Virus record (IMG/VR): IMGVR_UViG_3300027969_000001
Coordinates: 62,001-126,000 of that record
DNA length: 64,000 bases
From: a virus
Direction: 5' to 3' (one strand)
Positions within the stretch are counted from its first letter, which is position 1; each line of letters opens with the position of its first letter. This document shows, piece after piece, positions 1 through 64,000 of the stretch. The notes under the pieces were generated by a model. That model ran no database searches, was not told the DNA's origin, and saw nothing but the letters and a program-made list of their open reading frames with translations. The translations under genes were made by a program, and so were the position numbers.

Positions 1-37
1 TGACGCTCTTACTGAATAGATAAGTCCCCCCAGCGGA

Positions 38-70
38 GAACCCCACCTCACTCGGGTGGGGTTCTTCCCG
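38..70 (+). terminator. Rho-independent terminator
   Basis: A GC-rich 10-bp stem (38-47 with 54-64) is followed by a short pyrimidine/T tract. It ends a rightward transcript entering from the left edge. An ATAGATAAGT repeat sits 13 bases upstream, the same arrangement seen at other terminators here. Confidence 0.75.
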
Positions 71-80
71 TTCTCAAGAC

Positions 81-158
81 AGCCCCGTGGCTGTTCGGCA
101 CGAACGGGGCTCTCATCGGCGAGCGAGCGAGAATGATTGGGGGTCGCGATAGAAAAGT
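81..158 (+). repeat. Duplicated intergenic cassette, copy 1
   Basis: A hairpin (81-88 with 104-111) overlaps a block, 106-158, that recurs almost unchanged at 1041-1094. Both copies lead straight into a GTAC-N8-GTAC promoter, so a hairpin-spacer-promoter cassette appears to have been duplicated as a unit. Confidence 0.7.
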
Positions 159-173
159 TTCCAAAAGAAAAGG

Positions 174-202
174 TTGCAATCCTGTACCTGCTGTGGTACG
201 AT
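174..202 (+). promoter_or_regulatory. Promoter A with GTAC-N8-GTAC operator-like element
   Basis: The -35 is TTGCAA (174-179), the spacer 17 bp and the -10 TACGAT (197-202). The repeats GTAC at 184-187 and 196-199 lie in the spacer and overlap the -10. A short leader with an AAGGGG Shine-Dalgarno follows before the gene at 232. It matches three other promoters in the first 1.8 kb. Confidence 0.75.
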
Positions 203-231
203 TTCATCAGACCAGTAGAAGGGGTTGACCA

Positions 232-531
232 ATGAGGAAAGAGACACGCTCTCTCAAAAAGAAAGCCGAAGGCCTAGGCATTTCGGTAGATGAATTAGTT
301 GAGGAAATGGAAGTCGGGAATCCCGACAAATCGTTCGTCATAACTGTGGCCTTTGACCGATACAAAGATTTGCGTTCGTTCGCAGACGAAATCGCTCAGA
401 GAATGGGTCTCGCAATTTATCAGGCCGATTCACTTGACCACGAATACAACGGCAGTGTGCGAGACGGAATGTTCGTCCTGCGAGACCCGAACGGTTTCCA
501 CGGCAAACCAGACCATTGGAGGGTTGACTAG
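232..531 (+). CDS. Small hypothetical protein, 99 aa
   Basis: I do not recognise this family. The ATG at 232 follows an AAGGGG ribosome-binding site and promoter A. The N-terminus is basic (about residues 1-14, MRKETRSLKKKAEG) and may form a helix. The remainder is mixed alpha/beta with an acidic middle and no transmembrane segment. It is the first of four short genes with nearly identical promoter-leader regions, which suggests an early, co-regulated set. Each has its own promoter, so they are not one strict operon. Confidence 0.75.
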   Translation: MRKETRSLKKKAEGLGISVDELVEEMEVGNPDKSFVITVAFDRYKDLRSFADEIAQRMGLAIYQADSLDHEYNGSVRDGMFVLRDPNGFHGKPDHWRVD

Positions 532-550
532 TGGTGATAGATAAGTCCCC

Positions 551-579
551 TTGTAGTTCTGTACCTTATGTAGTACGCT
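551..579 (+). promoter_or_regulatory. Promoter B with GTAC-N8-GTAC element
   Basis: The -35 is TTGTAG (551-556), the spacer 17 bp and the -10 TACGCT (574-579). GTAC repeats lie at 561-564 and 573-576. The leader carries GGAAGGGG ahead of the ATG at 606. Confidence 0.75.
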
Positions 580-605
580 CTGTTCAGACCACGGAAGGGG
601 TTTCC

Positions 606-908
606 ATGATAACAACGGAAAAATTCGAGATGCTCAAAGAGCAACTGGAAGCATCAACAGACCAGATGAAGAAAATGGTAGAGGCGCTAAGAACGCCAAC
701 ACCATGCGATTGCTGCTTCTCAGACGAGGAGAACGCTGAGAATTATCGCGATTTTGAGAACGCAGTTCGCGACCTCTCTAACGAATGTCAAGAGATTGCG
801 ATGAAGGCCTACGATTGCTACATGGCCATCACCCGCGCTCCACTGGAAATTGCGCTCGCACAACTGGATGCGATGCAAGAGGGCTACCGCCTCCTCGCCG
901 AACAATAG
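606..908 (+). CDS. Small helical hypothetical protein, 100 aa
   Basis: The ATG at 606 is chosen over an upstream in-frame start because promoter B and the GGAAGGGG site lie directly before it. The upstream start would lie in front of the promoter. The protein looks almost wholly helical, with a CDCC cysteine cluster near residue 35 and further cysteines near 61 and 70. It could be a small metal-binding or disulfide protein. No family is recognised. It ends just before an ATAGATAAGT repeat and a terminator. Confidence 0.8.
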   Translation: MITTEKFEMLKEQLEASTDQMKKMVEALRTPTPCDCCFSDEENAENYRDFENAVRDLSNECQEIAMKAYDCYMAITRAPLEIALAQLDAMQEGYRLLAEQ

Positions 909-921
909 GTAATAGATAAGT

Positions 922-955
922 CCCCCGAGCACCCCCCGCTCGGGGGATTTTCTTT
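922..955 (+). terminator. Rho-independent terminator
   Basis: A 9-bp stem (922-930 with 938-946) is followed by ATTTTCTTT. It begins immediately after an ATAGATAAGT repeat and closes the transcript of the gene ending at 908. Confidence 0.85.
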
Positions 956-1005
956 GCCCGTGACCCAGCCCGTACTTGTAATAGATAAGTCCCCTGTTGT
1001 GATGA

Positions 1006-1094
1006 AGCCCCGTCTTCGGCGGAGTCCGTTCGTCTCCGACGGGGCTCTCATCGGCGAGCGAGCGAGAGTGCATTGGGGGTCGTGATAAAAAAGT
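1006..1094 (+). repeat. Duplicated intergenic cassette, copy 2
   Basis: A hairpin (1006-1014 with 1038-1046) overlaps the block 1041-1094, which is the near-identical partner of 106-158. The block runs into promoter C. Confidence 0.7.
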
Positions 1095-1121
1095 GTAGGT
1101 CTGTACCTAGTGCAGTACAGT
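1093..1121 (+). promoter_or_regulatory. Promoter C with GTAC-N8-GTAC element
   Basis: The -35 is GTGTAG (1093-1098), the spacer 17 bp and the -10 TACAGT (1116-1121). The element extends here to a perfect inverted repeat, CTGTAC...GTACAG (1101-1120), with an 8-bp centre. The leader ends in GGAAGGGG before the ATG at 1150. Confidence 0.75.
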
Positions 1122-1149
1122 GTGGTCATACCAACGGAAGGGGTACGAG

Positions 1150-1656
1150 ATGCCAAAGACGGCTCTACAAGTAAAGACCACAGGTGAAGTAGTAATGCTT
1201 GACCTAGAGGGTGACGAACTAGCAACACTGCAGAGTGCAGTGGGCGGATACATTGAAGCAATAAACTTCACCAACTCGCTGACTATGTGGTGCAACGAAG
1301 AAGGCAAACTAGACGGTCTCTCGCAGAACATCATTGCTCAACACTTCTATGACAATGCATACGGTGCAGGGCGTGACATTATCGTGGGTGATGTTGTATT
1401 CACTGGCGGTGCTGATGATGAAGGTGACACAATGGGTCTCCGTGAAGAATTGGTCAAAGACATTCACGAAGTAGCCGAGCGTCTTGCTCGCTCCGCAGTG
1501 TTCATCACCAAGGCAGAGACGAAGAAGGTCATGAGCTGGCAAGACCATCTCGGTGACGCTCCTATGACAGAGGAGAATGTGTGGCAGGCAATTGCTGATG
1601 CGAATGACCTTGACTACGACGAAATTGCTGACGGCGATTTATTTGAGTGGCTCTAG
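1150..1656 (+). CDS. DUF3846 family protein, 168 aa
   Basis: The sequence fits the DUF3846 family, common in actinobacterial phages and plasmids. It has VGGYIEA near residue 30, MWCNEEGKLDGL near residue 45, and IVGDVVFTGG followed by a glycine-rich turn near residue 80. The family's role is unknown. The C-terminal 70 residues are acidic and helical. The start at 1150 is supported by GGAAGGGG and promoter C. An ATAGATAAGT repeat follows the stop. Confidence 0.85.
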   Translation: MPKTALQVKTTGEVVMLDLEGDELATLQSAVGGYIEAINFTNSLTMWCNEEGKLDGLSQNIIAQHFYDNAYGAGRDIIVGDVVFTGGADDEGDTMGLREELVKDIHEVAERLARSAVFITKAETKKVMSWQDHLGDAPMTEENVWQAIADANDLDYDEIADGDLFEWL

Positions 1657-1687
1657 CGCTCAATTATTGGTAATAGATAAGTGCCAA

Positions 1688-1716
1688 TTGTAGGTCTGAA
1701 CCTACGGTGGTACTGT
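1688..1716 (+). promoter_or_regulatory. Promoter D with GTAC-N8-GTAC element
   Basis: The -35 is TTGTAG (1688-1693), the spacer 17 bp and the -10 TACTGT (1711-1716). The left repeat is GAAC (1698-1701) and the right GTAC (1710-1713). An ATAGATAAGT repeat ends 5 bases upstream of the -35. Confidence 0.75.
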
Positions 1717-1743
1717 GTGGTCACCTAAGGAAAGGGGTACGCA

Positions 1744-2085
1744 ATGTCATCAGACATTACATTCATCAACAGAGTGCAGGAAGCACTCACGGCAGGCAAG
1801 GTTATCGGGGACGGGCACACTCTGTTCGCTCCCGAGTTCTACGAGCCGTACTTCACGGCAGAGGAACTCTCTAGCCTTATTCGTAAGCACGAATCTCACG
1901 GCTCGTGGAAATCCACCATCTTTGACGAGGACGGCAATGTCATTCCTGAATTAGAGGCTATCTACAATCTAGATTTTCTCTACTGGCTCGCAGGGCAACT
2001 CGGAGTGACGGAGCGCACCACAGCGAACGGCAGAGGCTCGCAGGCTCAGCAACTCGTAGGGTACATCAGAGAAATACTGGTCTAA
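1744..2085 (+). CDS. Hypothetical protein, 113 aa
   Basis: The ATG at 1744 follows AAGGGG. The protein is soluble and mixed alpha/beta, with an aromatic-rich middle (FYEPYF near residue 40). No family is recognised. It is the fourth gene of the promoter A-D set. A hairpin with only a weak T tract and an ATAGATAAGT repeat lie downstream. Confidence 0.75.
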   Translation: MSSDITFINRVQEALTAGKVIGDGHTLFAPEFYEPYFTAEELSSLIRKHESHGSWKSTIFDEDGNVIPELEAIYNLDFLYWLAGQLGVTERTTANGRGSQAQQLVGYIREILV

Positions 2086-2124
2086 CCAACAGAGCCACAA
2101 CGGCTCCCTACTGAATAGATAAGT

Positions 2125-2148
2125 CCCCCGAGTGTCATTGCTCGGGGG
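2125..2148 (+). terminator. Terminator-like hairpin
   Basis: An 8-bp GC stem (2125-2132 with 2141-2148) and 8-base loop lie directly after an ATAGATAAGT repeat. The T tract is weak (ACTTGT), so termination efficiency is uncertain. Confidence 0.6.
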
Positions 2149-2212
2149 ACTTGTCGTGTCCATGCACATTCGAGTCTTGTATCTGTAATAGATAAGTACC
2201 CCGCGCCAAGGA

Positions 2213-2275
2213 AGCCCCGGGTGACTCCGTTTCACACGGGGCTCTCTTGTGAGATTGTTTAAAGATGTGTAGGAT
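2213..2275 (+). promoter_or_regulatory. Hairpin then promoter TTGTGA-N17-TAGGAT
   Basis: A stem (2213-2219 with 2237-2243) precedes a promoter with -35 TTGTGA (2247-2252), 17-bp spacer and -10 TAGGAT (2270-2275). It drives the gene at 2300. It lacks the GTAC element, so it is probably not controlled with promoters A-D. Confidence 0.65.
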
Positions 2276-2299
2276 TGCTTAACTATTCAGGAGGACATC

Positions 2300-2503
2300 A
2301 TGGGAGAACCAAAGAAGAAAGCCACATCGCGTAAATCGCCGGCTAAGAAAAAAGCCGAGCCAGTAGTGCGTACGGTGACAGTGGGTAACGTGACCAGCAC
2401 GCAGCCTCTTACGTACGTCACGAGCTTCCCGAAGGTAATTACAAAGTCGACAGATACCCGTATTAAGTCAGTCAACGTAACAATCGTATTTGGAGAAGGC
2501 TGA
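2300..2503 (+). CDS. Small basic protein, 67 aa
   Basis: The ATG at 2300 follows a strong AGGAGG site. The N-terminal 20 residues are Lys/Ser/Ala rich (KKKATSRKSPAKKK), like a nucleic-acid-binding tail. The rest is a Thr/Val-rich beta-type segment. No family is recognised. The stop falls in the run-up to the next gene, so co-transcription is likely. Confidence 0.75.
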   Translation: MGEPKKKATSRKSPAKKKAEPVVRTVTVGNVTSTQPLTYVTSFPKVITKSTDTRIKSVNVTIVFGEG

Positions 2504-2576
2504 ACCGGTGGTGGGGAAAGATGCATGGGGATTCGACCCTTCCGATATGATGGCCCGTATGAAAGAGGAGAAAAAG

Positions 2577-2801
2577 ATGACGTTCGATGAATGGATTAAA
2601 GTAGGACTTGAGTCCGGATGGTGTGGTCCACCGGTCTGTTATACCCATGATGGGCTGCCAATGTCCGAAGAAGAAGAGTCAGAATTCGAAGAGGGAGACC
2701 CATGCATTCACGTGATTCGTATGTACGAGAGCGAAGAGCACAAGCAATCAATAGAGGACGCACACTCGCCGAGCCAGTGGCGCAATCACTACTCGAAGTA
2801 G
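2577..2801 (+). CDS. Conserved small phage protein with CYTHDG motif, 74 aa
   Basis: The start at 2577 is chosen because GAGGAG lies just upstream. A longer in-frame TTG start at 2490 has no ribosome-binding site. The protein has a TFDEWIKVGLESGWCGPPVC start, then YTHDG, an acidic stretch and a C-terminal HSPSQWR. I recall short proteins of this layout from other actinobacteriophages; the function is unknown. Its last 100 bases overlap the next gene in another frame. Confidence 0.75.
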   Translation: MTFDEWIKVGLESGWCGPPVCYTHDGLPMSEEEESEFEEGDPCIHVIRMYESEEHKQSIEDAHSPSQWRNHYSK

Positions 2802-2986
2802 TTGATGAATTCGTAGCTTTCTTAAGGAACAGCGCAATATTCCACTTGCTAATGAGTCTGCTTGCTGGGTTCATGGGGCTGATGAACACATCAGACTTCA
2901 TAGCAACGCTACTGATTATATCTGCTGCAGCAAATTCACTTTACGCACTCCATTTGGGTGACGTGAATGGGGTTCTAGATAGATAA
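2702..2986 (+). CDS. Putative small membrane protein, 94 aa
   Basis: Two hydrophobic helices are seen (about residues 47-62 and 66-86) after a charged N-terminal half. The ATG at 2702 has GAGGGA upstream but gives a 100-base overlap with the preceding gene. A shorter start inside the overlap cannot be excluded. The stop lies inside an ATAGATAAGT repeat. Membrane location is predicted from hydrophobicity only. Confidence 0.5.
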   Translation: MHSRDSYVRERRAQAINRGRTLAEPVAQSLLEVVDEFVAFLRNSAIFHLLMSLLAGFMGLMNTSDFIATLLIISAAANSLYALHLGDVNGVLDR

Positions 2987-2994
2987 GTCGCTGA

Positions 2995-3342
2995 TTAGCA
3001 GCAGCGAGTGCGCCCGATGCGCGTTGGACGATGTGCTTTCACAATGTCGCCGGCAAGCTTTACTGCGCTTGATACAGGGGTTGACTTCTTTGCTATTTCC
3101 TCAACAACCGGAGCAGTCTCTACTACTGGCTCAACGATTGCCTCGACTACCGGCTCTGGCTCAACTGGAGCAGGCTCAATGATTGGCTCTGGCTCGACTA
3201 CTGTCTCTTCTTGGACAGGCTCAACTACTTGCTCTTCTGTGGCTTCCGTAACTATTTCGTCTACTTCGACGGTCTCGTTGCCAAATTCATCTGTTTTCTT
3301 GCGTGTTGCCATACGTATATTGTAGATGATGGTCACCTGCAC
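2995..3342 (-). CDS. Pro/Glu/Val-rich protein, 115 aa
   Basis: The protein is dominated by VEP/EPEP repeats (residues 37-85) between a polar N-terminus and a basic tail ending RTRCC. It is probably extended and unstructured, perhaps a spacer or binding decoy. A GTG at 3342 with GGAG upstream is taken as start; an ATG at 3312 is the alternative. The opposite strand also has an open frame, but that is the complement of the repeat. It is the last gene of the leftward group 4321-2995. Confidence 0.55.
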   Translation of the reverse strand: MQVTIIYNIRMATRKKTDEFGNETVEVDEIVTEATEEQVVEPVQEETVVEPEPIIEPAPVEPEPVVEAIVEPVVETAPVVEEIAKKSTPVSSAVKLAGDIVKAHRPTRIGRTRCC

Positions 3343-3353
3343 TGGTACAACTC

Positions 3354-3560
3354 CTAGAAAAGGGCATCCTGAATAGACACATTGAGGTTTTTATGGTCAC
3401 ATACATCATGTTTGTATCGATGAAGGTCCTCAACTACGCCGGCAACAGTATTGGTCTTGCCTCTAAGCCAGACGATAGCCAATCTGCTGCACCCATTGTC
3501 TTGAGGCCGAAGAGCAAACCCGCACACCTCGCATGTGTAAAGAGGCGGAATTCCACTCAC
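3354..3560 (-). CDS. Small zinc-binding-like protein, 68 aa
   Basis: YTCEVC near residue 8 and later single cysteines (near 24 and 54) suggest a zinc site. The GTG start overlaps the stop of the upstream gene (GTGA), so the two are translationally coupled. No function is recognised. Confidence 0.7.
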   Translation of the reverse strand: MSGIPPLYTCEVCGFALRPQDNGCSRLAIVWLRGKTNTVAGVVEDLHRYKHDVCDHKNLNVSIQDALF

Positions 3561-3766
3561 TTGTTAGCCATCCAATCAACCACGTAACCAAAGGAATAAT
3601 CCTCAAGGGCTTCGTCAGTTCCGCATCCGGAGCAGATTTCTGTTTTGTTGTCCAAACGGGAGAGAGCCCCCGGATATGCGCCCGGATATATATTGTTCGG
3701 AATCTGTCCACCACAACGGGGACACTCGTACTTGTTTTCAGTTGCTGTTTCAGTATTTGTATTCAT
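3557..3766 (-). CDS. Zinc-ribbon protein, 69 aa
   Basis: Two CxxC knuckles (CPRC near residue 15, CSGC near residue 45) make a classic zinc ribbon of the kind often found as tiny phage genes. AGGAG precedes the ATG at 3766. The protein could bind nucleic acid or a host protein; the target is unknown. Confidence 0.8.
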   Translation of the reverse strand: MNTNTETATENKYECPRCGGQIPNNIYPGAYPGALSRLDNKTEICSGCGTDEALEDYSFGYVVDWMANK

Positions 3767-3775
3767 TAGTTTCTC

Positions 3776-4321
3776 CTAACGTAGGGATGAGTCAAGGTTG
3801 TAGTAATCATCAGATAGCCATGAGCGGAAAGATTTAATGTCTTTCTTTTTTACTAACACGGCTATTCCTGTTGAGAATACGTTTGATGTTGGGTCGGCCA
3901 CTATAGCGACCGGGCATGGTGAATAGATTTCCCCTGCAAGCATAGCGTCTGCCCATTCATTAAAGTTCGCTTTGCGTTCACCGATTGGGTCGCCTCCCCA
4001 ATTCGCTGTAGTCCACCCAGTGAGTACATTGTCCCACCCTTCGATTGTGGTGTCGTAGTGACCACGCCATCCATCGCTCGATACCCATTCGCGTTTGATG
4101 TTGAGTTTGTGGGGGTCCACAGGGTTTCCGAATTCGTTAAAGATGTCAAGGTCGCCGACGTAGATTTTCACTACCTTATCCTCGATTAGGTTGATAGTTG
4201 ACGCTGACTGGCTGTCACTTTCCCAGCAACTCCAGCAGACATAGTCCTCCTTGACAGAGGCATAGCGACTGTCATCACCACCTTCAGGGTCTATTGGTTC
4301 CCTGCACTCTGCGCATACCAT
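3776..4321 (-). CDS. Zinc-finger-containing hypothetical protein, 181 aa
   Basis: The N-terminal 35 residues hold a treble-clef-like pair (CAEC at 3-6 and CWSC near 29). The remaining 145 residues are mixed alpha/beta with several Trp residues and no recognised family. The ATG at 4321 follows AAGGAGGAG. It is the first gene of the leftward 4321-2995 group and is divergent from the SNF2-like helicase gene. Confidence 0.75.
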   Translation of the reverse strand: MVCAECREPIDPEGGDDSRYASVKEDYVCWSCWESDSQSASTINLIEDKVVKIYVGDLDIFNEFGNPVDPHKLNIKREWVSSDGWRGHYDTTIEGWDNVLTGWTTANWGGDPIGERKANFNEWADAMLAGEIYSPCPVAIVADPTSNVFSTGIAVLVKKKDIKSFRSWLSDDYYNLDSSLR

Positions 4322-4364
4322 TGGTTTCTCCTCCTTGGCTTAATGACTGAATGATACCCATAGG

Positions 4365-4393
4365 TGCACATTTACGCAAACGCAGTGTAGGAT
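4365..4393 (+). promoter_or_regulatory. Promoter TGCACA-N17-TAGGAT
   Basis: The -35 is TGCACA (4365-4370), the spacer exactly 17 bp and the -10 TAGGAT (4388-4393). The expected start of transcription coincides with an ATG at 4399, so a leaderless leader-peptide mRNA is predicted. Confidence 0.6.
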
Positions 4394-4398
4394 AAATT

Positions 4399-4464
4399 AT
4401 GGCTAGTGGGACATGTGCTTCCGTTTCTCCTTTCGGTACCCCCTTCACGTGCATGTCTCGCTAG
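4399..4464 (+). CDS. Putative leaderless leader peptide, 21 aa
   Basis: An ATG 5 bases after the -10 box opens a 21-codon frame (MASGTCASVSPFGTPFTCMS then Arg, stop). The whole frame lies within a long imperfect hairpin. Translation would therefore interfere with folding, as expected of an attenuator. The peptide has no obvious run of one amino acid to act as a sensor. The call rests on position and structure only. Confidence 0.35.
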   Translation: MASGTCASVSPFGTPFTCMSR

Positions 4465-4470
4465 CCTTTT
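4401..4470 (+). promoter_or_regulatory. Attenuator-like hairpin upstream of SNF2 helicase
   Basis: Bases 4401-4418 pair with 4446-4466 (GGCTAG...CTAGCC at the base, GACATG...CATGTC inside). A TTTT run follows directly. This resembles an intrinsic terminator between the promoter and the helicase gene. Confidence 0.6.
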
Positions 4471-4497
4471 ATCTTGTAAGGGGTGAGGGCTCACAGT

Positions 4498-6417
4498 ATG
4501 CGACTTTATTTAGACAACGACGAGATAGTTCTTGACTTTCCGTTCGATAAAGAGCAAGTGAATGAACTCAAAGCAATCTCCGGTGCTCGCTGGGACAAGC
4601 TTACGAAATTGTGGCGACTACCTATCACCTCTGTAACCGAAGGAAGAGACTTCGCACTCAAGCACGGGTTTGATGTAACCGTTGATGTAATGAAGTTCAC
4701 TGTTCCTCAAGACAAGAAGCCATCTGCTGCTCGTGTATGGATAAACGCCGGCAGTATCAGTATTCGTTACCCGTACGAGCGCGTGGCCATTAAAGCAATC
4801 AAGCAAATACCCGCAGTGTCTTGGGATGGGGAACAACGAGCGTGGACTGCACCCATGTCATCAGTCAAGAACGTAATTGCGTGGGCTGGAATGTTTAACG
4901 TTACGGTTGATAACGAAATCATGGTCGAAGCAACCCATGTAGAAGAAAAGACTAATCAACTCATCGAAGCATCTCGCTCTACTGATGCAGTCATAGCAAT
5001 AGATAAGTTGCAGGGTGATTTGCTTCCGTATCAAAGAGCCGGTGTGCAGTATGCAGCCAACGCTCGTAGAACATTCATCGCAGACGAGATGGGTCTTGGA
5101 AAGACAATTCAGGCAATATGCACTGTTGAGTACGTAATGGATTCGTATCCGGTAGTAGTTGTATGCCCACCGAGCCTTGTACTTAACTGGGCTAAGGAGT
5201 GGAATAAGTGGTTACCCGAGAGACGAGTAACTACCGTAACGAATAGGAAAGTGTTTCCAGATGAAGAAACATATGACGTTGTCATCGTTGGTTACAGCAA
5301 CATCCCTCACTGGGAGAAGAGGCTCACCGGACATCGCTCGTACATTTTCGACGAGAGTCACTATTGTAAGACGCCTACTGCACAACGAACCAAGGCAGCA
5401 GTCAAGATAGCCCGTAGTGCTCCGAAGGAAGGTCTTGTTCTCTGTCTTACCGGAACACCCGTGACCAACCGGCCAAACGAATACGCTTCACAACTCGAGA
5501 TACTCGGAAGACTCAAAGAGTTCGGTGGGTTGTGGGGTTTCTACCGGCGTTATTGTGCTGCGTATCAAGACTCGTTTGGTCAATGGAACATCAGTGGGAA
5601 CTCTCACTTAGATGAACTCAACGACAGACTACGTGGAGCGTGTTACATACGCCGAACAAAAGACCAAGTTCTTTCCGAGTTGCCACCCGTAGTCCATAGC
5701 CGGCTTGTCGTCGAAGGAAGCTCGGCCGGAATGAAGGAGTATGTCAAGGCAGAAAAGGACATCTTGTTCTACATCGCTGAACGCGCACGGCAACTTGCTA
5801 TAGAACGAGGCGAGCCGTCTCACAAAGCAGCGATGGCTGCAATGATTAGAGCCGAAGCCAATGAACACCTCGTTCGGTTGTCCATACTTAGAAGACTTGC
5901 TGCCAAAGCGAAGATGGATTCCGTACACGAATGGGTTGATGCGCACCTAGAGGACGGCAAGAAGGTAGTGATTGCTGCTCACCACAGAGAGATAGTCGAC
6001 GAGTTGTCTAATAAGTACGGCAATCTACGTATCCAAGGAGGGATGTCCGTAGAGGAAGTCGAACTAAACAAGAAGAAGTTCCAAGAGTTAGGCGTCGACA
6101 AGGCACCCGTAATCGTTTTGTCGATGCAGGCAGCAAAGACCGGACACACGTTGACTGCTTCGGAGAACTGTCTGTTCGTGGAACTCCCGTGGACACCCGC
6201 GGACGTAGACCAAACTTACAGCAGATTGCACAGACTGGGACAAAAGGGCAGCGTGACGGCGACTTATCTATTAGCAGCCGGAACAATCGATGAAGATATT
6301 TACGATTTAATAGATAAAAAGCGTTCCGTAGTCGATGCAGCCGTAGAAGGTGGCGAAGTATCTAGCGTAAATGGCACCGTACAGATGATTATGGGCCTAT
6401 TTGATAGGGCTCGCTAG
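4498..6417 (+). CDS. SNF2/HARP-like DEAD/H helicase, 639 aa
   Basis: This is a superfamily 2 ATPase of the SNF2 type. Walker A is DEMGLGKT (196-203), motif II DESH (285-288), motif III around TGTPV, and motif VI QTYSRLHRLGQ (about 572-582). Upstream lie two tandem HARP-like repeats (about residues 1-65 and 80-145). Each has a hydrophobic-basic block followed by WD...W..P, as in SMARCAL1-type annealing helicases. It should translocate on DNA in replication, repair or fork remodelling. The ATG at 4498 is preferred to a GTG at 4483 because GAGGG is better spaced. It is expressed behind the attenuator-like leader and overlaps the opposing gene by 4 bases. Confidence 0.9.
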   Translation: MRLYLDNDEIVLDFPFDKEQVNELKAISGARWDKLTKLWRLPITSVTEGRDFALKHGFDVTVDVMKFTVPQDKKPSAARVWINAGSISIRYPYERVAIKAIKQIPAVSWDGEQRAWTAPMSSVKNVIAWAGMFNVTVDNEIMVEATHVEEKTNQLIEASRSTDAVIAIDKLQGDLLPYQRAGVQYAANARRTFIADEMGLGKTIQAICTVEYVMDSYPVVVVCPPSLVLNWAKEWNKWLPERRVTTVTNRKVFPDEETYDVVIVGYSNIPHWEKRLTGHRSYIFDESHYCKTPTAQRTKAAVKIARSAPKEGLVLCLTGTPVTNRPNEYASQLEILGRLKEFGGLWGFYRRYCAAYQDSFGQWNISGNSHLDELNDRLRGACYIRRTKDQVLSELPPVVHSRLVVEGSSAGMKEYVKAEKDILFYIAERARQLAIERGEPSHKAAMAAMIRAEANEHLVRLSILRRLAAKAKMDSVHEWVDAHLEDGKKVVIAAHHREIVDELSNKYGNLRIQGGMSVEEVELNKKKFQELGVDKAPVIVLSMQAAKTGHTLTASENCLFVELPWTPADVDQTYSRLHRLGQKGSVTATYLLAAGTIDEDIYDLIDKKRSVVDAAVEGGEVSSVNGTVQMIMGLFDRAR

Positions 6418-6869
6418 GGCTTTGGAGCGTCTTCTGACTCGTTAGTATCGACGCCATTGACGATTTCTGCGGCTATTAGCTTGGAGTATTTTCTCCGTAA
6501 GCGCCAAATCTTCTTGTTCATCTCCATTAGGCGGTTACTCATACGTGCCTTTATGACAGCATCGTCGTCGAACACCCCGTGGTTATCAAAGAGGGCATCA
6601 TGAAGGTCAGCATCCTCAAGGATTATGTCTGAAATCCACCCAGCACGCTTATCGATAGCGAGCATCAATTCACACATGCCTTCAACGCCGAACTCTTTCC
6701 AGAGACGATTGACAACGATAGAGCAGAAGTGTGACCGGTACATCTTTTCTGCCTTACTTGATTGAGACATGAAGTCCGATAGCCATACCGCTAACTCTTC
6801 AGTGGTTGGGGCATCGTCGTCTTCTGAGTCGAAGTCATAGAAACGTTCATTATCACTATTGTTGTCCAT
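6414..6869 (-). CDS. Acidic helical hypothetical protein, 151 aa
   Basis: A highly acidic N-terminus (residues 1-25) is followed by helices with regularly spaced hydrophobic residues and a basic stretch near 120-130 (KKIWRLRRKYSK). No family is recognised. The ATG at 6869 has GTGAGG upstream. It is convergent with the helicase gene. Confidence 0.7.
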   Translation of the reverse strand: MDNNSDNERFYDFDSEDDDAPTTEELAVWLSDFMSQSSKAEKMYRSHFCSIVVNRLWKEFGVEGMCELMLAIDKRAGWISDIILEDADLHDALFDNHGVFDDDAVIKARMSNRLMEMNKKIWRLRRKYSKLIAAEIVNGVDTNESEDAPKP

Positions 6870-6916
6870 GATGCCTCACTTAATCTCGTGATACACAATG
6901 ATACAGCGTAATGATG

Positions 6917-7942
6917 TTAGATAGACGACAAGAGGAAATGTTGCGACTTCAGCTTAGCTCTTGTCACCCATGAGTTCGAATCCATTGATGCGAGCGCGCG
7001 TTCACGTATGGACGCGTCACGGTAATGGTCAAGGTATTCACCGATTGCGTTAACAGCAGACCACCCGTTGTACCCGTAGCCTTTTGCGTTGTTCTGGTTT
7101 TCGTAGACTCCACGAACAAGTGACATTACGTTGTCATGGTTCTTCTTCTGTCTCTCCGTGGCCCCTGAATCAATAGGAAATGTAGCGATAAGTAAGTCAT
7201 TGAGAAGCTTAGAGCGTGGTGCTACCGGAATGGCCAACAAACGTTCTGCCGTCTGCGTGAATTGGCGTGCCCATTCGTTAGAGATGTTGAGTACTTCGTT
7301 AGCCTCTTCCATTACTCTGTCAGCGTTGCGTGTGTGGCGAGCAGTAAACACCCGTTTGGCACCCGTGATGCCTGCGGTCACTGTGTTCTTGCAAACGGCT
7401 CTAATTGATGTATTCGCAAAGGTGATAGCGGTCTTGCCATCGTGACCATTGTGTACAAGTAGGTAACGAGCAATCTCATCATTAATACCCTTTGGGTCAA
7501 TAACGAGAGCGCCTAGGTCTATGGATGAGAAGAACTCTCTGCCACCATTAAGCACTCCACAAGTATCAACAACGGCATCACCAGATGAAGCGCCGGCTAT
7601 GGCAAGGGCGTAATCAAGACATTCACGGTTCTGCTGCACCACATACCGTGTGCCTACCGTAGCCAATCCATCAAAGGTTCCATTCGGGTTGACTCTTACC
7701 GTGGCTCTACTGTCAGGAACTAGGACAGGCGTACCATCGGAGTTGCGAATAGGTTCACCATTGTCATCGCACACAGCAACACGCGTGGTCACTACATCAA
7801 AATCTGCCTGAGCAGCGGTAAGCATTGCTTCGGCGGTTTGGAGTCCCTTCATAGGGGTTCCGAGTCTGTGCCAAGGGATTTCTCTATCAGCAAAAGCCAT
7901 TCGTGCTGTGCCGTCTGATTCGATTTCTAGTTGATGAGCCAT
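6917..7942 (-). CDS. DUF932 phage/plasmid-like protein, 341 aa
   Basis: The start (PWHRLGTPM near residue 24) and internal signatures (TVGTRYVVQQNRECLDYA, then LLVHNGHDG and RAVCKNT) fit DUF932, the 'phage/plasmid-like protein TIGR03299' family found across phages and plasmids. The biochemical role of the family is unknown. Length is normal and the frame is intact. The ATG at 7942 follows a purine-rich stretch. An AGATAAATCTATCT palindrome lies 26 bases upstream. Confidence 0.9.
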   Translation of the reverse strand: MAHQLEIESDGTARMAFADREIPWHRLGTPMKGLQTAEAMLTAAQADFDVVTTRVAVCDDNGEPIRNSDGTPVLVPDSRATVRVNPNGTFDGLATVGTRYVVQQNRECLDYALAIAGASSGDAVVDTCGVLNGGREFFSSIDLGALVIDPKGINDEIARYLLVHNGHDGKTAITFANTSIRAVCKNTVTAGITGAKRVFTARHTRNADRVMEEANEVLNISNEWARQFTQTAERLLAIPVAPRSKLLNDLLIATFPIDSGATERQKKNHDNVMSLVRGVYENQNNAKGYGYNGWSAVNAIGEYLDHYRDASIRERALASMDSNSWVTRAKLKSQHFLLSSI

Positions 7943-7967
7943 AACGTGTCCGTCTCTCTATATGTTT

Positions 7968-7985
7968 AGATAAATCTATCTGAAT
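7968..7985. promoter_or_regulatory. AGATAAATCTATCTGAAT palindromic element
   Basis: The inverted repeat AGATA/TATCT is followed by GAAT. A close match lies at 12841-12858 (GGATAAATTTATCTGAAT). The two are candidate binding sites of one regulator. Confidence 0.45.
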
Positions 7986-8014
7986 GAAGTTTACACAACA
8001 GGGACGTCTGTGGT

Positions 8015-8083
8015 GTTTAATCCTCGAGTTTAGAAATGTTTAGTCCTCGAGTTTAGAAATGTTTAGTCCTCGGATTTAGAAGA
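8015..8083. repeat. Three tandem 23-bp units over a gene's 3' end
   Basis: Units at 8015-8037, 8038-8060 and 8061-8083 are near identical. The third contains the stop codon and last codons of the leftward gene ending at 8063. The other two repeat that end beyond the stop. Confidence 0.85.
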
Positions 8084-8407
8084 GGAACGCCTGTATGGGT
8101 AGGCGGGGTGATTGCGCTTGGCTGATTGCTTAGCATCCTCAACTTCGTTATAGATAACAAGGCCTCCTAGCGTTGCGCCTATGGTGCCTACTAGCAACAA
8201 CACTATACCCGTGGCTACTTTCATGAAGTCAGCCATTGCGTAACCAAGCACTATCGAGAAGATACCAAGTGCAGGCAATGCGATAAGCATTATCCCTACT
8301 ATGTGAAACACGGTGTATGGGTCGATGCCGTTCTTTACTGACGAGTTCATATCGTCAATCCAATCGATAAACCTATCGAACGAATGGCGTGTGTCAATGT
8401 CTTTCAT
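8063..8407 (-). CDS. Two-helix membrane protein, 114 aa
   Basis: The ATG at 8407 is chosen because AAGGAGA lies at ideal spacing; a longer frame starts at 8488 without a site. Two strong transmembrane helices (about residues 33-57 and 62-83) are flanked by a polar N-terminus and a basic, Ser-rich tail (RRSSSKSED). The protein should sit in the host membrane. Its place well before the endolysin makes a holin possible but not supported by sequence. The tail is repeated at DNA level downstream of the stop. Confidence 0.75.
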   Translation of the reverse strand: MKDIDTRHSFDRFIDWIDDMNSSVKNGIDPYTVFHIVGIMLIALPALGIFSIVLGYAMADFMKVATGIVLLLVGTIGATLGGLVIYNEVEDAKQSAKRNHPAYPYRRSSSKSED

Positions 8408-8445
8408 GATTCTCCTTATTTTCATCATCACTGTACAGCATCCTA

Positions 8446-8455
8446 ATAGATAAGC
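8446..8455 (+). repeat. ATAGATAAGC variant repeat
   Basis: This copy differs from the core ATAGATAAGT in its last base. It lies in the divergent gap between the genes starting at 8407 (minus) and 8510 (plus). Confidence 0.5.
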
Positions 8456-8509
8456 TATGCTTTCACTATGCCAGTACTTTACGGTCACCCAGAAAAAAGC
8501 GAGAGAACT

Positions 8510-8755
8510 ATGAGTTCATATGTAGAGCAATACGCTAAATGGTTTGACATGCATGATATGGACTTCGAAGCAACCAATCGCTCAGGGGTATGGGTAGTGA
8601 GTGCATGGAGTAGAGGCATGGCATCATCACTAGACGATGTGCCATGGGGGCAGAGCGGTCAATGTGACTCCCTTAATGAAGCACTACTGTATTGCTACAT
8701 GGACACCAAAGAGTGGATGCGTAAGTACAGAGGTACTACGTCACCCGTGGCATAA
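8510..8755 (+). CDS. Small hypothetical protein, 81 aa
   Basis: It is the only rightward gene between 6.4 and 11.1 kb. The ATG at 8510 (MSSYVEQYAKWF) is favoured over an ATG at 8468 because of GCGAGAG upstream, but neither site is strong. The protein is aromatic rich and has no recognised domain. Confidence 0.6.
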   Translation: MSSYVEQYAKWFDMHDMDFEATNRSGVWVVSAWSRGMASSLDDVPWGQSGQCDSLNEALLYCYMDTKEWMRKYRGTTSPVA

Positions 8756-8764
8756 GAAATCGGA

Positions 8765-9166
8765 CTAACCGTTCGCCTCAGGCTGGTCGTCATGCCACAC
8801 GCCATCAGGCCACGATGACTGGGTATGGACGCCATACTCAAATCGACCGAACAGTTCAGTGCCTCGCCAAGCGTGCCTACAGCACGGCTCTTCACCATCT
8901 TCTCTTGACACCACATGACACGATGGTCCTACCGTCTCTCCCAATAGAGGGAATACGGCAAGGAACTTCGCAACACAGTCATGACACATAATCCACTGAC
9001 GAGGACGTCTATCGCCTAGTAGTACAGGCATGTTGTCATCGAAGCCACCATAGTAACCAAAGGTGTCGAAGGGTAAGACCCAACCATTATCAGGGTACAA
9101 CTCCTGTTGAGTGCATGGTACTGATGTATGGCATGCTGAACAGAGCACTGTGTTTGTTGTGGTCAT
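8765..9166 (-). CDS. Cys-rich hypothetical protein, 133 aa
   Basis: It contains CSAC near residue 9, CHDC near 61 and a CC pair near 95, consistent with one or two zinc sites. The middle is Gly/Tyr rich. There is no Shine-Dalgarno: the start is preceded by AGATAGATAAGTACCC, a leftward ATAGATAAGT copy. That copy may therefore act on this gene's transcription or translation. Confidence 0.65.
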   Translation of the reverse strand: MTTTNTVLCSACHTSVPCTQQELYPDNGWVLPFDTFGYYGGFDDNMPVLLGDRRPRQWIMCHDCVAKFLAVFPLLGETVGPSCHVVSREDGEEPCCRHAWRGTELFGRFEYGVHTQSSWPDGVWHDDQPEANG

Positions 9167-9175
9167 GATGTGGGT

Positions 9176-9185
9176 ACTTATCTAT
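9176..9185 (-). repeat. ATAGATAAGT repeat, leftward copy
   Basis: It lies 10 bases upstream of the ATG at 9166, the only copy so close to a start codon. Its orientation follows the leftward transcription of this region. Confidence 0.65.
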
Positions 9186-9437
9186 CTAGTGTCTATGCAC
9201 GGGGGTTGATGAATCTTTGCGCCACTTCATCATGTTGTAGGCATGTGTTATCCACCACATGAGGGACATGGCTATGAAGCCGGGCTTATCATGACTGATG
9301 CTGTACACAAACCATGGCACGCTATGTAGTAGGACAATCAACCATCCCCACCAATGCAGGCGTCCAACGGCGAACATGCCACATACACCTACTATCTCCA
9401 TTGCGAAGAGGAACCAAGTCCATCCTGTATCACCCAT
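9186..9437 (-). CDS. Small membrane protein, 83 aa
   Basis: Three hydrophobic, Trp-rich helices (about residues 6-24, 29-46 and 53-66) fill most of the chain, and the tail is basic. The ATG at 9437 overlaps the end of the upstream gene by 8 bases, indicating coupling. It should be an inner-membrane protein; no family is recognised. Confidence 0.7.
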   Translation of the reverse strand: MGDTGWTWFLFAMEIVGVCGMFAVGRLHWWGWLIVLLHSVPWFVYSISHDKPGFIAMSLMWWITHAYNMMKWRKDSSTPVHRH

Positions 9438-9630
9438 GGCTACCCGTGGCTGTTGCGTCGATGTTTGAGCGAGAGGGTCTAAGGGCTTCGACCACCTGAA
9501 TGAGCAACGTCATTAGGTGTTGGTCGGCATAAGGGTGAGGGGGATTAGTACCTAACGTCCTCTTGTGTTCATTGATGAAGGTGTCAAGAGCGTCGTGTTG
9601 ACTACCTGATGAGGCATGTGTGGTATTCAT
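9430..9630 (-). CDS. Small hypothetical protein, probably leaderless mRNA, 66 aa
   Basis: The protein is polar with one amphipathic helix (about residues 30-50) and no recognised domain. The -10 box ends 9 bases before the ATG, so transcription should begin at or near the start codon, giving a leaderless mRNA as is common in actinobacteria. It forms an operon with the membrane protein downstream. Confidence 0.65.
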   Translation of the reverse strand: MNTTHASSGSQHDALDTFINEHKRTLGTNPPHPYADQHLMTLLIQVVEALRPSRSNIDATATGSHG

Positions 9631-9638
9631 TGACTGTG

Positions 9639-9667
9639 ATACTACACCAATAGGTACAGACCTACAC
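9639..9667 (-). promoter_or_regulatory. Leftward promoter GTGTAG-N17-TAGTAT
   Basis: This is the same promoter family as A-D, on the other strand: -35 GTGTAG (9662-9667), 17-bp spacer beginning GTCTGTACCTA and -10 TAGTAT (9639-9644). The left GTACCT half is kept but the right GTAC half is lost. Confidence 0.7.
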
Positions 9668-9688
9668 GGGGGTCGTCAAGAAAGGCGA

Positions 9689-10069
9689 TTACTTGATGAA
9701 GCCATTAGACGTCATCCTTATCAGTGATGAGTAAGCGAACTGCCTTCGCTCGGTCACTTCTCTCAACGCCCTCTCTCTGTATGCCTTATCCATTAGGGCG
9801 AAGGACGTTTCAGAGATGTGTATGTCGAGCTCTCTCTCTGCGTCAAGCATGAGCGAGTTGAGGCTGAACTGTCCATCGGCTGTCATAGGGGTGACGTTGT
9901 GTTCAGCACAGGCATCAAAGACCTTAGTCATAAAGAGAGAGGCGAGATGCCAACGAGTCAACTCCTCGTGCTTAGAGGGGTGCTTCTTCTGTTTACCACG
10001 TCCTACTAAGTAGGAAGCGATGGTCTTAGAGAGAGACGATGTGTCAACGTAGAAGGCGATAGGTGTCAT
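9689..10069 (-). CDS. Hypothetical protein, 126 aa
   Basis: The N-terminus (IAFYVDTSSLSKTIASYLVG) resembles the first strand of a small alpha/beta fold. The rest is helical and basic at the end. No ribosome-binding site is seen before the ATG at 10069, so the start or expression mode is uncertain. A DNase/RNase-like fold cannot be judged by eye. Confidence 0.55.
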   Translation of the reverse strand: MTPIAFYVDTSSLSKTIASYLVGRGKQKKHPSKHEELTRWHLASLFMTKVFDACAEHNVTPMTADGQFSLNSLMLDAERELDIHISETSFALMDKAYRERALREVTERRQFAYSSLIRMTSNGFIK

Positions 10070-10151
10070 GAGATAGGCACTCTATCACTACTAGGGGTAT
10101 CGGTCCCTGTTATCGCATCGGGTCATCGTGTATGTGGATGAGGTGATGTGT

Positions 10152-10180
10152 GTGCAAAAGCGTACCTATTAGGCACGCTT
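10152..10180 (-). terminator. Leftward terminator-like hairpin
   Basis: A 9-bp stem (10172-10180 with 10158-10166, one G-U pair) is followed, reading leftward, by TTTTGC. It would end the transcript of the genes at 10795-10392. Confidence 0.6.
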
Positions 10181-10263
10181 CTACACGATGTGAGGGTATG
10201 GAGGTGAAGGATGAGGGAGGGGAGGGTGAGATGGGGTTGAGGTACGGGGGTACATAGAGGGGG

Positions 10264-10273
10264 ACTTATCTAT
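10264..10273 (-). repeat. ATAGATAAGT repeat, leftward copy
   Basis: The core is followed by CCCCC as in the rightward copies. It lies downstream of a leftward two-gene operon. Confidence 0.6.
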
Positions 10274-10391
10274 CTCAACACCCGTAGCCACCCGTAGCCT
10301 TGCGAAACGTGTTGGGTCAAGGTGACGAGGGCGAGGGGGTAAGCGATGAAGGGGTGTGATGGTTACCTCATTAGACAAGGGGTACGTACCC

Positions 10392-10571
10392 CTATCTCCA
10401 TACGGTGTCATCCTTCGTTGCCCCTGCCTCGGGCGTTACTGATAGCACATCAACGAACGAACCATGTGACAACAAGTCGTGCACCAACATGATTGCTTCA
10501 GCTTCTGACGTTGGTCTCTCAAGGTCATTGCGTTTACGTATTGCGATAGTCAATCGGTATGTATCACTCAT
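10392..10571 (-). CDS. Small hypothetical protein, 59 aa
   Basis: A 60-codon frame (MSDTYRLTIAIRKRNDLERP...) begins with an ATG that overlaps the stop of the upstream gene as ATGA. This overlap and the balanced composition argue that it is real despite its length. It has a beta-strand start and a central helix; no family is recognised. Confidence 0.6.
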   Translation of the reverse strand: MSDTYRLTIAIRKRNDLERPTSEAEAIMLVHDLLSHGSFVDVLSVTPEAGATKDDTVWR

Positions 10572-10795
10572 GCGTTACACCATACACTCTTAAGCATTGC
10601 GGATACGGCATGCGCTTGGGCGTGTGTAACACAAGGTATGTGACGAATGATGTGTGTGCCTGAGGGGTGCGATAACCACACCTCTACTGATGTGTCTATT
10701 ACATTGATGAGCATTACGTTGTGTGTCATCACGAGTGTTGTGAGGTCATCATCACTATCAATCATGCTGTCAATCGTTGGAGTATTTATTGTCAT
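10568..10795 (-). CDS. Small hypothetical protein, 75 aa
   Basis: An acidic N-terminus is followed by a compact domain with HPSGTHIIRHIP (about 43-54) and an Ala/His-rich final helix. It is coupled to the 59-residue gene through an ATGA overlap. No ribosome-binding site is clear. A rightward frame across it (10647-10973) is rejected. Confidence 0.6.
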   Translation of the reverse strand: MTINTPTIDSMIDSDDDLTTLVMTHNVMLINVIDTSVEVWLSHPSGTHIIRHIPCVTHAQAHAVSAMLKSVWCNA

Positions 10796-11147
10796 AAGAG
10801 TAAAGTACTCTAAGGGTGTATCACGGGTGATACAACACGAAGTGACGAATGATTGTCATGAGGTGATGTGGTTGGTATCGTCTCTCACCATGCTTGACAC
10901 AACCATCGTCTCATTCGTCCTCGTCACGGCGTGCGCTGTAGCCATGGTGGTGGGGCTGAGGTCACTCAAATAAAAAATGTGTATAGGGTGCACTCCCTGT
11001 GGTGGGAGGCCCTAGTGAGCCCCGCAAACTTTATCGGTATCCCGTACCCGGGTGGGTAGCTACAAATCAAAAAATAGAGCTGGCTGTTGTTTGTTTAAAT
11101 TTATCCAAAGTTATGTGTCGTGCTTGTCTTTATGATGGTGGTACGAT
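10796..11147. other. Strand-switch region
   Basis: This is the divergence point between the leftward genes ending at 9186 and the rightward gene at 11148. It holds no supportable gene. A GC-rich inverted repeat (around 11045-11062, TACCCGGGTGGGTA) and an AT-rich stretch (11070-11110) precede the rightward gene. Confidence 0.45.
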
Positions 11148-11372
11148 GTGCTGATGTTTGATGGTCCTGTGAAGCCTGCGTATTTGGCGTTTGTGGCCGG
11201 CGTCGATGAGGCGTTTGTAAGTTCGGGTCTACGATATGGGCAGGTGTACTTCAATCGGTTGTGTGAGGTGGTTCCAGAGGCTGCTGAGAGGCTCAGGGGG
11301 ACCAGTAGTGACCCCTTCTATTCTGATGAGGTGTCTGATATCACTCATGAGCTTGTTGAACTATTTTTTTAA
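11148..11372 (+). CDS. Conserved small phage protein, 74 aa
   Basis: The core RYGQVYFNRLCEVVPEAAERLRGT followed by DPFY is a layout I recall from short proteins of many actinobacteriophages, of unknown role. A GTG at 11148 with GGTGG upstream is used; an ATG two codons later is possible. Confidence 0.7.
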   Translation: MLMFDGPVKPAYLAFVAGVDEAFVSSGLRYGQVYFNRLCEVVPEAAERLRGTSSDPFYSDEVSDITHELVELFF

Positions 11373-11815
11373 TTTGTTTGTTTTTTATTAGTTGTTTAGA
11401 TATTGTTTCTGGCATGTTCTGGTTATGGTTCTCCTTGTTTGTTCTCTGGGTGTGGTTCGTCACCGCAGACCAGTAATTGTTACTCCTTACACTGTTTTGT
11501 AACCCTTATTGATATTTCCGCAGGTATTGCGTGGATGGCTCATTTGAAAGTGCCGGCGATGAACTTCCCTGAGCTTTTTGGACCCCCTCTAAATATCAAC
11601 AAACGGGGCATTACTGGGATAAATTTACCCAAATTCTAAAAATTTTTTTGAAGGTTTCTAACCCTTTACTAGTAAGGCTTTCAGAGCCATATTTGGGGTC
11701 TCGCGGGGGTGGGGGTGCCCGCTCCGCAGGTGGTGACTGTATAATAGTTGGTACCCCGAACGAGGGCGCTCGCATACTACAAGAGCTTATTATCCGCCTA
11801 TGACAGGAGAAATCA
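11373..11815. other. Non-coding region before the lysis gene
   Basis: About 440 bases without a convincing gene. It contains T-rich DNA, an A5T7 run near 11640, a GCGGG/CCCGC hairpin around 11703-11722 and a perfect TATAAT at 11740-11745. No good -35 is seen at 17 bp. The TATAAT is a likely -10 for the endolysin gene. Confidence 0.5.
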
Positions 11816-12817
11816 TTGTCTAAGTACCGTCGTTTCCTAACATCCCTTTTAATTACATCTTGCGTTTCCGTAAGTGTTGTTGACGCTGCGGGCGTCAAGA
11901 CTGGGGGTGATAGTTCAACAACGAGTACCTCAGCGGTTTCCGTAATCAACCCTGCTGTGCAGAACAAGGTGAACGTGATGGCTGTCAGCACAATGCATCC
12001 CGAACTAGTGGTTCAGCTACGTTCTAAAAAGGGTGGTTCCATCAAGTTCTGGGAGGCTGTCTCCTGGTGTGAGACTAACCACAACTGGGAAAACGGTGGA
12101 TATTTCTCTGGCGGTTTGGGAATGGCTCAGTCTGTCTGGGAGGGATATGGCGGACGTCAGTTTGCTTCCCGTCCACCTAAGGCAACCAAGGAAGAGCAGA
12201 TTATTGTTGCGAACCGTATGGCGTTTTTTGGATATCAAACAAGAAATGTATTTCGTACGCTTGATGACAAGCTGAACAACAGGCCTTTCTTTCGCCCAGC
12301 CGTTGGTTGGCGTAACTCTAGTAACTGGGGTAGGACATGTGTTAACTGGAAGACCCGCAAACCTACGCGAGATAGATACACCGAAGCCGGAATGACTGAG
12401 TGGTTAAAGACGCGCCCTAGTAGTGAAACAAAGAGTTCTGTTCCCTCGGGAAGCGTTAGTAAATCAAGCGTGTCATCCACGGTTAGTCACTCAAGTGACA
12501 AAACTAAAAGGTGCCCCAAATGGGAAGCTCAGTTACGCGCAAATGGCCTTGTTCCAGTAGATAGGTTTTCTTATATTATGTGGCGTGAAAGTAGATGCAC
12601 CGAAAAGGTTGTGTCTAAATTAAACAGTAACGGCACAAGAGATTACGGCTTACTGCAGATTAATAGCTCATGGAAAACAGTGACTGCACAAGTGTGCGGT
12701 TCTAAGTTTGGCGACCTAAAAGTGTTGTTGAATAGCAAGTGCAATTTAAAGGTTGCTCGTTACTTGTTTAATAACGGTGGGGCTCATCACTGGGCTAGTA
12801 ATTCAGGCAGTAACTAA
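11816..12817 (+). CDS. Secreted two-domain endolysin (Rpf-like plus lysozyme-like), 333 aa
   Basis: A TTG start with AGGAGA gives a signal peptide (MSKYRRFLTSLLITSCVSVS, cleavage near residue 24). Residues 75-140 are an Rpf/transglycosylase domain with WEAVSWCE, catalytic Glu86, then GGLGMAQSVWE. A Ser-rich linker (200-230) leads to a second domain (232-325) with MWRESRC (catalytic Glu258), DYGLLQINSSW and a cysteine set, like phage/SLT lysozymes. The enzyme should cleave peptidoglycan glycan strands from outside the membrane, exported by the host Sec system. Two glycosidase domains in one phage lysin and an Rpf type both fit an actinobacterial wall. Confidence 0.88.
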   Translation: MSKYRRFLTSLLITSCVSVSVVDAAGVKTGGDSSTTSTSAVSVINPAVQNKVNVMAVSTMHPELVVQLRSKKGGSIKFWEAVSWCETNHNWENGGYFSGGLGMAQSVWEGYGGRQFASRPPKATKEEQIIVANRMAFFGYQTRNVFRTLDDKLNNRPFFRPAVGWRNSSNWGRTCVNWKTRKPTRDRYTEAGMTEWLKTRPSSETKSSVPSGSVSKSSVSSTVSHSSDKTKRCPKWEAQLRANGLVPVDRFSYIMWRESRCTEKVVSKLNSNGTRDYGLLQINSSWKTVTAQVCGSKFGDLKVLLNSKCNLKVARYLFNNGGAHHWASNSGSN

Positions 12818-12840
12818 ATACATAAAGACATGTTGATTCA

Positions 12841-12858
12841 GGATAAATTTATCTGAAT
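12841..12858. promoter_or_regulatory. GGATAAATTTATCTGAAT palindromic element
   Basis: GATAAATTTATC is a perfect 12-bp palindrome followed by TGAAT, matching 7968-7985. It sits between convergent genes, where a promoter is not expected. Confidence 0.45.
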
Positions 12859-12860
12859 AC

Positions 12861-13064
12861 TTATTGTTTGTTTCTAGTTAGTTCTAGGCCCATGGAGTGA
12901 GCGAAAGCTCTAGCTTCATCGGGGGAAATAAAAGAACCAGCTCTATATGAGGTTCCATTACGCAACCTCAGCAGAATCCATTCATCTACATCAGCAAGCT
13001 TCATTACGTGAAACGAATCTTCGCCTTTTATTTTTATTCCATCTGAAGAGAAGTCGTAAGACAT
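12861..13064 (-). CDS. Small hypothetical protein, 67 aa
   Basis: The beta-rich protein (DEWILLRLRNGTSYRAG) with a C-terminal helix has no recognised family. It is the last gene of a leftward run of small genes from 13902. Confidence 0.65.
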   Translation of the reverse strand: MSYDFSSDGIKIKGEDSFHVMKLADVDEWILLRLRNGTSYRAGSFISPDEARAFAHSMGLELTRNKQ

Positions 13065-13067
13065 TTG

Positions 13068-13355
13068 TTATTTTTCCTTGGAGAGGATAAATTCAGCTAA
13101 AAAAGCGGCAGCGTCTGCTATCTCTGCTGGTTCTGGGTCGTGTAATAAAACATTAGACAGGTGAGACGCTAGTGTATCCGCATCACGGAGAGCGTCGTTT
13201 AGCGCAGTGCGCGCCTCAATAAGCTCTAGCTTTAAGCTGAACGCACGAGACTCTGCATCTCTTAGTGCTTTTTGTTCAGGACTGCTTGGTACTGAGTGTA
13301 AATTTTCCAAATTTGTCTCGGCTGATTGTTTCATCTTTTTTTGCCATTTCTTCAT
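13068..13355 (-). CDS. Helical, coiled-coil-like protein, 95 aa
   Basis: Heptad-like spacing in residues 28-65 and high Glu/Lys/Ala content suggest a coiled coil. The N-terminus is very basic. ATG 13355 is used; it gives an 80-base overlap with the upstream gene, so a shorter start (13325) is possible. Confidence 0.55.
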   Translation of the reverse strand: MKKWQKKMKQSAETNLENLHSVPSSPEQKALRDAESRAFSLKLELIEARTALNDALRDADTLASHLSNVLLHDPEPAEIADAAAFLAEFILSKEK

Positions 13356-13500
13356 ATCTATCAAGCGTCCAAAAGACCCTATGCCAATTCTTCATGCTTG
13401 AAGAATCATCTTCCAATACCTTTATAGCATGAGCAAGTTGGTGCGCAATAGCTTTCCAGTCTTGGCCCTGTATGTTTTGGTTATTAACTATGGTTGTCAT
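13276..13500 (-). CDS. Small hypothetical protein, 74 aa
   Basis: The start (MTTIVNNQNIQGQDWKAIAHQ) lies 17 bases inside the upstream gene. The protein is helical with a WHRVFW cluster. Both this frame and the overlapping next frame look protein-like, and I cannot decide where the downstream gene really begins. Confidence 0.55.
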   Translation of the reverse strand: MTTIVNNQNIQGQDWKAIAHQLAHAIKVLEDDSSSMKNWHRVFWTLDRYEEMAKKDETISRDKFGKFTLSTKQS

Positions 13501-13711
13501 TAGATTCGCCTGTTTTTTCTGCTTCAATCCAGACCCTGGCCCCACATTTATCTGGAGTTTCTGACTGGACTACCGTTGCTGCAACATTATTACAATGTGG
13601 ACATACTATGTCAAGCGTTCTCTGATGCTTTGAACCCTTGTATGTTCTATCAATGATTGCAGCAAGACCTTTTTTAATGTTTTGCTGATGAACGTGAATG
13701 ATGTGTTTCAT
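13484..13711 (-). CDS. Conserved small phage protein with CPHC and CGARVWIE, 75 aa
   Basis: MKHIIHVHQQNIKK at the start and KCGARVWIEAE at the end are features I recall from a short protein shared by many actinobacteriophages. The CPHC between them may bind zinc. Its ATG overlaps the upstream stop (ATGA). Function is unknown. Confidence 0.75.
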   Translation of the reverse strand: MKHIIHVHQQNIKKGLAAIIDRTYKGSKHQRTLDIVCPHCNNVAATVVQSETPDKCGARVWIEAEKTGESNDNHS

Positions 13712-13902
13712 TCTTCGTCAGCGTAATCTTCTAGATTACAAATGATTCTTTCTTTCTCTTCCTCTGTCATGAGTAAAGACTTATCACTCACTTTGTAAAC
13801 CCACTCACCATCTTCTCGCATGTAGATGTCAAGAAGTCCAGCTTTGACCATTAAGCCAAGGTCCCTTGCAAGCTCTTCTTTTCTATAAGTCTCATCACTC
13901 AT
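13708..13902 (-). CDS. Small acidic hypothetical protein, 64 aa
   Basis: A short helix-strand protein (KEELARDLGLMVKAGLLDIY) that looks like a partial winged-helix. AAAGGAA lies before the ATG at 13902, just downstream of two tRNA genes, so it may be co-transcribed with them. Confidence 0.65.
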   Translation of the reverse strand: MSDETYRKEELARDLGLMVKAGLLDIYMREDGEWVYKVSDKSLLMTEEEKERIICNLEDYADEE

Positions 13903-13929
13903 TTGTTTATTCCTTTTTATTACTATTAG

Positions 13930-14003
13930 TGGGCCCTCTGGGACTTGAACCCAGGACTGACGGATTATGAGTCCGGCGCTCTAACCAACTGAGCTAAGGG
14001 CCC
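13930..14003 (-). tRNA. tRNA with CAU anticodon (Met or Ile2)
   Basis: A complete cloverleaf is seen: acceptor GGGCCCT/AGGGCCC, D arm GCTC/GAGC, anticodon loop CTCATAA, T arm CTGGG/CCCAG, discriminator A. CCA is not encoded. The sequence resembles both elongator Met and Ile2 (lysidine-modified) tRNAs, so the amino acid is left open. Confidence 0.9.
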
Positions 14004-14017
14004 GTATTTTTTCTTAG

Positions 14018-14090
14018 TGGGCTAGACGGGGATTGAACCCGCGACCGCCATTTTATAAGAATGGTGCTCTTACCGCTGAGCTACTAACCC
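14018..14090 (-). tRNA. tRNA-Ile (UAU anticodon)
   Basis: Acceptor GGGTTAG/CTAGCCC with one G-U pair, D arm GCTC/GAGC, anticodon stem CCATT/AATGG with loop CTTATAA, and a normal T arm. UAU reads the AUA codon directly. Confidence 0.9.
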
Positions 14091-14096
14091 TAAAGG

Positions 14097-14435
14097 TTAG
14101 CTGTATATTCGCCAAGTGGTATTCGTTTCGGGGTCACTATTTCCATCCCAGTAGGTTGGTATTTCTCCGAGAATAGTAGCTGCGTTATGTATGTCTAAGT
14201 CCATTTTGGGCAGCTCTGTGTCTAGCTCAGCAAGCCATCCAGCGGCAAAATAATCTTCTGACCGTGCAGACATTACTTCCGGCATCCATGTTTTTATGAT
14301 TTTTGTTAATTGCAAATTTTCTGCATTAGCTTGCGAAAGTTTCTCCTCAAGAAAATGACAATGGTCAACCCAAAACTTGAGAGCTCTACGTTCTTCTATC
14401 CGTTTTTGTGCTGGCGGAAGGTCGGGCATTTCCAT
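14097..14435 (-). CDS. Hypothetical protein, 112 aa
   Basis: A helical N-terminal half with a coiled-coil-like stretch (about 20-50) is followed by an acidic half. No family is recognised. It begins one base after the thioredoxin stop, so the two form an operon running into the tRNA genes. Confidence 0.65.
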   Translation of the reverse strand: MEMPDLPPAQKRIEERRALKFWVDHCHFLEEKLSQANAENLQLTKIIKTWMPEVMSARSEDYFAAGWLAELDTELPKMDLDIHNAATILGEIPTYWDGNSDPETNTTWRIYS

Positions 14436-14436
14436 T

Positions 14437-14778
14437 TTATTTTTGCTCCATATTTGAAATGGCTTTATTCATTCCGTCAACTATCTTGGCCTTCGATAGG
14501 CCGGAAGAAGTTTGTACTTTGTCAACGAAATTACCGTCTTTAAAAACTAGTAGCGCAGGTATCGACCTGATTTCAAATCTTGCTGCTAATTCAGGAAACG
14601 CGTCTACGTCAACCTTCGCAATAGAGAAAGAGTCATTCATTTCTCCTGAGAGCTCGTCAATAATCGGCGCAATCATTTTGCACGGTCCGCACCATTCGGC
14701 CCAGAAGTCAATAAGTACTGGATTTGTTGATGATTTAACAAATTCATCAAAAGTTTCGGAAGTTAGCTGAATAGTCAT
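14437..14778 (-). CDS. trxA: Thioredoxin, 113 aa
   Basis: A full-length thioredoxin fold with WCGPCK (residues 29-34), IDELSGE, VDVDAFPELAARF and the cis-proline SIPALLVFKDG. It is a dithiol reductant. In this phage the likely client is the class II ribonucleotide reductase encoded at 35.3 kb, whose C-terminal cysteine pair needs reduction. It could also serve other virion or host proteins. Confidence 0.92.
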   Translation of the reverse strand: MTIQLTSETFDEFVKSSTNPVLIDFWAEWCGPCKMIAPIIDELSGEMNDSFSIAKVDVDAFPELAARFEIRSIPALLVFKDGNFVDKVQTSSGLSKAKIVDGMNKAISNMEQK

Positions 14779-14808
14779 ATTGCTCCAATTTTTCTAATAG
14801 TGTAGGTG

Positions 14809-15261
14809 CTAATCATACTGAGGGTTAGTTAACAAATCAACTACGTCGGTTTCCATTATCAGAAAACCTTTTGCTGGGTTATCTGAACCACCGAAGTTTC
14901 GTTTCGTTGCATCGCTGTATTTGTTTTTGTTAGACCGTAGATAATTTTTAAGGCGAGAAACGGAAATTACAACGAACGCATTGTCTGGCGAGTATACGTA
15001 AACCCACCACTTTGCAGTAGTCACGTTTATTCCACTTTTGACCCACACTGGGGTGCCCTCGGAATCCTTAATTCCACGTGGATTTTGTTCTGTCTCAACA
15101 ACCATCCGGCCGTTTCTGTATCTATCAGATTTAACCTCAAAAGCTCCACCGGATAGAGCGTCTAAAAAACCTTTTATGGTTTCTTCGCCGGCTTCGCCGA
15201 ACTTTAAGTCTTTTACAAAGTCAAAAGTTCTTCCTGGTATGTCGAACTCTTTAGATGTCAT
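14809..15261 (-). CDS. PD-(D/E)XK-like nuclease-fold protein, 150 aa
   Basis: GEAGEETIKGFLDAL (about 22-36) followed by FEVKSD (41-46, E42-x-K44) looks like the helix plus catalytic strand of a restriction-endonuclease fold. A basic central section follows. It may cut or nick DNA, for example in recombination or host DNA degradation. The assignment is from motif appearance only. Confidence 0.55.
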   Translation of the reverse strand: MTSKEFDIPGRTFDFVKDLKFGEAGEETIKGFLDALSGGAFEVKSDRYRNGRMVVETEQNPRGIKDSEGTPVWVKSGINVTTAKWWVYVYSPDNAFVVISVSRLKNYLRSNKNKYSDATKRNFGGSDNPAKGFLIMETDVVDLLTNPQYD

Positions 15262-15265
15262 TTTT

Positions 15266-15514
15266 CTACTCTACAAAGTCAGAAGGATTTTGCAAAGATA
15301 TTCTAACGAATATTTCTTTTGAGACTTCATTAAAGTCAATAACTTCCAGCCCCATGGACTCGACCAACCTTTCGGCTAGGTCTTCAATAGAGAACTTGAG
15401 TTCGGCACCAGCTATGGTATCTATCTTGTTGAAGTCCGTGAATATGAGAATAGTGTCCACTATCTGGTCGATTATTGCCAGTCTGGCTTCATGGGAAAAT
15501 TTATTCTCTGTCAT
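15266..15514 (-). CDS. Small helical hypothetical protein, 82 aa
   Basis: An acidic helical protein with no recognised family. It is placed directly upstream of the nuclease-fold gene with a 4-base gap, and is divergent from SSB. Confidence 0.65.
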   Translation of the reverse strand: MTENKFSHEARLAIIDQIVDTILIFTDFNKIDTIAGAELKFSIEDLAERLVESMGLEVIDFNEVSKEIFVRISLQNPSDFVE

Positions 15515-15515
15515 G

Positions 15516-15544
15516 TTGACATCCTACACCCATGCCGATAATGT
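15516..15544 (+). promoter_or_regulatory. SSB promoter TTGACA-N17-TAATGT
   Basis: A consensus -35 TTGACA (15516-15521) with 17-bp spacer and -10 TAATGT (15539-15544). It begins within a few bases of the divergent gene's start and precedes the ATG at 15577. Confidence 0.8.
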
Positions 15545-15576
15545 GTACATCAGTCCCTAGTATGGAGGAAAGAAAT

Positions 15577-16071
15577 ATGAATATGGCACCAGTCACTATT
15601 GTTGGAAATCTCACAGATGAACCACAATTGACCTTTACAACGAACGGTCAGGCACGATTGTCCTTTTCCGTAGCAACAAATCATGTCTGGTATGACCAGA
15701 GCAATGAAAAGCAGGAAAAGGCAAGTTACATCAACGTAACTGCATGGCGTTACCTCGCAGAGAACTCTGCTCGTACCCTTGAAAAAGGAATCGGCGTTGT
15801 TATCTACGGTCGCCTTGAGCAGCGCTCATACGACGACAAAGAGGGAAACAAGCGTTCCATCGTTGAAATCGTTGCAGACGAAATCGCCATCGCAACCAAG
15901 TCTCTTGAAACAATTGAGCGCCGCCGTGGAAACGGTGGAGAAGGTTCTGCCGCAGGAGCTCCTGCACAGCGCTCAAATCAGCAGGGTGGGGCACCTCGCC
16001 GCAGCCGTCCAGTTACCGCCAGTGCTGGCGTCTCAGGCTCCTCTAACGAGGGAATGGATGAACCCTTCTAG
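15577..16071 (+). CDS. ssb: Single-stranded DNA-binding protein, 164 aa
   Basis: An OB-fold SSB: VTIVGNLTDEPQLTFTTNGQARLSFSVA at the start, WYD...YINVTAWRYLAENSA, then VVIYGRLEQRSY. A disordered Gly/Ala/Gln linker leads to the acidic tip GMDEPF, the usual partner-binding tail. It coats single-stranded DNA during replication. ATG 15577 follows GGAGGAAAG. It has its own strong promoter and terminator. Confidence 0.95.
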   Translation: MNMAPVTIVGNLTDEPQLTFTTNGQARLSFSVATNHVWYDQSNEKQEKASYINVTAWRYLAENSARTLEKGIGVVIYGRLEQRSYDDKEGNKRSIVEIVADEIAIATKSLETIERRRGNGGEGSAAGAPAQRSNQQGGAPRRSRPVTASAGVSGSSNEGMDEPF

Positions 16072-16093
16072 GTCCTCCTAAGGAAAACTTAAG

Positions 16094-16134
16094 AAGCGCT
16101 CGGGAACCAGAGATGGGGAACGAGCGCTTTTTTT
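16094..16134 (+). terminator. SSB terminator
   Basis: A 9-bp stem (16094-16102 with 16121-16129) followed by TTTTTT, 22 bases after the ssb stop codon. Confidence 0.9.
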
Positions 16135-16160
16135 GTGCGCTAAATTATTTTATAAGAATG

Positions 16161-16189
16161 TTGTCATCTTTAAAAAATGCTACTAATAT
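16161..16189 (+). promoter_or_regulatory. Promoter TTGTCA-N17-TAATAT
   Basis: The -35 is TTGTCA (16161-16166), the spacer 17 bp and the -10 TAATAT (16184-16189). It serves the gene at 16228. Confidence 0.75.
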
Positions 16190-16227
16190 CTAAACAACTA
16201 CAAATAAACCCATTGAAAGGGGAATAT

Positions 16228-16476
16228 ATGTCAGAGTATGAAAAACTCAAGCAAAAGGGAATCATGAGCCGAGGACGCCCTCGCCATACTCCAGAACAAC
16301 AAGAACAGTCTCGTGTTCTTAACTCGTTCAGACAAGAAGCACGCCGTAGGGCTCACCTGGTCCTCAAGGAGCGCCACACTGAAGAGTTCGAAGAGATTTA
16401 TCTTGCGGAATTAAAAGACCTGCAAAAAGCAACTCGTCAAATTCGGGACAGAGTTAAGACTTCTCGGAAGAAGTAG
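16228..16476 (+). CDS. Small basic helical protein, 82 aa
   Basis: AAGGGG precedes the ATG at 16228. SRGRPRHTPEQQ (14-25) is an AT-hook-like basic patch, followed by one long basic helix. This suggests DNA or RNA binding. The 3' end overlaps a converging small gene by 23 bases. Confidence 0.7.
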   Translation: MSEYEKLKQKGIMSRGRPRHTPEQQEQSRVLNSFRQEARRRAHLVLKERHTEEFEEIYLAELKDLQKATRQIRDRVKTSRKK

Positions 16477-16633
16477 ACTCTTCCTCGTCTTCTAACTTTT
16501 TACGCTTCTTTGAATGTTCATAGATAGCAATTAAGTCCATTTTATTCTGAAAACTGTTATCGCGCATTAGTCCATCTAGTGCAGCAGCTTCACCAAGCAC
16601 TTTTATATCTGCGTCGGTATTGAAGGTTGTCAT
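16454..16633 (-). CDS. Small hypothetical protein, 59 aa
   Basis: This frame (MTTFNTDADIKVLGEAAALD...) begins in a TAATG overlap with the upstream gene, which supports translation. It is helical with an acidic, Ser-rich tail. No family is recognised. Confidence 0.6.
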   Translation of the reverse strand: MTTFNTDADIKVLGEAAALDGLMRDNSFQNKMDLIAIYEHSKKRKKLEDEEESTSSEKS

Positions 16634-16809
16634 TATTCTTTGCTTCCTCGATTGGGGCGTTTATAGACACGTTTTTTGGAAGCACCAAATTCAACATCCA
16701 CCCAGTCGTCAAAGTCTTCATAGTCTCCAGGACTGCTTTTTACATAACGCTCATAAAGAGACAGTAATTCGATGTATTCGTCGTCGTCTTCGTCAAAGCT
16801 GCGTCCCAT
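16633..16809 (-). CDS. Small acidic hypothetical protein, 58 aa
   Basis: Begins MGRSFDEDDDEYIELLSLYE after AAGAGAAA, and ends in a basic KKRVYKRPNRGSKE tail. It is strongly bipolar in charge. It is in tight array with genes on both sides (2-base gap before it, TAATG overlap after). Confidence 0.6.
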   Translation of the reverse strand: MGRSFDEDDDEYIELLSLYERYVKSSPGDYEDFDDWVDVEFGASKKRVYKRPNRGSKE

Positions 16810-16811
16810 GA

Positions 16812-17060
16812 TTATTTCTCTTTAGGCTGTTCGTCGGGCTGCATGAAGGCTTGTTCAAATTGAAACATCTCTGCGGGTTCTAAAGAGTAGACCCATGGAT
16901 GCTCGTTAGCTATTTTCCTGATAGCAATATTTCTTTCTGGCTGTTCTTGTGGAACATTGAAATATTTAACTATGTCGACAAACGTTTCCAGTCCTGGTAT
17001 GTCTAGTCTTACGGACTTTAACCAGTCTGCGTTTTCTGTATTGTTATCTATGTTTGTCAT
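16812..17060 (-). CDS. Small hypothetical protein, 82 aa
   Basis: An acidic protein with a central hydrophobic section (IPGLETFVDIVKYF). No recognised family. It is part of the leftward array 17457-16454. Confidence 0.65.
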   Translation of the reverse strand: MTNIDNNTENADWLKSVRLDIPGLETFVDIVKYFNVPQEQPERNIAIRKIANEHPWVYSLEPAEMFQFEQAFMQPDEQPKEK

Positions 17061-17098
17061 AAGGGTATTGTCAAAGTCTATATCTATACGGTGTCAAG

Positions 17099-17290
17099 TT
17101 ATTGGAAAGATTTATTGGGCTCTTCAACCATGTCCCAGGAACTCCTGGACAATAAGTCGTCCACGTTTACATCAATTCTCTTCCCGTTGCCCATGATTAC
17201 ATAACCAAGGCGTATCTTTCCGGAGATGGTTTCTTCTTCTGAATCAACAAACAGCTTGTCGTTGTCCCTTTTTGCTATTAGTTTGTTCAT
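17099..17290 (-). CDS. Small hypothetical protein, 63 aa
   Basis: A beta-rich protein whose ATG overlaps the stop of the upstream gene (ATGA). No family is recognised. Confidence 0.65.
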   Translation of the reverse strand: MNKLIAKRDNDKLFVDSEEETISGKIRLGYVIMGNGKRIDVNVDDLLSRSSWDMVEEPNKSFQ

Positions 17291-17457
17291 TTTTTGCCTC
17301 CATCACGAAGTACTTGTATCAATTCAGATAAGGCCCTTTTTGTTCTGGATGCTTTTTCTCCACTTGCTTCATTCATGGCCATGTTTATGCCGAACGAAGA
17401 GATAGCTCTAGTCTCTTCTTCGTATCCTTTTTCGCCAATTTTCTTACTAGGAAGCAT
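17287..17457 (-). CDS. Small hypothetical protein, 56 aa
   Basis: A short frame (MLPSKKIGEKGYEEETRAIS...) starting one base after the stop of the 4250-residue gene and ending in an ATGA overlap. It is basic and helical. The tight spacing implies co-expression with the giant protein. Confidence 0.55.
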   Translation of the reverse strand: MLPSKKIGEKGYEEETRAISSFGINMAMNEASGEKASRTKRALSELIQVLRDGGKK

Positions 17458-17458
17458 C

Positions 17459-20400
17459 CTATAATCCCATCGTCTTTAGTTCTTCTACGGTTAATCCAAG
17501 GAACTCTGAAAGCATATCGTAGTGCTCTGCTTTGAGCCTTCTTAGTCCTTCGTTTGCTGGAGCCGTAGCGTAAGCTATTGCTTCCGCTATGTATTCCGCC
17601 CTGTTGGTTGCAGCGTAATCGCTTATTTGCTTAGCTAGTGATGAATCGTATTCTGAAAGCATGTTTACCATTGAGGAAAGTTCGTCTTCAATTTCGGAAC
17701 TACTTCTTCCGGCTTTTAGTTCGTCTTTTGCCCACGAGGTGGCGGCTTTTAGTTCTTTATAGATTCCATCTAAATCTTCTGATTCACGTTTGAATGCAGC
17801 TTTATTTGTCTTTTTAGCCATAGCGTGGATTGCGTGTCCAAGTTCGTGACGTATTACGTACTCTCCGGTAAGGTTTGTCCCCGGAATATAGTCCTTAAGG
17901 ACTTTGTCTGGGAATGCTATGAAGCCATAAGACGGTGTGTATACCCCGCCTCCGGCGTACCAGTTAGTTGGCTCTAGGTCGGATTCAAAAATAAACCCTT
18001 GCTTGAGCCCAAAGTCAGTTAGAAGCATTGGTGGTATGTCAAATCTTCCGAGCATGTTTCTCAATGATGGTGAATTGCTTAGTGTCAATTCAACTTTTTT
18101 CTGAAGTTCTTTTTGTTTATCCCAATTAATTTCTAGTTCTTCAATGAGTTTATTAATTTTTCTAATACTCTTGTTTGAATTCTTTGTGTGCGGAGAACTT
18201 CTCAATATTGATGCAAGCTCTTCAGGGGAAGACGGAACGGCTCTGATTGATAATTCATTTGCAGAATAAGCAACATATTCAGCGTCGCTGCGAGGTTTTG
18301 CTCCTGGACGGCCTTTGCGAAGCCTCCTATTTGACCTGCCGCTACTTAATCGCGTGGATTCAGGAGAGGAATCTCCTGCCTGTTCTCCTCCAGCATTGAG
18401 TATGTAATCTTCATCGAATGCGCCAGGGGTACCGCCGTAGTCTATGTCGTATTCAGAAACCGCAGGTATGCCTAGACGTCTTGATAGCGCTTGAAGTTTT
18501 TCTCCTTCGTCTGGGTTTTCTCCGGTGTAATCATCCCTTACTATGATGTAGGCAATATCGTCTAGCGAAATTCCGCCCTCGCCGGGATGTACCTGTGCTT
18601 CGACTGGATAGTCGAAAGTGTCTTTTTCTCCAGCGTTTCTCAACATCATCATGTTTATATCAGGAGAGTTCATTGCTGACGTTGTTCCCATTAAGCTGAG
18701 GGAGTCTGATTCTGTTACGGTTGTTCTGTCTTCATTTCCTGGCTTGAGGACTAATAGGTAGTTGCCGTACTGCTGACCAGAACCAGCCACTTCTTCAGTT
18801 ACTCCACCATATGCAGCCATTCCATAGATTGGTCTGAATTCTGGAGCCATATCTGGTGGATATCCAAACAGTGTTACTTCCGCTTGCTGTCTAGCTTGAG
18901 GATTGTAATGTCCATTGCTTCTGCCTGTTTCAAACTGACTAAGAAGTTTTTTGTTTTTTATAAGACCGCTTATTGCTTCTTTGTCTACAGCAACGACTAC
19001 GCGATTATAATCCATTGGCCCTGGCTGGAAATAATCTCCACCCATGCCAACGAGTTCTTTTGCGTATTTATCGTATTCGCTTACCAAGTCTTCAACGGTA
19101 CCTCTAACACGCATGTCCGCGGACATTATTATTTTTTTACGTTCATTTTCTAGATACTTAGCGCGTGTTATGTGTATCCCGGCACGAAGAACCAAGCCTT
19201 TGGCAATGGTTTCAGCATCCCATTCCATCATTTGAGGGTCTCTAGATAAAACTATTCCTGTTATTTTGTCAATTGCTGGACCGATGCGTTCACTGAATGG
19301 AGACCTCTCTCTAATACGTGCCCATGGCCCCTTTGAAGTTTCTAGTAGGAATGGGTTAATTTCTTCTCCGTCGAATGCTTTTTTAAAACGAGGGTCATCG
19401 AGTACACCATCAATTAGTTCACCAATAACAGCACCTATTTTAGGGTCTATAGTTTCGTCCAGAAGCCAAGATACTGGTCTTCCTTCTTTTCTTGCGATAG
19501 CAATATCTTCGGTTGGTTCCTTCAGTGACCTTGGATAGGCAGCAACAAGGGCTTTGGCGTGTTCGTTACTTACGTGCTCGGTTAGTCCGGACGAAAGCTT
19601 TTTTCCAGCGTTTTTCCCAACCGATTCTCTTTGTCCGTCAAGAACTTCCGGAGTGGCGGAAGCGGCAAAAGCTCTGCCATCCGGGGATAATGCATCAGAG
19701 TGTTGAAGGTTCTGTTCAGGCCATGTATCCCTGTGAAGGCGCATCATTTCTGATGCTATTCCCGTACGTCTGCGGGTTCTGGCTACGCCAGTCCTTAGGA
19801 TTTCGCTGTGGTCATCCTCGTTCCACTTTATGGTCGTCATCAGTCCTATCGAATTCTTGGAGTCTTCCATTCGCTTTAGGGCATCTAAGACGTTTACTTC
19901 TTCAATAGGAACTGGCCCTTTTTTATCAGTCATCGGATTGAAACCAAGTTTTGTCCAGCTTTCGGAAAGTTTTTGTCTAGCGTCATTTACGCTTCCAGTA
20001 TCATAAGCAGTTATGGTTCCACCAGCATCAAGAACTACCCAGTAGCTAGTTTCGTTTCCATCTTTAGATGTGTGTTCAATATGTCTTGCTGAAACTATGC
20101 CGTAGTAGTTTGCATTCATAACGCTCTCTACTACTTTTTTCTTACCGGACGACATGCGCAGTTCTTGATTTAATTCATCAGGCTGCAGTACTTCTGTTCC
20201 GGAAATGGAGCGAGGTTTTACCAGTGTTGATAAGTCCACTTTCTTGTTGCCCTGTTTATAGTTTTTAATAGCTCTAACAATAAGTGCGGGTGTTATCGCA
20301 TACAGTCTATTCCTGCCTTCATCAAGAGTAACGGAAGAGAATCCAACAAAAGGTCTCTGCATGCCGATTATTTGTTTTTCATAACCAGGTCCAAGCTTGT

Positions 20401-23400
20401 TGGTCCAGTGTTTGTGTTGTTCTCCACCAATAATCCACTGCGTTCCACGCATGGCGTACTGCCATCTTTGCATCATTACACTGTCATGTACTTTTAAGTC
20501 TTTGCCTCTGTTCTCGAAATCCCAATCTCTCGAAAGATTTTCTGCTATGTGTTTAGGGATTATTCGATGCGCGTATCTACCAAAATACCCCCCGGCCAAT
20601 TCTTCTCCAGTCATGAGTGCGCTCAAGAACTGATTGTCCGCTTCCTCGAGGGCCTTGATGACAGACTTTACATCGACTTGTTCATTCTCAAGTCCTGCAA
20701 TTCTTTTATGTGCTTCCGATATGAAGTGAGCAACATCCCACCCTCTAGCAGCGAGGTCTATTACTTGGTCTGGACTATTCTGACGAAATTCTTGAGATAG
20801 GTTACTAGACAACAATCCAAGTGAATTTCTGTTGTAGTTCCCAGCGTGTATTGTCCCATCAGTAGAAGCTGATTCAATAAACTTTTTTAATTCTTCAATT
20901 TGTTTTTCTATTTGATTATTTCTAGCTTTTACATCAGCGACGTTGATATTGTTAAGAGCTTTTGTGTCAGCAGAAGCAACATTAAAACCGTCAGAACCAA
21001 CAGTTTTTTTAGGGTTAAGGACTCCGCCATCAAGTTCTGATGAGCCTTGATGTATTAAGAATTTTTCTCCATCTGAAGCGCCATTACCGAATAGTTCCCA
21101 GTATTTATCTCTATCATTTTGTTTGAGTTCTAATATCTCTCGTGTTTCTTTAAGTAGGTCATCGTACTCTTCTGGAGTTATATCTTCTAGGTCAAGTACG
21201 TTTTGTTCAATTCTTATCTTCTTGCTATCATGTTTATATTGCAGCAAGGCTACTTCTTCTTTTAAAAGTCTTGACTTTTCATTAATATCGTCTTCAAATT
21301 TCTTAATCCAGTTTTTAACAAAAGAATCACGTTCGGGTTCCTTGTCGCTTCCCGGATATCTAGTCCACGACTCATGTCTTGCAGTAAACGCATCTTCAGC
21401 TCGAGTCACTATGTCTGCTTTTAGTAAGTTTTTTGCTTGAGCTTCCGATGAATGTATGGTCGGAGCATTCATGTTTTTATCTGAAGCAACCACAACGTCA
21501 AAGTCTCCGCCAAGCCAGTCGCCAGTTTTATTATAATGCTCCAAGGCCTGAGTAAATCTTCTCATATAGGAAGATTGTTCGTCTAGTTTTTCTTTCTCGT
21601 AAGAAGTATTAAATCGGGTATCAGCTTTGTACGGAGTTGGTTTTTCCAATACGTCTGTTTCTCCAGATGAAAGCTTCTTGGCCTCGATTTGTTTAGCCAT
21701 TGAGTCTCTATCAACGTCAACTAATTTTGTAGCAAGTGACTCTCCGTCTGCGCTGTATCGTGTTGCTTCATCAACTCTGAAAACCATCGCCTGCATCGGT
21801 CGGCCTAGTATTACTGTTTCATCTTCTTCTAGACACCCAAAGCCAGTAAATGGAGTAGAAAAAATATCTTTAATTGGCACAAAAGCCTTTATGACGTATC
21901 CACTTTGGTCATTACCTGGTCTTCTACTGAACGACCTGGCTGTAGCTTCATTGATTGACCAAGACGAAAGTGGCCTCATACGTACTTCACGTATATCCAT
22001 ATCGCCTATGGCTATTGGTTCTCCAAACGCATTTTCACCAGCAGTAATTCCTCTGTATACAGCAAGATGTGTTATCCCTCTGTCTTCGAAATACTGCTGC
22101 GTTGCTTCATGAGATGTTTGCAGGAATTCTCCAACAAATTTTCTTTGCATTTCGCTCAGGACTGGAGCACCATCGAAGTCTTCCATAATCTGTCCTGGGC
22201 CAGGGGATGCAACAACTCTGTCCATCCTATATTGATTTCCTCGGTCCCAACCAACAGCACCGTCTACGGAGAACAGTTCTCTGGCTACGTTCTGCATTGA
22301 TAACGCAACGTCGTTGGAGTCGTTTGCTGATATAGCCCATGTATGAACCAATCCTGATATTAACGCCTGCTTCAGAACCCCTTGCCCTTCTGGGGTATTG
22401 GCGTCAAACTCTACAAGACCACGGCTTTTCAACAATTCTTCAGGACTAGGTATTACTTTTTTAATATTTTGTATAGTTAGTTCTTTTAATACTTCTAGGT
22501 CTTTTGCGTCGTCCGGCGTATTTTTGTCAATTTTGGCGACCATCAATTCAGACAAGTCTTTGTAATCAGTACCTTTCTTTATTCCGTAGCCTTTTTGCAG
22601 TATCTGTTCCCAGTCATCCGGACTATTCATAAGAGAATATGAATCTATTGATATTAAGGTTCCGTCTTTTAGCCTGTATATGCCCAGGTAGTCATTTTCG
22701 GGATTGCCTTCTCTTCTTTGACGTGTTTCCCTATTCCCCCACATGTCAAAGTAATACAACTGAGTTTTTATTGCAGTTATATGGTCTCCGGACCAGCGGC
22801 GCATTTCAGTTGGACCTATGGAGCCTATTGAATAATCATCCATGGTTTTTTCATACATGTCCCACATGCTTGATTTATCAAAAAGCTCACCAGCAGTCAG
22901 TGATTCAAGTTTAGGAATAAAAGATTCGTTCCATATTTTGAGAACGCGCTGTTCTACACTGAAATCTATTCCCGAAGCTACCGAGCCTTTTTTGGGATTG
23001 TAAAAAAACTTACTTCCATCGCGCACTCCTTCGAGTGTTCTGTTAAGGATGAGTGATACGTCTCTAAAATTCTCGTCATCAGCAAAACCAACTCCGCTTC
23101 CAGGCATTGAAGTCTGAAACATTTTTACAAAATCTTGAGGAGTAAAATCCATAGATTCTGCTATTTTTTTAGAAATCTCTCTTTTAATTTTTGGAGCAGC
23201 AAGACTAGAATCAATATCGTATGTTCCAGGAATAGAAACCGCATCGTCAATAAACATCTGCAAGACGTCTTTTTCGTCAGCAGGTTTTGTTGGCGAGTAA
23301 GGCTTACGAGTTGTCGGTATTGGAACAAACTTGGCAATCTGTGCTTTTTTCCACTGCGTATCTCTTGATTGAGGAATAGAAGTTTCCGTTATTCTAGAAC

Positions 23401-26400
23401 GGCGCAAACCTTCTATTTCCGAAAGAGCACTTTCTAGTCTTCCGCGACGTTCGTCTCTTACTCCAGGGGAACGCCCAGATGAAAGAATCCGACCAGCCCT
23501 GTCGCCATCACGCCATGGCTGATAGGTGTCGTTTCCGCCAAGCAAGGTTGTTACAGCTTTCTTCAAGGAAGGACTAATCATTTCATTTTGTATTTTTTCG
23601 TCTGGATGCAGTACGGCGACAATGCCCTCAGCCATGGTTTCTGCCATGTTGACGTTTCCGTATGAAGTGAGCAAACGAGGAACGTCTGGAGTTTCAGAAA
23701 ACGGAACATCGTTTTCAAACATTGTTATTCTGTCTTGGTCATATGTAAATTTATTAAATTCAGAAGCAACAGCAAGTGCACGAGCATAGTTTGTGTTGCC
23801 CTTGTCTTTGCTGCCGTATCTTTGACGTGTATGAATTGTTGTCTTTGGTCCGCCCTCAGAGTCAGCTATGGCCTTGAAGTGCAGCCAGTGACCCCATTCG
23901 TGAAGCAGCGTTCCTGCAAGGGAGTTTTCTATTGACTTCTGTCCTTTTACTGGGGACTGACCATTCCATCGAAGAGTGCTTTTGGTTACTGACGGTATTG
24001 AGTCATCCAATGCTTCAAGAAACACCTCTTTGTTGAGATAGACGGTGTCCATGTTTGGACTCATTCTTCCTCTTGCCCTAACCGGCTTACCGTCGTTGCG
24101 TTGCTTTGCAATCGCTGCAAATTTCTCGCGCACTTCTGGTATTGCTTCATAGGCTGCTATGCCTTCTGGGTCCATGAAGGAGAAAGAAGGAGCTCCGTGG
24201 TTTTCAAAAGCCCACTTCATTTGTGGGTTATCTTCAATGGATTGTGCCAGGAGTTCTTGCATGGCTTTTACGTTGTCTGGTGAGAAGTCCGGGGTATCCC
24301 AAGGGTTTTTTTGATGAAAATCATCATAGTATTTCTGAAATTTTAATCTAGTAGCAGGGTCTACAACATCAGCGCCAGCGTAGTCGTCGAGCCACATTTG
24401 AAAATGTTCTTCACGATTTGAAGGAACCAAAACCTTAGCCATTTGTTCAGAGCTGAGACCTCTTAGCCATGTATTTGTAGTCTTTCTTATCTCGCCGCCA
24501 AGCACGCTCTTGTCGCCGTACTTGTAATCCTTGGCTCTGTGTTCTCTTAGAAGTTCGCGCTCGTTGCGACCAATTTCTATTATTGGTCTTTGGGGGGAAT
24601 CTGGTCTAATTTGTATAGACGGACGTTCCTGCCCTGAAGCAAGTGAGGGTCTGCTGCTCTTTCCCAAAATATCGTGCGCAAGAGCTAATTCAATATCTTC
24701 TTCGTTGGCTTCATAAATTGGCTTGCTTCCAGAAGACAGTCGTCCACTAGTAGATGCTGTATCAAGCTTCTTAATAACTGAATTAAAATCACCAGCATAT
24801 ATACGCGTTTCGGAGTCAGATACGCCTTCAATATCGAATACGGTTCTTGGTCGATTACGGTAGCCCATTGTTTCGTTCATATTTAGGTCGGACTCGTCAA
24901 GTCTGCCAACCCTGAGCATTCGTTCGGCGGAGTACATCATGTAATGAAGATGCTTAACGACCATTTTTTCTTGAGGCGTTAGAGGTGAGTCTGGGTGGTC
25001 CGCAAGGGACATCATGGCAAGGTCGTTTGCCCATTCTCCATGGCGGTCAAAAGCTCTACCGGTTCCGAGATGTCCGAATAGGTCATGGGTGTCTTGAAGT
25101 GCCTTGCCATAGAGTCCCATATTGAATTTATGCGGGTCAGTTATTCCACCTATGTAGCCACGAAGATATGTATCCGTGCTGTGGCTGATTCTTGAACCTG
25201 GAAGAAAAAGCTCCTCGTCACCCATTAGTTCGCCCGCACGGCGCGTAAGTTCCCTAACAAACTTGCTATGTTTTTTCCACGCTTCAAGATACGGTTCCGG
25301 CAATGTATCTTGAGTTAATGCTGGCAAACCAATACTGTCGCTCCTGATGACAAATCCTTTTGGAGCCAACATTTCCAACAGGGGGAATCTTTCCCTCGCC
25401 TCGTCGTTTTCAAATTCTAAAGTAGAAGCGTCGTTTTTGTATATTTTTCTTGCAATAATGTTTCCGTCGGAATCTTTCCATACGGAACCATTGAAAACAA
25501 CCGTATCTTTCATTGCTTCATCAAGTATTGAAATAACGTCATCACGCTTAGGCAACTCGACGGTACGCCAGTCTCGTTTGTCCGGTATCTGTTCTGCCAA
25601 TTGAGGTATCGGGTCAGCGGAAACAAACGGAATTCCGTCTGAAGAAATATCAATCGATATTGATTCAAGTAGCTGTTTTCCGGTTTCGGAAAACGCATTG
25701 TCCACTTCAACGTCAAGTAGTGTTTTCCCAGCAATTTCTTTGGTCAAGCCGGGAATAGCATCTTCAATAGAATATTTCTGTTGTTTTGTTAGTTCTTTTC
25801 CTGTCGTTTCTTCTATTTTTTTAATTATTCTCTCGGCAACTTTTTTACCCGTTAAAGACTCTCTAGTTAGTCCTATGTCGGCAGCTTCTTGCTGGGTTAC
25901 TTCTGTGGGTTCATTAAATGCTTCAACTACATTTGCGCCAGAAGAGAGTCTTGTGCTTTCCCCTTCGTTGCGATTTGAGTATATTTTTTCATCAGAAAAT
26001 CTTTCGTCTTTCTTTATCTCGTCTATAGCCCTATACATAGCATCAAGAAGAGACATTCCTTCTGCTTTGTATATTTCTCGCAAGCGGGCCATCTCTTCCG
26101 ATTTTTGACGACTCAATTCTGCGTCAAAATCCATAAGAACATAAGACAGTCCGCTACCGTCTGGATTATGTTCAAGTTTGAATGCTCTGTTTTTAAGCTT
26201 GTTTGATTCTTCGAGGCCTTCTAAGACTTTTTTTACTTTATTAACAGCCTTTGTCTGGCCTTCAGTACCCTTTCCTATTTTTCCAATCAATGCGTCTAGG
26301 GAGTTATATGCAAGTTCGTCGTCGTATACTTCTATTACAGCTTTTTTGGTTTTCTCGCCGTTTTTGTAAACTGGGCTATACAGGTACCCATATCGTTTTA

Positions 26401-29400
26401 TGTGCTCTAGCTTTAGTTCTTCTTTATAGGCTTCATCTTCTTTGAAACGTTTTCTTCTGACATTTAGTATTTCAAGTGCTTTTGCCCAAGTATCAACATC
26501 TGGTCCGAATGCTTCATTTAGTGCTCTAATTTGTGCTTCTTTGTCTATTTGTCCAAAACCATCTTCGGCAGGCTCAAGTCTGTTGTATCGCTTGTATTTT
26601 TCGTAAAGTTCCCAATACTTGAATTTCTCCTGCTCAGGGTTGGCAAATTCGAGTGTTTGGTCGAAACTGTCATCATGATTTCCACCTCTGGCTACGGTAA
26701 AACGAGTTGATTCTCTGCCAGAAGAAAGTCTTGTGCTTCCCTCTTCTTTCTGGGCTGCAACAAAAGACTCTTTGTCTGATTCAAATTTTTTTACATCGGC
26801 GTCAAACTTTTCGCGCTCAAGTCTTAGTTTTTCATCGCGGCGCTTTCTGCTAAGTACAGAAGTGTCCCAGTTGTTTTCTATAGCACCATCAATTATCTTT
26901 TGCATTACCTGACTGGTTGCGAAGGCATCAGCGTCTGCGTTGTGATGTCCGTCGCCAAGTTCCACGCCGAGGTATTCGGTAATGGCGGCAAGGCTGCTGG
27001 ATGGTTTGGTTGTCCCGTCTCTACTACTTACGATATGTGGGCCATCTGGGCTATCTTCGCTCCATACCGGAAGGGTAAGAGAACTTATTTCGCGAGTATC
27101 TAAATAACCGCGTGGTGTCCAATCGATACCGCTTTCACGTAAAGCATCATCAAGAACGTTCTTGTCGAAAGTTGCGTTCTGAACGCCGATGATTGCGTCT
27201 GGGCCAATAAACTCAGCAACCTGTCTATGCGCTTCAGCCATGGGCATTTGCGTGGCAAGCCATTCATTGGTAATCGGATTACCGTCTGCGTCTTTAAGAT
27301 TTGCTAAAGACCATTCTCCTAGTGGTTCTTCTGGGTTCATAAACAGATTTAATCTGCCTATTTCTTCCCCATTTTTCATGCGAACTAGGCCAATTTGTGT
27401 TGGTTTTCCGTTGGTTGTGGCTTTACCAAACTCGTCAAAATTCAGGCCGGTTGTCTCATAGTCGAGAAATACAATTTCGGCATCGTTGTATTTCTTCTTG
27501 AACTCTTCCCATGAATTAGAGTCGCCAAAGTATGAATCTGCTTCACCAAGGAAAGCTCCAAGCGTTGGTTCGCGTGGATATCGTGGAGCCTTGCCGCTAG
27601 ATAGGCGGTCTCCCATCTGTTCCTCAAGCTGGTTAAATGCTTGAGAATCGTCAACTTCAGGAGCCCGTGAGGTTTTAACTGACAGAACCCTGGCAAGTTC
27701 TTCCTTGAGCACATCTCTCTTCCAAACATCTTTATCTTCTTCGCTCTTGCCACTAGGACCACGGTATTCAAATATAACAGGGAGTTTTTCGGACTTGACC
27801 AGAACTCTTAGCCATGCTTCATATGGCGTAGTTGATTTATCTGGGATTATTTCTTCTTTAGACAACCCCTTATCCCCGAAGTTTTTGTCAAACCACACAT
27901 CTGTCATTGCTGGGTTAAACATCTCAACATCGTCAGTTTTAAATACTCCGCCCCTAATGTTAGGAACTACCTCTATGCCATACTCTCGCATTAGTTCATC
28001 ACGTGATTGCGCCATATCAATCAGGAGACTCACATTGCTTTCGTTATTCTCGTTGTAGTCCTTGCTAAGTTCTCCCAACTCTTTTCTAAACTCTTTTGGT
28101 GTAGCAATTATTGCTTGAACTTCTTCAGGCTTGAATCTTCCAAGAACTAATGCTTCTTTGTAACTTGCTGATATGCCATTGTCGGAACTAGCCTCAAATG
28201 CTCCGGATGGTGTTGGGTAAGTGTCGCCAGTCTTGTAGTCATAAAGTATGCCAAGTGGACTAAAACTACTAAGAAACACTCCATCTTCACCCAGTGAACT
28301 GAGTTGAAGAGGCGCATTGTCTTTCATTGACATATCAACTGTGTCTGCATCAAAAACCCTAGTGCGCTCTGCAACTTCTGGTCGTAGCACAAAATGTGAA
28401 TCGCCGTACTTTTGTGTTCTGTTCTGCGAAGCCTCTAGTGCTGCTCCTGCAGGACCTTCGTACATAAGTTTAATGTCGTCTCCGTATATTTTTTTAAACT
28501 TTTCTTCTCGTGCTAATGCTGTTTTTGAAGTAGTAACATAGCCCGATGATGGTCTAAGTTCTCTTACTTCTGGAGGGTCTTCCACCCCTTCTTCAAACGG
28601 TAAACCTAATAGATTGCCTTCAACCTTTCGTCTGGCACTGGTAGTAATAGCATCGCCTATTAGGTTCATAGACTCAATATCAGCTGCTTCTCTTTCTTCT
28701 TTGTCATGTTGAGTGAGTATGGTGCGATTGCCCTTAATAAACGAGGCAATGCTTCTTGTCCTTACGAGCACCCGTGTGTCGATAGATTTACCATACGCTT
28801 CAGACGCCTTCCTCATGTCTGCATTCAACTGTTCTGGGGTGGCTGTTTTTAGATAAGTTTTAAACTCGTCAATTTTTGCAACCATTTCAGTATCGCCCCT
28901 AGCGATATGTATCTGTCTTGATATTTCTAATGCTACGCTCGGAGGAATAGGGTCTCCTTTTGCCCATACTCCAGACTCACGAAGTCTTGCTTGTATGGGG
29001 AAAAACGCTGCCTCGGCATCCCTGCCGGTCATCTCCGAAGTAAAAAACTTTCCTTCTGCTACTACTTCGTTTATGTAATCAATAGCCTCTTGCGGAAGAA
29101 TTGTATCTTTTTTAAAGTAATAGTCAATTTGACGCTTGGCGGACTCTGCTGTTTCTTTTATTCTTGTATCGAGTTTTTCTTTGCTTACTTTTTCTTCAAA
29201 GTTCGTGCCGTAACCGAGTCGTTCTTTCAAGGCTCTTAGTTTCCCAAATATTTCCTGCGTATAAGCTGCGGATATATCGGCATTATTTATTTCGGTACCA
29301 CTAGAAAGTTTTTTGGTTACTTCTGGGTCGTAGCCCCATTCAAGCCAAGAGTCGCCGGCTGTATAAATATCCTTAGCCTTGACTCGCTTCTTTATGATTT

Positions 29401-30211
29401 GATATTCGCCACGCAGTGCTCCATCGCCGTGCATAACTGCGTACTCTCGAATTGGGGTAACCCAGTCACCGGGGGTTATCTTCATGTCGTCTGGTGGAAG
29501 ATTCTTTAGTCTCTCTATTTCGTCTCGAACACCCTGAGACCAATCGCTAGGTTCGATACTTCTGCTGGTTCCTTCTGGAAGTTTGCCACGCGCCATATAT
29601 CTGGCGAGTTGTTTTTCTAGTTTTTCTATCTTTTTACTGTTTGAAAGAGGCACCGCACGATAAATAGTCACCTCGGCATTTGGCTTGCCTTTGTATTGCT
29701 TAATCAGGCTGGCGGCTATTGGGTCAAGCTGGTCATCCCCGACACCATAAAAACGTATTGCATCGGCAGAATAGACGTCCTCTGGATAAACTCCACCATC
29801 TGCCAACATGTCATGTAGGGGAGCGCCTGCGCCTCTTTCTGGAGCTCCATGCTGGCCTCTGTAGTCCTCGTTAGCGCCCGAAGACATTCTTCTGGCTGTC
29901 TCAGTGCCTCTTGTGGGCGAATCTATGCCAATAAAACGTGGATTAGTTGAGCCTTCGTCTACCCAGCCGTCATTGTCGGGGTCAAAGTTGCTGAGGGTGG
30001 GTTTTCTGTAGCCACGAACTCCGCCCGTCGGTGCATCAATGTCCATCCCGCCACGGCGGCGTCTTCCTTCGCCAATGCTTGGCCTATCCACTAGTCGGCT
30101 ACCGACTAATCGGGCGAGTCTATTTCCAAGCGCTTTCTGCTCTACTGAGGCAGGGCGCGCTCTACGGGATTCCTCTATGGGAATAAGGAACTCATTATCA
30201 TCGACAGACAT
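17459..30211 (-). CDS. Giant polyvalent protein, 4250 aa
   Basis: One intact frame encodes a chain of unrelated domains divided by [R/K][L/M]SSG motifs at residues 109, 302, 870, 1162, 1422, 1825, 2243, 2847, 3353, 3539 and 3955. Segments: 1-108 basic with Ca-loop-like DPDNDGWVDEG; 110-301 ART-like (PHD...YRAVP...GDWVT...EWGY); 303-869 unknown with YGDSHFVLRPEV at 602; 871-1161 DnaQ/DEDDh exonuclease (D917, E919, H1090, D1095); 1163-1421 helical; 1423-1824 with HDLFGH at 1709; 1826-2242 zincin HEWGH (2104-2108); 2244-2846 ADP-ribosyltransferase (R2720, SSWS 2749-2752, E2796-x-E2798); 2848-3352 unknown; 3354-3538 GNAT-like; 3540-3954 ART-like; 3956-4250 zincin HELGH (4122-4126). This fits the polyvalent-protein class thought to be delivered with phage DNA. 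Confidence 0.85.
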   Translation of the reverse strand: MSVDDNEFLIPIEESRRARPASVEQKALGNRLARLVGSRLVDRPSIGEGRRRRGGMDIDAPTGGVRGYRKPTLSNFDPDNDGWVDEGSTNPRFIGIDSPTRGTETARRMSSGANEDYRGQHGAPERGAGAPLHDMLADGGVYPEDVYSADAIRFYGVGDDQLDPIAASLIKQYKGKPNAEVTIYRAVPLSNSKKIEKLEKQLARYMARGKLPEGTSRSIEPSDWSQGVRDEIERLKNLPPDDMKITPGDWVTPIREYAVMHGDGALRGEYQIIKKRVKAKDIYTAGDSWLEWGYDPEVTKKLSSGTEINNADISAAYTQEIFGKLRALKERLGYGTNFEEKVSKEKLDTRIKETAESAKRQIDYYFKKDTILPQEAIDYINEVVAEGKFFTSEMTGRDAEAAFFPIQARLRESGVWAKGDPIPPSVALEISRQIHIARGDTEMVAKIDEFKTYLKTATPEQLNADMRKASEAYGKSIDTRVLVRTRSIASFIKGNRTILTQHDKEEREAADIESMNLIGDAITTSARRKVEGNLLGLPFEEGVEDPPEVRELRPSSGYVTTSKTALAREEKFKKIYGDDIKLMYEGPAGAALEASQNRTQKYGDSHFVLRPEVAERTRVFDADTVDMSMKDNAPLQLSSLGEDGVFLSSFSPLGILYDYKTGDTYPTPSGAFEASSDNGISASYKEALVLGRFKPEEVQAIIATPKEFRKELGELSKDYNENNESNVSLLIDMAQSRDELMREYGIEVVPNIRGGVFKTDDVEMFNPAMTDVWFDKNFGDKGLSKEEIIPDKSTTPYEAWLRVLVKSEKLPVIFEYRGPSGKSEEDKDVWKRDVLKEELARVLSVKTSRAPEVDDSQAFNQLEEQMGDRLSSGKAPRYPREPTLGAFLGEADSYFGDSNSWEEFKKKYNDAEIVFLDYETTGLNFDEFGKATTNGKPTQIGLVRMKNGEEIGRLNLFMNPEEPLGEWSLANLKDADGNPITNEWLATQMPMAEAHRQVAEFIGPDAIIGVQNATFDKNVLDDALRESGIDWTPRGYLDTREISSLTLPVWSEDSPDGPHIVSSRDGTTKPSSSLAAITEYLGVELGDGHHNADADAFATSQVMQKIIDGAIENNWDTSVLSRKRRDEKLRLEREKFDADVKKFESDKESFVAAQKEEGSTRLSSGRESTRFTVARGGNHDDSFDQTLEFANPEQEKFKYWELYEKYKRYNRLEPAEDGFGQIDKEAQIRALNEAFGPDVDTWAKALEILNVRRKRFKEDEAYKEELKLEHIKRYGYLYSPVYKNGEKTKKAVIEVYDDELAYNSLDALIGKIGKGTEGQTKAVNKVKKVLEGLEESNKLKNRAFKLEHNPDGSGLSYVLMDFDAELSRQKSEEMARLREIYKAEGMSLLDAMYRAIDEIKKDERFSDEKIYSNRNEGESTRLSSGANVVEAFNEPTEVTQQEAADIGLTRESLTGKKVAERIIKKIEETTGKELTKQQKYSIEDAIPGLTKEIAGKTLLDVEVDNAFSETGKQLLESISIDISSDGIPFVSADPIPQLAEQIPDKRDWRTVELPKRDDVISILDEAMKDTVVFNGSVWKDSDGNIIARKIYKNDASTLEFENDEARERFPLLEMLAPKGFVIRSDSIGLPALTQDTLPEPYLEAWKKHSKFVRELTRRAGELMGDEELFLPGSRISHSTDTYLRGYIGGITDPHKFNMGLYGKALQDTHDLFGHLGTGRAFDRHGEWANDLAMMSLADHPDSPLTPQEKMVVKHLHYMMYSAERMLRVGRLDESDLNMNETMGYRNRPRTVFDIEGVSDSETRIYAGDFNSVIKKLDTASTSGRLSSGSKPIYEANEEDIELALAHDILGKSSRPSLASGQERPSIQIRPDSPQRPIIEIGRNERELLREHRAKDYKYGDKSVLGGEIRKTTNTWLRGLSSEQMAKVLVPSNREEHFQMWLDDYAGADVVDPATRLKFQKYYDDFHQKNPWDTPDFSPDNVKAMQELLAQSIEDNPQMKWAFENHGAPSFSFMDPEGIAAYEAIPEVREKFAAIAKQRNDGKPVRARGRMSPNMDTVYLNKEVFLEALDDSIPSVTKSTLRWNGQSPVKGQKSIENSLAGTLLHEWGHWLHFKAIADSEGGPKTTIHTRQRYGSKDKGNTNYARALAVASEFNKFTYDQDRITMFENDVPFSETPDVPRLLTSYGNVNMAETMAEGIVAVLHPDEKIQNEMISPSLKKAVTTLLGGNDTYQPWRDGDRAGRILSSGRSPGVRDERRGRLESALSEIEGLRRSRITETSIPQSRDTQWKKAQIAKFVPIPTTRKPYSPTKPADEKDVLQMFIDDAVSIPGTYDIDSSLAAPKIKREISKKIAESMDFTPQDFVKMFQTSMPGSGVGFADDENFRDVSLILNRTLEGVRDGSKFFYNPKKGSVASGIDFSVEQRVLKIWNESFIPKLESLTAGELFDKSSMWDMYEKTMDDYSIGSIGPTEMRRWSGDHITAIKTQLYYFDMWGNRETRQRREGNPENDYLGIYRLKDGTLISIDSYSLMNSPDDWEQILQKGYGIKKGTDYKDLSELMVAKIDKNTPDDAKDLEVLKELTIQNIKKVIPSPEELLKSRGLVEFDANTPEGQGVLKQALISGLVHTWAISANDSNDVALSMQNVARELFSVDGAVGWDRGNQYRMDRVVASPGPGQIMEDFDGAPVLSEMQRKFVGEFLQTSHEATQQYFEDRGITHLAVYRGITAGENAFGEPIAIGDMDIREVRMRPLSSWSINEATARSFSRRPGNDQSGYVIKAFVPIKDIFSTPFTGFGCLEEDETVILGRPMQAMVFRVDEATRYSADGESLATKLVDVDRDSMAKQIEAKKLSSGETDVLEKPTPYKADTRFNTSYEKEKLDEQSSYMRRFTQALEHYNKTGDWLGGDFDVVVASDKNMNAPTIHSSEAQAKNLLKADIVTRAEDAFTARHESWTRYPGSDKEPERDSFVKNWIKKFEDDINEKSRLLKEEVALLQYKHDSKKIRIEQNVLDLEDITPEEYDDLLKETREILELKQNDRDKYWELFGNGASDGEKFLIHQGSSELDGGVLNPKKTVGSDGFNVASADTKALNNINVADVKARNNQIEKQIEELKKFIESASTDGTIHAGNYNRNSLGLLSSNLSQEFRQNSPDQVIDLAARGWDVAHFISEAHKRIAGLENEQVDVKSVIKALEEADNQFLSALMTGEELAGGYFGRYAHRIIPKHIAENLSRDWDFENRGKDLKVHDSVMMQRWQYAMRGTQWIIGGEQHKHWTNKLGPGYEKQIIGMQRPFVGFSSVTLDEGRNRLYAITPALIVRAIKNYKQGNKKVDLSTLVKPRSISGTEVLQPDELNQELRMSSGKKKVVESVMNANYYGIVSARHIEHTSKDGNETSYWVVLDAGGTITAYDTGSVNDARQKLSESWTKLGFNPMTDKKGPVPIEEVNVLDALKRMEDSKNSIGLMTTIKWNEDDHSEILRTGVARTRRRTGIASEMMRLHRDTWPEQNLQHSDALSPDGRAFAASATPEVLDGQRESVGKNAGKKLSSGLTEHVSNEHAKALVAAYPRSLKEPTEDIAIARKEGRPVSWLLDETIDPKIGAVIGELIDGVLDDPRFKKAFDGEEINPFLLETSKGPWARIRERSPFSERIGPAIDKITGIVLSRDPQMMEWDAETIAKGLVLRAGIHITRAKYLENERKKIIMSADMRVRGTVEDLVSEYDKYAKELVGMGGDYFQPGPMDYNRVVVAVDKEAISGLIKNKKLLSQFETGRSNGHYNPQARQQAEVTLFGYPPDMAPEFRPIYGMAAYGGVTEEVAGSGQQYGNYLLVLKPGNEDRTTVTESDSLSLMGTTSAMNSPDINMMMLRNAGEKDTFDYPVEAQVHPGEGGISLDDIAYIIVRDDYTGENPDEGEKLQALSRRLGIPAVSEYDIDYGGTPGAFDEDYILNAGGEQAGDSSPESTRLSSGRSNRRLRKGRPGAKPRSDAEYVAYSANELSIRAVPSSPEELASILRSSPHTKNSNKSIRKINKLIEELEINWDKQKELQKKVELTLSNSPSLRNMLGRFDIPPMLLTDFGLKQGFIFESDLEPTNWYAGGGVYTPSYGFIAFPDKVLKDYIPGTNLTGEYVIRHELGHAIHAMAKKTNKAAFKRESEDLDGIYKELKAATSWAKDELKAGRSSSEIEDELSSMVNMLSEYDSSLAKQISDYAATNRAEYIAEAIAYATAPANEGLRRLKAEHYDMLSEFLGLTVEELKTMGL

Positions 30212-30216
30212 TCAAA

Positions 30217-30242
30217 GCAATAATAGCACTGCTTTCAGCGCT
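30217..30242 (-). promoter_or_regulatory. Hairpin before the 4250-residue gene
   Basis: AGCGCTG and CAGTGCT can pair (one mismatch) around an AAAG loop, followed leftward by ATTATTG. It may be a weak terminator or leader structure. No clear ribosome-binding site is seen before the giant gene's ATG. Confidence 0.4.
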
Positions 30243-30260
30243 AAAACACAGATAAATAAG

Positions 30261-30584
30261 CTATGGGAGGCGTTGTCCACACTTCATGCAAGTCCTAGCC
30301 CACGGATAGTATTTAACGAACTCTACGGGGTGACTACATTCAAGAATATTCTTGGCTTCAGTGTTGAGGGTTTTTCTAATCCACGCAGAAACTGTCAACT
30401 GTTCTTTTAAGGATGCATCTTTCCACCGGTCACGTTCGTAGTCTGTCGTGCGTATAAGTATTTGCTTATCTGCCGGACCATCGTCGTTTTTTACAATCGG
30501 AGCCACAGACATGTCGATATTTTCAGCAACTTTATCCATTGCGGCCCTAATGTTTGAATTAGTTGGCTCTTCTATGTCACTCAT
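30261..30584 (-). CDS. RHH-like protein with C-terminal zinc knuckle, 107 aa
   Basis: QILIRTTDYERDRWKDAS...SAWIRKTLN (about 41-72) resembles a ribbon-helix-helix DNA-binding unit. It is followed by a C.H...C..C set (ECSHP near 82, TCMKC near 98). It could be a transcription regulator. It overlaps the upstream gene by 8 bases. Confidence 0.6.
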   Translation of the reverse strand: MSDIEEPTNSNIRAAMDKVAENIDMSVAPIVKNDDGPADKQILIRTTDYERDRWKDASLKEQLTVSAWIRKTLNTEAKNILECSHPVEFVKYYPWARTCMKCGQRLP

Positions 30585-31197
30585 TTTTTTCCTCTTCTAT
30601 CACTTCAGCATCGATGATGTCAGAATCCTTGTCACCCATAAGCAAGCGAACGGTACTTTCTGGCAAAACACCAGAAATAGCCATAAGCTCCAAAAGCTTC
30701 TTGGATTCAGATTCCGAGTCTACTCCAGTTAGTGGCTTCGTAACGCCAGGTTGACCGGCAATGGTAGCCCTAACGGTCTGTGAACCATTTACATCCATCT
30801 GGACGTTAATGTTCGTATGTTCCATTCCCAGCAGTTTTGTTCTGCGGTCCATGATTGACAAGACTTGCTGAATTGCCTTAAGGTCTGGCTCTACCTGTAT
30901 TTCCGTGCCATCGTCTGTGACTACGCGCCTATGCTGGGTTAGTGGCCAAATAGCCTGCTGTAGGTTGTCTAGGCGCTCCAGCTCCATTCTCAAGACCTCG
31001 GGGTAGGCAAGTATTGCCTCTCTGTTCATCTTCTCAAGTTGACGCTGAATAGAGCGAGAGACAGATGACGTTGAAACGCCAAATCTTCTAGCTATCTCGT
31101 TTACGGATGTACCAGCTTGACGCATCTTAAATATGCGCATGTCTCGTTCGCTTAAAAACTCTTTGGTTGTTATCGGCTTTGCTTTGTCGTCACTCAT
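30577..31197 (-). CDS. HTH DNA-binding protein, terminase-small-subunit-like, 206 aa
   Basis: An N-terminal helix-turn-helix (SVNEIARRFGVSTSSVSRSI, about 31-50) is followed by a helical region with MDRRTKLLGMEH (116-127), a signature often seen in phage small terminase subunits. The acidic C-terminus is variable. It may bind packaging or replication-origin DNA. No large terminase gene adjoins it; it sits in an operon with primase, overlapping it by 4 bases, so a replication role is equally possible. Confidence 0.55.
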   Translation of the reverse strand: MSDDKAKPITTKEFLSERDMRIFKMRQAGTSVNEIARRFGVSTSSVSRSIQRQLEKMNREAILAYPEVLRMELERLDNLQQAIWPLTQHRRVVTDDGTEIQVEPDLKAIQQVLSIMDRRTKLLGMEHTNINVQMDVNGSQTVRATIAGQPGVTKPLTGVDSESESKKLLELMAISGVLPESTVRLLMGDKDSDIIDAEVIEEEKNE

Positions 31198-33017
31198 TTA
31201 GATACGTGGTTCCACTCAATTACCTCAAACGGGAATCTTTTCCCACGTCTCATTTTAGTAGGCCAATGCCTCTCATCGCGTGCACCTCTGAAGTGTTTCA
31301 CATCGTACACATACTCACCTAGAGCCGTTGGGTCGGGAGTGAGGGAGATACCGAACTCTGGCCACCTCGACCATACCGCTGAACCAAATGGTCGCAATTC
31401 TCTTGACGTCATGCTTGAGCCCAGTGGGGCGTGATGCTCAATCCATAGAGCACAGCCATACACGACACGAATAGTGTCAAGATACTTGGCTACTTCTAGA
31501 GCTACTGATTCTGAAGTTCTGCCACCTGGGTCAAGGAACGCTTTATAAAGAGGTCCTATCAACAGTATTTGTGGCTTCACGTCTTCAATAGCCTGCTCCA
31601 GTACTGCTCTGTCTGAGGCTTTCATTAGGTCCATGCCGGACGGTTTTGTTAATACGTAGGCGTCAAACCTGTCGGTCCTTGAATACGCCATTGCGTCTTT
31701 GGCAATAGCACGAGAGGTTCGTCTAATAATCTTTTCTGGGTTTTCAAGGTCGACAGTTAATGTCCTAACCCTCGGCATTGGCTGCAACGAAAGGGGATGA
31801 ATCCCGCACGAAGAAAGAATAGCAACCTGTCTAGCAAGCATTGTCTTGCCAACACCTTCGGCTGCTACGACGATTACACGCTCTGACTTTTCTAGCAAAC
31901 CAGGGATAACCCATTCGTAGGATTCGTCATCCGATTCACCCAGGAAGTCGTTCCACTGAACGAGTCTTCCAGTATCTACCGCCCTAGTCATACTGGCAGT
32001 AGCAATAATTAAATTGCTTTTTGCAATCTTTTGAAGAGGGCTTATGTCTTTTCTGTCAAGCAAGTCTTGTAGTTTGGCTAGAGCCATTTCTTCAAGCGAC
32101 TCTTGTTCTTCATCTTCTTCAACTAGTTGATTATTTGTGGATTCTTGAATCCCAACATTCTCTTGCTCTGTAAATCTGTATTCCTCAATAGCAATGAGTT
32201 CATCAAGTTCTCCACCAGCACCAATGTGGTCGGATATGTCTTTTGCTTCTGGACACATCCAAATCTGTGCATCACACCCAGCGTCAATTAATGTTTCAAA
32301 TACTTTCTTAGCGTGAGCAATACCTACTTCATCATGGTCTGCAATTATTTCAATTACAGCACCAGACAAAGCCTCGGTATGAATGTCGAGCCACTTGCCC
32401 GCACCGCCAGGCATTGTTGTTGCTATCTCTCCAAGTGAGGCAAGCGTATTCGCGTCCTTTTCACCTTCTACCAACCAAATGGGAATTCCCTCTTGTTTGG
32501 CTGCCAGAACTAAGGGAAGATTGTAGAGAACTTTCGGTATCTCACCGAGACTGTATTCCCACCCACCGTTTCCATCCGGTTTGCGTTGGCGAAATGTTTT
32601 TTTTCCTTCTTCGTCTATGTAGCGAAGTTTCTGAAATAAAACGTTTCCGTCAGCATCAACATAGTTGTACGTATCTACCAGCGTTGTTTTCAATGCTTGC
32701 TTTGGTGCCTGTGCTGGCTTGTTAATCTTTAAAGGTTTCTCAGTAAGAAAACTTTTAGCAGAAGAAAGAGTATCGTCTCCTGGCATTAAGTCAGACACAT
32801 GTAGTCCAACAGACGCACATATTGCTTCTACGTCACAAGATTGACCACGATGGCAAGTGACCAGTACTCGTCCATCATCCCCTTGCCCAACGGAGAGTGA
32901 AGGGTTTGAGTCGTCGTTTCTGCACGGGCATCTAGCCTGCCAGCCTGAACCAGTCTTGCGAACACCCTCAAGCCGCTGTAAAAAATTTTCTGTTATCTGA
33001 GATGCGATTACTGACAT
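31194..33017 (-). CDS. Primase-helicase, 607 aa
   Basis: N-terminal DnaG-like zinc site (C30, C32, C55, C61), Toprim domain (EGEKD 184-188, ADHDE 226-230) and a C-terminal RecA/RepA-type ATPase (AEGVGKT 386-392, then a hydrophobic ILLIGP strand). It should make RNA primers and unwind DNA at the phage fork. An acidic Gln/Glu linker (about 285-310) separates the halves. It is the central replication enzyme of the window. A DNA polymerase is not seen. Confidence 0.88.
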   Translation of the reverse strand: MSVIASQITENFLQRLEGVRKTGSGWQARCPCRNDDSNPSLSVGQGDDGRVLVTCHRGQSCDVEAICASVGLHVSDLMPGDDTLSSAKSFLTEKPLKINKPAQAPKQALKTTLVDTYNYVDADGNVLFQKLRYIDEEGKKTFRQRKPDGNGGWEYSLGEIPKVLYNLPLVLAAKQEGIPIWLVEGEKDANTLASLGEIATTMPGGAGKWLDIHTEALSGAVIEIIADHDEVGIAHAKKVFETLIDAGCDAQIWMCPEAKDISDHIGAGGELDELIAIEEYRFTEQENVGIQESTNNQLVEEDEEQESLEEMALAKLQDLLDRKDISPLQKIAKSNLIIATASMTRAVDTGRLVQWNDFLGESDDESYEWVIPGLLEKSERVIVVAAEGVGKTMLARQVAILSSCGIHPLSLQPMPRVRTLTVDLENPEKIIRRTSRAIAKDAMAYSRTDRFDAYVLTKPSGMDLMKASDRAVLEQAIEDVKPQILLIGPLYKAFLDPGGRTSESVALEVAKYLDTIRVVYGCALWIEHHAPLGSSMTSRELRPFGSAVWSRWPEFGISLTPDPTALGEYVYDVKHFRGARDERHWPTKMRRGKRFPFEVIEWNHVSK

Positions 33018-33035
33018 TTAGCAGGCCTGTCGTGG

Positions 33036-33350
33036 TTAGTTTGGCAAAAGAATGTTGATTGGTTCTCGCGGTACTACGAAAATATTTAAGCGCCGACGCA
33101 TTGTTTGTCTTTCACGTTCAGTCATCCCGCCCCATATCCCGAAGTGCTCATGATACAGGCCGTATGAAAGACATTCTTCCTTAACGTGACAGTCGGAACA
33201 TATTTGTAAAGCAATACCGGTATTCATTCTGGCTTTTCTGTAGTTATCAGAAAAATTTCCTGGCTGAGTTTTATCAGCGTGTGGATACCAGATGTTTGGG
33301 TTAAGACCTTTGCAATCACCATCTCTTGGTGGTGTGTCAACTCTTTGCAT
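33036..33350 (-). CDS. WhiB-family iron-sulfur regulator, 104 aa
   Basis: Four cysteines in WhiB spacing (C13, then C..C..... C around 53-62) should bind a [4Fe-4S] cluster, followed by GIWGGMTERER, the sigma-factor-binding turn. The family is restricted to actinobacteria and their phages. It probably redirects the host's sigma factor. GGGGAAAAG precedes the ATG at 33350. It is the clearest host marker in the window. Confidence 0.93.
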   Translation of the reverse strand: MQRVDTPPRDGDCKGLNPNIWYPHADKTQPGNFSDNYRKARMNTGIALQICSDCHVKEECLSYGLYHEHFGIWGGMTERERQTMRRRLNIFVVPREPINILLPN

Positions 33351-33382
33351 CTTTTCCCCGTTCAAGTAGTTAACGAAGAATA

Positions 33383-33793
33383 CTATCTTGCGTCAGACAG
33401 TCTTGCTACGTCGATTGAAGAAAGATATATCGTTGCGCTGCGTATAACAAGTTGACCATCAATGTCTTGAGCTTTTATGTCTACGGCGTCTTGTGATATG
33501 TTGAACTTTGCTGCTATAGAAGCACGTGTTTGTTCTATGTGTAATTCTTCGTCAATCAATGTTGATTCGTAATATCTAGGAATCTTTGTATTTGCTAAAG
33601 CTTTTAACTCTGTGTCTTTTTCGCTTGCGCGTAGGCACCATGCACAAGCTAAAACTTTTGTTGTTGCTGCTCTTTTACGAGACTCAACATGACCGCAAGA
33701 AAGTCTATGAAGATAAACAAAATGACCCCATCTGCCGGTCTTCGATATTTCAATTATCTCCCTACGGGGAGCACGTCTGTGGTCGGTGGTCAT
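33383..33793 (-). CDS. Zinc-binding-like hypothetical protein, 136 aa
   Basis: RLSCGHVESRKR and ACAWCLR (about 30-55) form a likely zinc ribbon after a basic start. The second half is alpha/beta (SIAAKFNISQDAVDI). No family is recognised. Confidence 0.65.
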   Translation of the reverse strand: MTTDHRRAPRREIIEISKTGRWGHFVYLHRLSCGHVESRKRAATTKVLACAWCLRASEKDTELKALANTKIPRYYESTLIDEELHIEQTRASIAAKFNISQDAVDIKAQDIDGQLVIRSATIYLSSIDVARLSDAR

Positions 33794-33822
33794 TTAACCA
33801 CAATACATCAATAAGTCAATGC

Positions 33823-34161
33823 TTATTTGAGGCGAAGAATCTTACGAATCCAGCTTTTCTTCTTTTTTACTTCAGAAGCAAATGTGACGTTAATTTTCTC
33901 AACTACATCGTCAACCTCGTCAAAAAAGATTCGAACTACTTCTTCTTTAACAGGGTCTGCCAAAGTAATTAATTCGTCGTCAAACTCAACAGCAATCGCT
34001 GTGGCTGATTTCTTTTTAGGAGCGGTCTTAGCAGCGGCAGCTTTTTTCGCCGGAGCTGGTTTAGGGGAACTCTTTTTTGGAGCAGCCTTTTTTGAAGTTG
34101 TTGCCTTTTTGGCGACCTGCTTCTTTGGGGATGTTTTCTGTGTGGTTTTTTTCTGAGCCAT
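33823..34161 (-). CDS. Histone H1-like Lys/Ala/Pro-rich protein, 112 aa
   Basis: Residues 1-60 are KK/PAKKA-type repeats as in histone H1 tails and actinobacterial HupB tails. Residues 61-112 form an acidic then basic domain. It likely binds DNA through its tail. ATG 34161 is used; ATG 34194 is in frame upstream and neither has a clear Shine-Dalgarno. Confidence 0.65.
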   Translation of the reverse strand: MAQKKTTQKTSPKKQVAKKATTSKKAAPKKSSPKPAPAKKAAAAKTAPKKKSATAIAVEFDDELITLADPVKEEVVRIFFDEVDDVVEKINVTFASEVKKKKSWIRKILRLK

Positions 34162-34250
34162 GGGGAATACTCTAATACACCGGTATGTCGTCATGGCGGA
34201 ACCAATAACTCTTTACGGCCTGAAGTGCATGCATTGCTTAGTATCTAGGG

Positions 34251-34883
34251 ATGGAAGAGCATGTAAATGATATTAGTAAAATGGCACTTGCTCTCACCTC
34301 TGCCCAAATGGCAAAGGATTTGGCAATTTCTGAATTTGGTCTGGGCGAAGACGTTTCTATGCACTTTATGTCCTGGGACGACTCGTATTTAAGGGCTATT
34401 TGTCAAATGGGCGAGGCCCTGTCCAAGAAAAGCCCTGAAGAACGATTTATTCAAGCCAGAAGTCTTTGTTTAATTCTACGCAAATACTGGTGGTCAACGG
34501 CCATTACTATGGTTTCTGAAGGGTACTGCTCGCTAGATAACGAGAAAACCAAGGGAATGGACCTCTCTGTGGCTTTTGCCGACGCCGCACTGCCTGTATA
34601 CGAATGCATAACCGTCAGTCATGTTGGCTCAGACGAGGATGGCAACGTACTGCCGATATCCATGGTTGCAGCCCCTTACAAGGTTGGTCTTGGGAGGAAG
34701 GTCACGTGGAACGAAGTTCTCGTATATCCAGAAATAGCCGAGAACTACATAAAACAGACAAAATACCCAACAATGCTTAAAAACGTCATGTTTGAAGACG
34801 TGGAGGAAGTGGCTAATCCGGCTGTACTGACTGACATGAGGCAGGAAATCGCATCCCTAGGTTTCCTTATGCAAGAATTTTAA
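34251..34883 (+). CDS. Hypothetical protein, 210 aa
   Basis: A soluble helical protein with a Trp/Tyr cluster (LILRKYWWSTAITMV near 75-90). No family is recognised. It is the first gene of the rightward group 34251-39066 and is divergent from the H1-like gene. Confidence 0.75.
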   Translation: MEEHVNDISKMALALTSAQMAKDLAISEFGLGEDVSMHFMSWDDSYLRAICQMGEALSKKSPEERFIQARSLCLILRKYWWSTAITMVSEGYCSLDNEKTKGMDLSVAFADAALPVYECITVSHVGSDEDGNVLPISMVAAPYKVGLGRKVTWNEVLVYPEIAENYIKQTKYPTMLKNVMFEDVEEVANPAVLTDMRQEIASLGFLMQEF

Positions 34884-34897
34884 ATATACACTTAATT

Positions 34898-35227
34898 ATG
34901 AGCGCATTTTATAATACTGAATCATTTCAGGAAGACCATCTTTTCAGGAATTCTTCCGATGGAATAAGAATTACAAGAGCGGATAGGTCCCCGTGTCCGG
35001 TGTGTGGGCATCCAACCGGAGACTGTGTTGGGGACAGCGGACCGCCAACAATAATATTCGGATACGACACGCATTCAACGCTTGATGATAAAACAACGTT
35101 CTTAATTACTGAAGACATTTTTGACGAAGTTGAGATAGCTCCAGGAATAAAAACGCGACTACTTATCCACAGGAAGGGAAAAACAATTCCTTTTGAAAAA
35201 GCCGTAGAGCTAGGTCTCGTAGATTAA
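34898..35227 (+). CDS. Conserved phage protein with CPVCGHPTGDC, 109 aa
   Basis: CPVCGHPTGDC (33-43) and a C-terminal HRKGKTIPFEKAVELGLVD are recurrent in a small actinobacteriophage protein family of unknown, possibly virion-associated, role. It carries a zinc-ribbon-like knuckle. Confidence 0.7.
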   Translation: MSAFYNTESFQEDHLFRNSSDGIRITRADRSPCPVCGHPTGDCVGDSGPPTIIFGYDTHSTLDDKTTFLITEDIFDEVEIAPGIKTRLLIHRKGKTIPFEKAVELGLVD

Positions 35228-35249
35228 ATAATTACGTCGACGCTAGACC

Positions 35250-35277
35250 TTTTCATTATTCATTCCTGCGCTACACT
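35250..35277 (+). promoter_or_regulatory. Possible nrdJ promoter
   Basis: TTTTCA (35250-35255), 16-bp spacer and TACACT (35272-35277). It is a moderate match, in the only gap upstream of nrdJ. Confidence 0.4.
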
Positions 35278-35323
35278 CTATCCCTACACCTCATCAACGA
35301 TGAACTAGACGATAGGAATTAAG

Positions 35324-37249
35324 ATGCCATTTATTGACGACGCTTTCGTTAATGCTTACGCAGTAAAGCAAGCCCCATGGGGCTTTAACGGTATGGGGGA
35401 GATTGTTTTTCTTCGTACATATAGTCGCAAGAAAGATAACGGGAACATTGAAACATGGCCTGAAACAATTCAGAGAGTAATCAATGGCGCTCTTGAAATA
35501 GGTGTTCCGTATACGCAGGAACAAGCAGAAGAACTGTTTGACCATATGTTTAATTTACGTTGCTCCATGAGTGGTCGCGCGCTATGGCAACTCGGTACGC
35601 CAATGGTTTCTAAGTTTGGTGGAGCTTCACTCAATAACTGCTACTTCACTAATATTGAAAAAGTTGAAGACTTCGAACTTCTTTTCGACTACTTAATGCT
35701 TGGCGGTGGCGTTGGCTTTTCCGTTGAACGCTCCAAGATTCACGACTTGCCAAAAGTTAAGGGTGGCGTAGTCATTACTCAAGAACGTTCTAATGATGCT
35801 GACATCATTGTCCCAGATAGCCGTCAAGGGTGGCGTAGACTTTTGCACAGTGTTCTTAAGTCGTACTTCGATACGGGGAGAAGCTTTTCTTACTCAACAA
35901 TCTTGATTCGCGAATACGGCGCTCCACTTAAAGCTTTCGGTGGTACGGCAAGCGGTCCTGGTGCGCTGATTGACGGTATTGCTGATATTTGCAAAGTAAT
36001 GGATAACCGTGTAGGAAAGAAGCTTAGGTCTGTAGATGTTTTGGATATTTGCAACATTATTGGTCGCATTGTTGTTTCCGGCTCGTCACGTCGGTCCGCG
36101 CAAATAGCAATGGGTGACCCTGATGATGTCCTTTTTCTTCGTGCAAAGAATTGGTCATCAGGAAGTGTTCCTGCATGGAGAGCAAACAGCAACAACTCGC
36201 TCTATGCGGATGGTTACGATGAACTGAGCACTGAACTGTGGAAGGGCTACGACGGTTCTGGAGAGCCTTACGGCTTGGTGAACAGAAAGCTCGCCCGTAC
36301 CTATGGTCGCCTTGGCGAGCGCCGTGTCGATAATTCTATTGAGGGTTTTAATCCATGTGCAGAGATTGCTCTTGCTGACGGAGAGTCGTGCAACCTTGCA
36401 ACAATATTCTTGCCCAATATTGAATCGTTGGCGCAGTTCTTGTCAATATCAAAACTTCTCTACATGGCACAGAAGCAGATAACGCGTCTTGCTTACCCAT
36501 ACGAGAAGACCACGAATATTGTGCGTCAGAATGCTCGTCTTGGACAGAGCGTAACTGGAGTTCTTCAGTCAACAGAAAAACAAGTTTCTTGGTTGTCTCA
36601 GGCATATGAACACCTTCGTCAGTTTGACGCTGAGTATTCAGCCGAGCACGGATTCCCGCAGTCCATCAGAATGACCACCGTACAGCCCTCTGGGACGCTC
36701 TCCCTGCTGCCTGGAGTAACGCCGGGCATACATCCGGCATTCGCCCCTTATTATGTCCGTAGAGTGCGTTTTGGCTCCAATGACCCGCTTATTGACGCCT
36801 GCCGCAAGCGTGGCTACAAGGTTCAGTGGGATATCGGTTTGGACGGTCGCGAAGACCACACCAGACAGGTCATCGACTTCCCATGCATGTCACCAGAAGG
36901 CTCAATTTTGGCCAAGGACATGACCGCAGTTGAACAGCTTGAATGGGTGAAAAAGATGCAGACAGATTGGGCAGACAATGCCGTATCTGTAACCGTCTAT
37001 TACCGTAAGGAAGAGCTGGAAGAAATCAAGACATGGTTGTCAAAGAATTACGACAAGAGCGTTAAGTCAGTTTCATTCTTGCTTCACTCGGACCATAACT
37101 TCGTACTCCCTCCATACGAGGAAATAACAAAAGAAGCGTACGAGAAGCTTGTAGCAAAGATTGACTTCACTATTCCTTTGGTTCAAAATAGTTTTGAAGG
37201 AACCGTAGACCTTGAAGATTGTGCAACTGGTGCTTGTCCGATAAAGTAG
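35324..37249 (+). CDS. nrdJ: Adenosylcobalamin-dependent ribonucleotide reductase (class II, monomeric), 641 aa
   Basis: It reduces ribonucleotides to deoxyribonucleotides for phage DNA synthesis. The radical site NPCAEI is intact (N343, C345, E347), the redox pair is C106/C356, and the C-terminal CATGAC gives the relay pair C633/C638. GGGVGFSVERS and the closing ACPIK fit the monomeric triphosphate-reductase type, although it is shorter than the roughly 740-residue Lactobacillus enzyme. It needs B12 from host or environment. The phage thioredoxin may regenerate it. GGAATTAAG precedes the ATG. Two HNH genes follow within 5 bases. Confidence 0.93.
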   Translation: MPFIDDAFVNAYAVKQAPWGFNGMGEIVFLRTYSRKKDNGNIETWPETIQRVINGALEIGVPYTQEQAEELFDHMFNLRCSMSGRALWQLGTPMVSKFGGASLNNCYFTNIEKVEDFELLFDYLMLGGGVGFSVERSKIHDLPKVKGGVVITQERSNDADIIVPDSRQGWRRLLHSVLKSYFDTGRSFSYSTILIREYGAPLKAFGGTASGPGALIDGIADICKVMDNRVGKKLRSVDVLDICNIIGRIVVSGSSRRSAQIAMGDPDDVLFLRAKNWSSGSVPAWRANSNNSLYADGYDELSTELWKGYDGSGEPYGLVNRKLARTYGRLGERRVDNSIEGFNPCAEIALADGESCNLATIFLPNIESLAQFLSISKLLYMAQKQITRLAYPYEKTTNIVRQNARLGQSVTGVLQSTEKQVSWLSQAYEHLRQFDAEYSAEHGFPQSIRMTTVQPSGTLSLLPGVTPGIHPAFAPYYVRRVRFGSNDPLIDACRKRGYKVQWDIGLDGREDHTRQVIDFPCMSPEGSILAKDMTAVEQLEWVKKMQTDWADNAVSVTVYYRKEELEEIKTWLSKNYDKSVKSVSFLLHSDHNFVLPPYEEITKEAYEKLVAKIDFTIPLVQNSFEGTVDLEDCATGACPIK

Positions 37250-37253
37250 TGGC

Positions 37254-37883
37254 ATGGCAGGAAGAAAACCAATCCCAGAAGAAGAACGTTTTTGGGAGAA
37301 AGTAGATAAATCCGGACCTAATCCAGATTTTCCGGATTGCTGGGAATGGACTGCGAACAGGGTGAAAACATATGGTATGTTTTCGTGCAAGCGAAATGGA
37401 ATAAATAAAAAAGTCCAAACGCATAAATACATTTGGGAAAAACTAAATGGCACTGTTCCTGAGGGGTTGGAAGTTTGCCATCTTTGCAATAACCCACCAT
37501 GCGTTCGCCCTGACCATCTTGAGGTTGGAACTCGCTCCCATAATCAACGTTATTCAGTTGTGCACGGGAACCATAAGGAAAGCAGAAAAACACACTGCAA
37601 ACACGGGCATCTCTACGATGAAGAAAACACAATTCACAAAATCAGTAAACGTACCGGTTTTTACACACGAGATTGTAAGGCTTGCCACAAGAGGTGGAAG
37701 AAAGAGCGCTTTGCGCGCAGGCGTGAGGAAAAGGGAATAGAGCCTAAAAAACCAAACCACTGCAGAAAAGGTCACGACTTTGGTGTTTACGGGGAAAAGT
37801 GGTACGTGAAAAAAAGCGGACGAAAGTATCGGACGTGCGCGGAGTGCATGCGAATCAGAAATGAAAAGAAAAAAAATGGCTAA
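37254..37883 (+). CDS. HNH homing-type endonuclease 1, 209 aa
   Basis: A free-standing HNH (HNH_3-type) endonuclease. The HNH core EVCHLCNNPPCVRPDHLEVGT lies near residues 71-91, preceded by a CWEW strand. A following array of C/H knuckles (HCKHGH...CKACHKRW, then HCRKGH...CAEC) forms the DNA-contact region. Such genes spread by cutting neighbouring cognate loci. It begins 5 bases after nrdJ, the classic target neighbourhood. Confidence 0.88.
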   Translation: MAGRKPIPEEERFWEKVDKSGPNPDFPDCWEWTANRVKTYGMFSCKRNGINKKVQTHKYIWEKLNGTVPEGLEVCHLCNNPPCVRPDHLEVGTRSHNQRYSVVHGNHKESRKTHCKHGHLYDEENTIHKISKRTGFYTRDCKACHKRWKKERFARRREEKGIEPKKPNHCRKGHDFGVYGEKWYVKKSGRKYRTCAECMRIRNEKKKNG

Positions 37884-38436
37884 GAACTTGCCGCTCATTG
37901 AAAGATTTTTCCAGAAGGTCGATAAGTCTGGTAGCGAGGCGTATCCGGATTGCTGGATTTGGAAAGGCGGAAGGACGAGCAAGGATTATGGCTCTTTCAA
38001 GTACTATCAAGACAGGCCGGCGATTGGGTCGCATGTTTCAAGTCACCTATTCCATATAGGGGAAGTACCAAAAGGAATGCTTGTCTGTCACCATTGTGAT
38101 AATCCACCGTGCGTTAATCCTAAACATCTTTTTCTAGATACGAATTCAGGAAACATGAAGGATATGTTTAAAAAAGGAAGAAATGGCTCTTCTACAAAAA
38201 AACAAACTCACTGTAAAAAAGGTCATTCTTTTGAGGAGTTTGAGCCTCTTGTTTACATCAAGAAGCAGGGCAGGCAAATTGGTGAAGAATACAGAACCTG
38301 CAGGGAATGCAAGCGCATCAATGACTCAAAAAGAAGAGGGAAGAACCTTGAATACATGCGCGAGTACAATCTTAAAAATAAAGATAAATTGAACGAACAG
38401 CAGAGAAACCTGTATCATGCTCGAAAGAGTAAATAA
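37861..38436 (+). CDS. HNH homing-type endonuclease 2, 191 aa
   Basis: A paralogue of the preceding gene with the same order: CWIWKGGR, HHCDNPPCVNPKHL HNH core, then HCKKGHSF and CRECKR knuckles and a basic tail. It overlaps the first by 23 bases. The two differ widely in sequence, so the duplication is old or they arrived separately. Confidence 0.87.
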   Translation: MKRKKMAKNLPLIERFFQKVDKSGSEAYPDCWIWKGGRTSKDYGSFKYYQDRPAIGSHVSSHLFHIGEVPKGMLVCHHCDNPPCVNPKHLFLDTNSGNMKDMFKKGRNGSSTKKQTHCKKGHSFEEFEPLVYIKKQGRQIGEEYRTCRECKRINDSKRRGKNLEYMREYNLKNKDKLNEQQRNLYHARKSK

Positions 38437-38444
38437 ATCATCTA

Positions 38445-38516
38445 GCCTTTATAGTTAAATGGATATAACAAGAAACTTCTAATTTCTCGTTCTAGGTTCG
38501 ATTCCTAGTGGAGGCA
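38445..38516 (+). tRNA. tRNA-Arg (UCU anticodon)
   Basis: Acceptor GCCTTTA/TGGAGGC, small D arm (GTTA/TAAC), anticodon stem AGAAA/TTTCT with loop CTTCTAA, T arm CTAGG/CCTAG. It reads AGA. CCA is not encoded. Confidence 0.85.
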
Positions 38517-38598
38517 CGTAATGTGGTGCTAGAATGCTCCACACGGGGGACTGCGTGTATAACGCGTCTTAAACGACACTGTGGTGTGCCCTGTTATT

Positions 38599-38672
38599 TG
38601 GCAAGTAGCTCAGTTTGGCAGAGCAAGGGACTGTTAATCCCTGGGTCGTAGGTTCGAGCCCTACCTTGCCAG
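38599..38672 (+). tRNA. tRNA-Asn (GUU anticodon)
   Basis: Acceptor TGGCAAG/CTTGCCA, D arm GCTC/GAGC, anticodon stem GGGA/TCCC with loop CTGTTAA, T arm GTAGG/CCTAC. Discriminator G. Confidence 0.92.
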
Positions 38673-38700
38673 CCAGCACAAAAGAGAGGCAGTAACGTCA

Positions 38701-39066
38701 ATGAGAGAAATAGGAAAAGATGAGTCGTTTTCTCACATCCTTGAGCGGTTTAGTGAAGAAAATACTTGGGTACATATCGACTGTTTCCCAGGCTGGGCTG
38801 GATTAATTTTGGACACCGATGCGCAATTGGCCAAGATTGACCCAGACTATAAGGTTTTGCAGATAAAACAAAAGTTTGGTCGTCTTCGCTATTACTTTAA
38901 GCCATCAAAAGATTCACTGCTTCCTAAAATGAATAGAGTTACAGTGAAGGCTGAGTCGATTTCAGGTGGCGTATGTGAGATTTGTGGAGCACGTGGGCAG
39001 GTCCAAAATCTTGGTGGTTCTTTATTTGTTCAGGCTTTGTGCATGAAACACAAGTTCGGTTATTAA
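38701..39066 (+). CDS. Conserved small protein (KFGRLRYYF family), 121 aa
   Basis: GWAGLILDTDAQLAKIDPDY followed by QIKQKFGRLRYYF (about 35-67) is a recurring layout in small phage and bacterial proteins of unknown function. The C-terminal CEICGARG...C..H is a zinc ribbon. It may be co-transcribed with the tRNAs. It overlaps the converging Dps gene by 4 bases. Confidence 0.75.
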   Translation: MREIGKDESFSHILERFSEENTWVHIDCFPGWAGLILDTDAQLAKIDPDYKVLQIKQKFGRLRYYFKPSKDSLLPKMNRVTVKAESISGGVCEICGARGQVQNLGGSLFVQALCMKHKFGY

Positions 39067-39602
39067 AATCTATTAGCTTTTTGTATGCCGAGGCTTGCGC
39101 GAAGTTGCCATGCCCATTTTTGGGATGAATCAATTCTTTCTGCAATGAAGTTTGCAACACCCTGCTCGTTCATGTCATTGGCTATTGTGAAAACTTCTTT
39201 AAGCTCCATAATGTGTTCATTAATAGCTTTAAGCAATTCGGTACTCATTTCTTGTGGTGAGTCACCTTCTGAGATATCAAACTCCTCAATGGTTTTCATC
39301 TGAGCAAATCTTGACATATGAAATGGTGCATCATAACCAAGCTTGAGAATTAATTCAGCAGTTGGGTCTACTGCTCCAAAGAAGTCTTCATAGATGTTTG
39401 CATATAGCTCATGATATTGCGGGAAGTCTGGTCCTTTTACGTTCCAGTGAATACCATGCGTCTCGTGGTACAGGGTAAAAGTATTAGCCAAAAGTACCCC
39501 TAGCGCCGCAATCAATGGGTTAGCCCCAGTTGTGCGCTTGTTGTCTTGTATCTTGTCTTGAATCATTTGCAGTTCTTCGTAGAGATTATCTTCAGCAGCC
39601 AT
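39063..39602 (-). CDS. Dps-like ferritin protein, 179 aa
   Basis: A four-helix ferritin-like fold of the Dps class: LYHETHGIHWNVKGPDFPQYHELYANIYEDFFGAVDPTAE (about 44-83) carries the inter-subunit ferroxidase His/Asp/Glu set. It should form a 12-mer shell that oxidises and stores iron and may protect DNA. A phage copy could protect the genome or manage iron of the WhiB and dioxygenase proteins. It is the last gene of the leftward block. Confidence 0.88.
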   Translation of the reverse strand: MAAEDNLYEELQMIQDKIQDNKRTTGANPLIAALGVLLANTFTLYHETHGIHWNVKGPDFPQYHELYANIYEDFFGAVDPTAELILKLGYDAPFHMSRFAQMKTIEEFDISEGDSPQEMSTELLKAINEHIMELKEVFTIANDMNEQGVANFIAERIDSSQKWAWQLRASLGIQKANRF

Positions 39603-39607
39603 GGCTA

Positions 39608-40072
39608 TTATTTTCCTTCTTTTTCTTTACCGTCAGTGAGTGTTGGTCCACCAACAACCCATGCATCACATGTTCTTTCAGAGTGGCACTTAAAGTCAAA
39701 TGCTTCACAGTATCCAATTTTACCAGCATCGATAATGTCCCATGCGGCACCTGATTCATTTCCAAGTGCGCTATCAATACATTCAAGTATTCTTGGTGAG
39801 CGAACAAATAGAATGCAGTTCCCACAAAGAGACTTTTTAGCATCTTCTTCAGATACTGACCATCTCTTTGCTTTCTTTGGCCAGAATGCAGCATCAGGTT
39901 CTTTTGGATTCATCGGTCCGTAAGCTGCTGTGTCTATGGCATTTTGACGGTTTTTAATATTTACGGCAATACTTTGTGTTGCTGGAGGACAATTGTTTGG
40001 GTCTGCTTTTGTTTCAAACCTAAACCCCTTAATCTCTCCGCTGTAGTTGCCCCATGTCTGTCCCGTGGTCAT
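39608..40072 (-). CDS. Conserved Cys-motif phage protein (RTCDAWVVGG), 154 aa
   Basis: NCPPATQSIAVNIKNRQNAI at the start, CGNCILF in the middle and GYCEAFDFKC...RTCDAWVVGGP at the end match a protein I recall from marine and freshwater phages, of unknown role. It has at least six cysteines, so metal or Fe-S binding is possible. AAGGAAAC precedes ATG 40072, which overlaps the upstream stop (ATGA). Confidence 0.7.
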   Translation of the reverse strand: MTTGQTWGNYSGEIKGFRFETKADPNNCPPATQSIAVNIKNRQNAIDTAAYGPMNPKEPDAAFWPKKAKRWSVSEEDAKKSLCGNCILFVRSPRILECIDSALGNESGAAWDIIDAGKIGYCEAFDFKCHSERTCDAWVVGGPTLTDGKEKEGK

Positions 40073-40476
40073 TTTGTTTCCTTCTTGAATTCGGTCCAAG
40101 TTTTATCGCCTATACCAAAGTACTCGCGAGCATATCCTGATTGGATAATATCTTTATTTAAACAGGCCGTAGAAGGGTCTTCTATTTGGTCTGAAGAAAA
40201 TATGCGGGCAAGAATTCTTCCGTATTTATCATTCTTGTCTGGGATTGTGTTTACAAATACCCACTTGTGGTTTGTAAGCCAGTCTTCCGTGAAATGCTTA
40301 GCTTTGAGGCCCATTTCTTTTTCTGCTAAATCTTTTGTTCGTGATTCAGGAGTATTAACTCCATAAAGACGAACACGTATTTTGTGATGAACGTTGAAAC
40401 CAAGGTCAACCATTAACTCTATGGTGTCGCCGTCTATAACCTTAAGAAGGGTTGCTCCGTACCAGAAACGTTCCAT
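40069..40476 (-). CDS. Staphylococcal-nuclease-like (thermonuclease) protein, 135 aa
   Basis: VIDGDTIEL (13-21), KIRVRLYGVNTPES with catalytic Arg, EKEMGLKAKHFTEDWL and KYGRILARIF are the SNase hallmarks, and catalytic Asp/Arg/Glu are present. It has no signal peptide. It should cut nucleic acid calcium-dependently. TAATG and ATGA overlaps tie it to its neighbours. Confidence 0.88.
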   Translation of the reverse strand: MERFWYGATLLKVIDGDTIELMVDLGFNVHHKIRVRLYGVNTPESRTKDLAEKEMGLKAKHFTEDWLTNHKWVFVNTIPDKNDKYGRILARIFSSDQIEDPSTACLNKDIIQSGYAREYFGIGDKTWTEFKKETK

Positions 40477-41489
40477 TACTTTGCTTTTCTCTTCTTTTTT
40501 ATGTCTATCTGTACTTGTTTTCTAGCCTTACCCATTCTAGTTTTAACTCCAGGCATCATGCGAATGTCTTCTACGGCAATTACTCCTGTTCTTGCTGTTT
40601 CTGCAAGTTTCTTTTTTATTTCTGCACGGCGCTTCAATAGTTCCGCGTCAACATTTTCAGTTTCATCGTCGTAGAGGTCTAGTGGTTCATCTGTTGCAAT
40701 ATTTTTAGCTGTATTTTTTTCTGCAGCTACCGACTCTTCGGCGTATAGGTCCATATCGCTTGCGTCATCTATTCCGCGTAGGTCTGGGTCAATTGGTTTC
40801 TTTTTTGAAGTAAGAGCTTTTATTTCTTCATTAAAAGATAGTTCTTTTTTCTTTGTATTTGCATACTTCTCTAATAGTCTTTTGCCTTTTGCTGCAAGCG
40901 CAGCTGCATCTTCTGCGTTCTTTGGAACAGGCTCACCCCATGCAGCTGCCGAGAGGGCAAGTCTTGTTGCTCTACCTTTTTCGTCAATCATTGGACCTGA
41001 TGGGTTGGTAAAAAATCTTGTTAGGAACGAGCCTTTTCGACGCATTTTCTGTGGAGTATTGGCTGGCCCTTTTACTCCTGGCTTGAGGTTCGCGCCTTCT
41101 TTGTTTTTAAAGTATTTTCTGCCGGCTGCGGTAAGCCCACCCTTCGGGTCGTGAAGTTGTTCAGCGCTTTTGCCTTCTACAGGGATGCAGTTAGGGACCA
41201 TTTTCCCGCCCTTGCCTTTTTTCATCCCAAGCTGAACATATCCAGCCCAACATGGGTTGGCTGCTTTAAGCTCGAAAGAATTAACTACTGCCGAACCATA
41301 GAACTCATCAAAAATTGGCATAAAGTCATCATGCTTTAACTCGACCATTGACTCTTCGACTATTTTGTTAAATTCAGTATCAGCGTCTATACGCTCAGAT
41401 ATGCGTAGAAGTTCATCAAACATGTCTTCTTCTGTTGGGTTTAGCTCATTTTGCATACTCGTCCAGTCTTTCACACCCATCTGGGCCAA
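40476..41489 (-). CDS. DUF6321-like protein, 337 aa
   Basis: ANPCWAGYVQLGMKKGKGGKMVPNCIP (about 78-104) with GLTAAGRKYFK after it looks like DUF6321, a short domain of phage proteins. Acidic and Lys-rich extensions follow, ending in a strongly basic tail. The CW.G...VPNC pattern resembles the Cys repeats of the gene at 43658-44389. Role unknown. The start (TTG 41489 or ATG 41480) is uncertain. Confidence 0.65.
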   Translation of the reverse strand: MAQMGVKDWTSMQNELNPTEEDMFDELLRISERIDADTEFNKIVEESMVELKHDDFMPIFDEFYGSAVVNSFELKAANPCWAGYVQLGMKKGKGGKMVPNCIPVEGKSAEQLHDPKGGLTAAGRKYFKNKEGANLKPGVKGPANTPQKMRRKGSFLTRFFTNPSGPMIDEKGRATRLALSAAAWGEPVPKNAEDAAALAAKGKRLLEKYANTKKKELSFNEEIKALTSKKKPIDPDLRGIDDASDMDLYAEESVAAEKNTAKNIATDEPLDLYDDETENVDAELLKRRAEIKKKLAETARTGVIAVEDIRMMPGVKTRMGKARKQVQIDIKKKRKAK

Positions 41490-41519
41490 TTGGGAACTGT
41501 AGTCCTTTATTATCCCACA

Positions 41520-42053
41520 TTAAATAGCATCTATGATTAAATGGATACGGTCGGTGTCGCCAGTATTTTCAACACTGTGATATCTATTGACATTGTCTAT
41601 CACCCATATCTCGCCAGTTTTTAAGTTCTTTGCTTCGTCGCCCACTTTGAAAATGCATTTTGTGCTGGTGATTACAGGGACGTGTATTCTGTGTGTTTTG
41701 GCAGTTAGTGGCCCTTTGTCCCTATGTCTGGGAATAACCGTATTCGCCTTAAGCCGGGTTAACATTGCCTGCTTAATGACCATCTCACCAAGAGTCTTTG
41801 CTGTCGTTCTGACTATCTCGTCAATGTGCCCCTCGAAGATAGCGTAGTTTTCATGTGTGATTCCAGAATTTAATCTTTGCGTTAGGTCATACATAAGTGG
41901 AATGGTATCGGTGTTGGAGGCGGCTGCTCCACCATTCATTTTGCGTTCTTTATTTTTTTCCCAGTCTCTGTCAGTTAGTGAATTTACATCATTAAGAAGG
42001 TTTTCAAAAAGCGCCATGTTTCCTATGAATTGAAAAGCTTTACTTTCTTTCAT
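41520..42053 (-). CDS. Aspartyl/asparaginyl beta-hydroxylase-like 2OG dioxygenase, 177 aa
   Basis: IPRHRDKGPLTAKTHRIHVPV (metal His, then Asp), FKVGDEAKNLKTGEIWVIDNVNRYHSVENTG (second His) and DRIHLIID fit the AspH family of Fe(II)/2-oxoglutarate oxygenases. It would hydroxylate a protein residue. Its place right after the capsid gene hints at a virion substrate, an inference only. ATG 42053 has GAGG upstream. Confidence 0.8.
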   Translation of the reverse strand: MKESKAFQFIGNMALFENLLNDVNSLTDRDWEKNKERKMNGGAAASNTDTIPLMYDLTQRLNSGITHENYAIFEGHIDEIVRTTAKTLGEMVIKQAMLTRLKANTVIPRHRDKGPLTAKTHRIHVPVITSTKCIFKVGDEAKNLKTGEIWVIDNVNRYHSVENTGDTDRIHLIIDAI

Positions 42054-42070
42054 AACTACCTCATATATGG

Positions 42071-42112
42071 CAAAAACCCCGCCCACACCGTTCGAAGGTG
42101 CAGGCGGGGTTC
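42071..42112 (-). terminator. Capsid gene terminator
   Basis: Reading leftward, AACCCCGCC pairs with GGCGGGGTT (inner CACC/GGTG pairs extend it) followed by TTTTT. It lies 14 bases after the capsid stop codon. Confidence 0.92.
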
Positions 42113-42125
42113 CGCTTAGTGCTTA

Positions 42126-43475
42126 TTAGGCTTCTGGAGCGCCGTCGAATGTTACTTTGACGAATGCTTCTGGGCGCTTGACTGCAAGTGCAAGACGCTG
42201 TTCAGCAAGAACAACGATTGCGTTACGTACGAAGAAGTCGCTATGCTGTTCAGAAATTCTGATGCTAGCTTCTTCACGGTCGTACAATTGAGCACCAGTA
42301 CCGAAGGCACCGACGAGTGCGACTCCTTCTGCGATTGCTGGAGTGTCAACCAATGGCATGCGCCAAACTTTTGGCTCGCCGCCCATTGCAACTGAAACTG
42401 CGATGAGGTATTGGCCATTCTTGTCCTTGGTCAATTCGATATCTTCCCAGTCGTTCGGGTGAAGAACAACGCCGGAAGGCTCGTAGTATGCAAGGTACGA
42501 CAAGGTAGCCGCACGACGGATTGAGTCTGCCTTGGTGTCGGGCACTGGTAATGTTGCACCTTCTGACCATGAGTACTCCTGGATGTTTGGAGTCTGGAGA
42601 ACACCGAGAAGGTTTTCGCCAGTTCCGTCACCGTTAAGGATTTGTGAATCCTCAAGAAGGCGGAGACCGTACATCAACTCGTTATCAATGATTGAACGAA
42701 GCTGTGGCTCGTCTGCAAGAACATTACGGTGCGCTGCTTCCCAGTGTGCGAGTGTACGCACTGGAGCTTGCTCACCAATGAAGTTGAATGACGACTGTGG
42801 CTTTGCTGCGAATGCTGAACCGTTACGCTCAGCTACTGCTGCCGCGTTATTTGTACCGCCACCGGTGAGGGTGGTGAAGCCAAGCTGGCGGAAGTATTCG
42901 ATTACCTGTGCGTTTGTCTTGCGAACTGGGAACAAGTCACGAACACGCTTTGTACGCATTGGAGGGATAACGATTGAGTCACGCTGGATTGAACCGAAAA
43001 CCGCATCTGCACCACGGGCCATTGAGCCTGAAGGCATACCTGAGAAAACGTCTTTAACGTTGTACGAGGTAAGAGATGCTGAAATCTGCCAAGGAGCAGG
43101 CATGTTAGCGCCATTACGGCCACCGTTCAGTGCCTTGAACTCAGCGGAATCGGTGAACATTTGACCAATGCTCTTGATTTCGCGTGAGGAAAGCTGATTG
43201 ATGTCTGCAGACGAAGCTGCATATGCTGAACCAACAGAACCAGATGCTGGCTCTGAAGACCAGCTATCAACGTTGTCCATGGTCTGAAGGTCACCAAGGA
43301 GAGACTTAATCTCTTTGATGTCACGCATGTTCTTGTCGAACGCGCTCTTCTGCTCGGTTGAAACGATAACTGTACCGTCTTCAATTTTGAATGAATCTGC
43401 GATGGCTTTATTATCTGCCATCTTTGTGCGAAGAGCTGATTGTAGCTCTTCTACGCGGGCTTTGTCTTGCGACAT
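42126..43475 (-). CDS. Major capsid protein (HK97 fold), 449 aa
   Basis: It forms the icosahedral shell. Residues 1-95 are a charged helical region like an HK97 delta (scaffold) domain. The mature N-arm likely begins near SREIKSIGQMFTDSAEFKAL (97-116). SFNFIGEQAPVRTLAHW, NELMYGLRLLEDSQILNGDGTGENLLGVL and the late VAEQRLALAVKRPEAFVKVTF are standard family blocks. LSSR at 95-98 resembles the motif dividing the giant proteins. ACAGGAG precedes the ATG. It is framed by a strong promoter and terminator, giving a separate high-level transcript. Confidence 0.95.
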   Translation of the reverse strand: MSQDKARVEELQSALRTKMADNKAIADSFKIEDGTVIVSTEQKSAFDKNMRDIKEIKSLLGDLQTMDNVDSWSSEPASGSVGSAYAASSADINQLSSREIKSIGQMFTDSAEFKALNGGRNGANMPAPWQISASLTSYNVKDVFSGMPSGSMARGADAVFGSIQRDSIVIPPMRTKRVRDLFPVRKTNAQVIEYFRQLGFTTLTGGGTNNAAAVAERNGSAFAAKPQSSFNFIGEQAPVRTLAHWEAAHRNVLADEPQLRSIIDNELMYGLRLLEDSQILNGDGTGENLLGVLQTPNIQEYSWSEGATLPVPDTKADSIRRAATLSYLAYYEPSGVVLHPNDWEDIELTKDKNGQYLIAVSVAMGGEPKVWRMPLVDTPAIAEGVALVGAFGTGAQLYDREEASIRISEQHSDFFVRNAIVVLAEQRLALAVKRPEAFVKVTFDGAPEA

Positions 43476-43598
43476 TGTGTACTCCTGTATGGGTAAAAGG
43501 GTTGGGTTTTTAAGGTTTTGTTTTCACCAGCCTTAGGTAAGCACCCAGCCCTGGTACTACCAAAAGTAACACGCCGAAAGTATGGTTTAGTGGAACTA

Positions 43599-43627
43599 AT
43601 AATATTTACGCAAATAAAGTGTGTAAA
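43599..43627 (-). promoter_or_regulatory. Capsid gene promoter TTTACA-N17-TATTAT
   Basis: The -35 TTTACA (43622-43627), 17-bp spacer and -10 TATTAT (43599-43604) match consensus at 5/6 each. The leader of roughly 115 bases may hold structure. Confidence 0.8.
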
Positions 43628-43657
43628 TATTTATAGCGACAAAAACGTATACAGCAA

Positions 43658-44389
43658 TTACTGTTTCTTAATAGGCTTTTTCTTGAGGTTTTCGCGCATC
43701 ACGGTACGTACAGCTGTCTCAATATTTCTCTGCTGCCTAACACCCATGTTATGTCGTCCAAGGTCTGTAGAGCCAGCCCTGTTTGCGTAGTCAGACATGT
43801 TGGTGCATGGCATCCAAACCGCACGACCTGTTTTCGATATTCGCCTACTCACGCCAATGCATCCCATTTCACGGGCTTTTTGACGTGCTGATTCGATATC
43901 CATAAAAACATTAGAGTCATTATCTCTGACGTATTCGGGACCGGCGGTCTTGCCTGATTTTTTAACGGAATCATTTGCTCTTGGCTTGTATCCATTTGTC
44001 ATTGGGGGAACAATCCCCCCACCAAAAGCGGTAACCGTATTGCCAAAAGTATCTAACGATTCCTTGACAGCTACAGAGTTGGTGCCACTAACTAGTCCAC
44101 CACCGGGAAGGGTATCTATGGCCAGAACTGGACGTTCACGCAGCCTTTCCCAACCGTCTTCTCTTCTTTTTTTACGTTTTGCAGTCATTCCATCTTTTTC
44201 GGCCCTTGGATTAGGAACAACAGAACGCCATTTCGACCCCTCTGCCATCGTGGAAATTCTGTCAAGTTCAGTTGGAGACGAACAGGGGTTCCACTTATTG
44301 TCTTTATCTAGATGAGCGCCGGAACAGCCGATGTCTTTTGCAAGTCTAAGGGCTTGCATCTTTGGCGTTATTGATTCAACGTTTTTCAT
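43658..44389 (-). CDS. Protein with duplicated Cys motif, 243 aa
   Basis: Two related blocks flank a Gly/Pro-rich centre. Residues ~13-45 hold ALRLAKDIGCSG...WNPC and residues ~170-205 hold ARQKAREMGCIG...VWMPC. Each is helix, G-C-x-G, variable loop, W-x-P-C. They look like a small disulfide or metal-binding module. Both tails are basic. It lies directly upstream of the capsid promoter, so it is probably a minor head protein. It overlaps its upstream neighbour by 14 bases. Confidence 0.6.
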   Translation of the reverse strand: MKNVESITPKMQALRLAKDIGCSGAHLDKDNKWNPCSSPTELDRISTMAEGSKWRSVVPNPRAEKDGMTAKRKKRREDGWERLRERPVLAIDTLPGGGLVSGTNSVAVKESLDTFGNTVTAFGGGIVPPMTNGYKPRANDSVKKSGKTAGPEYVRDNDSNVFMDIESARQKAREMGCIGVSRRISKTGRAVWMPCTNMSDYANRAGSTDLGRHNMGVRQQRNIETAVRTVMRENLKKKPIKKQ

Positions 44390-45119
44390 TTTTTTGCAAC
44401 CTTGACTGAATTGACATTTTTATTTTTTCTGACATGTCAATATCTTCTTTAGTTTCTGTTTCAGCAATAGATTTAACTCTTCGCTCAACTCTTCTTGAAC
44501 TGCTTTTTTCTTCAAGTTTTGAACTGTTATTCAAGAATCTTCTCATGGAGCCTTTACCTACAGACAGCATAAGTTTTTCTACTGTGTACTGGGAGAGCGC
44601 ATCGTTCTTGCGATGAGTGAAAACGTTACTGCTCTTGTTGAATCCTATGTTTATGCCATCTATTGCTGCTATAGCAGTAGATGTTTTAGATGCAAGATTA
44701 AATTTTTTGGCTTTATAGTTGACAATATTTGACTTGTCTTCGCTATTTTTAAATATATTCATCGGGGCAGAAGAAGATGGAATATTCTTCTTTGTGCCAA
44801 GCAAGTTTCTGCCAACATGAAGCATTGGGGACTGTTCGGTAGTCTTTGTTGACCCAATTTGCTTTATTGTTTTTTCATAGACATCACCAAATGAGCTATT
44901 CAGCATTTCTTCCATCTGCGGGTTTACTTCTCTAAATGGAGTAAGCATAAAACCTTCAGGAATTTGTTTTGTGTCTATTGAACCGAATCTAGACATGTCA
45001 GTGGCTATTGATTTTCCAAATTCTGTAATGCCCTCAACATTTAAGGAGCTATCTTCTTTGATGAGGATTGCATGAGGAGTATTTCCAAACACGTCTTTGA
45101 TTATTGATACATGTTTCAT
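44376..45119 (-). CDS. Hypothetical head-region protein, 247 aa
   Basis: The N-terminal 100 residues are compact alpha/beta. The C-terminal third is basic, Ser-rich and helical (SSSRRVERRVKSIAETE). No family is recognised. ATG 45119 overlaps the upstream stop (TAATG). Confidence 0.6.
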   Translation of the reverse strand: MKHVSIIKDVFGNTPHAILIKEDSSLNVEGITEFGKSIATDMSRFGSIDTKQIPEGFMLTPFREVNPQMEEMLNSSFGDVYEKTIKQIGSTKTTEQSPMLHVGRNLLGTKKNIPSSSAPMNIFKNSEDKSNIVNYKAKKFNLASKTSTAIAAIDGINIGFNKSSNVFTHRKNDALSQYTVEKLMLSVGKGSMRRFLNNSSKLEEKSSSRRVERRVKSIAETETKEDIDMSEKIKMSIQSRLQKNEKR

Positions 45120-47164
45120 TATGCAGTTCCCTTCATTAGCCACTTCAACACGTTTTTCTGAGAAGAAAGAGTGTTTAGTCTATTTGTGTATAGTTTTTGA
45201 ATAATATTCAAGTGAAGTTTTTCTCCAGTTGATATCCCGTATTTATCAAGATTATTTGAAAATCTACTCACATTAAAAGAACGAGCTTTAGCTATCAGGG
45301 AGTCAATCATTTGAATATAGGCAACGCGTTGAGTGGCTTGAAGCTGCATGTAATACTGAGAGTAGGCAGGTATTAAGGTACTCTCAAAATAGGACTCAAG
45401 CCTTATTTTGTTTCTTTGTGTTACTGATATCTTGTCGAGGTCAATAAGTCCTGAAGTTGAGTTTTGTCCAAGAACAAGACGCGCACCGTCAGGTGTCTCT
45501 ACTGGATAGATGGAAGACATTGGCCTGTCTCTTTGGTCGGTGAGAAAATCTGAAATCATCATTCTTGCAACATCCTGAGGAGGTAAATCTGCAAACTTTA
45601 TATCTGGATTGAACTTCCCGCCAGGAATGGCAGACTGCACTTCTTGGCGAAGAAACTTTCTTTTATCCCCTGGAGGGCCAGCAAATATAACATCTGGAGA
45701 CTCAAGGCCTAAATGTTGTTGCAGGTCAGATGCAAATCTTTCTCCAATGTGTTGGAAGTCTTTTGGTCTTTCGTAGAGGAAATACTTGTTCCCCCCAGCG
45801 GTTACAGCGGTTATGCCGTTTGCCATCTTTTGACTTTGCACTACATTTGACTGGGATAGTACTTTTGCCAAGATGTCGGGAGATATATCCGCGAGGCTTC
45901 CTCCGTCAGCTATGTGGTTTATAGCTTCATCAAGATTCCCTATCATTTCAGACGAACCAGCAAAACTAACCGTATTTCTTGCCGTACTGGATTCAATAGT
46001 CTGGGGAACTTCTCTCTTGGGGTTTGAGAATAACTGGTTTGCCCATCTGACGGTTCTTCCAGACCTTTCATTTGGGTTAGGGATGTTTATAAAGTTCTCA
46101 GTAAACTTTATGCCATCTCCAATTTCTGCAGAAATACTTCTTAGACGAACAGATGGGTCATTTGCATTTGGAATAGCTTGAGATGAACTAACTAGTCTTC
46201 CAAGTTTTCTGCGTTCCCCAACTGTTAGTTGACGAGCTTTTTCTATCGAGATTGTAGAACCACCTGGAAGTACGTAAACAAGTTTTCCAACCCCCGTGTT
46301 GGAGAGCATGCCTAGTTCTTCTCCACCAATATCCCTCGGAGATAGGGCTGACATAATAAATGCCGCCCCTTCCATGTCTCTATTGTCAGGTATCGCACGA
46401 AGCACTTTGTTGGGCACCACGGGCTCTAGTACGAAGCCGTCTCGTCTTACCATTCTTCGTATTTTGGTACCAGAAGACTTGTTGAATTCGCCTATGGCTT
46501 TTATCGCTTCTGCAACTCTAGATTTTTGTATGTCTGAAGCAAATATGCCAATTTTAGGTATCTGTGGAGCTCTCGATGCTATTAACCCGGATGGCGACGG
46601 CATGCCGGTTATGGGTGTTCCTTGAGCATTTACTGCGTTTACCGCAGAGCGAGCCTGTCTAGCTAAAGACAACGAAACACCAAGAGCTGAAGGGATATCA
46701 AATAACTTAAGCCCACACGTAGTCAGCCTATTATCCGTAAACCGACCACCAAATTGGTACCCCTCTGGACACCTATAGGCACTGTTGCCGCCAGGCTTCG
46801 ACCCACCACGTCCGCCAGGTATTCCTGGTCTTCCGGGTGTTATGGTTCTGAATCCTATAGAACGAACAGGACTTTGAATCCTGTCACTATCTCCAGGGAC
46901 TATCGTGCTAACAAGGGAACTTAACGCAGAAGAGCCAGCGTTGGCTTTTGTTTGGAATCGTTCATTGTAGGAAGTTAGTTTTGTTTTTCTATGGGCCCCA
47001 AATACACGGGCCAAAGTTTTATAGTCAACAAGCTCTTGAGAAATTGCACCGATTCCTCTTATGTGGTCAACTGCCACCTTTGACTGGACGTCAAAAAGTA
47101 TCACTCGCGTTATTGTTGATGAATTATCAGAACAACAATTATTAATACGAGCAGCTTTATCCAC
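45119..47164 (-). CDS. Head-region protein with C-x17-C motif and kinase-like domain, 681 aa
   Basis: GTG 47164 overlaps the upstream stop by 8 bases and is the best coupled start. C132-x17-C150 (RCPEGYQFGGRFTD...TTCG) repeats a motif of the 2645-residue protein. The C-terminal 200 residues resemble a HipA/PI-kinase fold: KYFLYERPKDFQHIGERFASDL, then ISDFLTDQRDRPMSS and GLIDLD. The usual DRHxGN catalytic loop is replaced by DRPMSS, so a pseudokinase is likely. The middle part is unknown. Confidence 0.55.
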   Translation of the reverse strand: MDKAARINNCCSDNSSTITRVILFDVQSKVAVDHIRGIGAISQELVDYKTLARVFGAHRKTKLTSYNERFQTKANAGSSALSSLVSTIVPGDSDRIQSPVRSIGFRTITPGRPGIPGGRGGSKPGGNSAYRCPEGYQFGGRFTDNRLTTCGLKLFDIPSALGVSLSLARQARSAVNAVNAQGTPITGMPSPSGLIASRAPQIPKIGIFASDIQKSRVAEAIKAIGEFNKSSGTKIRRMVRRDGFVLEPVVPNKVLRAIPDNRDMEGAAFIMSALSPRDIGGEELGMLSNTGVGKLVYVLPGGSTISIEKARQLTVGERRKLGRLVSSSQAIPNANDPSVRLRSISAEIGDGIKFTENFINIPNPNERSGRTVRWANQLFSNPKREVPQTIESSTARNTVSFAGSSEMIGNLDEAINHIADGGSLADISPDILAKVLSQSNVVQSQKMANGITAVTAGGNKYFLYERPKDFQHIGERFASDLQQHLGLESPDVIFAGPPGDKRKFLRQEVQSAIPGGKFNPDIKFADLPPQDVARMMISDFLTDQRDRPMSSIYPVETPDGARLVLGQNSTSGLIDLDKISVTQRNKIRLESYFESTLIPAYSQYYMQLQATQRVAYIQMIDSLIAKARSFNVSRFSNNLDKYGISTGEKLHLNIIQKLYTNRLNTLSSQKNVLKWLMKGTA

Positions 47165-47837
47165 AGCACTCTTCTTCAAGGGATTTTTGAACAGTAATTG
47201 ATACAACAACACGAGCACCACTATGGTCGTCTCCGTGGACTTCCCAGTTGTCATTGTTTCTAATAGCGTTAGTGAACGATGGCTCCATCTCCATAAAGTC
47301 ACGCAAAACGGTCATTGCATGCATTATGTCATCTTCTGTAACTACGTGGTTTTCTGCAGTGTCATATGGAGAGAAATCATGAAAGAACACGTCAGTTGAT
47401 GCTTCGGCTGACTTACCTGCTCCTTGAATTACGTTTGCAGGTTCTTTGCCTGTATTGATGTGTGTAGAGAATTGCCTATCATTCCAGTTCGTAAGTTTTT
47501 TAAGCTTCTTTCTACAGTTCTTCATCCCAGGATGATGACATCCTTCATTTGGCCATAGTCCTGTAGTTTCATGATGTAACCATGCGCACATGTTGTTAAG
47601 TGGGAATAGCTCTGGATGGTTAGCCAAAATAAGACGGCACCTACGGAATCCGCCCTCTTTACGCATGATTGGACGCCAGTAGCGGAGGAGGCGCTCTAGA
47701 TTGCCTCTGCGTGGCCCATGACCATGCATGATGTCACCAGTGATTCGTTCTTGTGGCAAAAAGTCCGGGACGGCATTTTGGGGCGTAGCTGGTACGTCAG
47801 CTGGAGAGATTTTTACCTCATTGTCGTAGTCACTCAT
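47157..47837 (-). CDS. Conserved actinophage protein (ERLLRYWRPIM family), 226 aa
   Basis: RGNLERLLRYWRPIMRKEGGFRRC and CAWLHHETTGLWPNEGCHHPGMKNCR (about 44-110) are strongly patterned, with many His/Cys suitable for metal binding. I recall this block from head-gene neighbourhoods of actinobacteriophages. Function is unknown. It ends EECCG. Confidence 0.7.
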   Translation of the reverse strand: MSDYDNEVKISPADVPATPQNAVPDFLPQERITGDIMHGHGPRRGNLERLLRYWRPIMRKEGGFRRCRLILANHPELFPLNNMCAWLHHETTGLWPNEGCHHPGMKNCRKKLKKLTNWNDRQFSTHINTGKEPANVIQGAGKSAEASTDVFFHDFSPYDTAENHVVTEDDIMHAMTVLRDFMEMEPSFTNAIRNNDNWEVHGDDHSGARVVVSITVQKSLEEECCG

Positions 47838-47838
47838 C

Positions 47839-48342
47839 TTATTTTTCCTCTATTTGTTTGAGAATTCTCATGGCAGTCCATGCTTTATTCTTGTCGCTTA
47901 ATGTCTTGAATGACAGATTTCCTATATCAGACTGTACCATCTCGCCACAACATGAATTGGATAGCTGCAAATTGCGTAATTGTTTATTAAGGAATGACTC
48001 AACTGCGTCAGATTTTGACTTAATATTTCTGGCGTTTCTGCCAAGTGATGTATATATTTTTATACCCTCAAGCATGGTTTTGTCTATGTCAATTGTTTTT
48101 GTTATAAACGTTTCATACCATTTCCCACTAGTCACAGAATGAGGTGAATCCCATAGGGTTCTATGAAATCTTGAAGACCTCATTTTGGTTAAACCGGAAA
48201 CCTTTGATGTAAATGCAAAAAAATCTACACTTACGGTTCCTCCGTCTTGCTTCTCCACGACTCCATCATCACCGTCTGGGCCGGCATCAAGCACATAGAA
48301 CAATTTGTCCCCATGTATTGAGCCGACCAATACTGCCCTCAT
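47839..48342 (-). CDS. Hypothetical head-region protein, 167 aa
   Basis: The N-terminal half is beta-rich (KLFYVLDAGPDGDDG), then helical with a CC pair near 131. Its ATG overlaps the stop of the 2645-residue gene (ATGA), so it is coupled to it. No family is recognised. Confidence 0.6.
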   Translation of the reverse strand: MRAVLVGSIHGDKLFYVLDAGPDGDDGVVEKQDGGTVSVDFFAFTSKVSGLTKMRSSRFHRTLWDSPHSVTSGKWYETFITKTIDIDKTMLEGIKIYTSLGRNARNIKSKSDAVESFLNKQLRNLQLSNSCCGEMVQSDIGNLSFKTLSDKNKAWTAMRILKQIEEK

Positions 48343-51300
48343 CGTGGCCTTCTTAGATTTGTTATAAGTTCTGGTTTCCCACCCTTACGCATTTCTTTTA
48401 AGGCTTTTTCAGCTTGTTCCTGTATGTCAAACATTATTTCGTTACGCAATATGGATTCCATATTTGCTGACGGTGAAACATTTTTTGCAATAATTCGTGG
48501 ATTTTCTATATTGATTCCATCTGGGTGGGCAATTCGTATATTATTAAAACCAAGTTTATTGAATTTATCTTTAACTCCTTGAGCTGCCCGATACTCCCGA
48601 AGCATTTGCATATTTTGTGAGTTCATTTTCCCGGCACCACCAAGAGAGTAAAAGTAATCTATTTCTTCTTGGGAAAATCCGCTTGCTCTTAACTTTTCAG
48701 AAATAGTTTTTGTATTGACCACATCGGATATGTCTACATTGCTTGACATTTCTTTGATTTTTGAATACGGGTAGTTTATTTGCTCGACTTCATCTTTATC
48801 AAAGCCACCAAGAATCTGTGCCTCAAATGGAACACGCTTCCTGTCCGCTGTATCGAGTTTTTTAACTGGAGCCATTTTGCCGTCATCAGATAGTCCTGCA
48901 TTTACATGTGCAAAGTTTCCATCCATGCCGGCCCCCATTAAATGAAGTGTTGCATCCATATTATTGTTTTTGTTGTTCTTACCTTCTGCGTTTATTGTTG
49001 CGTCAAGAATGTCATGCTTATTAATTGAGTTAAGTTTTACTGGTCTATGAGACGTATTCATTGCTTCTCCGCGCCCATAAGACGTACGGTTGGAAACGCC
49101 AGATTTAAGTACGACCTCTATGTCTCCGAGGGAAGTAAGACCGTCCCCGACTATGTCTTTATCGCCTATTTCAAATATGGCGTCATTTGAAACGTTCCCC
49201 TTATTTGCGGCTGTTGCTCTGCGTATTTTTTCATCAACATGGGATTTGTGTACAAGATATCCAGAAACTGGCATTGTCTCGTTGGATACGTCTGGCGGTA
49301 TACCAATTCTTGAATAGTACTCACGAGATAGTTTTTCATTTGCCATTCCAACCGAAGCCCCTGAAGAAAACTTCGCTGCAATAGGACCAGACGTCCAACC
49401 CCGCTGTTTGTTTATTCTTCCAAATTTTCCTGCAGTGCGTTGGCTTGTGGGTGATAGTTTTTCTGCGTCTTTAGAGACCGTGGCAACTCTCATAAACGCA
49501 TCTGATGCATCCTTGTAGGCGTTGGCTATTTTTGTTTTTTCTTCAACAGACATTGTTCCTGGTTGAATGTTCTTAATAGTGGAAAGCATTTCAGATTCTG
49601 TTATTTCTCCACGCCTATGAAGGTCCCTGATTGCTATTTCTGCTAATTCTGGAGCAGAATGACGGGATATATCATTAGCGAGCTGGTCGAGCTCGTAATG
49701 ATAGGTTTGAATAGCGGAACGATGTGATTCCCAGATAGCATCCCTTATGGGCCTGCGGTAAGAGCTATTTATATTTGATTTCTTTAATGCTGAATTGACT
49801 GCACCGTTAACTGCACGTCTTTTACTTCTTCCAGAAAGGTCACCATTTTCGATGCGTACTGGCTGGGGTGAACTTTTCTTAGCATTCTTGTCTTTTTCCC
49901 ATCCCTCTTGGAGCATGGCTTGAACTATGGATTCGCGTTTTTTGCTGGCTTTTTTGACTGCATCCAATTCTCTTGTCAGCTGTTTATCAGCATTAAATGG
50001 TTCCCCATACATGTCTTCATAAGATTTTCCGCCCTCGTAAACTTCATAGGCATCATGTACCGCTTTTGCTTCAGGAGTACCATCAAGTCGACGAGCAACC
50101 TCTGCCCCAAATGTGTCGCCTTCATCCCAACCGGCAATGGGAGCCTTTCCTCTTCCTCTTCCAGTAAGAGCATCAGATAAACCACTTGATAATTTATTTA
50201 TTTTTTCTTCTACGGTTTTGGGAGCGGAACCAAGACGTGCTTCTTCGATAACTGCAGCGTTGTATGCTGTCTCTCTTGCTGCAGACGCCTCGGAAAGTAG
50301 GCGACGGTCATACGCTATGCTCTGCCGTTCAGAAAGTCGCGCGGCATAATCTGGATTTCTTGATAGGCCAACTGAACCAAGTTTGATAAAACTGCCTCCG
50401 GCGTACATTTCATCCACAAGACCTGGAGCGTCTTTTTCTAGAACCTTAGCCTTAGAAACAATATCCTCATCACTTATTGAATCTATAGTTCCAACTTTCC
50501 ATTTATCTTCAACTCCAAGTTTTGCAGCTTTTATGCCCCACTCACCTTGGAATACTTTTCCTAAAGTCAATCCTTCTACAATGTCCGTCTGAACTTCATT
50601 TACATTCAATGGGAGTTGCAGCTCTTTAGGTAGTGAACGATTGGCAACTATTATTGCAGCCCATCTGTGGTGACCATCAAGTATGTATTTGTCTTCTGTT
50701 GCAAGTATTGGGCTCATGAACCATAATTTGCTCATTGCTTCATCGTACGCTTTTTTAAATTCTGGGGTTCCCCTAACAAGACCAGAATCTTCTAATTTTT
50801 TTACTTGTTTAAAAACATCTTTGGTAATATCTTCGTTAGTACTATCAACTTTTGAAGCAACAAGCTGCCTCTGGGAAGGCTGATACGTGGTTGGGTCTGC
50901 TGCTTTTGTTATTACGCCATCCCTGCCATCTTCCGTCTTGATTTGTTCTTTCAGAAATTCTATAAATGGCATTTCAAGGTTTACTTCTACGTCTTGCCAA
51001 TTTGTATTGTCATATAACCATTGTTTTTCGTCTTCAGGTAATGCTAGGAAAGTGGCGCGATGTTCTGCTACTGTTTTTTTAGTGAGTTCGTTTTCGGTAT
51101 TGTGTTTTTCACCAATAGTTTTATAAACAAAAGCAGTTTGTTGTTGGGGAGTCATTGCAGATTTTCCATCAGCAATCAATTTTTGATTTTCTTTTTCTAT
51201 TTCCGCCACATATCTTTGCTCTATTTCGATATTTTGCTTAACGGCATCACCTTTGTTGCCTAATGGGGCCCACTTCCCAGCAGCTTTGCCGTCTTTAAGC

Positions 51301-54300
51301 ATTCTGATAGCCACAGAGTCGTGTCCAGTAGTTCGACCATTCGTCTGCGGCATGTCTTCACGAGCTATACCTATGTGTCCAGAGCAAAGAAGGTTATTCT
51401 CTGGGTTATAAAGCATACATAGGTCTGCCTGATGTTTTTCTTTGTATTGACGCTTTGCCTCGGCAATCATTTCAGGACTTTTTAAATCTTCGTCAGAGTT
51501 AATTTTTTCAAATTCTGATTTAAATTTAAGCCATTCGGGGTGTTCGTTTTCAATTTGATTGGCTGCTTCTTGCTTAACAAGTTCTTCAAATTGTTTTTGA
51601 GCTTGCTCAGTAAGTCTTACATCTTCATGTTTTACCATCACATGATGACCTGCCATCATTAGCGCAAGAGCGTCCTCGACTTTATCTACTTCATATAGGT
51701 GTGAAGATTTTTCACTTACAGACTTTTGACCAGACCTTCTGACGGTTCCACCAAAAAACGATGACAGCTCTTCTTCGGACATGGTTTCAATATCTTTGCC
51801 ATTATCGGCTATTTTTTTAAAAGTTTCCAAAGCAGATTCAGCAATAGCTTTTTCTTTTTTCCCTCTTTCGGCTACCTGTTCAGCGGAGTCGGAGACACCA
51901 GAACTGAGTCTCCCAGCTCTTGCTGCTGGGTCCATACCGGCAAGTCTTTCAACTCTTCTACTACCACTAGAAACCTGAGGACCTACGCTGGATGCCCGCA
52001 TGGTGCCGTCGGCAAGGAACTTTTCTAGGTCAGGTTCACGCATTCTCACCCTGACTCTTCTGTCAAATCCGTTATGCATCTGAAAGGCAGCGGTTTCCAG
52101 GTCTGAAATTATTTGCTCGTGAGACTGGGTCGAAAGTTTTTTAACAACAGCACTATCAAGTGATGAAATAGATAGCGCTTCGTGCTCGCCTGAACCAGAA
52201 CCGGATATCACCTTACGAAGTTCTACCGAACGGTCTTTTATTCTTCCGTTTCTTTGTGTAGTTCTTGCTTCCCGGGTCATTGCTGGTCCGAATACGTCGG
52301 AGTGGCCAGAAGAAAGTTTTCTAGCAACTTCCGACGCAGGACGGCCTCCTCTTTCTGCTGAAGTTTTACTTATAGATTCTAAATATGTTGGAAGCTCTGT
52401 TGGGGCTTCGCCAAATACTCCACCCTTATCGACTACGTCAGAAAGAACTGTCCTGCTTGTTTCTTTAACAGAATCCGCATCGTCAGAGCGTGAGCCAGGA
52501 AGAGGGGAATCGTGTCTGGTTACTGCGTAGTTGTCTGCAAAGGTTTTAAGCTTTCTTGAAGCACCTTTACGCCATGCAGCATCATCAGTGCCCGATGCTA
52601 TCGATGTAGCCATCGAATCAAGGACTTCAACGGTTCCTTTTTGCTCGGCAATTTCTATGCGAATAGTTCCGTCAGCTTCTCTTCCAACAATTCTAATTTT
52701 TCCTGGAGGCATAACGACAGTTTGGTCTCCACTATCTCCAATATTGGGAAATATTCCCCTGTCTTTTGCTTTAGCAACAATAACTACGCGCTGTTTTACT
52801 TTTCCTGTTTCTTCATTTATCTTGGTAGCTTCATCAATAACAGTTTTTTTCTGACCTTTAGAAATCACTCGGCCACTTAATAGTCCGTCGTTTTCTATCT
52901 CCCTACCTATGGAAACTCCCGTGAAAATAGTAGGGTCAAATTCCATTACTGTTTCTATATCTAGCTGCTCTCCAAGTGAGGAAACTTCCATTGCCTCAAG
53001 TGTGGGAACTAGTATGTTTTTGATTTGGTCATCGAAAGAAGCTTCACTACTAGATTTATCATCTATTGGAAGTGCAAGACGTTTTAATCGAGCATTTTTT
53101 CTGTTTGCAGCCCTACCTACGGATATTTGCTTAGATGGCTCTAGCGCACCAGCTAACCCATCAGTATCGAATGTGCCCATCTCTTTAACGGCATCAGATT
53201 GTTCTTTTGTTATTTTTCTACGGAGCCGTGCTCTTTGCTTTTTACCCATATCTCGAGCTTCGGTAGCTGATGCTACTTTCCGTGATGCTCGTGGCTTAGG
53301 CGAAAGTACAGTTTCAACTTTCCCATCAAGCTCCATCAGGATTTGCGCAGTGGTTCTCTTATCGCCGGCGTCTTTTATAGATTTTGCATACTGGTTTCTG
53401 AGAAGGTCAAGTTCCTCTGCTTTATCCATGAGGTCTTTGTCTAGTGCTGCAATATCGACAACAGTTAATTCACCATCTGGAACGGTTTCTACGTCGGCTG
53501 GAACATAGGAAGCAATTGAATTTTCTATATCTTTAATCAGTAATGAATGGTCAGCTATCTTGCGAACTAATTCTTTTTCTGACATCGAAGAAGCAAGTCC
53601 CTTTAGGTCATCAAGAGCTGCGGCCCTAGAAGCGGCCTCTATCTCTTCTGGAGCATAAAGACCGTGAGCATCTCTAACTTCTTTTACTCTCTCTTCAAAT
53701 CTAGCCAACTCAGTTTTTGAACCAACGCCATGTTCTTTTCGCCATATTTTTTTGGCGTCTTCATACATTTTGTCGTAAAATTCAAATTCTTTTTGTGCAG
53801 AATCAAAAGCGGGAGAAGTTATGTCATCTATAGAATCCATTTTTGCTGAAGCATTATCACGCTGTGCTGCAACTAGTGCTGCGTTGTTTATCATGTCTTC
53901 TTCTGGGAGCTCCTTAAAAGCTTCACTGAAAGACTTAAGGGCTGCGCGTCGTTCTTCTGAGGTTCTTTCTCCAACTGAAATCAACTCTTCCGCCATGTCT
54001 TCCGCGGGCATATCCGGAACAGCGTCTCCAGATACGTCTGGAATAAAATCTCCACCAGCATCACCGCTTGGAATAATTGAAGAAACTATGGCTCTATCTT
54101 CAGCTGCCGCCCTCATGGAGACATTGTCCATCCATTCAAGTGCTGCATCAATATCTTCGCCGTAAATTATTCCCTGTTCACGAAGCGCCCAAAGCTCTGC
54201 GCATACTTCTAGGGCCCAGTGCTCTCCGCCTTTTCTGTACACATCCCCTGGGTAGCTACCAGCAAGAGCTGATACAACTTCAATTCTGCTTAATGCTCCA

Positions 54301-56276
54301 TTAAGTGCTTCAATGTTTATATCATCAGCAACATCTATCATGATGTTGGGCCAGTCGTAGCTCGTTATCTGAGTAAAATCAGTAACAGTTCTGTATCTCC
54401 CCGTAAACATTCCCGTTTTTTTGTCATATTCCGGAATGCGGATTGAACCACCAGCCATTAGTTCTGCTTCAATATGGTCCATAAATGCTTGGTACTGAAG
54501 TGTGTGAGAAATTTCGTGGAATATCTGCTGGCGCATGTACGATTTTTCGCCATCAATCAAACCGGCCATACCTCGTGCCGTGTGGTCGGCGTTGACGAGG
54601 AAATCTGCAACTGTTGCCCGTGCTTCAGCGTCAGTAGAGGCTCCAACTGCAGCTACCGAAAGTCTTTGATTTGGGCGCAACGATGGAAGTAGTGACTCTT
54701 GCCCAGACATGCTGTTGTGCATGTTTAGGGAGATTATGTATTTTCCACCTACGTACCTTGTACTCATTTCGTCAGTGCTCGAGTTGTCATACTCCATGAC
54801 GTTTGTGCGGCGCATCGTTGTTGGGGATTTTACATACTGGTCCAGAAGTCCCTCTAGGACTGCGCGCTCAGTGCTGTAGTACCTAGATACGTCTGCTTTT
54901 AAAACAATATCTTGTTCTTCTTTAGTTAAGTCTCTCCATCCTTTTACGGACTGTAGTCTTGCTTGGCAAAACTGCTCAACTTCAACCGGAGTAAGCATTG
55001 CTCCATCGGCTCCACCACGCTGATGAACGAGCCTTATGTCCCAACCAAGAGAGGGGTCAGAAGCCGCTAAAGCGCGAAGCGCATCAAACCCCTGCTTAAG
55101 GTCTTCATTTGTTGCTCGTGCAGTTTCACTTCTATCAACGCCGAGAGAATCAAGTATCGATGAAACACGGGCATCTGTTTGTAACATTCTGTCCTGTGCT
55201 CTTATTGCGCCATTCTTAAACCATCTCTGGTTTTCTGGCATCTCAATACTTCGCCAGTCAGGCGTGTCTACGCGTTCTCCAGTTATGGAGTCGTACCAGA
55301 CAGTTCTTCCGAGTTTTGCCAAATAAGAAGGGCTCGGTATTTCGCCAGGAACCCTGTCTGCCATTGGGTCGTATCTTTGGGAGCTCCAGTTGCCGTTAAA
55401 TACCCCATCAAAGAAACGTTGAGCAGTGGTTCTGGTCCCCTGTAGTTTCCCGTCAGCGGTGGCTGTTTGCGCCATTCTTGCAGCAAATCTACCGAACTTA
55501 GACGGACTAAAGCCAAAACAGTTTGTCCCATACATGTCCGTAAACTGATTTGCGGCCGGCGTCCCTGGAGGGCATCTGAACTTATTTAGCTCGTCTTTTA
55601 TTACTCCAAATGCGGCAGCCGCACGTGAAGCCAGGTTTCCCCCGGGAATACTGGAGCCTATTCTTTCCCCAGGAAGAATCTTTACTTCGGGGTCGAGCTT
55701 GTTTCCTGTTTCGCGACGCTTTTCTCCAACTGTTAATCCAGAAGTTATTGAGAACGGGTTGACTACTCGTCCAGACTCTGGGACAATATCGTCAGTACGT
55801 GGATTGACATCGTATACGGTTAGTTCTACGGATGGTTTTTTTATTATCTGATTTAGTTCGTCTTGAAAAGAACTTGACTTTGGCTCTTTATCAGCAAGCC
55901 AGCCAAAGTTTGGTTTTTCTTCCAAGCCATGAATACTTGAGTATGAAGGAAAAAGTTGAAGGTGTTTTCCTTCTTCCCATGTCTCGTCTGGCATGAATCT
56001 TTCGCCAGTAGGAAGAGATTCCATCCCAGGAATTGACCCGCCGCGCATGTCGCGCTTTTTGCCATCAGTATTATCTTTGTCTACGCCTCCACCAAGAGGA
56101 GTTCCATCAAGTGCTTTGATAGATATATCTGCGTATAGACGCTCAGTAGCAGAACTTATTGCAATTGATTTTCTGAACGAGACAGCAGTCTTGTTTATGT
56201 CTTTACAGCAAGACGTAGGCACTATTAAGCGCGCAGATAATATTACTCGTTCACGGACTATTGAATCACCCGTCAT
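48339..56276 (-). CDS. Giant polyvalent protein with zincin and ParB-like domains, 2645 aa
   Basis: It lies in the head cluster. Motif C235-x17-C253 (RCPPGTPAANQFTD...GTNC) is shared with the 681-residue protein. A metallopeptidase-like domain has HEISH at 587-591 with a later AEL glutamate. Long helical, coiled-coil-like sections follow (about 790-1000). [K/R]LSSG-type motifs at 1321, 1457, 2029 and variants at 1435 (VSSG) and 2303 (FSSG) divide the second half. Between 1457 and 2029 is a ParB-like domain with LDGHHRWAA (1866-1874). The last segment (2304-2645) is unrecognised. Likely packaged or processed; no second copy of any ART domain is obvious here. Confidence 0.8.
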   Translation of the reverse strand: MTGDSIVRERVILSARLIVPTSCCKDINKTAVSFRKSIAISSATERLYADISIKALDGTPLGGGVDKDNTDGKKRDMRGGSIPGMESLPTGERFMPDETWEEGKHLQLFPSYSSIHGLEEKPNFGWLADKEPKSSSFQDELNQIIKKPSVELTVYDVNPRTDDIVPESGRVVNPFSITSGLTVGEKRRETGNKLDPEVKILPGERIGSSIPGGNLASRAAAAFGVIKDELNKFRCPPGTPAANQFTDMYGTNCFGFSPSKFGRFAARMAQTATADGKLQGTRTTAQRFFDGVFNGNWSSQRYDPMADRVPGEIPSPSYLAKLGRTVWYDSITGERVDTPDWRSIEMPENQRWFKNGAIRAQDRMLQTDARVSSILDSLGVDRSETARATNEDLKQGFDALRALAASDPSLGWDIRLVHQRGGADGAMLTPVEVEQFCQARLQSVKGWRDLTKEEQDIVLKADVSRYYSTERAVLEGLLDQYVKSPTTMRRTNVMEYDNSSTDEMSTRYVGGKYIISLNMHNSMSGQESLLPSLRPNQRLSVAAVGASTDAEARATVADFLVNADHTARGMAGLIDGEKSYMRQQIFHEISHTLQYQAFMDHIEAELMAGGSIRIPEYDKKTGMFTGRYRTVTDFTQITSYDWPNIMIDVADDINIEALNGALSRIEVVSALAGSYPGDVYRKGGEHWALEVCAELWALREQGIIYGEDIDAALEWMDNVSMRAAAEDRAIVSSIIPSGDAGGDFIPDVSGDAVPDMPAEDMAEELISVGERTSEERRAALKSFSEAFKELPEEDMINNAALVAAQRDNASAKMDSIDDITSPAFDSAQKEFEFYDKMYEDAKKIWRKEHGVGSKTELARFEERVKEVRDAHGLYAPEEIEAASRAAALDDLKGLASSMSEKELVRKIADHSLLIKDIENSIASYVPADVETVPDGELTVVDIAALDKDLMDKAEELDLLRNQYAKSIKDAGDKRTTAQILMELDGKVETVLSPKPRASRKVASATEARDMGKKQRARLRRKITKEQSDAVKEMGTFDTDGLAGALEPSKQISVGRAANRKNARLKRLALPIDDKSSSEASFDDQIKNILVPTLEAMEVSSLGEQLDIETVMEFDPTIFTGVSIGREIENDGLLSGRVISKGQKKTVIDEATKINEETGKVKQRVVIVAKAKDRGIFPNIGDSGDQTVVMPPGKIRIVGREADGTIRIEIAEQKGTVEVLDSMATSIASGTDDAAWRKGASRKLKTFADNYAVTRHDSPLPGSRSDDADSVKETSRTVLSDVVDKGGVFGEAPTELPTYLESISKTSAERGGRPASEVARKLSSGHSDVFGPAMTREARTTQRNGRIKDRSVELRKVISGSGSGEHEALSISSLDSAVVKKLSTQSHEQIISDLETAAFQMHNGFDRRVRVRMREPDLEKFLADGTMRASSVGPQVSSGSRRVERLAGMDPAARAGRLSSGVSDSAEQVAERGKKEKAIAESALETFKKIADNGKDIETMSEEELSSFFGGTVRRSGQKSVSEKSSHLYEVDKVEDALALMMAGHHVMVKHEDVRLTEQAQKQFEELVKQEAANQIENEHPEWLKFKSEFEKINSDEDLKSPEMIAEAKRQYKEKHQADLCMLYNPENNLLCSGHIGIAREDMPQTNGRTTGHDSVAIRMLKDGKAAGKWAPLGNKGDAVKQNIEIEQRYVAEIEKENQKLIADGKSAMTPQQQTAFVYKTIGEKHNTENELTKKTVAEHRATFLALPEDEKQWLYDNTNWQDVEVNLEMPFIEFLKEQIKTEDGRDGVITKAADPTTYQPSQRQLVASKVDSTNEDITKDVFKQVKKLEDSGLVRGTPEFKKAYDEAMSKLWFMSPILATEDKYILDGHHRWAAIIVANRSLPKELQLPLNVNEVQTDIVEGLTLGKVFQGEWGIKAAKLGVEDKWKVGTIDSISDEDIVSKAKVLEKDAPGLVDEMYAGGSFIKLGSVGLSRNPDYAARLSERQSIAYDRRLLSEASAARETAYNAAVIEEARLGSAPKTVEEKINKLSSGLSDALTGRGRGKAPIAGWDEGDTFGAEVARRLDGTPEAKAVHDAYEVYEGGKSYEDMYGEPFNADKQLTRELDAVKKASKKRESIVQAMLQEGWEKDKNAKKSSPQPVRIENGDLSGRSKRRAVNGAVNSALKKSNINSSYRRPIRDAIWESHRSAIQTYHYELDQLANDISRHSAPELAEIAIRDLHRRGEITESEMLSTIKNIQPGTMSVEEKTKIANAYKDASDAFMRVATVSKDAEKLSPTSQRTAGKFGRINKQRGWTSGPIAAKFSSGASVGMANEKLSREYYSRIGIPPDVSNETMPVSGYLVHKSHVDEKIRRATAANKGNVSNDAIFEIGDKDIVGDGLTSLGDIEVVLKSGVSNRTSYGRGEAMNTSHRPVKLNSINKHDILDATINAEGKNNKNNNMDATLHLMGAGMDGNFAHVNAGLSDDGKMAPVKKLDTADRKRVPFEAQILGGFDKDEVEQINYPYSKIKEMSSNVDISDVVNTKTISEKLRASGFSQEEIDYFYSLGGAGKMNSQNMQMLREYRAAQGVKDKFNKLGFNNIRIAHPDGINIENPRIIAKNVSPSANMESILRNEIMFDIQEQAEKALKEMRKGGKPELITNLRRPR

Positions 56277-56290
56277 GCCGGGGTCCCTTT

Positions 56291-57991
56291 TTAAAATTCG
56301 TCGTCGAGAGTGTCTTCGAGCAACTGGAACTCGACAAGTGCTGCCATGAATTCTGCTTCATTGAGTGAGTCGCCCTTCTCTTCCGTACCAGCTAGCCAGC
56401 TTGCTGGCACAAGACTCTCAAGCTTGAGAGCGCGAGCGCGCTTCATGATGTGCTTCTTGGTCGCGTCTTTGTCTTTTGCTCGCCCAAATGCCTGAATAGC
56501 ATTACGGAGGTCTGACTCTTTAACGATTGGGTAAGAACCGTCAGGCATTGCTTCGCCTGTTTTGGCTAAGTCAAAACGTCTTGTCTCTGAAAAAGCTCTC
56601 TTGAGTGCGATTTCGGCTGCTTCTGCTTCAATTGAAGCAGCTTCATCCTGTTCATATTTGTCGTAACCCAAAATTTCTCCATCTAGTGCAACGAAAACGT
56701 CGTATGACTTCCCGTCGAATCCTTCAATCTCTACTGCGTAGGAATCAAAGCCTTCGAAAACGTCTGGTTCAACAGCAACAACATGACCGTCAATTGATTT
56801 GACTGCAATTTCAGCAGCTTCGGTAAAGTCGATTAGTTTGTAACCACCGAAGTCTGATTTTTGCTCAAACTCAGCGTTGTCAAGCTTATGGAAACCCATA
56901 ACCTCAGCACTTGTTCCATCAATGAATACTTCTTTAACAGAACCATCTTTTGTCTGAACATCAACTACGAACATGTCAGCATCAGATGAGTAACCAGAAT
57001 CGATAACGACCCCGTTAAACATCTTCTCTGCAAGACCTTCTACGTGAAGAATTCCTGGCATTCCCTTTTCCGCAACACAACCGCCTGGGCAGTCATCACA
57101 AACCGGAGTTGAGCTATTATAGCCCTTGCGCTCTAGGGCACAAACGTAACCCTTGGTTCCCATTTCTGCTTCATCAATTCCCATTGATTTAATTCTCATA
57201 GAACGAATTTCTTCCCACTCTGGGTCGTTGGCAGAGAATGACTTTTCAGCCATCATGTCGTCTTCTTCGTCATCCACTTCTTCGCCAGTTTCAGGCATTT
57301 GAAGTTTTTTCTTCTTGAGTGGCATGCCGTTTTCATCTTCTTCTTCTTCATCTATGCCGCCGTCGAGAGCATCTTCTGCGTCAGCCATGCCCTTCTTCTT
57401 AATAGGCATACCGTTTTCGTCTTCTTCGATTTCTTCGTCAGCTGGACCATCCGCTACATAAGCTGGGTCGACAACAAGGTTAGGGGTACCCTTCATGGCT
57501 CCGGTCTGACGTACTGGGACTCGAGGCTTTCCCGAATCATTATCTCCATCATCCATGGTTGCATCAATCGGGTCACCAACGGTGTCTTCGTAATCGTCGT
57601 CCATTCGGTCATCTTCGCCGTAAGGGACTGTTTCTGCATCTGCAGGAATCGGTTCTTCGTCGTCTTCTGGTTTTGGTTCAAGCTTCATGTCCTCTTCAGG
57701 CATATCGTCTTCCATGACAGGATTGCCTTCGGCGTCGAGAATAGGGTTACCGTTTTGGTCAAGCTTTGGCTTTTTCTTTGGAGCAGTAGCTCCAGCCATT
57801 GGCTGTTCTGGGACAATGGATGCTGCAGGCTCTGCTGGGACCATCTTCATTTCCATCGGCATTGCTCCGCACTTAGCGCACAAATCTGCGCCCTTTTCAA
57901 AACCGCACTCACTTACAGCAAGCGCTTTTGCGCATTTAAGCACGTTTCCATCACTGTCAATGTTGACGGTAGCCTTTTCATCGTAGCTCAT
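56291..57991 (-). CDS. Acidic head protein with PepSY-like and DUF6582-like regions, 566 aa
   Basis: The order is CGFEKGADLCAKCG zinc-like knuckle (28-42); a very acidic region with DxNGNP/DENGMP repeats (75-235); VCDDCPGGC; a PepSY-like unit (about 385-440, FTEAAEIAVKSIDGHVVAVE...YAVEIEG...EILGYDKYE); and a C-terminus YPIVKESDLRNAIQAFGRAKDKDATKKHIMKRARAL like DUF6582 found near phage head-maturation proteases. It may be scaffold or protease partner. A serine protease core is not seen. It lies between the two giant genes. Confidence 0.65.
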   Translation of the reverse strand: MSYDEKATVNIDSDGNVLKCAKALAVSECGFEKGADLCAKCGAMPMEMKMVPAEPAASIVPEQPMAGATAPKKKPKLDQNGNPILDAEGNPVMEDDMPEEDMKLEPKPEDDEEPIPADAETVPYGEDDRMDDDYEDTVGDPIDATMDDGDNDSGKPRVPVRQTGAMKGTPNLVVDPAYVADGPADEEIEEDENGMPIKKKGMADAEDALDGGIDEEEEDENGMPLKKKKLQMPETGEEVDDEEDDMMAEKSFSANDPEWEEIRSMRIKSMGIDEAEMGTKGYVCALERKGYNSSTPVCDDCPGGCVAEKGMPGILHVEGLAEKMFNGVVIDSGYSSDADMFVVDVQTKDGSVKEVFIDGTSAEVMGFHKLDNAEFEQKSDFGGYKLIDFTEAAEIAVKSIDGHVVAVEPDVFEGFDSYAVEIEGFDGKSYDVFVALDGEILGYDKYEQDEAASIEAEAAEIALKRAFSETRRFDLAKTGEAMPDGSYPIVKESDLRNAIQAFGRAKDKDATKKHIMKRARALKLESLVPASWLAGTEEKGDSLNEAEFMAALVEFQLLEDTLDDEF

Positions 57992-58117
57992 AGAACTCCT
58001 GTGTTATCTGGGGATGTCAAGTCGACACTGTCCAATAAATGTGTTTAATTATAACCTATCATGAGGGTCTCCCATGACTTGCTACTAATTGACTGTTTTG
58101 CAACGGTCTTTTATTAA
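57992..58117. other. Short intergenic gap in the head block
   Basis: About 125 bases between the giant helicase gene and the acidic head protein. No consensus promoter was found by eye. Confidence 0.4.
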
Positions 58118-61100
58118 CTAAACAGCTGTTGAATCAGAAATTACTCTCGTTCCATTTTTGTTTTTACCGTAAAGAGTTTTTCCATCTTTTTCTATACGCT
58201 CTCGCGCTGTACGAAGTTGTTCCGCACTGAAAATGTCATCTATGGAATAATTTGTTCCAAAAACTTCATTGAATCTATTTACAACACCCTGAAGCTCATT
58301 TGTTGAATATCGAGGGCTGTCGCCCTTCTTCGGAGAAAAAACTGGACCACGTGTAGCAGCCAGTTTAGGCAGCTCAGTATGTATGTCTTTTTTACCGATT
58401 ATTGAATGAACAGTCTCTCTATTGGCTTTTGACTTTTCCACGCCACTCTTTTGAATGAATTCATTTAGGGCTTCGTACACAGCATGCTTGGAACGACTCA
58501 GCTCGGAATCAAGCTGTTGACCAGCTTTCCCTTCCGTCCAAATAGAAGAAGCATCAGGTATTACTCCCTTGCGAATCATTTCATCGATATAAGCGACGGG
58601 AACGCCTTTCTTTTCCCATTCAGCAGCATCACGCCTACTTCCAAGACCAACATTCTGACTACCAAAACTTTCAGCAATCACTTGACGGAGTTTTTCGTGC
58701 CAGTTATCGTTTTTGCTAATACCGAGGTGCTCCAGAAGGGGCTCTATTTTGAAATCCTGTCTAGATGTCTTGTCGGTTGCTATCTGCTCAGCAGTGACTG
58801 TTCCTGATGGAGTTAAGGATGCCCCAGACATTCCTTCCAGCATTAAATTATGTTCTGCTTCCGAGTCGCCATCAGTAGCACTATTCTTCTGGAATCGGCC
58901 CATTGCCTGAAACTTGGCAACAGGACTAACTTCCCCAAGAGAAGCGTATTCATCTGGCGTTATTGATTGTTGTTCTTCTTGGTCAAACCAGTGAGGGAAT
59001 GCGTCTTTACCAAAAGTCTCAACAATGAATCGGTCTCGCATGCTGGCTCGGCCTATATTCTCGGCAAATACTTCTTCAGCGTTCCACTTTTTCTGCTTTG
59101 CTTCCGCCGAATCTACTGGGGCAAAAAGCCTCCATGCTCCGAATTCTTTTTGCTTGCCGGTTTCGGCCAACATGTACCTGACTGCGTCATGGTTAATAGC
59201 TGCGCCATCTTTTTCCAACAACGCAGCGTCTCTTCTGCCAAGACCAAGCATGCTTGCTAACTCGGCATTGGTGATTGGACGAGTCTGTGAATGGAAAGAC
59301 TCAGACAGTGAACCACTATCGGTATAATCCCTAGTCCACTCTGTCGGAACACGAATGGCATCCTTGAGCTTGGATACTGGGAGCATCCATGTCTCAGCTG
59401 AAGGCTCTTGATTGCCACCATTTTGAGATATGTTTCCAATCTTAATTGATGGGCGCTCGCGCATTCTTTCAGAAATAGCATTAAGCGCATTATTCAGTGC
59501 TTTTTGTTTCTGGGCAGGGTCTGTTGAGTCGGAGTCAATATCAAGTGCTATGCCATTATCTCTAAAGCCCTTCCATATGCTCATTGATGTTTTTGTGATT
59601 GCTCTATTAGTGCCACTATTTTTTGTAACGCTAGAGAACCCAGCAAGCTCTATGGGGTGCGCTAAACGTCGGGTGTCGCCTTCTGCACCAGACATGTCCT
59701 CGCCGGCATTACCGACCGTACGAATACGCCTGGAGAGACGTCCACCAGCATTTGATGAAGCTGCACCACTGCTTAGTTTGGCAACGCTTCCTGAATCGCT
59801 TTCAGGGAAGTCATTAATCCAGTCTAGTGAACCAAGTTCAAGCTGTTCTTCTGCTCTTGTAACGGCAACATAAGAAAGTCGGAGTTCCTGCTCGTCAGGC
59901 ATAATCCATGTTTTCTTCTCTTTGTCCCACTTTGGTTTTCTAAAGTCTGACCAAATTTTTACTCTTGGAGACTCAAGACCCTTAGAGGTATGTGCTGTTT
60001 GAATATGCACGTAGTCGTCGCGATTTTCTGGCAGTTTTTTCTTGTCGGTAATAATCTTGCTGAGTGCTTCACGCAAGTCTGCAACAGAGTTCTCTGCAAG
60101 CAGCTTATTAAGCATGTTTAATCTGTTGTTATCCCCGTCCTCTATGGCTTTTTTGAATTCTTCCATAGTAGTAATTCCGTCAAGGTCTTGACTTGGAGGT
60201 GGAGGAGTCTTGACTTCTTTGCCAAATTCGTTGATGTAGAAAGGGTTGCCTTTTGCTTTGTTTTCCATCCAGTCAATGTTTTGGATAAAATTTTCTAAGT
60301 CTTTCTTAAAGTTCTTACTTCCATATACAGCGCCGCCCTTGCTGAAAACATCCATAGTTGCCGCAATGGCTCCACCGTTTGCACGAGTAAGAATCATTGT
60401 TGGTTTATCTATAGTTGTAATTACTCCATCTACAGGATTACCTGACTTGTCTGCTTTCTTTCCGGTCATGCGTTCTTTTGCACCAAGAAGCGATAGGAAC
60501 TGGTTTCCTACTCCAGCAATTACTTTTCCAAATCTATAAGAATCTGTAATTGGCATGTCATATACGGATTTTGCATCATCTAAAGTTTTTCCATCAGCCC
60601 CTCGCCAGGCGTTGATGGCCTGATTGGTATCGCCAATGTAAATTTTTTGAATATCGCCAGAGTTTGCCAGCATCTTTGCAAACACAGGGTTCATATCCTG
60701 TGCCTCGTCAACCATGGCTATATTGGCTCCGGCTATTTTCCCAATGTCTGGGTCGGTTAGTGCCCATATTTTTGTTAAATGAGCGTTGTTCGTTGGCAAC
60801 ATTCCCTTTTTGCCATCACGTGCAGTATTAATGTCTTCCCACATTTTCTTGGCATATCCGACCAACTCGGGAAGTATTTTTTCATCTTTCACTGCTAATG
60901 AACCATTGAAGGCACCGGTAAAGTGCTGAGGGCCAACTTCCTTATCATCACTGATTACGAAAGCATCAATTGCCTTCTGTACTCTCTTGTAAACATCTAT
61001 GGCACTGAGTTCATCTGCTTCAGAAACCATACCCTTTATACCGAGATATGCGGCTCTATCTTTGTAAGACTTGATTGGGTCTATCCAGTTGACAGCATCA

Positions 61101-64000
61101 GCCTCGTAGCTTTTATCAGTCAAGTTTCTATTAATTGCCTTCATGGCATTGTAGGAAAGACTGTCCATAGTTCTAATCTGGAAGAAATCTGGAGAGATGC
61201 CTTCTTTGGCTATTCTCTTTGTTACGTCGTCTTTGGCGTTAACGTTAAATACTAAATAAGCAATTCTTGCTTCCGGTTCTGATTTCTGCAGTCTCTTAGC
61301 AAAGTTAATAACTGTTGTTGTTTTACCCGTTGCCGCTAAAGCTCTAACCTTTACGTCTGCTCCAGTCATCATTGCGTCTATAGCAACATCTTGTTCAGGG
61401 TTAGGTTTTCTGTTGGCAGGGAGGTCTGGGTAGTCGTATTTCTCAACGTCTTTTATGTCAATTATTTTTCTAGGTTTTCTAGAGAATGGAGCACTTGGTG
61501 TACTTGGCGCACCTGGGGCATTCGGGGTGGAAGGCTTGGATGGAGTAGCGTCACCATTTGGCCATACGGTTTTGCCGTTTTCAACGGTAGGCCAGCCATA
61601 AACCATGTTACGAAGCGTGTCCCACTGTGACTGACTAAGGACTCCATTTTTACTCTTATGCTGAGAAAGAACACTAGGTAAGAAACTTTCTTCAAAACCC
61701 TTTTTGGGAGTTTTTGCTGCGGCAGCTTCTATTAGTTTTTTCTGCTCTTCTGGATTTGGCATGTCTCCTGGTGGATTTTTGCCAGAAGACAGGCTTTGCG
61801 GAGCAGTTACTGTTGGTGTAAATGTTGATGCTTTAGGAGCTCCACCACCGTACGGATTCCAGTGTCCGTTTGGCCTTTGTTGTTCTGGTCCGAGTTTTGT
61901 TGGACCATTGGCAATGCCGTCAATACCGGTGTTTCTGGCTGGGTCGAATATCCAATCGAGGCCTGGACCGGGGTCAAAACCTAATTTTGCACGAGTAAGT
62001 GCAACATACAGAAGATGTGCTTCTTCTCTTGGCAACCTATTGTTAACCTCACCAGCATCTTTCTGTGCTTGAGTGAGTGCAATCCCCATGTCACGAGCAT
62101 TGGACCTTCCCCAGTCATCACCCATCATGACGTAGTCGGCTTCAAGGCCTTTTACCCCGTGTCCGGTAATTACTTCAATATCAACGCCTTCAGTGTCGTT
62201 TACGTGGTCTGTGAGGTATCTTCCAAGTTCTGAAACAATAGAAGCACTTTCTTCTAGGGTGTCACCGGAGACAACCCACCCATCGCCAGGCGGGCGCTGC
62301 GCCTTCCCGTCTAAAGCAACACTCTTCTCATGGTAGGATATTTTCCCTTCCATTTTGTGGTCTTTAATCCATTTTTGAAGTGCAAGTCTGCTTGGCCCGA
62401 GCGCAGTAGCTTTTGTGGCTGAGCCGTTCGCGGCCGTGTATGACTTTACTCCGTCAACTCCGTTACCGGTTATGAGAATACTCTTCCCGTCCCATTTGCC
62501 TGATGCCGTAACGCCAGGACCAAGCCACGAACCAGAGTCGGTAAATAATGGTCTCCAGTAAACCCTATTAATATCTGCGTCACCATTAAGAGATGCTGGA
62601 ATAATTATGTTTGGCTCAAGGCCGCCCATTATCCACGGGCCATTAGCACCAGCACCAGATTTCTTGGGATTGAGTGCTCCCTGTATTTTTACAGCTTCAA
62701 TATCAATTTGTTCAAATGGGTCTATGTCTACCCTTTCTTGAACTGGAATAATTTTTCTCTTAGAATAGTCAAATTCACCTTTTACTGAGTCCCACATGCC
62801 CTCTAAGGCTTCTACGTAATCCATGGCGCTCATGTTGGCTTGCATTATCGCCCCGGTTTGTGGGTCTCTATATGTAGCCCGTGTTCCGTCTGGGTTCATT
62901 TTAGGCAAATCAAGAAGCCTCATCAACGAGAGCGCGTCAGCATTAGCTTTACCGTCGATAGAAAGTATTCTCTTGACGTCTTGAATACTTGCAGCGTCCA
63001 TCACTTTTCCACCAAGAAGCTTTGACTCCACTGGTCTTGCAAGTTTTTTGCCAGAGTTAATCCAATTCAGAACCTTCATTGCGGCAAGCATTTTAGAGTG
63101 TCTTTCCTCCGGCATGCCAAGCGTCTTACCAAGTCGCGTGCTTATTTCTATACCTTGAGAAATCATTCCCGCATTGGTCCTGAATATAACCATGTTTTTG
63201 CCAGGACGGTCAAATTTGTAGTCTCTAAGTATTTCTCCGTCAGCCTGAGCAGCAAGAGCCTGCATGGCATCGGTTAATAATTTGTCTCTATCTTTTTCAT
63301 TAAGTGAGGGAAGCGCGGAAAGACTTACAATGTTTTCATCCAGACGATTGTTTCTTTTTTGTATGTCGACCCATCGAGCGTCGTACTTCTTGGCAAGTTT
63401 TTGAAATTTTTTAGTAAGTTCATCTTTGGATAGTCCAGCAATACTGAAGTCGGCTTCGACTACACCAGCAGCTCTACCAAACAATTGGTAATCGGAAGCT
63501 TCTGGGTCTACGCCATCGTTTCTGTCCTCGATATTCAGCATGTTAAGAATCGAGTTACCTAAGTATGCTTGTAATCTTCCGTATCTAAAAGAGTCACGAA
63601 GGGTTAGTTCAAATGTTGGTTTTACTTGAGCAAAAGTATCTGATGAACCTCTAAACCCAAAGATTGACTGACGTGGGTCACCAACCATCATTATGCTGAC
63701 GCCTTTTTCGGCATTGTCGGCAATTACTTGCTGAACTACCTGGTTAGTGTCTTGTGCCTCGTCGAACATGAACAGGCTCAACGGTTTGTCTTTTGTTCCA
63801 AACTGGCGGTACCACGTTGCACCTGTCTTGTTGTGTGTAACAATGCCTGTCTTGCCTTTGACGGCTCTTGTTCCGGATGGGGTGGCTTTTGGAAAACCCT
63901 GCTGGTCCCTGCTGGCGTGACCAATCAAACCTGGGTCTGTTGATAGGTCAGGCTTGGTTAATGCCCACATTTTTACTTGATGGTCAAAAGTTGGAAGAAC
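58118..64000 (-). CDS. Giant tandem UvrD/PcrA-like helicase, 5' end missing (at least 1960 aa)
   Basis: The frame is open to the right edge, so the start and the first Walker A lie outside. Helicase 1 shows DEAQD (about 63750-63764), GDPRQSIFGFRG and VALTRAK. QSLSSG (L codon 61792-61790) then opens helicase 2, which is complete: AATGKTTTV (about 61320-61345), DEAQD (about 60697-60712), GDTNQAINAWRGA, HTSKGLE and VAVTRAEEQ. AKLSSG (59776) begins a 550-residue tail with two short GRRDAA...EK units. Both halves share the P-T-x(4-6)-K-x-WALT block, evidence of internal duplication. A 3'-5' DNA translocase role is expected. Confidence 0.82.
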   Translation of the reverse strand, partial: VLPTFDHQVKMWALTKPDLSTDPGLIGHASRDQQGFPKATPSGTRAVKGKTGIVTHNKTGATWYRQFGTKDKPLSLFMFDEAQDTNQVVQQVIADNAEKGVSIMMVGDPRQSIFGFRGSSDTFAQVKPTFELTLRDSFRYGRLQAYLGNSILNMLNIEDRNDGVDPEASDYQLFGRAAGVVEADFSIAGLSKDELTKKFQKLAKKYDARWVDIQKRNNRLDENIVSLSALPSLNEKDRDKLLTDAMQALAAQADGEILRDYKFDRPGKNMVIFRTNAGMISQGIEISTRLGKTLGMPEERHSKMLAAMKVLNWINSGKKLARPVESKLLGGKVMDAASIQDVKRILSIDGKANADALSLMRLLDLPKMNPDGTRATYRDPQTGAIMQANMSAMDYVEALEGMWDSVKGEFDYSKRKIIPVQERVDIDPFEQIDIEAVKIQGALNPKKSGAGANGPWIMGGLEPNIIIPASLNGDADINRVYWRPLFTDSGSWLGPGVTASGKWDGKSILITGNGVDGVKSYTAANGSATKATALGPSRLALQKWIKDHKMEGKISYHEKSVALDGKAQRPPGDGWVVSGDTLEESASIVSELGRYLTDHVNDTEGVDIEVITGHGVKGLEADYVMMGDDWGRSNARDMGIALTQAQKDAGEVNNRLPREEAHLLYVALTRAKLGFDPGPGLDWIFDPARNTGIDGIANGPTKLGPEQQRPNGHWNPYGGGAPKASTFTPTVTAPQSLSSGKNPPGDMPNPEEQKKLIEAAAAKTPKKGFEESFLPSVLSQHKSKNGVLSQSQWDTLRNMVYGWPTVENGKTVWPNGDATPSKPSTPNAPGAPSTPSAPFSRKPRKIIDIKDVEKYDYPDLPANRKPNPEQDVAIDAMMTGADVKVRALAATGKTTTVINFAKRLQKSEPEARIAYLVFNVNAKDDVTKRIAKEGISPDFFQIRTMDSLSYNAMKAINRNLTDKSYEADAVNWIDPIKSYKDRAAYLGIKGMVSEADELSAIDVYKRVQKAIDAFVISDDKEVGPQHFTGAFNGSLAVKDEKILPELVGYAKKMWEDINTARDGKKGMLPTNNAHLTKIWALTDPDIGKIAGANIAMVDEAQDMNPVFAKMLANSGDIQKIYIGDTNQAINAWRGADGKTLDDAKSVYDMPITDSYRFGKVIAGVGNQFLSLLGAKERMTGKKADKSGNPVDGVITTIDKPTMILTRANGGAIAATMDVFSKGGAVYGSKNFKKDLENFIQNIDWMENKAKGNPFYINEFGKEVKTPPPPSQDLDGITTMEEFKKAIEDGDNNRLNMLNKLLAENSVADLREALSKIITDKKKLPENRDDYVHIQTAHTSKGLESPRVKIWSDFRKPKWDKEKKTWIMPDEQELRLSYVAVTRAEEQLELGSLDWINDFPESDSGSVAKLSSGAASSNAGGRLSRRIRTVGNAGEDMSGAEGDTRRLAHPIELAGFSSVTKNSGTNRAITKTSMSIWKGFRDNGIALDIDSDSTDPAQKQKALNNALNAISERMRERPSIKIGNISQNGGNQEPSAETWMLPVSKLKDAIRVPTEWTRDYTDSGSLSESFHSQTRPITNAELASMLGLGRRDAALLEKDGAAINHDAVRYMLAETGKQKEFGAWRLFAPVDSAEAKQKKWNAEEVFAENIGRASMRDRFIVETFGKDAFPHWFDQEEQQSITPDEYASLGEVSPVAKFQAMGRFQKNSATDGDSEAEHNLMLEGMSGASLTPSGTVTAEQIATDKTSRQDFKIEPLLEHLGISKNDNWHEKLRQVIAESFGSQNVGLGSRRDAAEWEKKGVPVAYIDEMIRKGVIPDASSIWTEGKAGQQLDSELSRSKHAVYEALNEFIQKSGVEKSKANRETVHSIIGKKDIHTELPKLAATRGPVFSPKKGDSPRYSTNELQGVVNRFNEVFGTNYSIDDIFSAEQLRTARERIEKDGKTLYGKNKNGTRVISDSTAV

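What the first reader, a model, noticed from the sequence alone, without database searches (positions are those of the whole stretch)
17459..64000. Recurrent [R/K][L/M/F]SSG pentapeptide divides three giant phage proteins: candidate polyprotein processing code
Eighteen motifs (14 exact LSSG, plus MSSG twice, VSSG and FSSG) occur in the 4250-, 2645- and >1960-residue proteins, 15 with R or K just before the hydrophobic residue. They fall between recognisable domains (ART, exonuclease, zincin, GNAT, ParB, helicase). Composition alone would predict about one or fewer. Serine codons differ from site to site (TCT TCT, TCT AGT, TCA TCT, TCG TCC, AGT AGC, AGC AGT), so the motif is kept as peptide, not as copied DNA. 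Phages such as T4 and the phiKZ group mature internal head proteins at short recurrent sites, but I know of no LSSG code. Inference: a phage protease cuts at this motif to release 190-600-residue effectors.
Basis: partly seen in the sequence, partly recalled or inferred. Interest (0 to 1): 0.93.

Follow-up and report, generated by a model that had tools for sequence, protein, structure and literature searches.

The report
Phage polyproteins with lineage-specific cut signs
A large environmental phage strings many host-takeover and anti-defence domains into three giant proteins with the same five-letter sign at the joints; its relatives use other signs in the same role, as expected if a phage protease cuts there, which would make this a phage counterpart of the polyproteins of RNA viruses, though no cut has yet been observed.

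Summary
Over the three complete proteins (10,264 aa) LSSG occurs 16 times against 0.33 expected. The third giant is truncated by the window. In 20 related lineages the same giants carry 268 [LMFVI]SSG sites against 11.4 expected. None of 86 sites falls inside a Pfam domain (17 expected). Modules that moved between giants break at the sites. Related phages lacking LSSG carry another recurrent motif (ISG[RK]M, GFASRG, RGMASR, GLASxS, LGSRS), shared by the giants of one genome and clustered on the protease tree. That concerted change points to one trans-acting reader with drifting specificity, most simply a protease. I infer that these are polyvalent, probably head-packaged, polyproteins cut into modules. 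The S78 protease is the likeliest reader; a conserved zincin in the second giant is the main rival. No cleavage has been shown, and capsid-protein sites do not clearly follow the motif variants.

The parts
17459..30211 (-). Giant A, 4250 aa, 11 sites, 12 predicted modules (ParB-C-like, RNase_T exonuclease, two HExxH zincin-like, weak GNAT, DUF3626)
48339..56276 (-). Giant B, 2645 aa, 5 sites, all after residue 1320; undivided N-terminal 1321 aa
58118..64000 (-). Giant C (window part). The full protein is 3369 aa, record 120118-130227, with an N-terminal S78 protease (record about 129703-130137) and an ArdC-MPTase module, both outside the window
29876..29887 (-). site A1 RMSSG
29297..29308 (-). 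site A2 KLSSG
27593..27604 (-). site A3 RLSSG
26717..26728 (-). site A4 RLSSG
25937..25948 (-). site A5 RLSSG
24728..24739 (-). site A6 RLSSG
23474..23485 (-). site A7 ILSSG
21662..21673 (-). site A8 KLSSG
20144..20155 (-). site A9 RMSSG
19586..19597 (-). site A10 KLSSG
18338..18349 (-). site A11 RLSSG
52305..52316 (-). site B1 KLSSG
51963..51974 (-). site B2 QVSSG
51897..51908 (-). site B3 RLSSG
50181..50192 (-). site B4 KLSSG
49359..49370 (-). site B5 KFSSG
61781..61792 (-). site C4 SLSSG
59765..59776 (-). site C5 KLSSG
54504..54518 (-). HEISH of the giant-B zincin, rival reader of the sites
29924..30142 (-). N-terminal tag domain of giant A (aa 24-96), 70% identical to giant C aa 535-611; possible head-targeting signal (inference)
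56291..57991 (-). 566-aa acidic ORF between giants C and B, C-terminus similar to the end of actinophage capsid maturation proteases; no sites
42126..43475 (-). major capsid protein, QLSSREIKSIG before the N-arm

Best explanation
The three giants are polyvalent-type polyproteins. Each has an N-terminal region that may direct it into the prohead, followed by a string of independent modules (anti-restriction ArdC-MPTase, exonuclease, UvrD helicases, zincins; in relatives also sigma-70 region 4, NUDIX, zeta toxin, DnaJ). The recurrent motif is a proteolytic processing site at the module joints. A phage protease, most likely the S78 prohead protease fused to the N-terminus of giant C, cuts there during head maturation, so that separate modules are delivered into the host with the DNA. 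The recognised motif drifts between lineages, and the sites in the giants of a genome change together. Shown by computation: motif, junction position, module shuffling, co-occurring protease, lineage variants.
For: LSSG 16 against 0.33 expected. S78 domain at the N-terminus of giant C. 41 giants of 20 LSSG lineages: 268 sites against 11.4 expected, 1 in 11,302 aa of neighbouring 450-999-aa ORFs. 0 of 86 sites inside Pfam domains, 17 expected, minimum 7 in 5000 shifts. Homology between different giants ends a median 20 aa from a site or protein end, 114 if random. The exonuclease and ArdC modules change place with sites at their edges. Other lineages use other motifs shared by several giants of a genome and the LSSG lineages form one protease clade, 99/91. 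Two of three sites in the modelled stretch lie in predicted disorder, the third in a coil. HK97 prohead protease cuts the capsid protein at K103/S104; the phi12 capsid protein is cut at R128/L129, which resembles [RK]|LSSG.
Against: No cleavage data. The capsid protein, the expected S78 substrate, shows no clear change with the motif variants. A basic residue directly before the core is present in only 55% of pooled sites, so the scissile bond is undefined. S78 genes also occur in related lineages without a detectable motif. In the ISGxM lineages the protease ORF is separate from the giants.
Confidence: 0.6

Rival explanations
1. The motif is a processing site, but the reader is the zincin metallopeptidase in the undivided N-terminal 1321 aa of giant B (or another phage or host peptidase), not S78.
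For: HExxH and distal Glu invariant in 22 sequences at 28-48% identity; an HExxH lies at a comparable place in giant B of the GFAS-type and ISGxM phages. Capsid proteins do not follow the variants.
Against: No fold match in the PDB for the modelled domain; HExxH also occurs in motif-less relatives. The ArdC-MPTase zincin is ruled out as a general reader: absent from several genomes that have a motif.
Confidence: 0.2
2. The motif is an uncut recognition or docking element at module joints, for example for packaging, chaperone binding or unfolding on injection.
For: Concerted change within a genome only requires a common binder.
Against: Position at every joint rather than once per protein, long stretches without it (B 1-1320), and a protease in the same gene cluster fit cutting better.
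Confidence: 0.13
3. Ordinary flexible linkers, with sequence kept by duplication and gene conversion between modules.
For: Sites lie in loops or disorder; some modules are duplicated between giants.
Against: Codons differ; linkers around the core are unrelated; ordinary linkers in the comparable Racecar gp78 are PE-rich without a fixed motif.
Confidence: 0.06
4. Chance or composition artefact.
For: None found.
Confidence: 0.01

Closest known systems
Polyvalent proteins of phages and conjugative elements (Iyer et al. 2017, PMC5512222)
   Same: Giant multidomain proteins with ArdC-N, MPTase-PolyVal, ParB-like, helicase and nuclease domains; release of domains by embedded peptidases was proposed there.
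   Different: Here a recurrent short motif marks the joints, it changes by lineage, and the fused protease is an N-terminal S78 prohead protease; the paper reports MPTase or C-terminal assemblin-like peptidases and no joint motif in the passages read.
Prohead proteases with a recurrent motif: SPN3US gp245 (AXE) and T4 gp21
   Same: One head protease with a short motif acting at many sites in packaged proteins (PMC10052503; T4 from general knowledge).
   Different: In SPN3US 13 of 14 known cuts remove N-terminal propeptides; here sites separate whole domains, and the motif lacks Glu.
HK97-type S78 prohead proteases (HK97 gp4, phi12 gp32)
   Same: Same protease type as the N-terminus of giant C by Pfam and the same place near portal and capsid genes; cuts after K/R in HK97 and phi12.
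   Different: Fused to a polyprotein of thousands of residues; no repeated code described for those enzymes in the passages read.
Phage P1 Dar proteins
   Same: [quoted passage not shown] DarA believed to be processed (PMC9024508).
   Different: No string of motif-bounded modules is described there.
Arthrobacter phage Racecar gp78 and relatives
   Same: Giant UvrD-type helicase protein just after the portal gene.
   Different: PE-rich linkers, no recurrent joint motif found.

Membership tests
Polyvalent proteins | Two to fifteen domains of disparate activity in one polypeptide | tested here: met
Polyvalent proteins | Typical domains (ArdC-N, MPTase-PolyVal) | tested here: met
   PF18818 3.4e-36, PF08401 5.7e-14; ArdC fold match TM 0.75-0.78 on the target
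Polyvalent proteins | Transmitted into the host with the DNA | not testable with these tools
   needs virion proteomics
Peptidase S78 (HK97-type prohead protease) | Profile match above curated cutoff | tested here: met
   PF04586 38.4 bits, cutoff 21; phrog_80 1.6e-23
Peptidase S78 (HK97-type prohead protease) | Gene between portal and major capsid protein | tested here: met
   portal next to giant C; capsid gene further on in the same direction
Peptidase S78 (HK97-type prohead protease) | Cleaves the capsid protein delta domain and packaged substrates | not testable with these tools
   no proteomics
Viral polyprotein processed at a repeated site | Recurrent site at domain joints | tested here: met
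Viral polyprotein processed at a repeated site | Site and protease specificity change together | tested here: inconclusive
Viral polyprotein processed at a repeated site | Demonstrated cleavage | not testable with these tools
   none available
T4/SPN3US-type code | Cleavage motif ending in Glu | tested here: not met
   the motif cores contain no Glu

The most novel reading that the evidence does not exclude
A large clade of uncultured tailed phages related to actinophages makes RNA-virus-style polyproteins: strings of host-takeover and counter-defence modules joined by a protease code that drifts between lineages, so that the protease and up to about 20 sites per protein change together and modules are exchanged as site-bounded cassettes.
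Probability: 0.6. Interest if true: 0.93.

Novelty: new variant of a known kind. Interest (0 to 1): 0.86.

Why it matters
If true, module boundaries of unknown phage effectors can be read straight from sequence, giving a ready list of counter-defence and takeover proteins. It would supply a natural series of protease specificities (LSSG, GFASRG, ISGRM, LGSRS and others) among closely similar phages, useful for studying how a protease and its many sites change together. It would also make testable the proposal that polyvalent proteins are cut into their domains before or during injection.

Tried and rejected
ArdC-MPTase as the universal reader: rejected, absent from several genomes that have a motif. 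Matching variation of the capsid-protein cleavage region with the motif: looked promising at first (QLSSRE in LSSG phages) but did not hold in the ISGxM, GFASRG and LGSRS lineages. The tape measure protein as a further substrate: two sites in this genome, none in the 1575-aa ORF that appears to correspond in relative G010. A clean link between the giant-B zincin and the presence of a motif: not found. No solved-structure match for the giant-B zincin region. No LSSG phage code found in the held literature; other searches for phage polyprotein processing gave only the works cited. Copied DNA as the source of the motif: rejected, codons differ. A fixed basic residue before the core: only 55% of pooled sites.

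Full report
OBSERVATION. The window is positions 62001-126000 of a 158,714-base IMG/VR virus record. Over the complete proteins LSSG occurs 16 times against 0.33 expected from composition, KLSSG 8 and RLSSG 6 against 0.02 each. Serine codons differ between sites and between relatives at one homologous site (13 spellings in 16 sequences).

WHAT LAY OUTSIDE THE WINDOW. Fetching the rest of the record showed that the third ORF is 3369 aa. Residues 31-175 match a Peptidase_S78 prohead protease (PF04586 1.8e-9, phrog_80 head maturation protease 1.6e-23), followed by a tag region, a site, an ArdC-N plus MPTase-PolyVal module (3.4e-36; the model matches the ArdC crystal structure with TM 0.75-0.78 on the target), two sites, UvrD-type helicase sequence, a site, a further UvrD helicase, a site and a C-terminal module. 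It lies next to the portal gene. Giant A carries an exonuclease, a ParB-C-like module, two HExxH zincin-like sequences and a weak GNAT match.

RELATIVES. A scan with the tag domain and a scan with the capsid protein gave many related contigs. Divergent relatives carry LSSG sites in the corresponding giants, several at homologous joints with unrelated linkers. In 20 LSSG lineages, 41 ORFs of at least 1000 aa (113,493 aa) hold 268 [LMFVI]SSG against 11.4 expected; 21 ORFs of 450-999 aa hold 1. These lineages are related, so they are not independent samples. Named phages with the same type of capsid protein and protease infect actinobacteria (Brevibacterium phage Cantare, Gordonia phages), so an actinobacterial host is a guess.

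SITES ARE JOINTS. In six giants with Pfam annotation none of 86 sites lies inside a domain; 17 are expected and the minimum in 5000 random shifts was 7. Homology between different giants ends near sites or protein ends: median distance 20 aa against 114 random, 51% within 20 aa against 11%. These 61 matches include reciprocal pairs, and the shared motif can lengthen an alignment by a few residues. The exonuclease module of giant A reappears in giant C of G030 and in giant B of G045, bounded by sites in each. The ArdC-MPTase module sits in different places of giant C in different lineages, with an LSSG-type site at its 5' edge in nearly all sequences that cover that edge. In an AlphaFold model of 541 residues two of three sites lie at pLDDT below 50 and one in a confident coil.

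LINEAGE VARIANTS. Relatives without LSSG were searched for motifs de novo. Five lineages use [IV][ST]GxM, mostly ISG[RK]M (75 against 1.1 expected; LSSG 6 against 4.4). G053 uses GFASRG (19 G[FLM][AS]S sites in a 4905-aa protease-giant), G055 RGMASR, G052 GLASxS, G054 GFASxS (together 53 against 2.3; LSSG 3 against 2.0), L223 LGSRS (15 sites), with GFSSxT and GMRSRS in others. De novo log10 scores were about -12 to -42 for the clear cases (weaker for single short proteins, -7.2 for giant C of this phage alone) against a best of -6.8 in 40 shuffles; Zooman, DalanDe and tape-measure controls gave no comparable motif except acidic-proline repeats in Zooman gp70 and Racecar gp78. The regular expressions for the variants were written after they were seen, so those expected counts describe strength and are not independent tests. 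The variants share a loose theme, a hydrophobic residue followed by small residues, often with R or K beside them. On the protease tree the LSSG lineages form one supported clade, 99/91.

INTERPRETATION. Several giants of a genome carry the same variant, and the set differs between lineages. That is expected if one trans-acting factor recognises the sites and its specificity drifts. With module-joint position and a protease in the same gene cluster, proteolytic processing is the simplest reading. S78 is favoured because it was found in the lineages with a motif for which the protease region was held and because prohead proteases are known to process packaged proteins; HK97 and phi12 capsid proteins are cut at K|S and R|L, compatible with R|LSSG. 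Against S78: the capsid protein does not clearly follow the variants. The giant-B zincin, with invariant HExxH in 22 sequences, is the main alternative. ArdC-MPTase is excluded as a universal reader. The tag shared by giants A and C may be a head-targeting signal, by analogy with P1 DarB; this is inference.

KNOWN OR NEW. The giants meet the domain-content criterion of polyvalent proteins, whose release by peptidases was proposed in 2017. Recurrent prohead-protease motifs are known from SPN3US and T4. A module-delimiting code in strings of effectors, fused to the protease and varying by lineage, was not found in the searched literature, which holds open-licence papers only. Hence: new variant of a known kind.

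Noticed in passing
window 29924-30142 (giant A aa 24-96) and giant C aa 535-611 (record about 128395-128625): A tag domain of about 75 aa, 70% identical between the two giants, with an EF-hand-like FDPDNDGWVDEG stretch; possible head-targeting signal.
   Followed up: partly
giant B N-terminus (window about 55500) and window 45119-47302: Giant B has RCPPGTPAANQFTD...TNCF, also present in giant B of the ISGxM phages; the 727-aa ORF has a similar RCPEGYQFGGRFTD...TTCG stretch.
   Followed up: no
record 149368-154299 (L006): The putative tape measure protein carries RFSSG and KLSSG; a 1575-aa ORF in relative G010 that appears to correspond has none.
   Followed up: partly
window 42126-43475: The capsid protein has QL[ST]SREIKSIG before the N-arm in most LSSG phages, but other lineages differ without matching their motif.
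   Followed up: yes
L196 5798-17608: A 3937-aa giant in an ISGxM phage holds DnaJ, zeta toxin, NUDIX and GNAT domains.
   Followed up: no
record 1-701 and 158054-158714: Collagen-like GATGPTG repeats at both ends of the record, suggesting that the record was broken in one repeat-rich fibre gene.
   Followed up: no
L264, L275, L276, L279 and G056, G057: Related phages with an S78 protease and a giant of about 2000 aa or more but no detectable recurrent motif; a natural negative comparison.
   Followed up: partly
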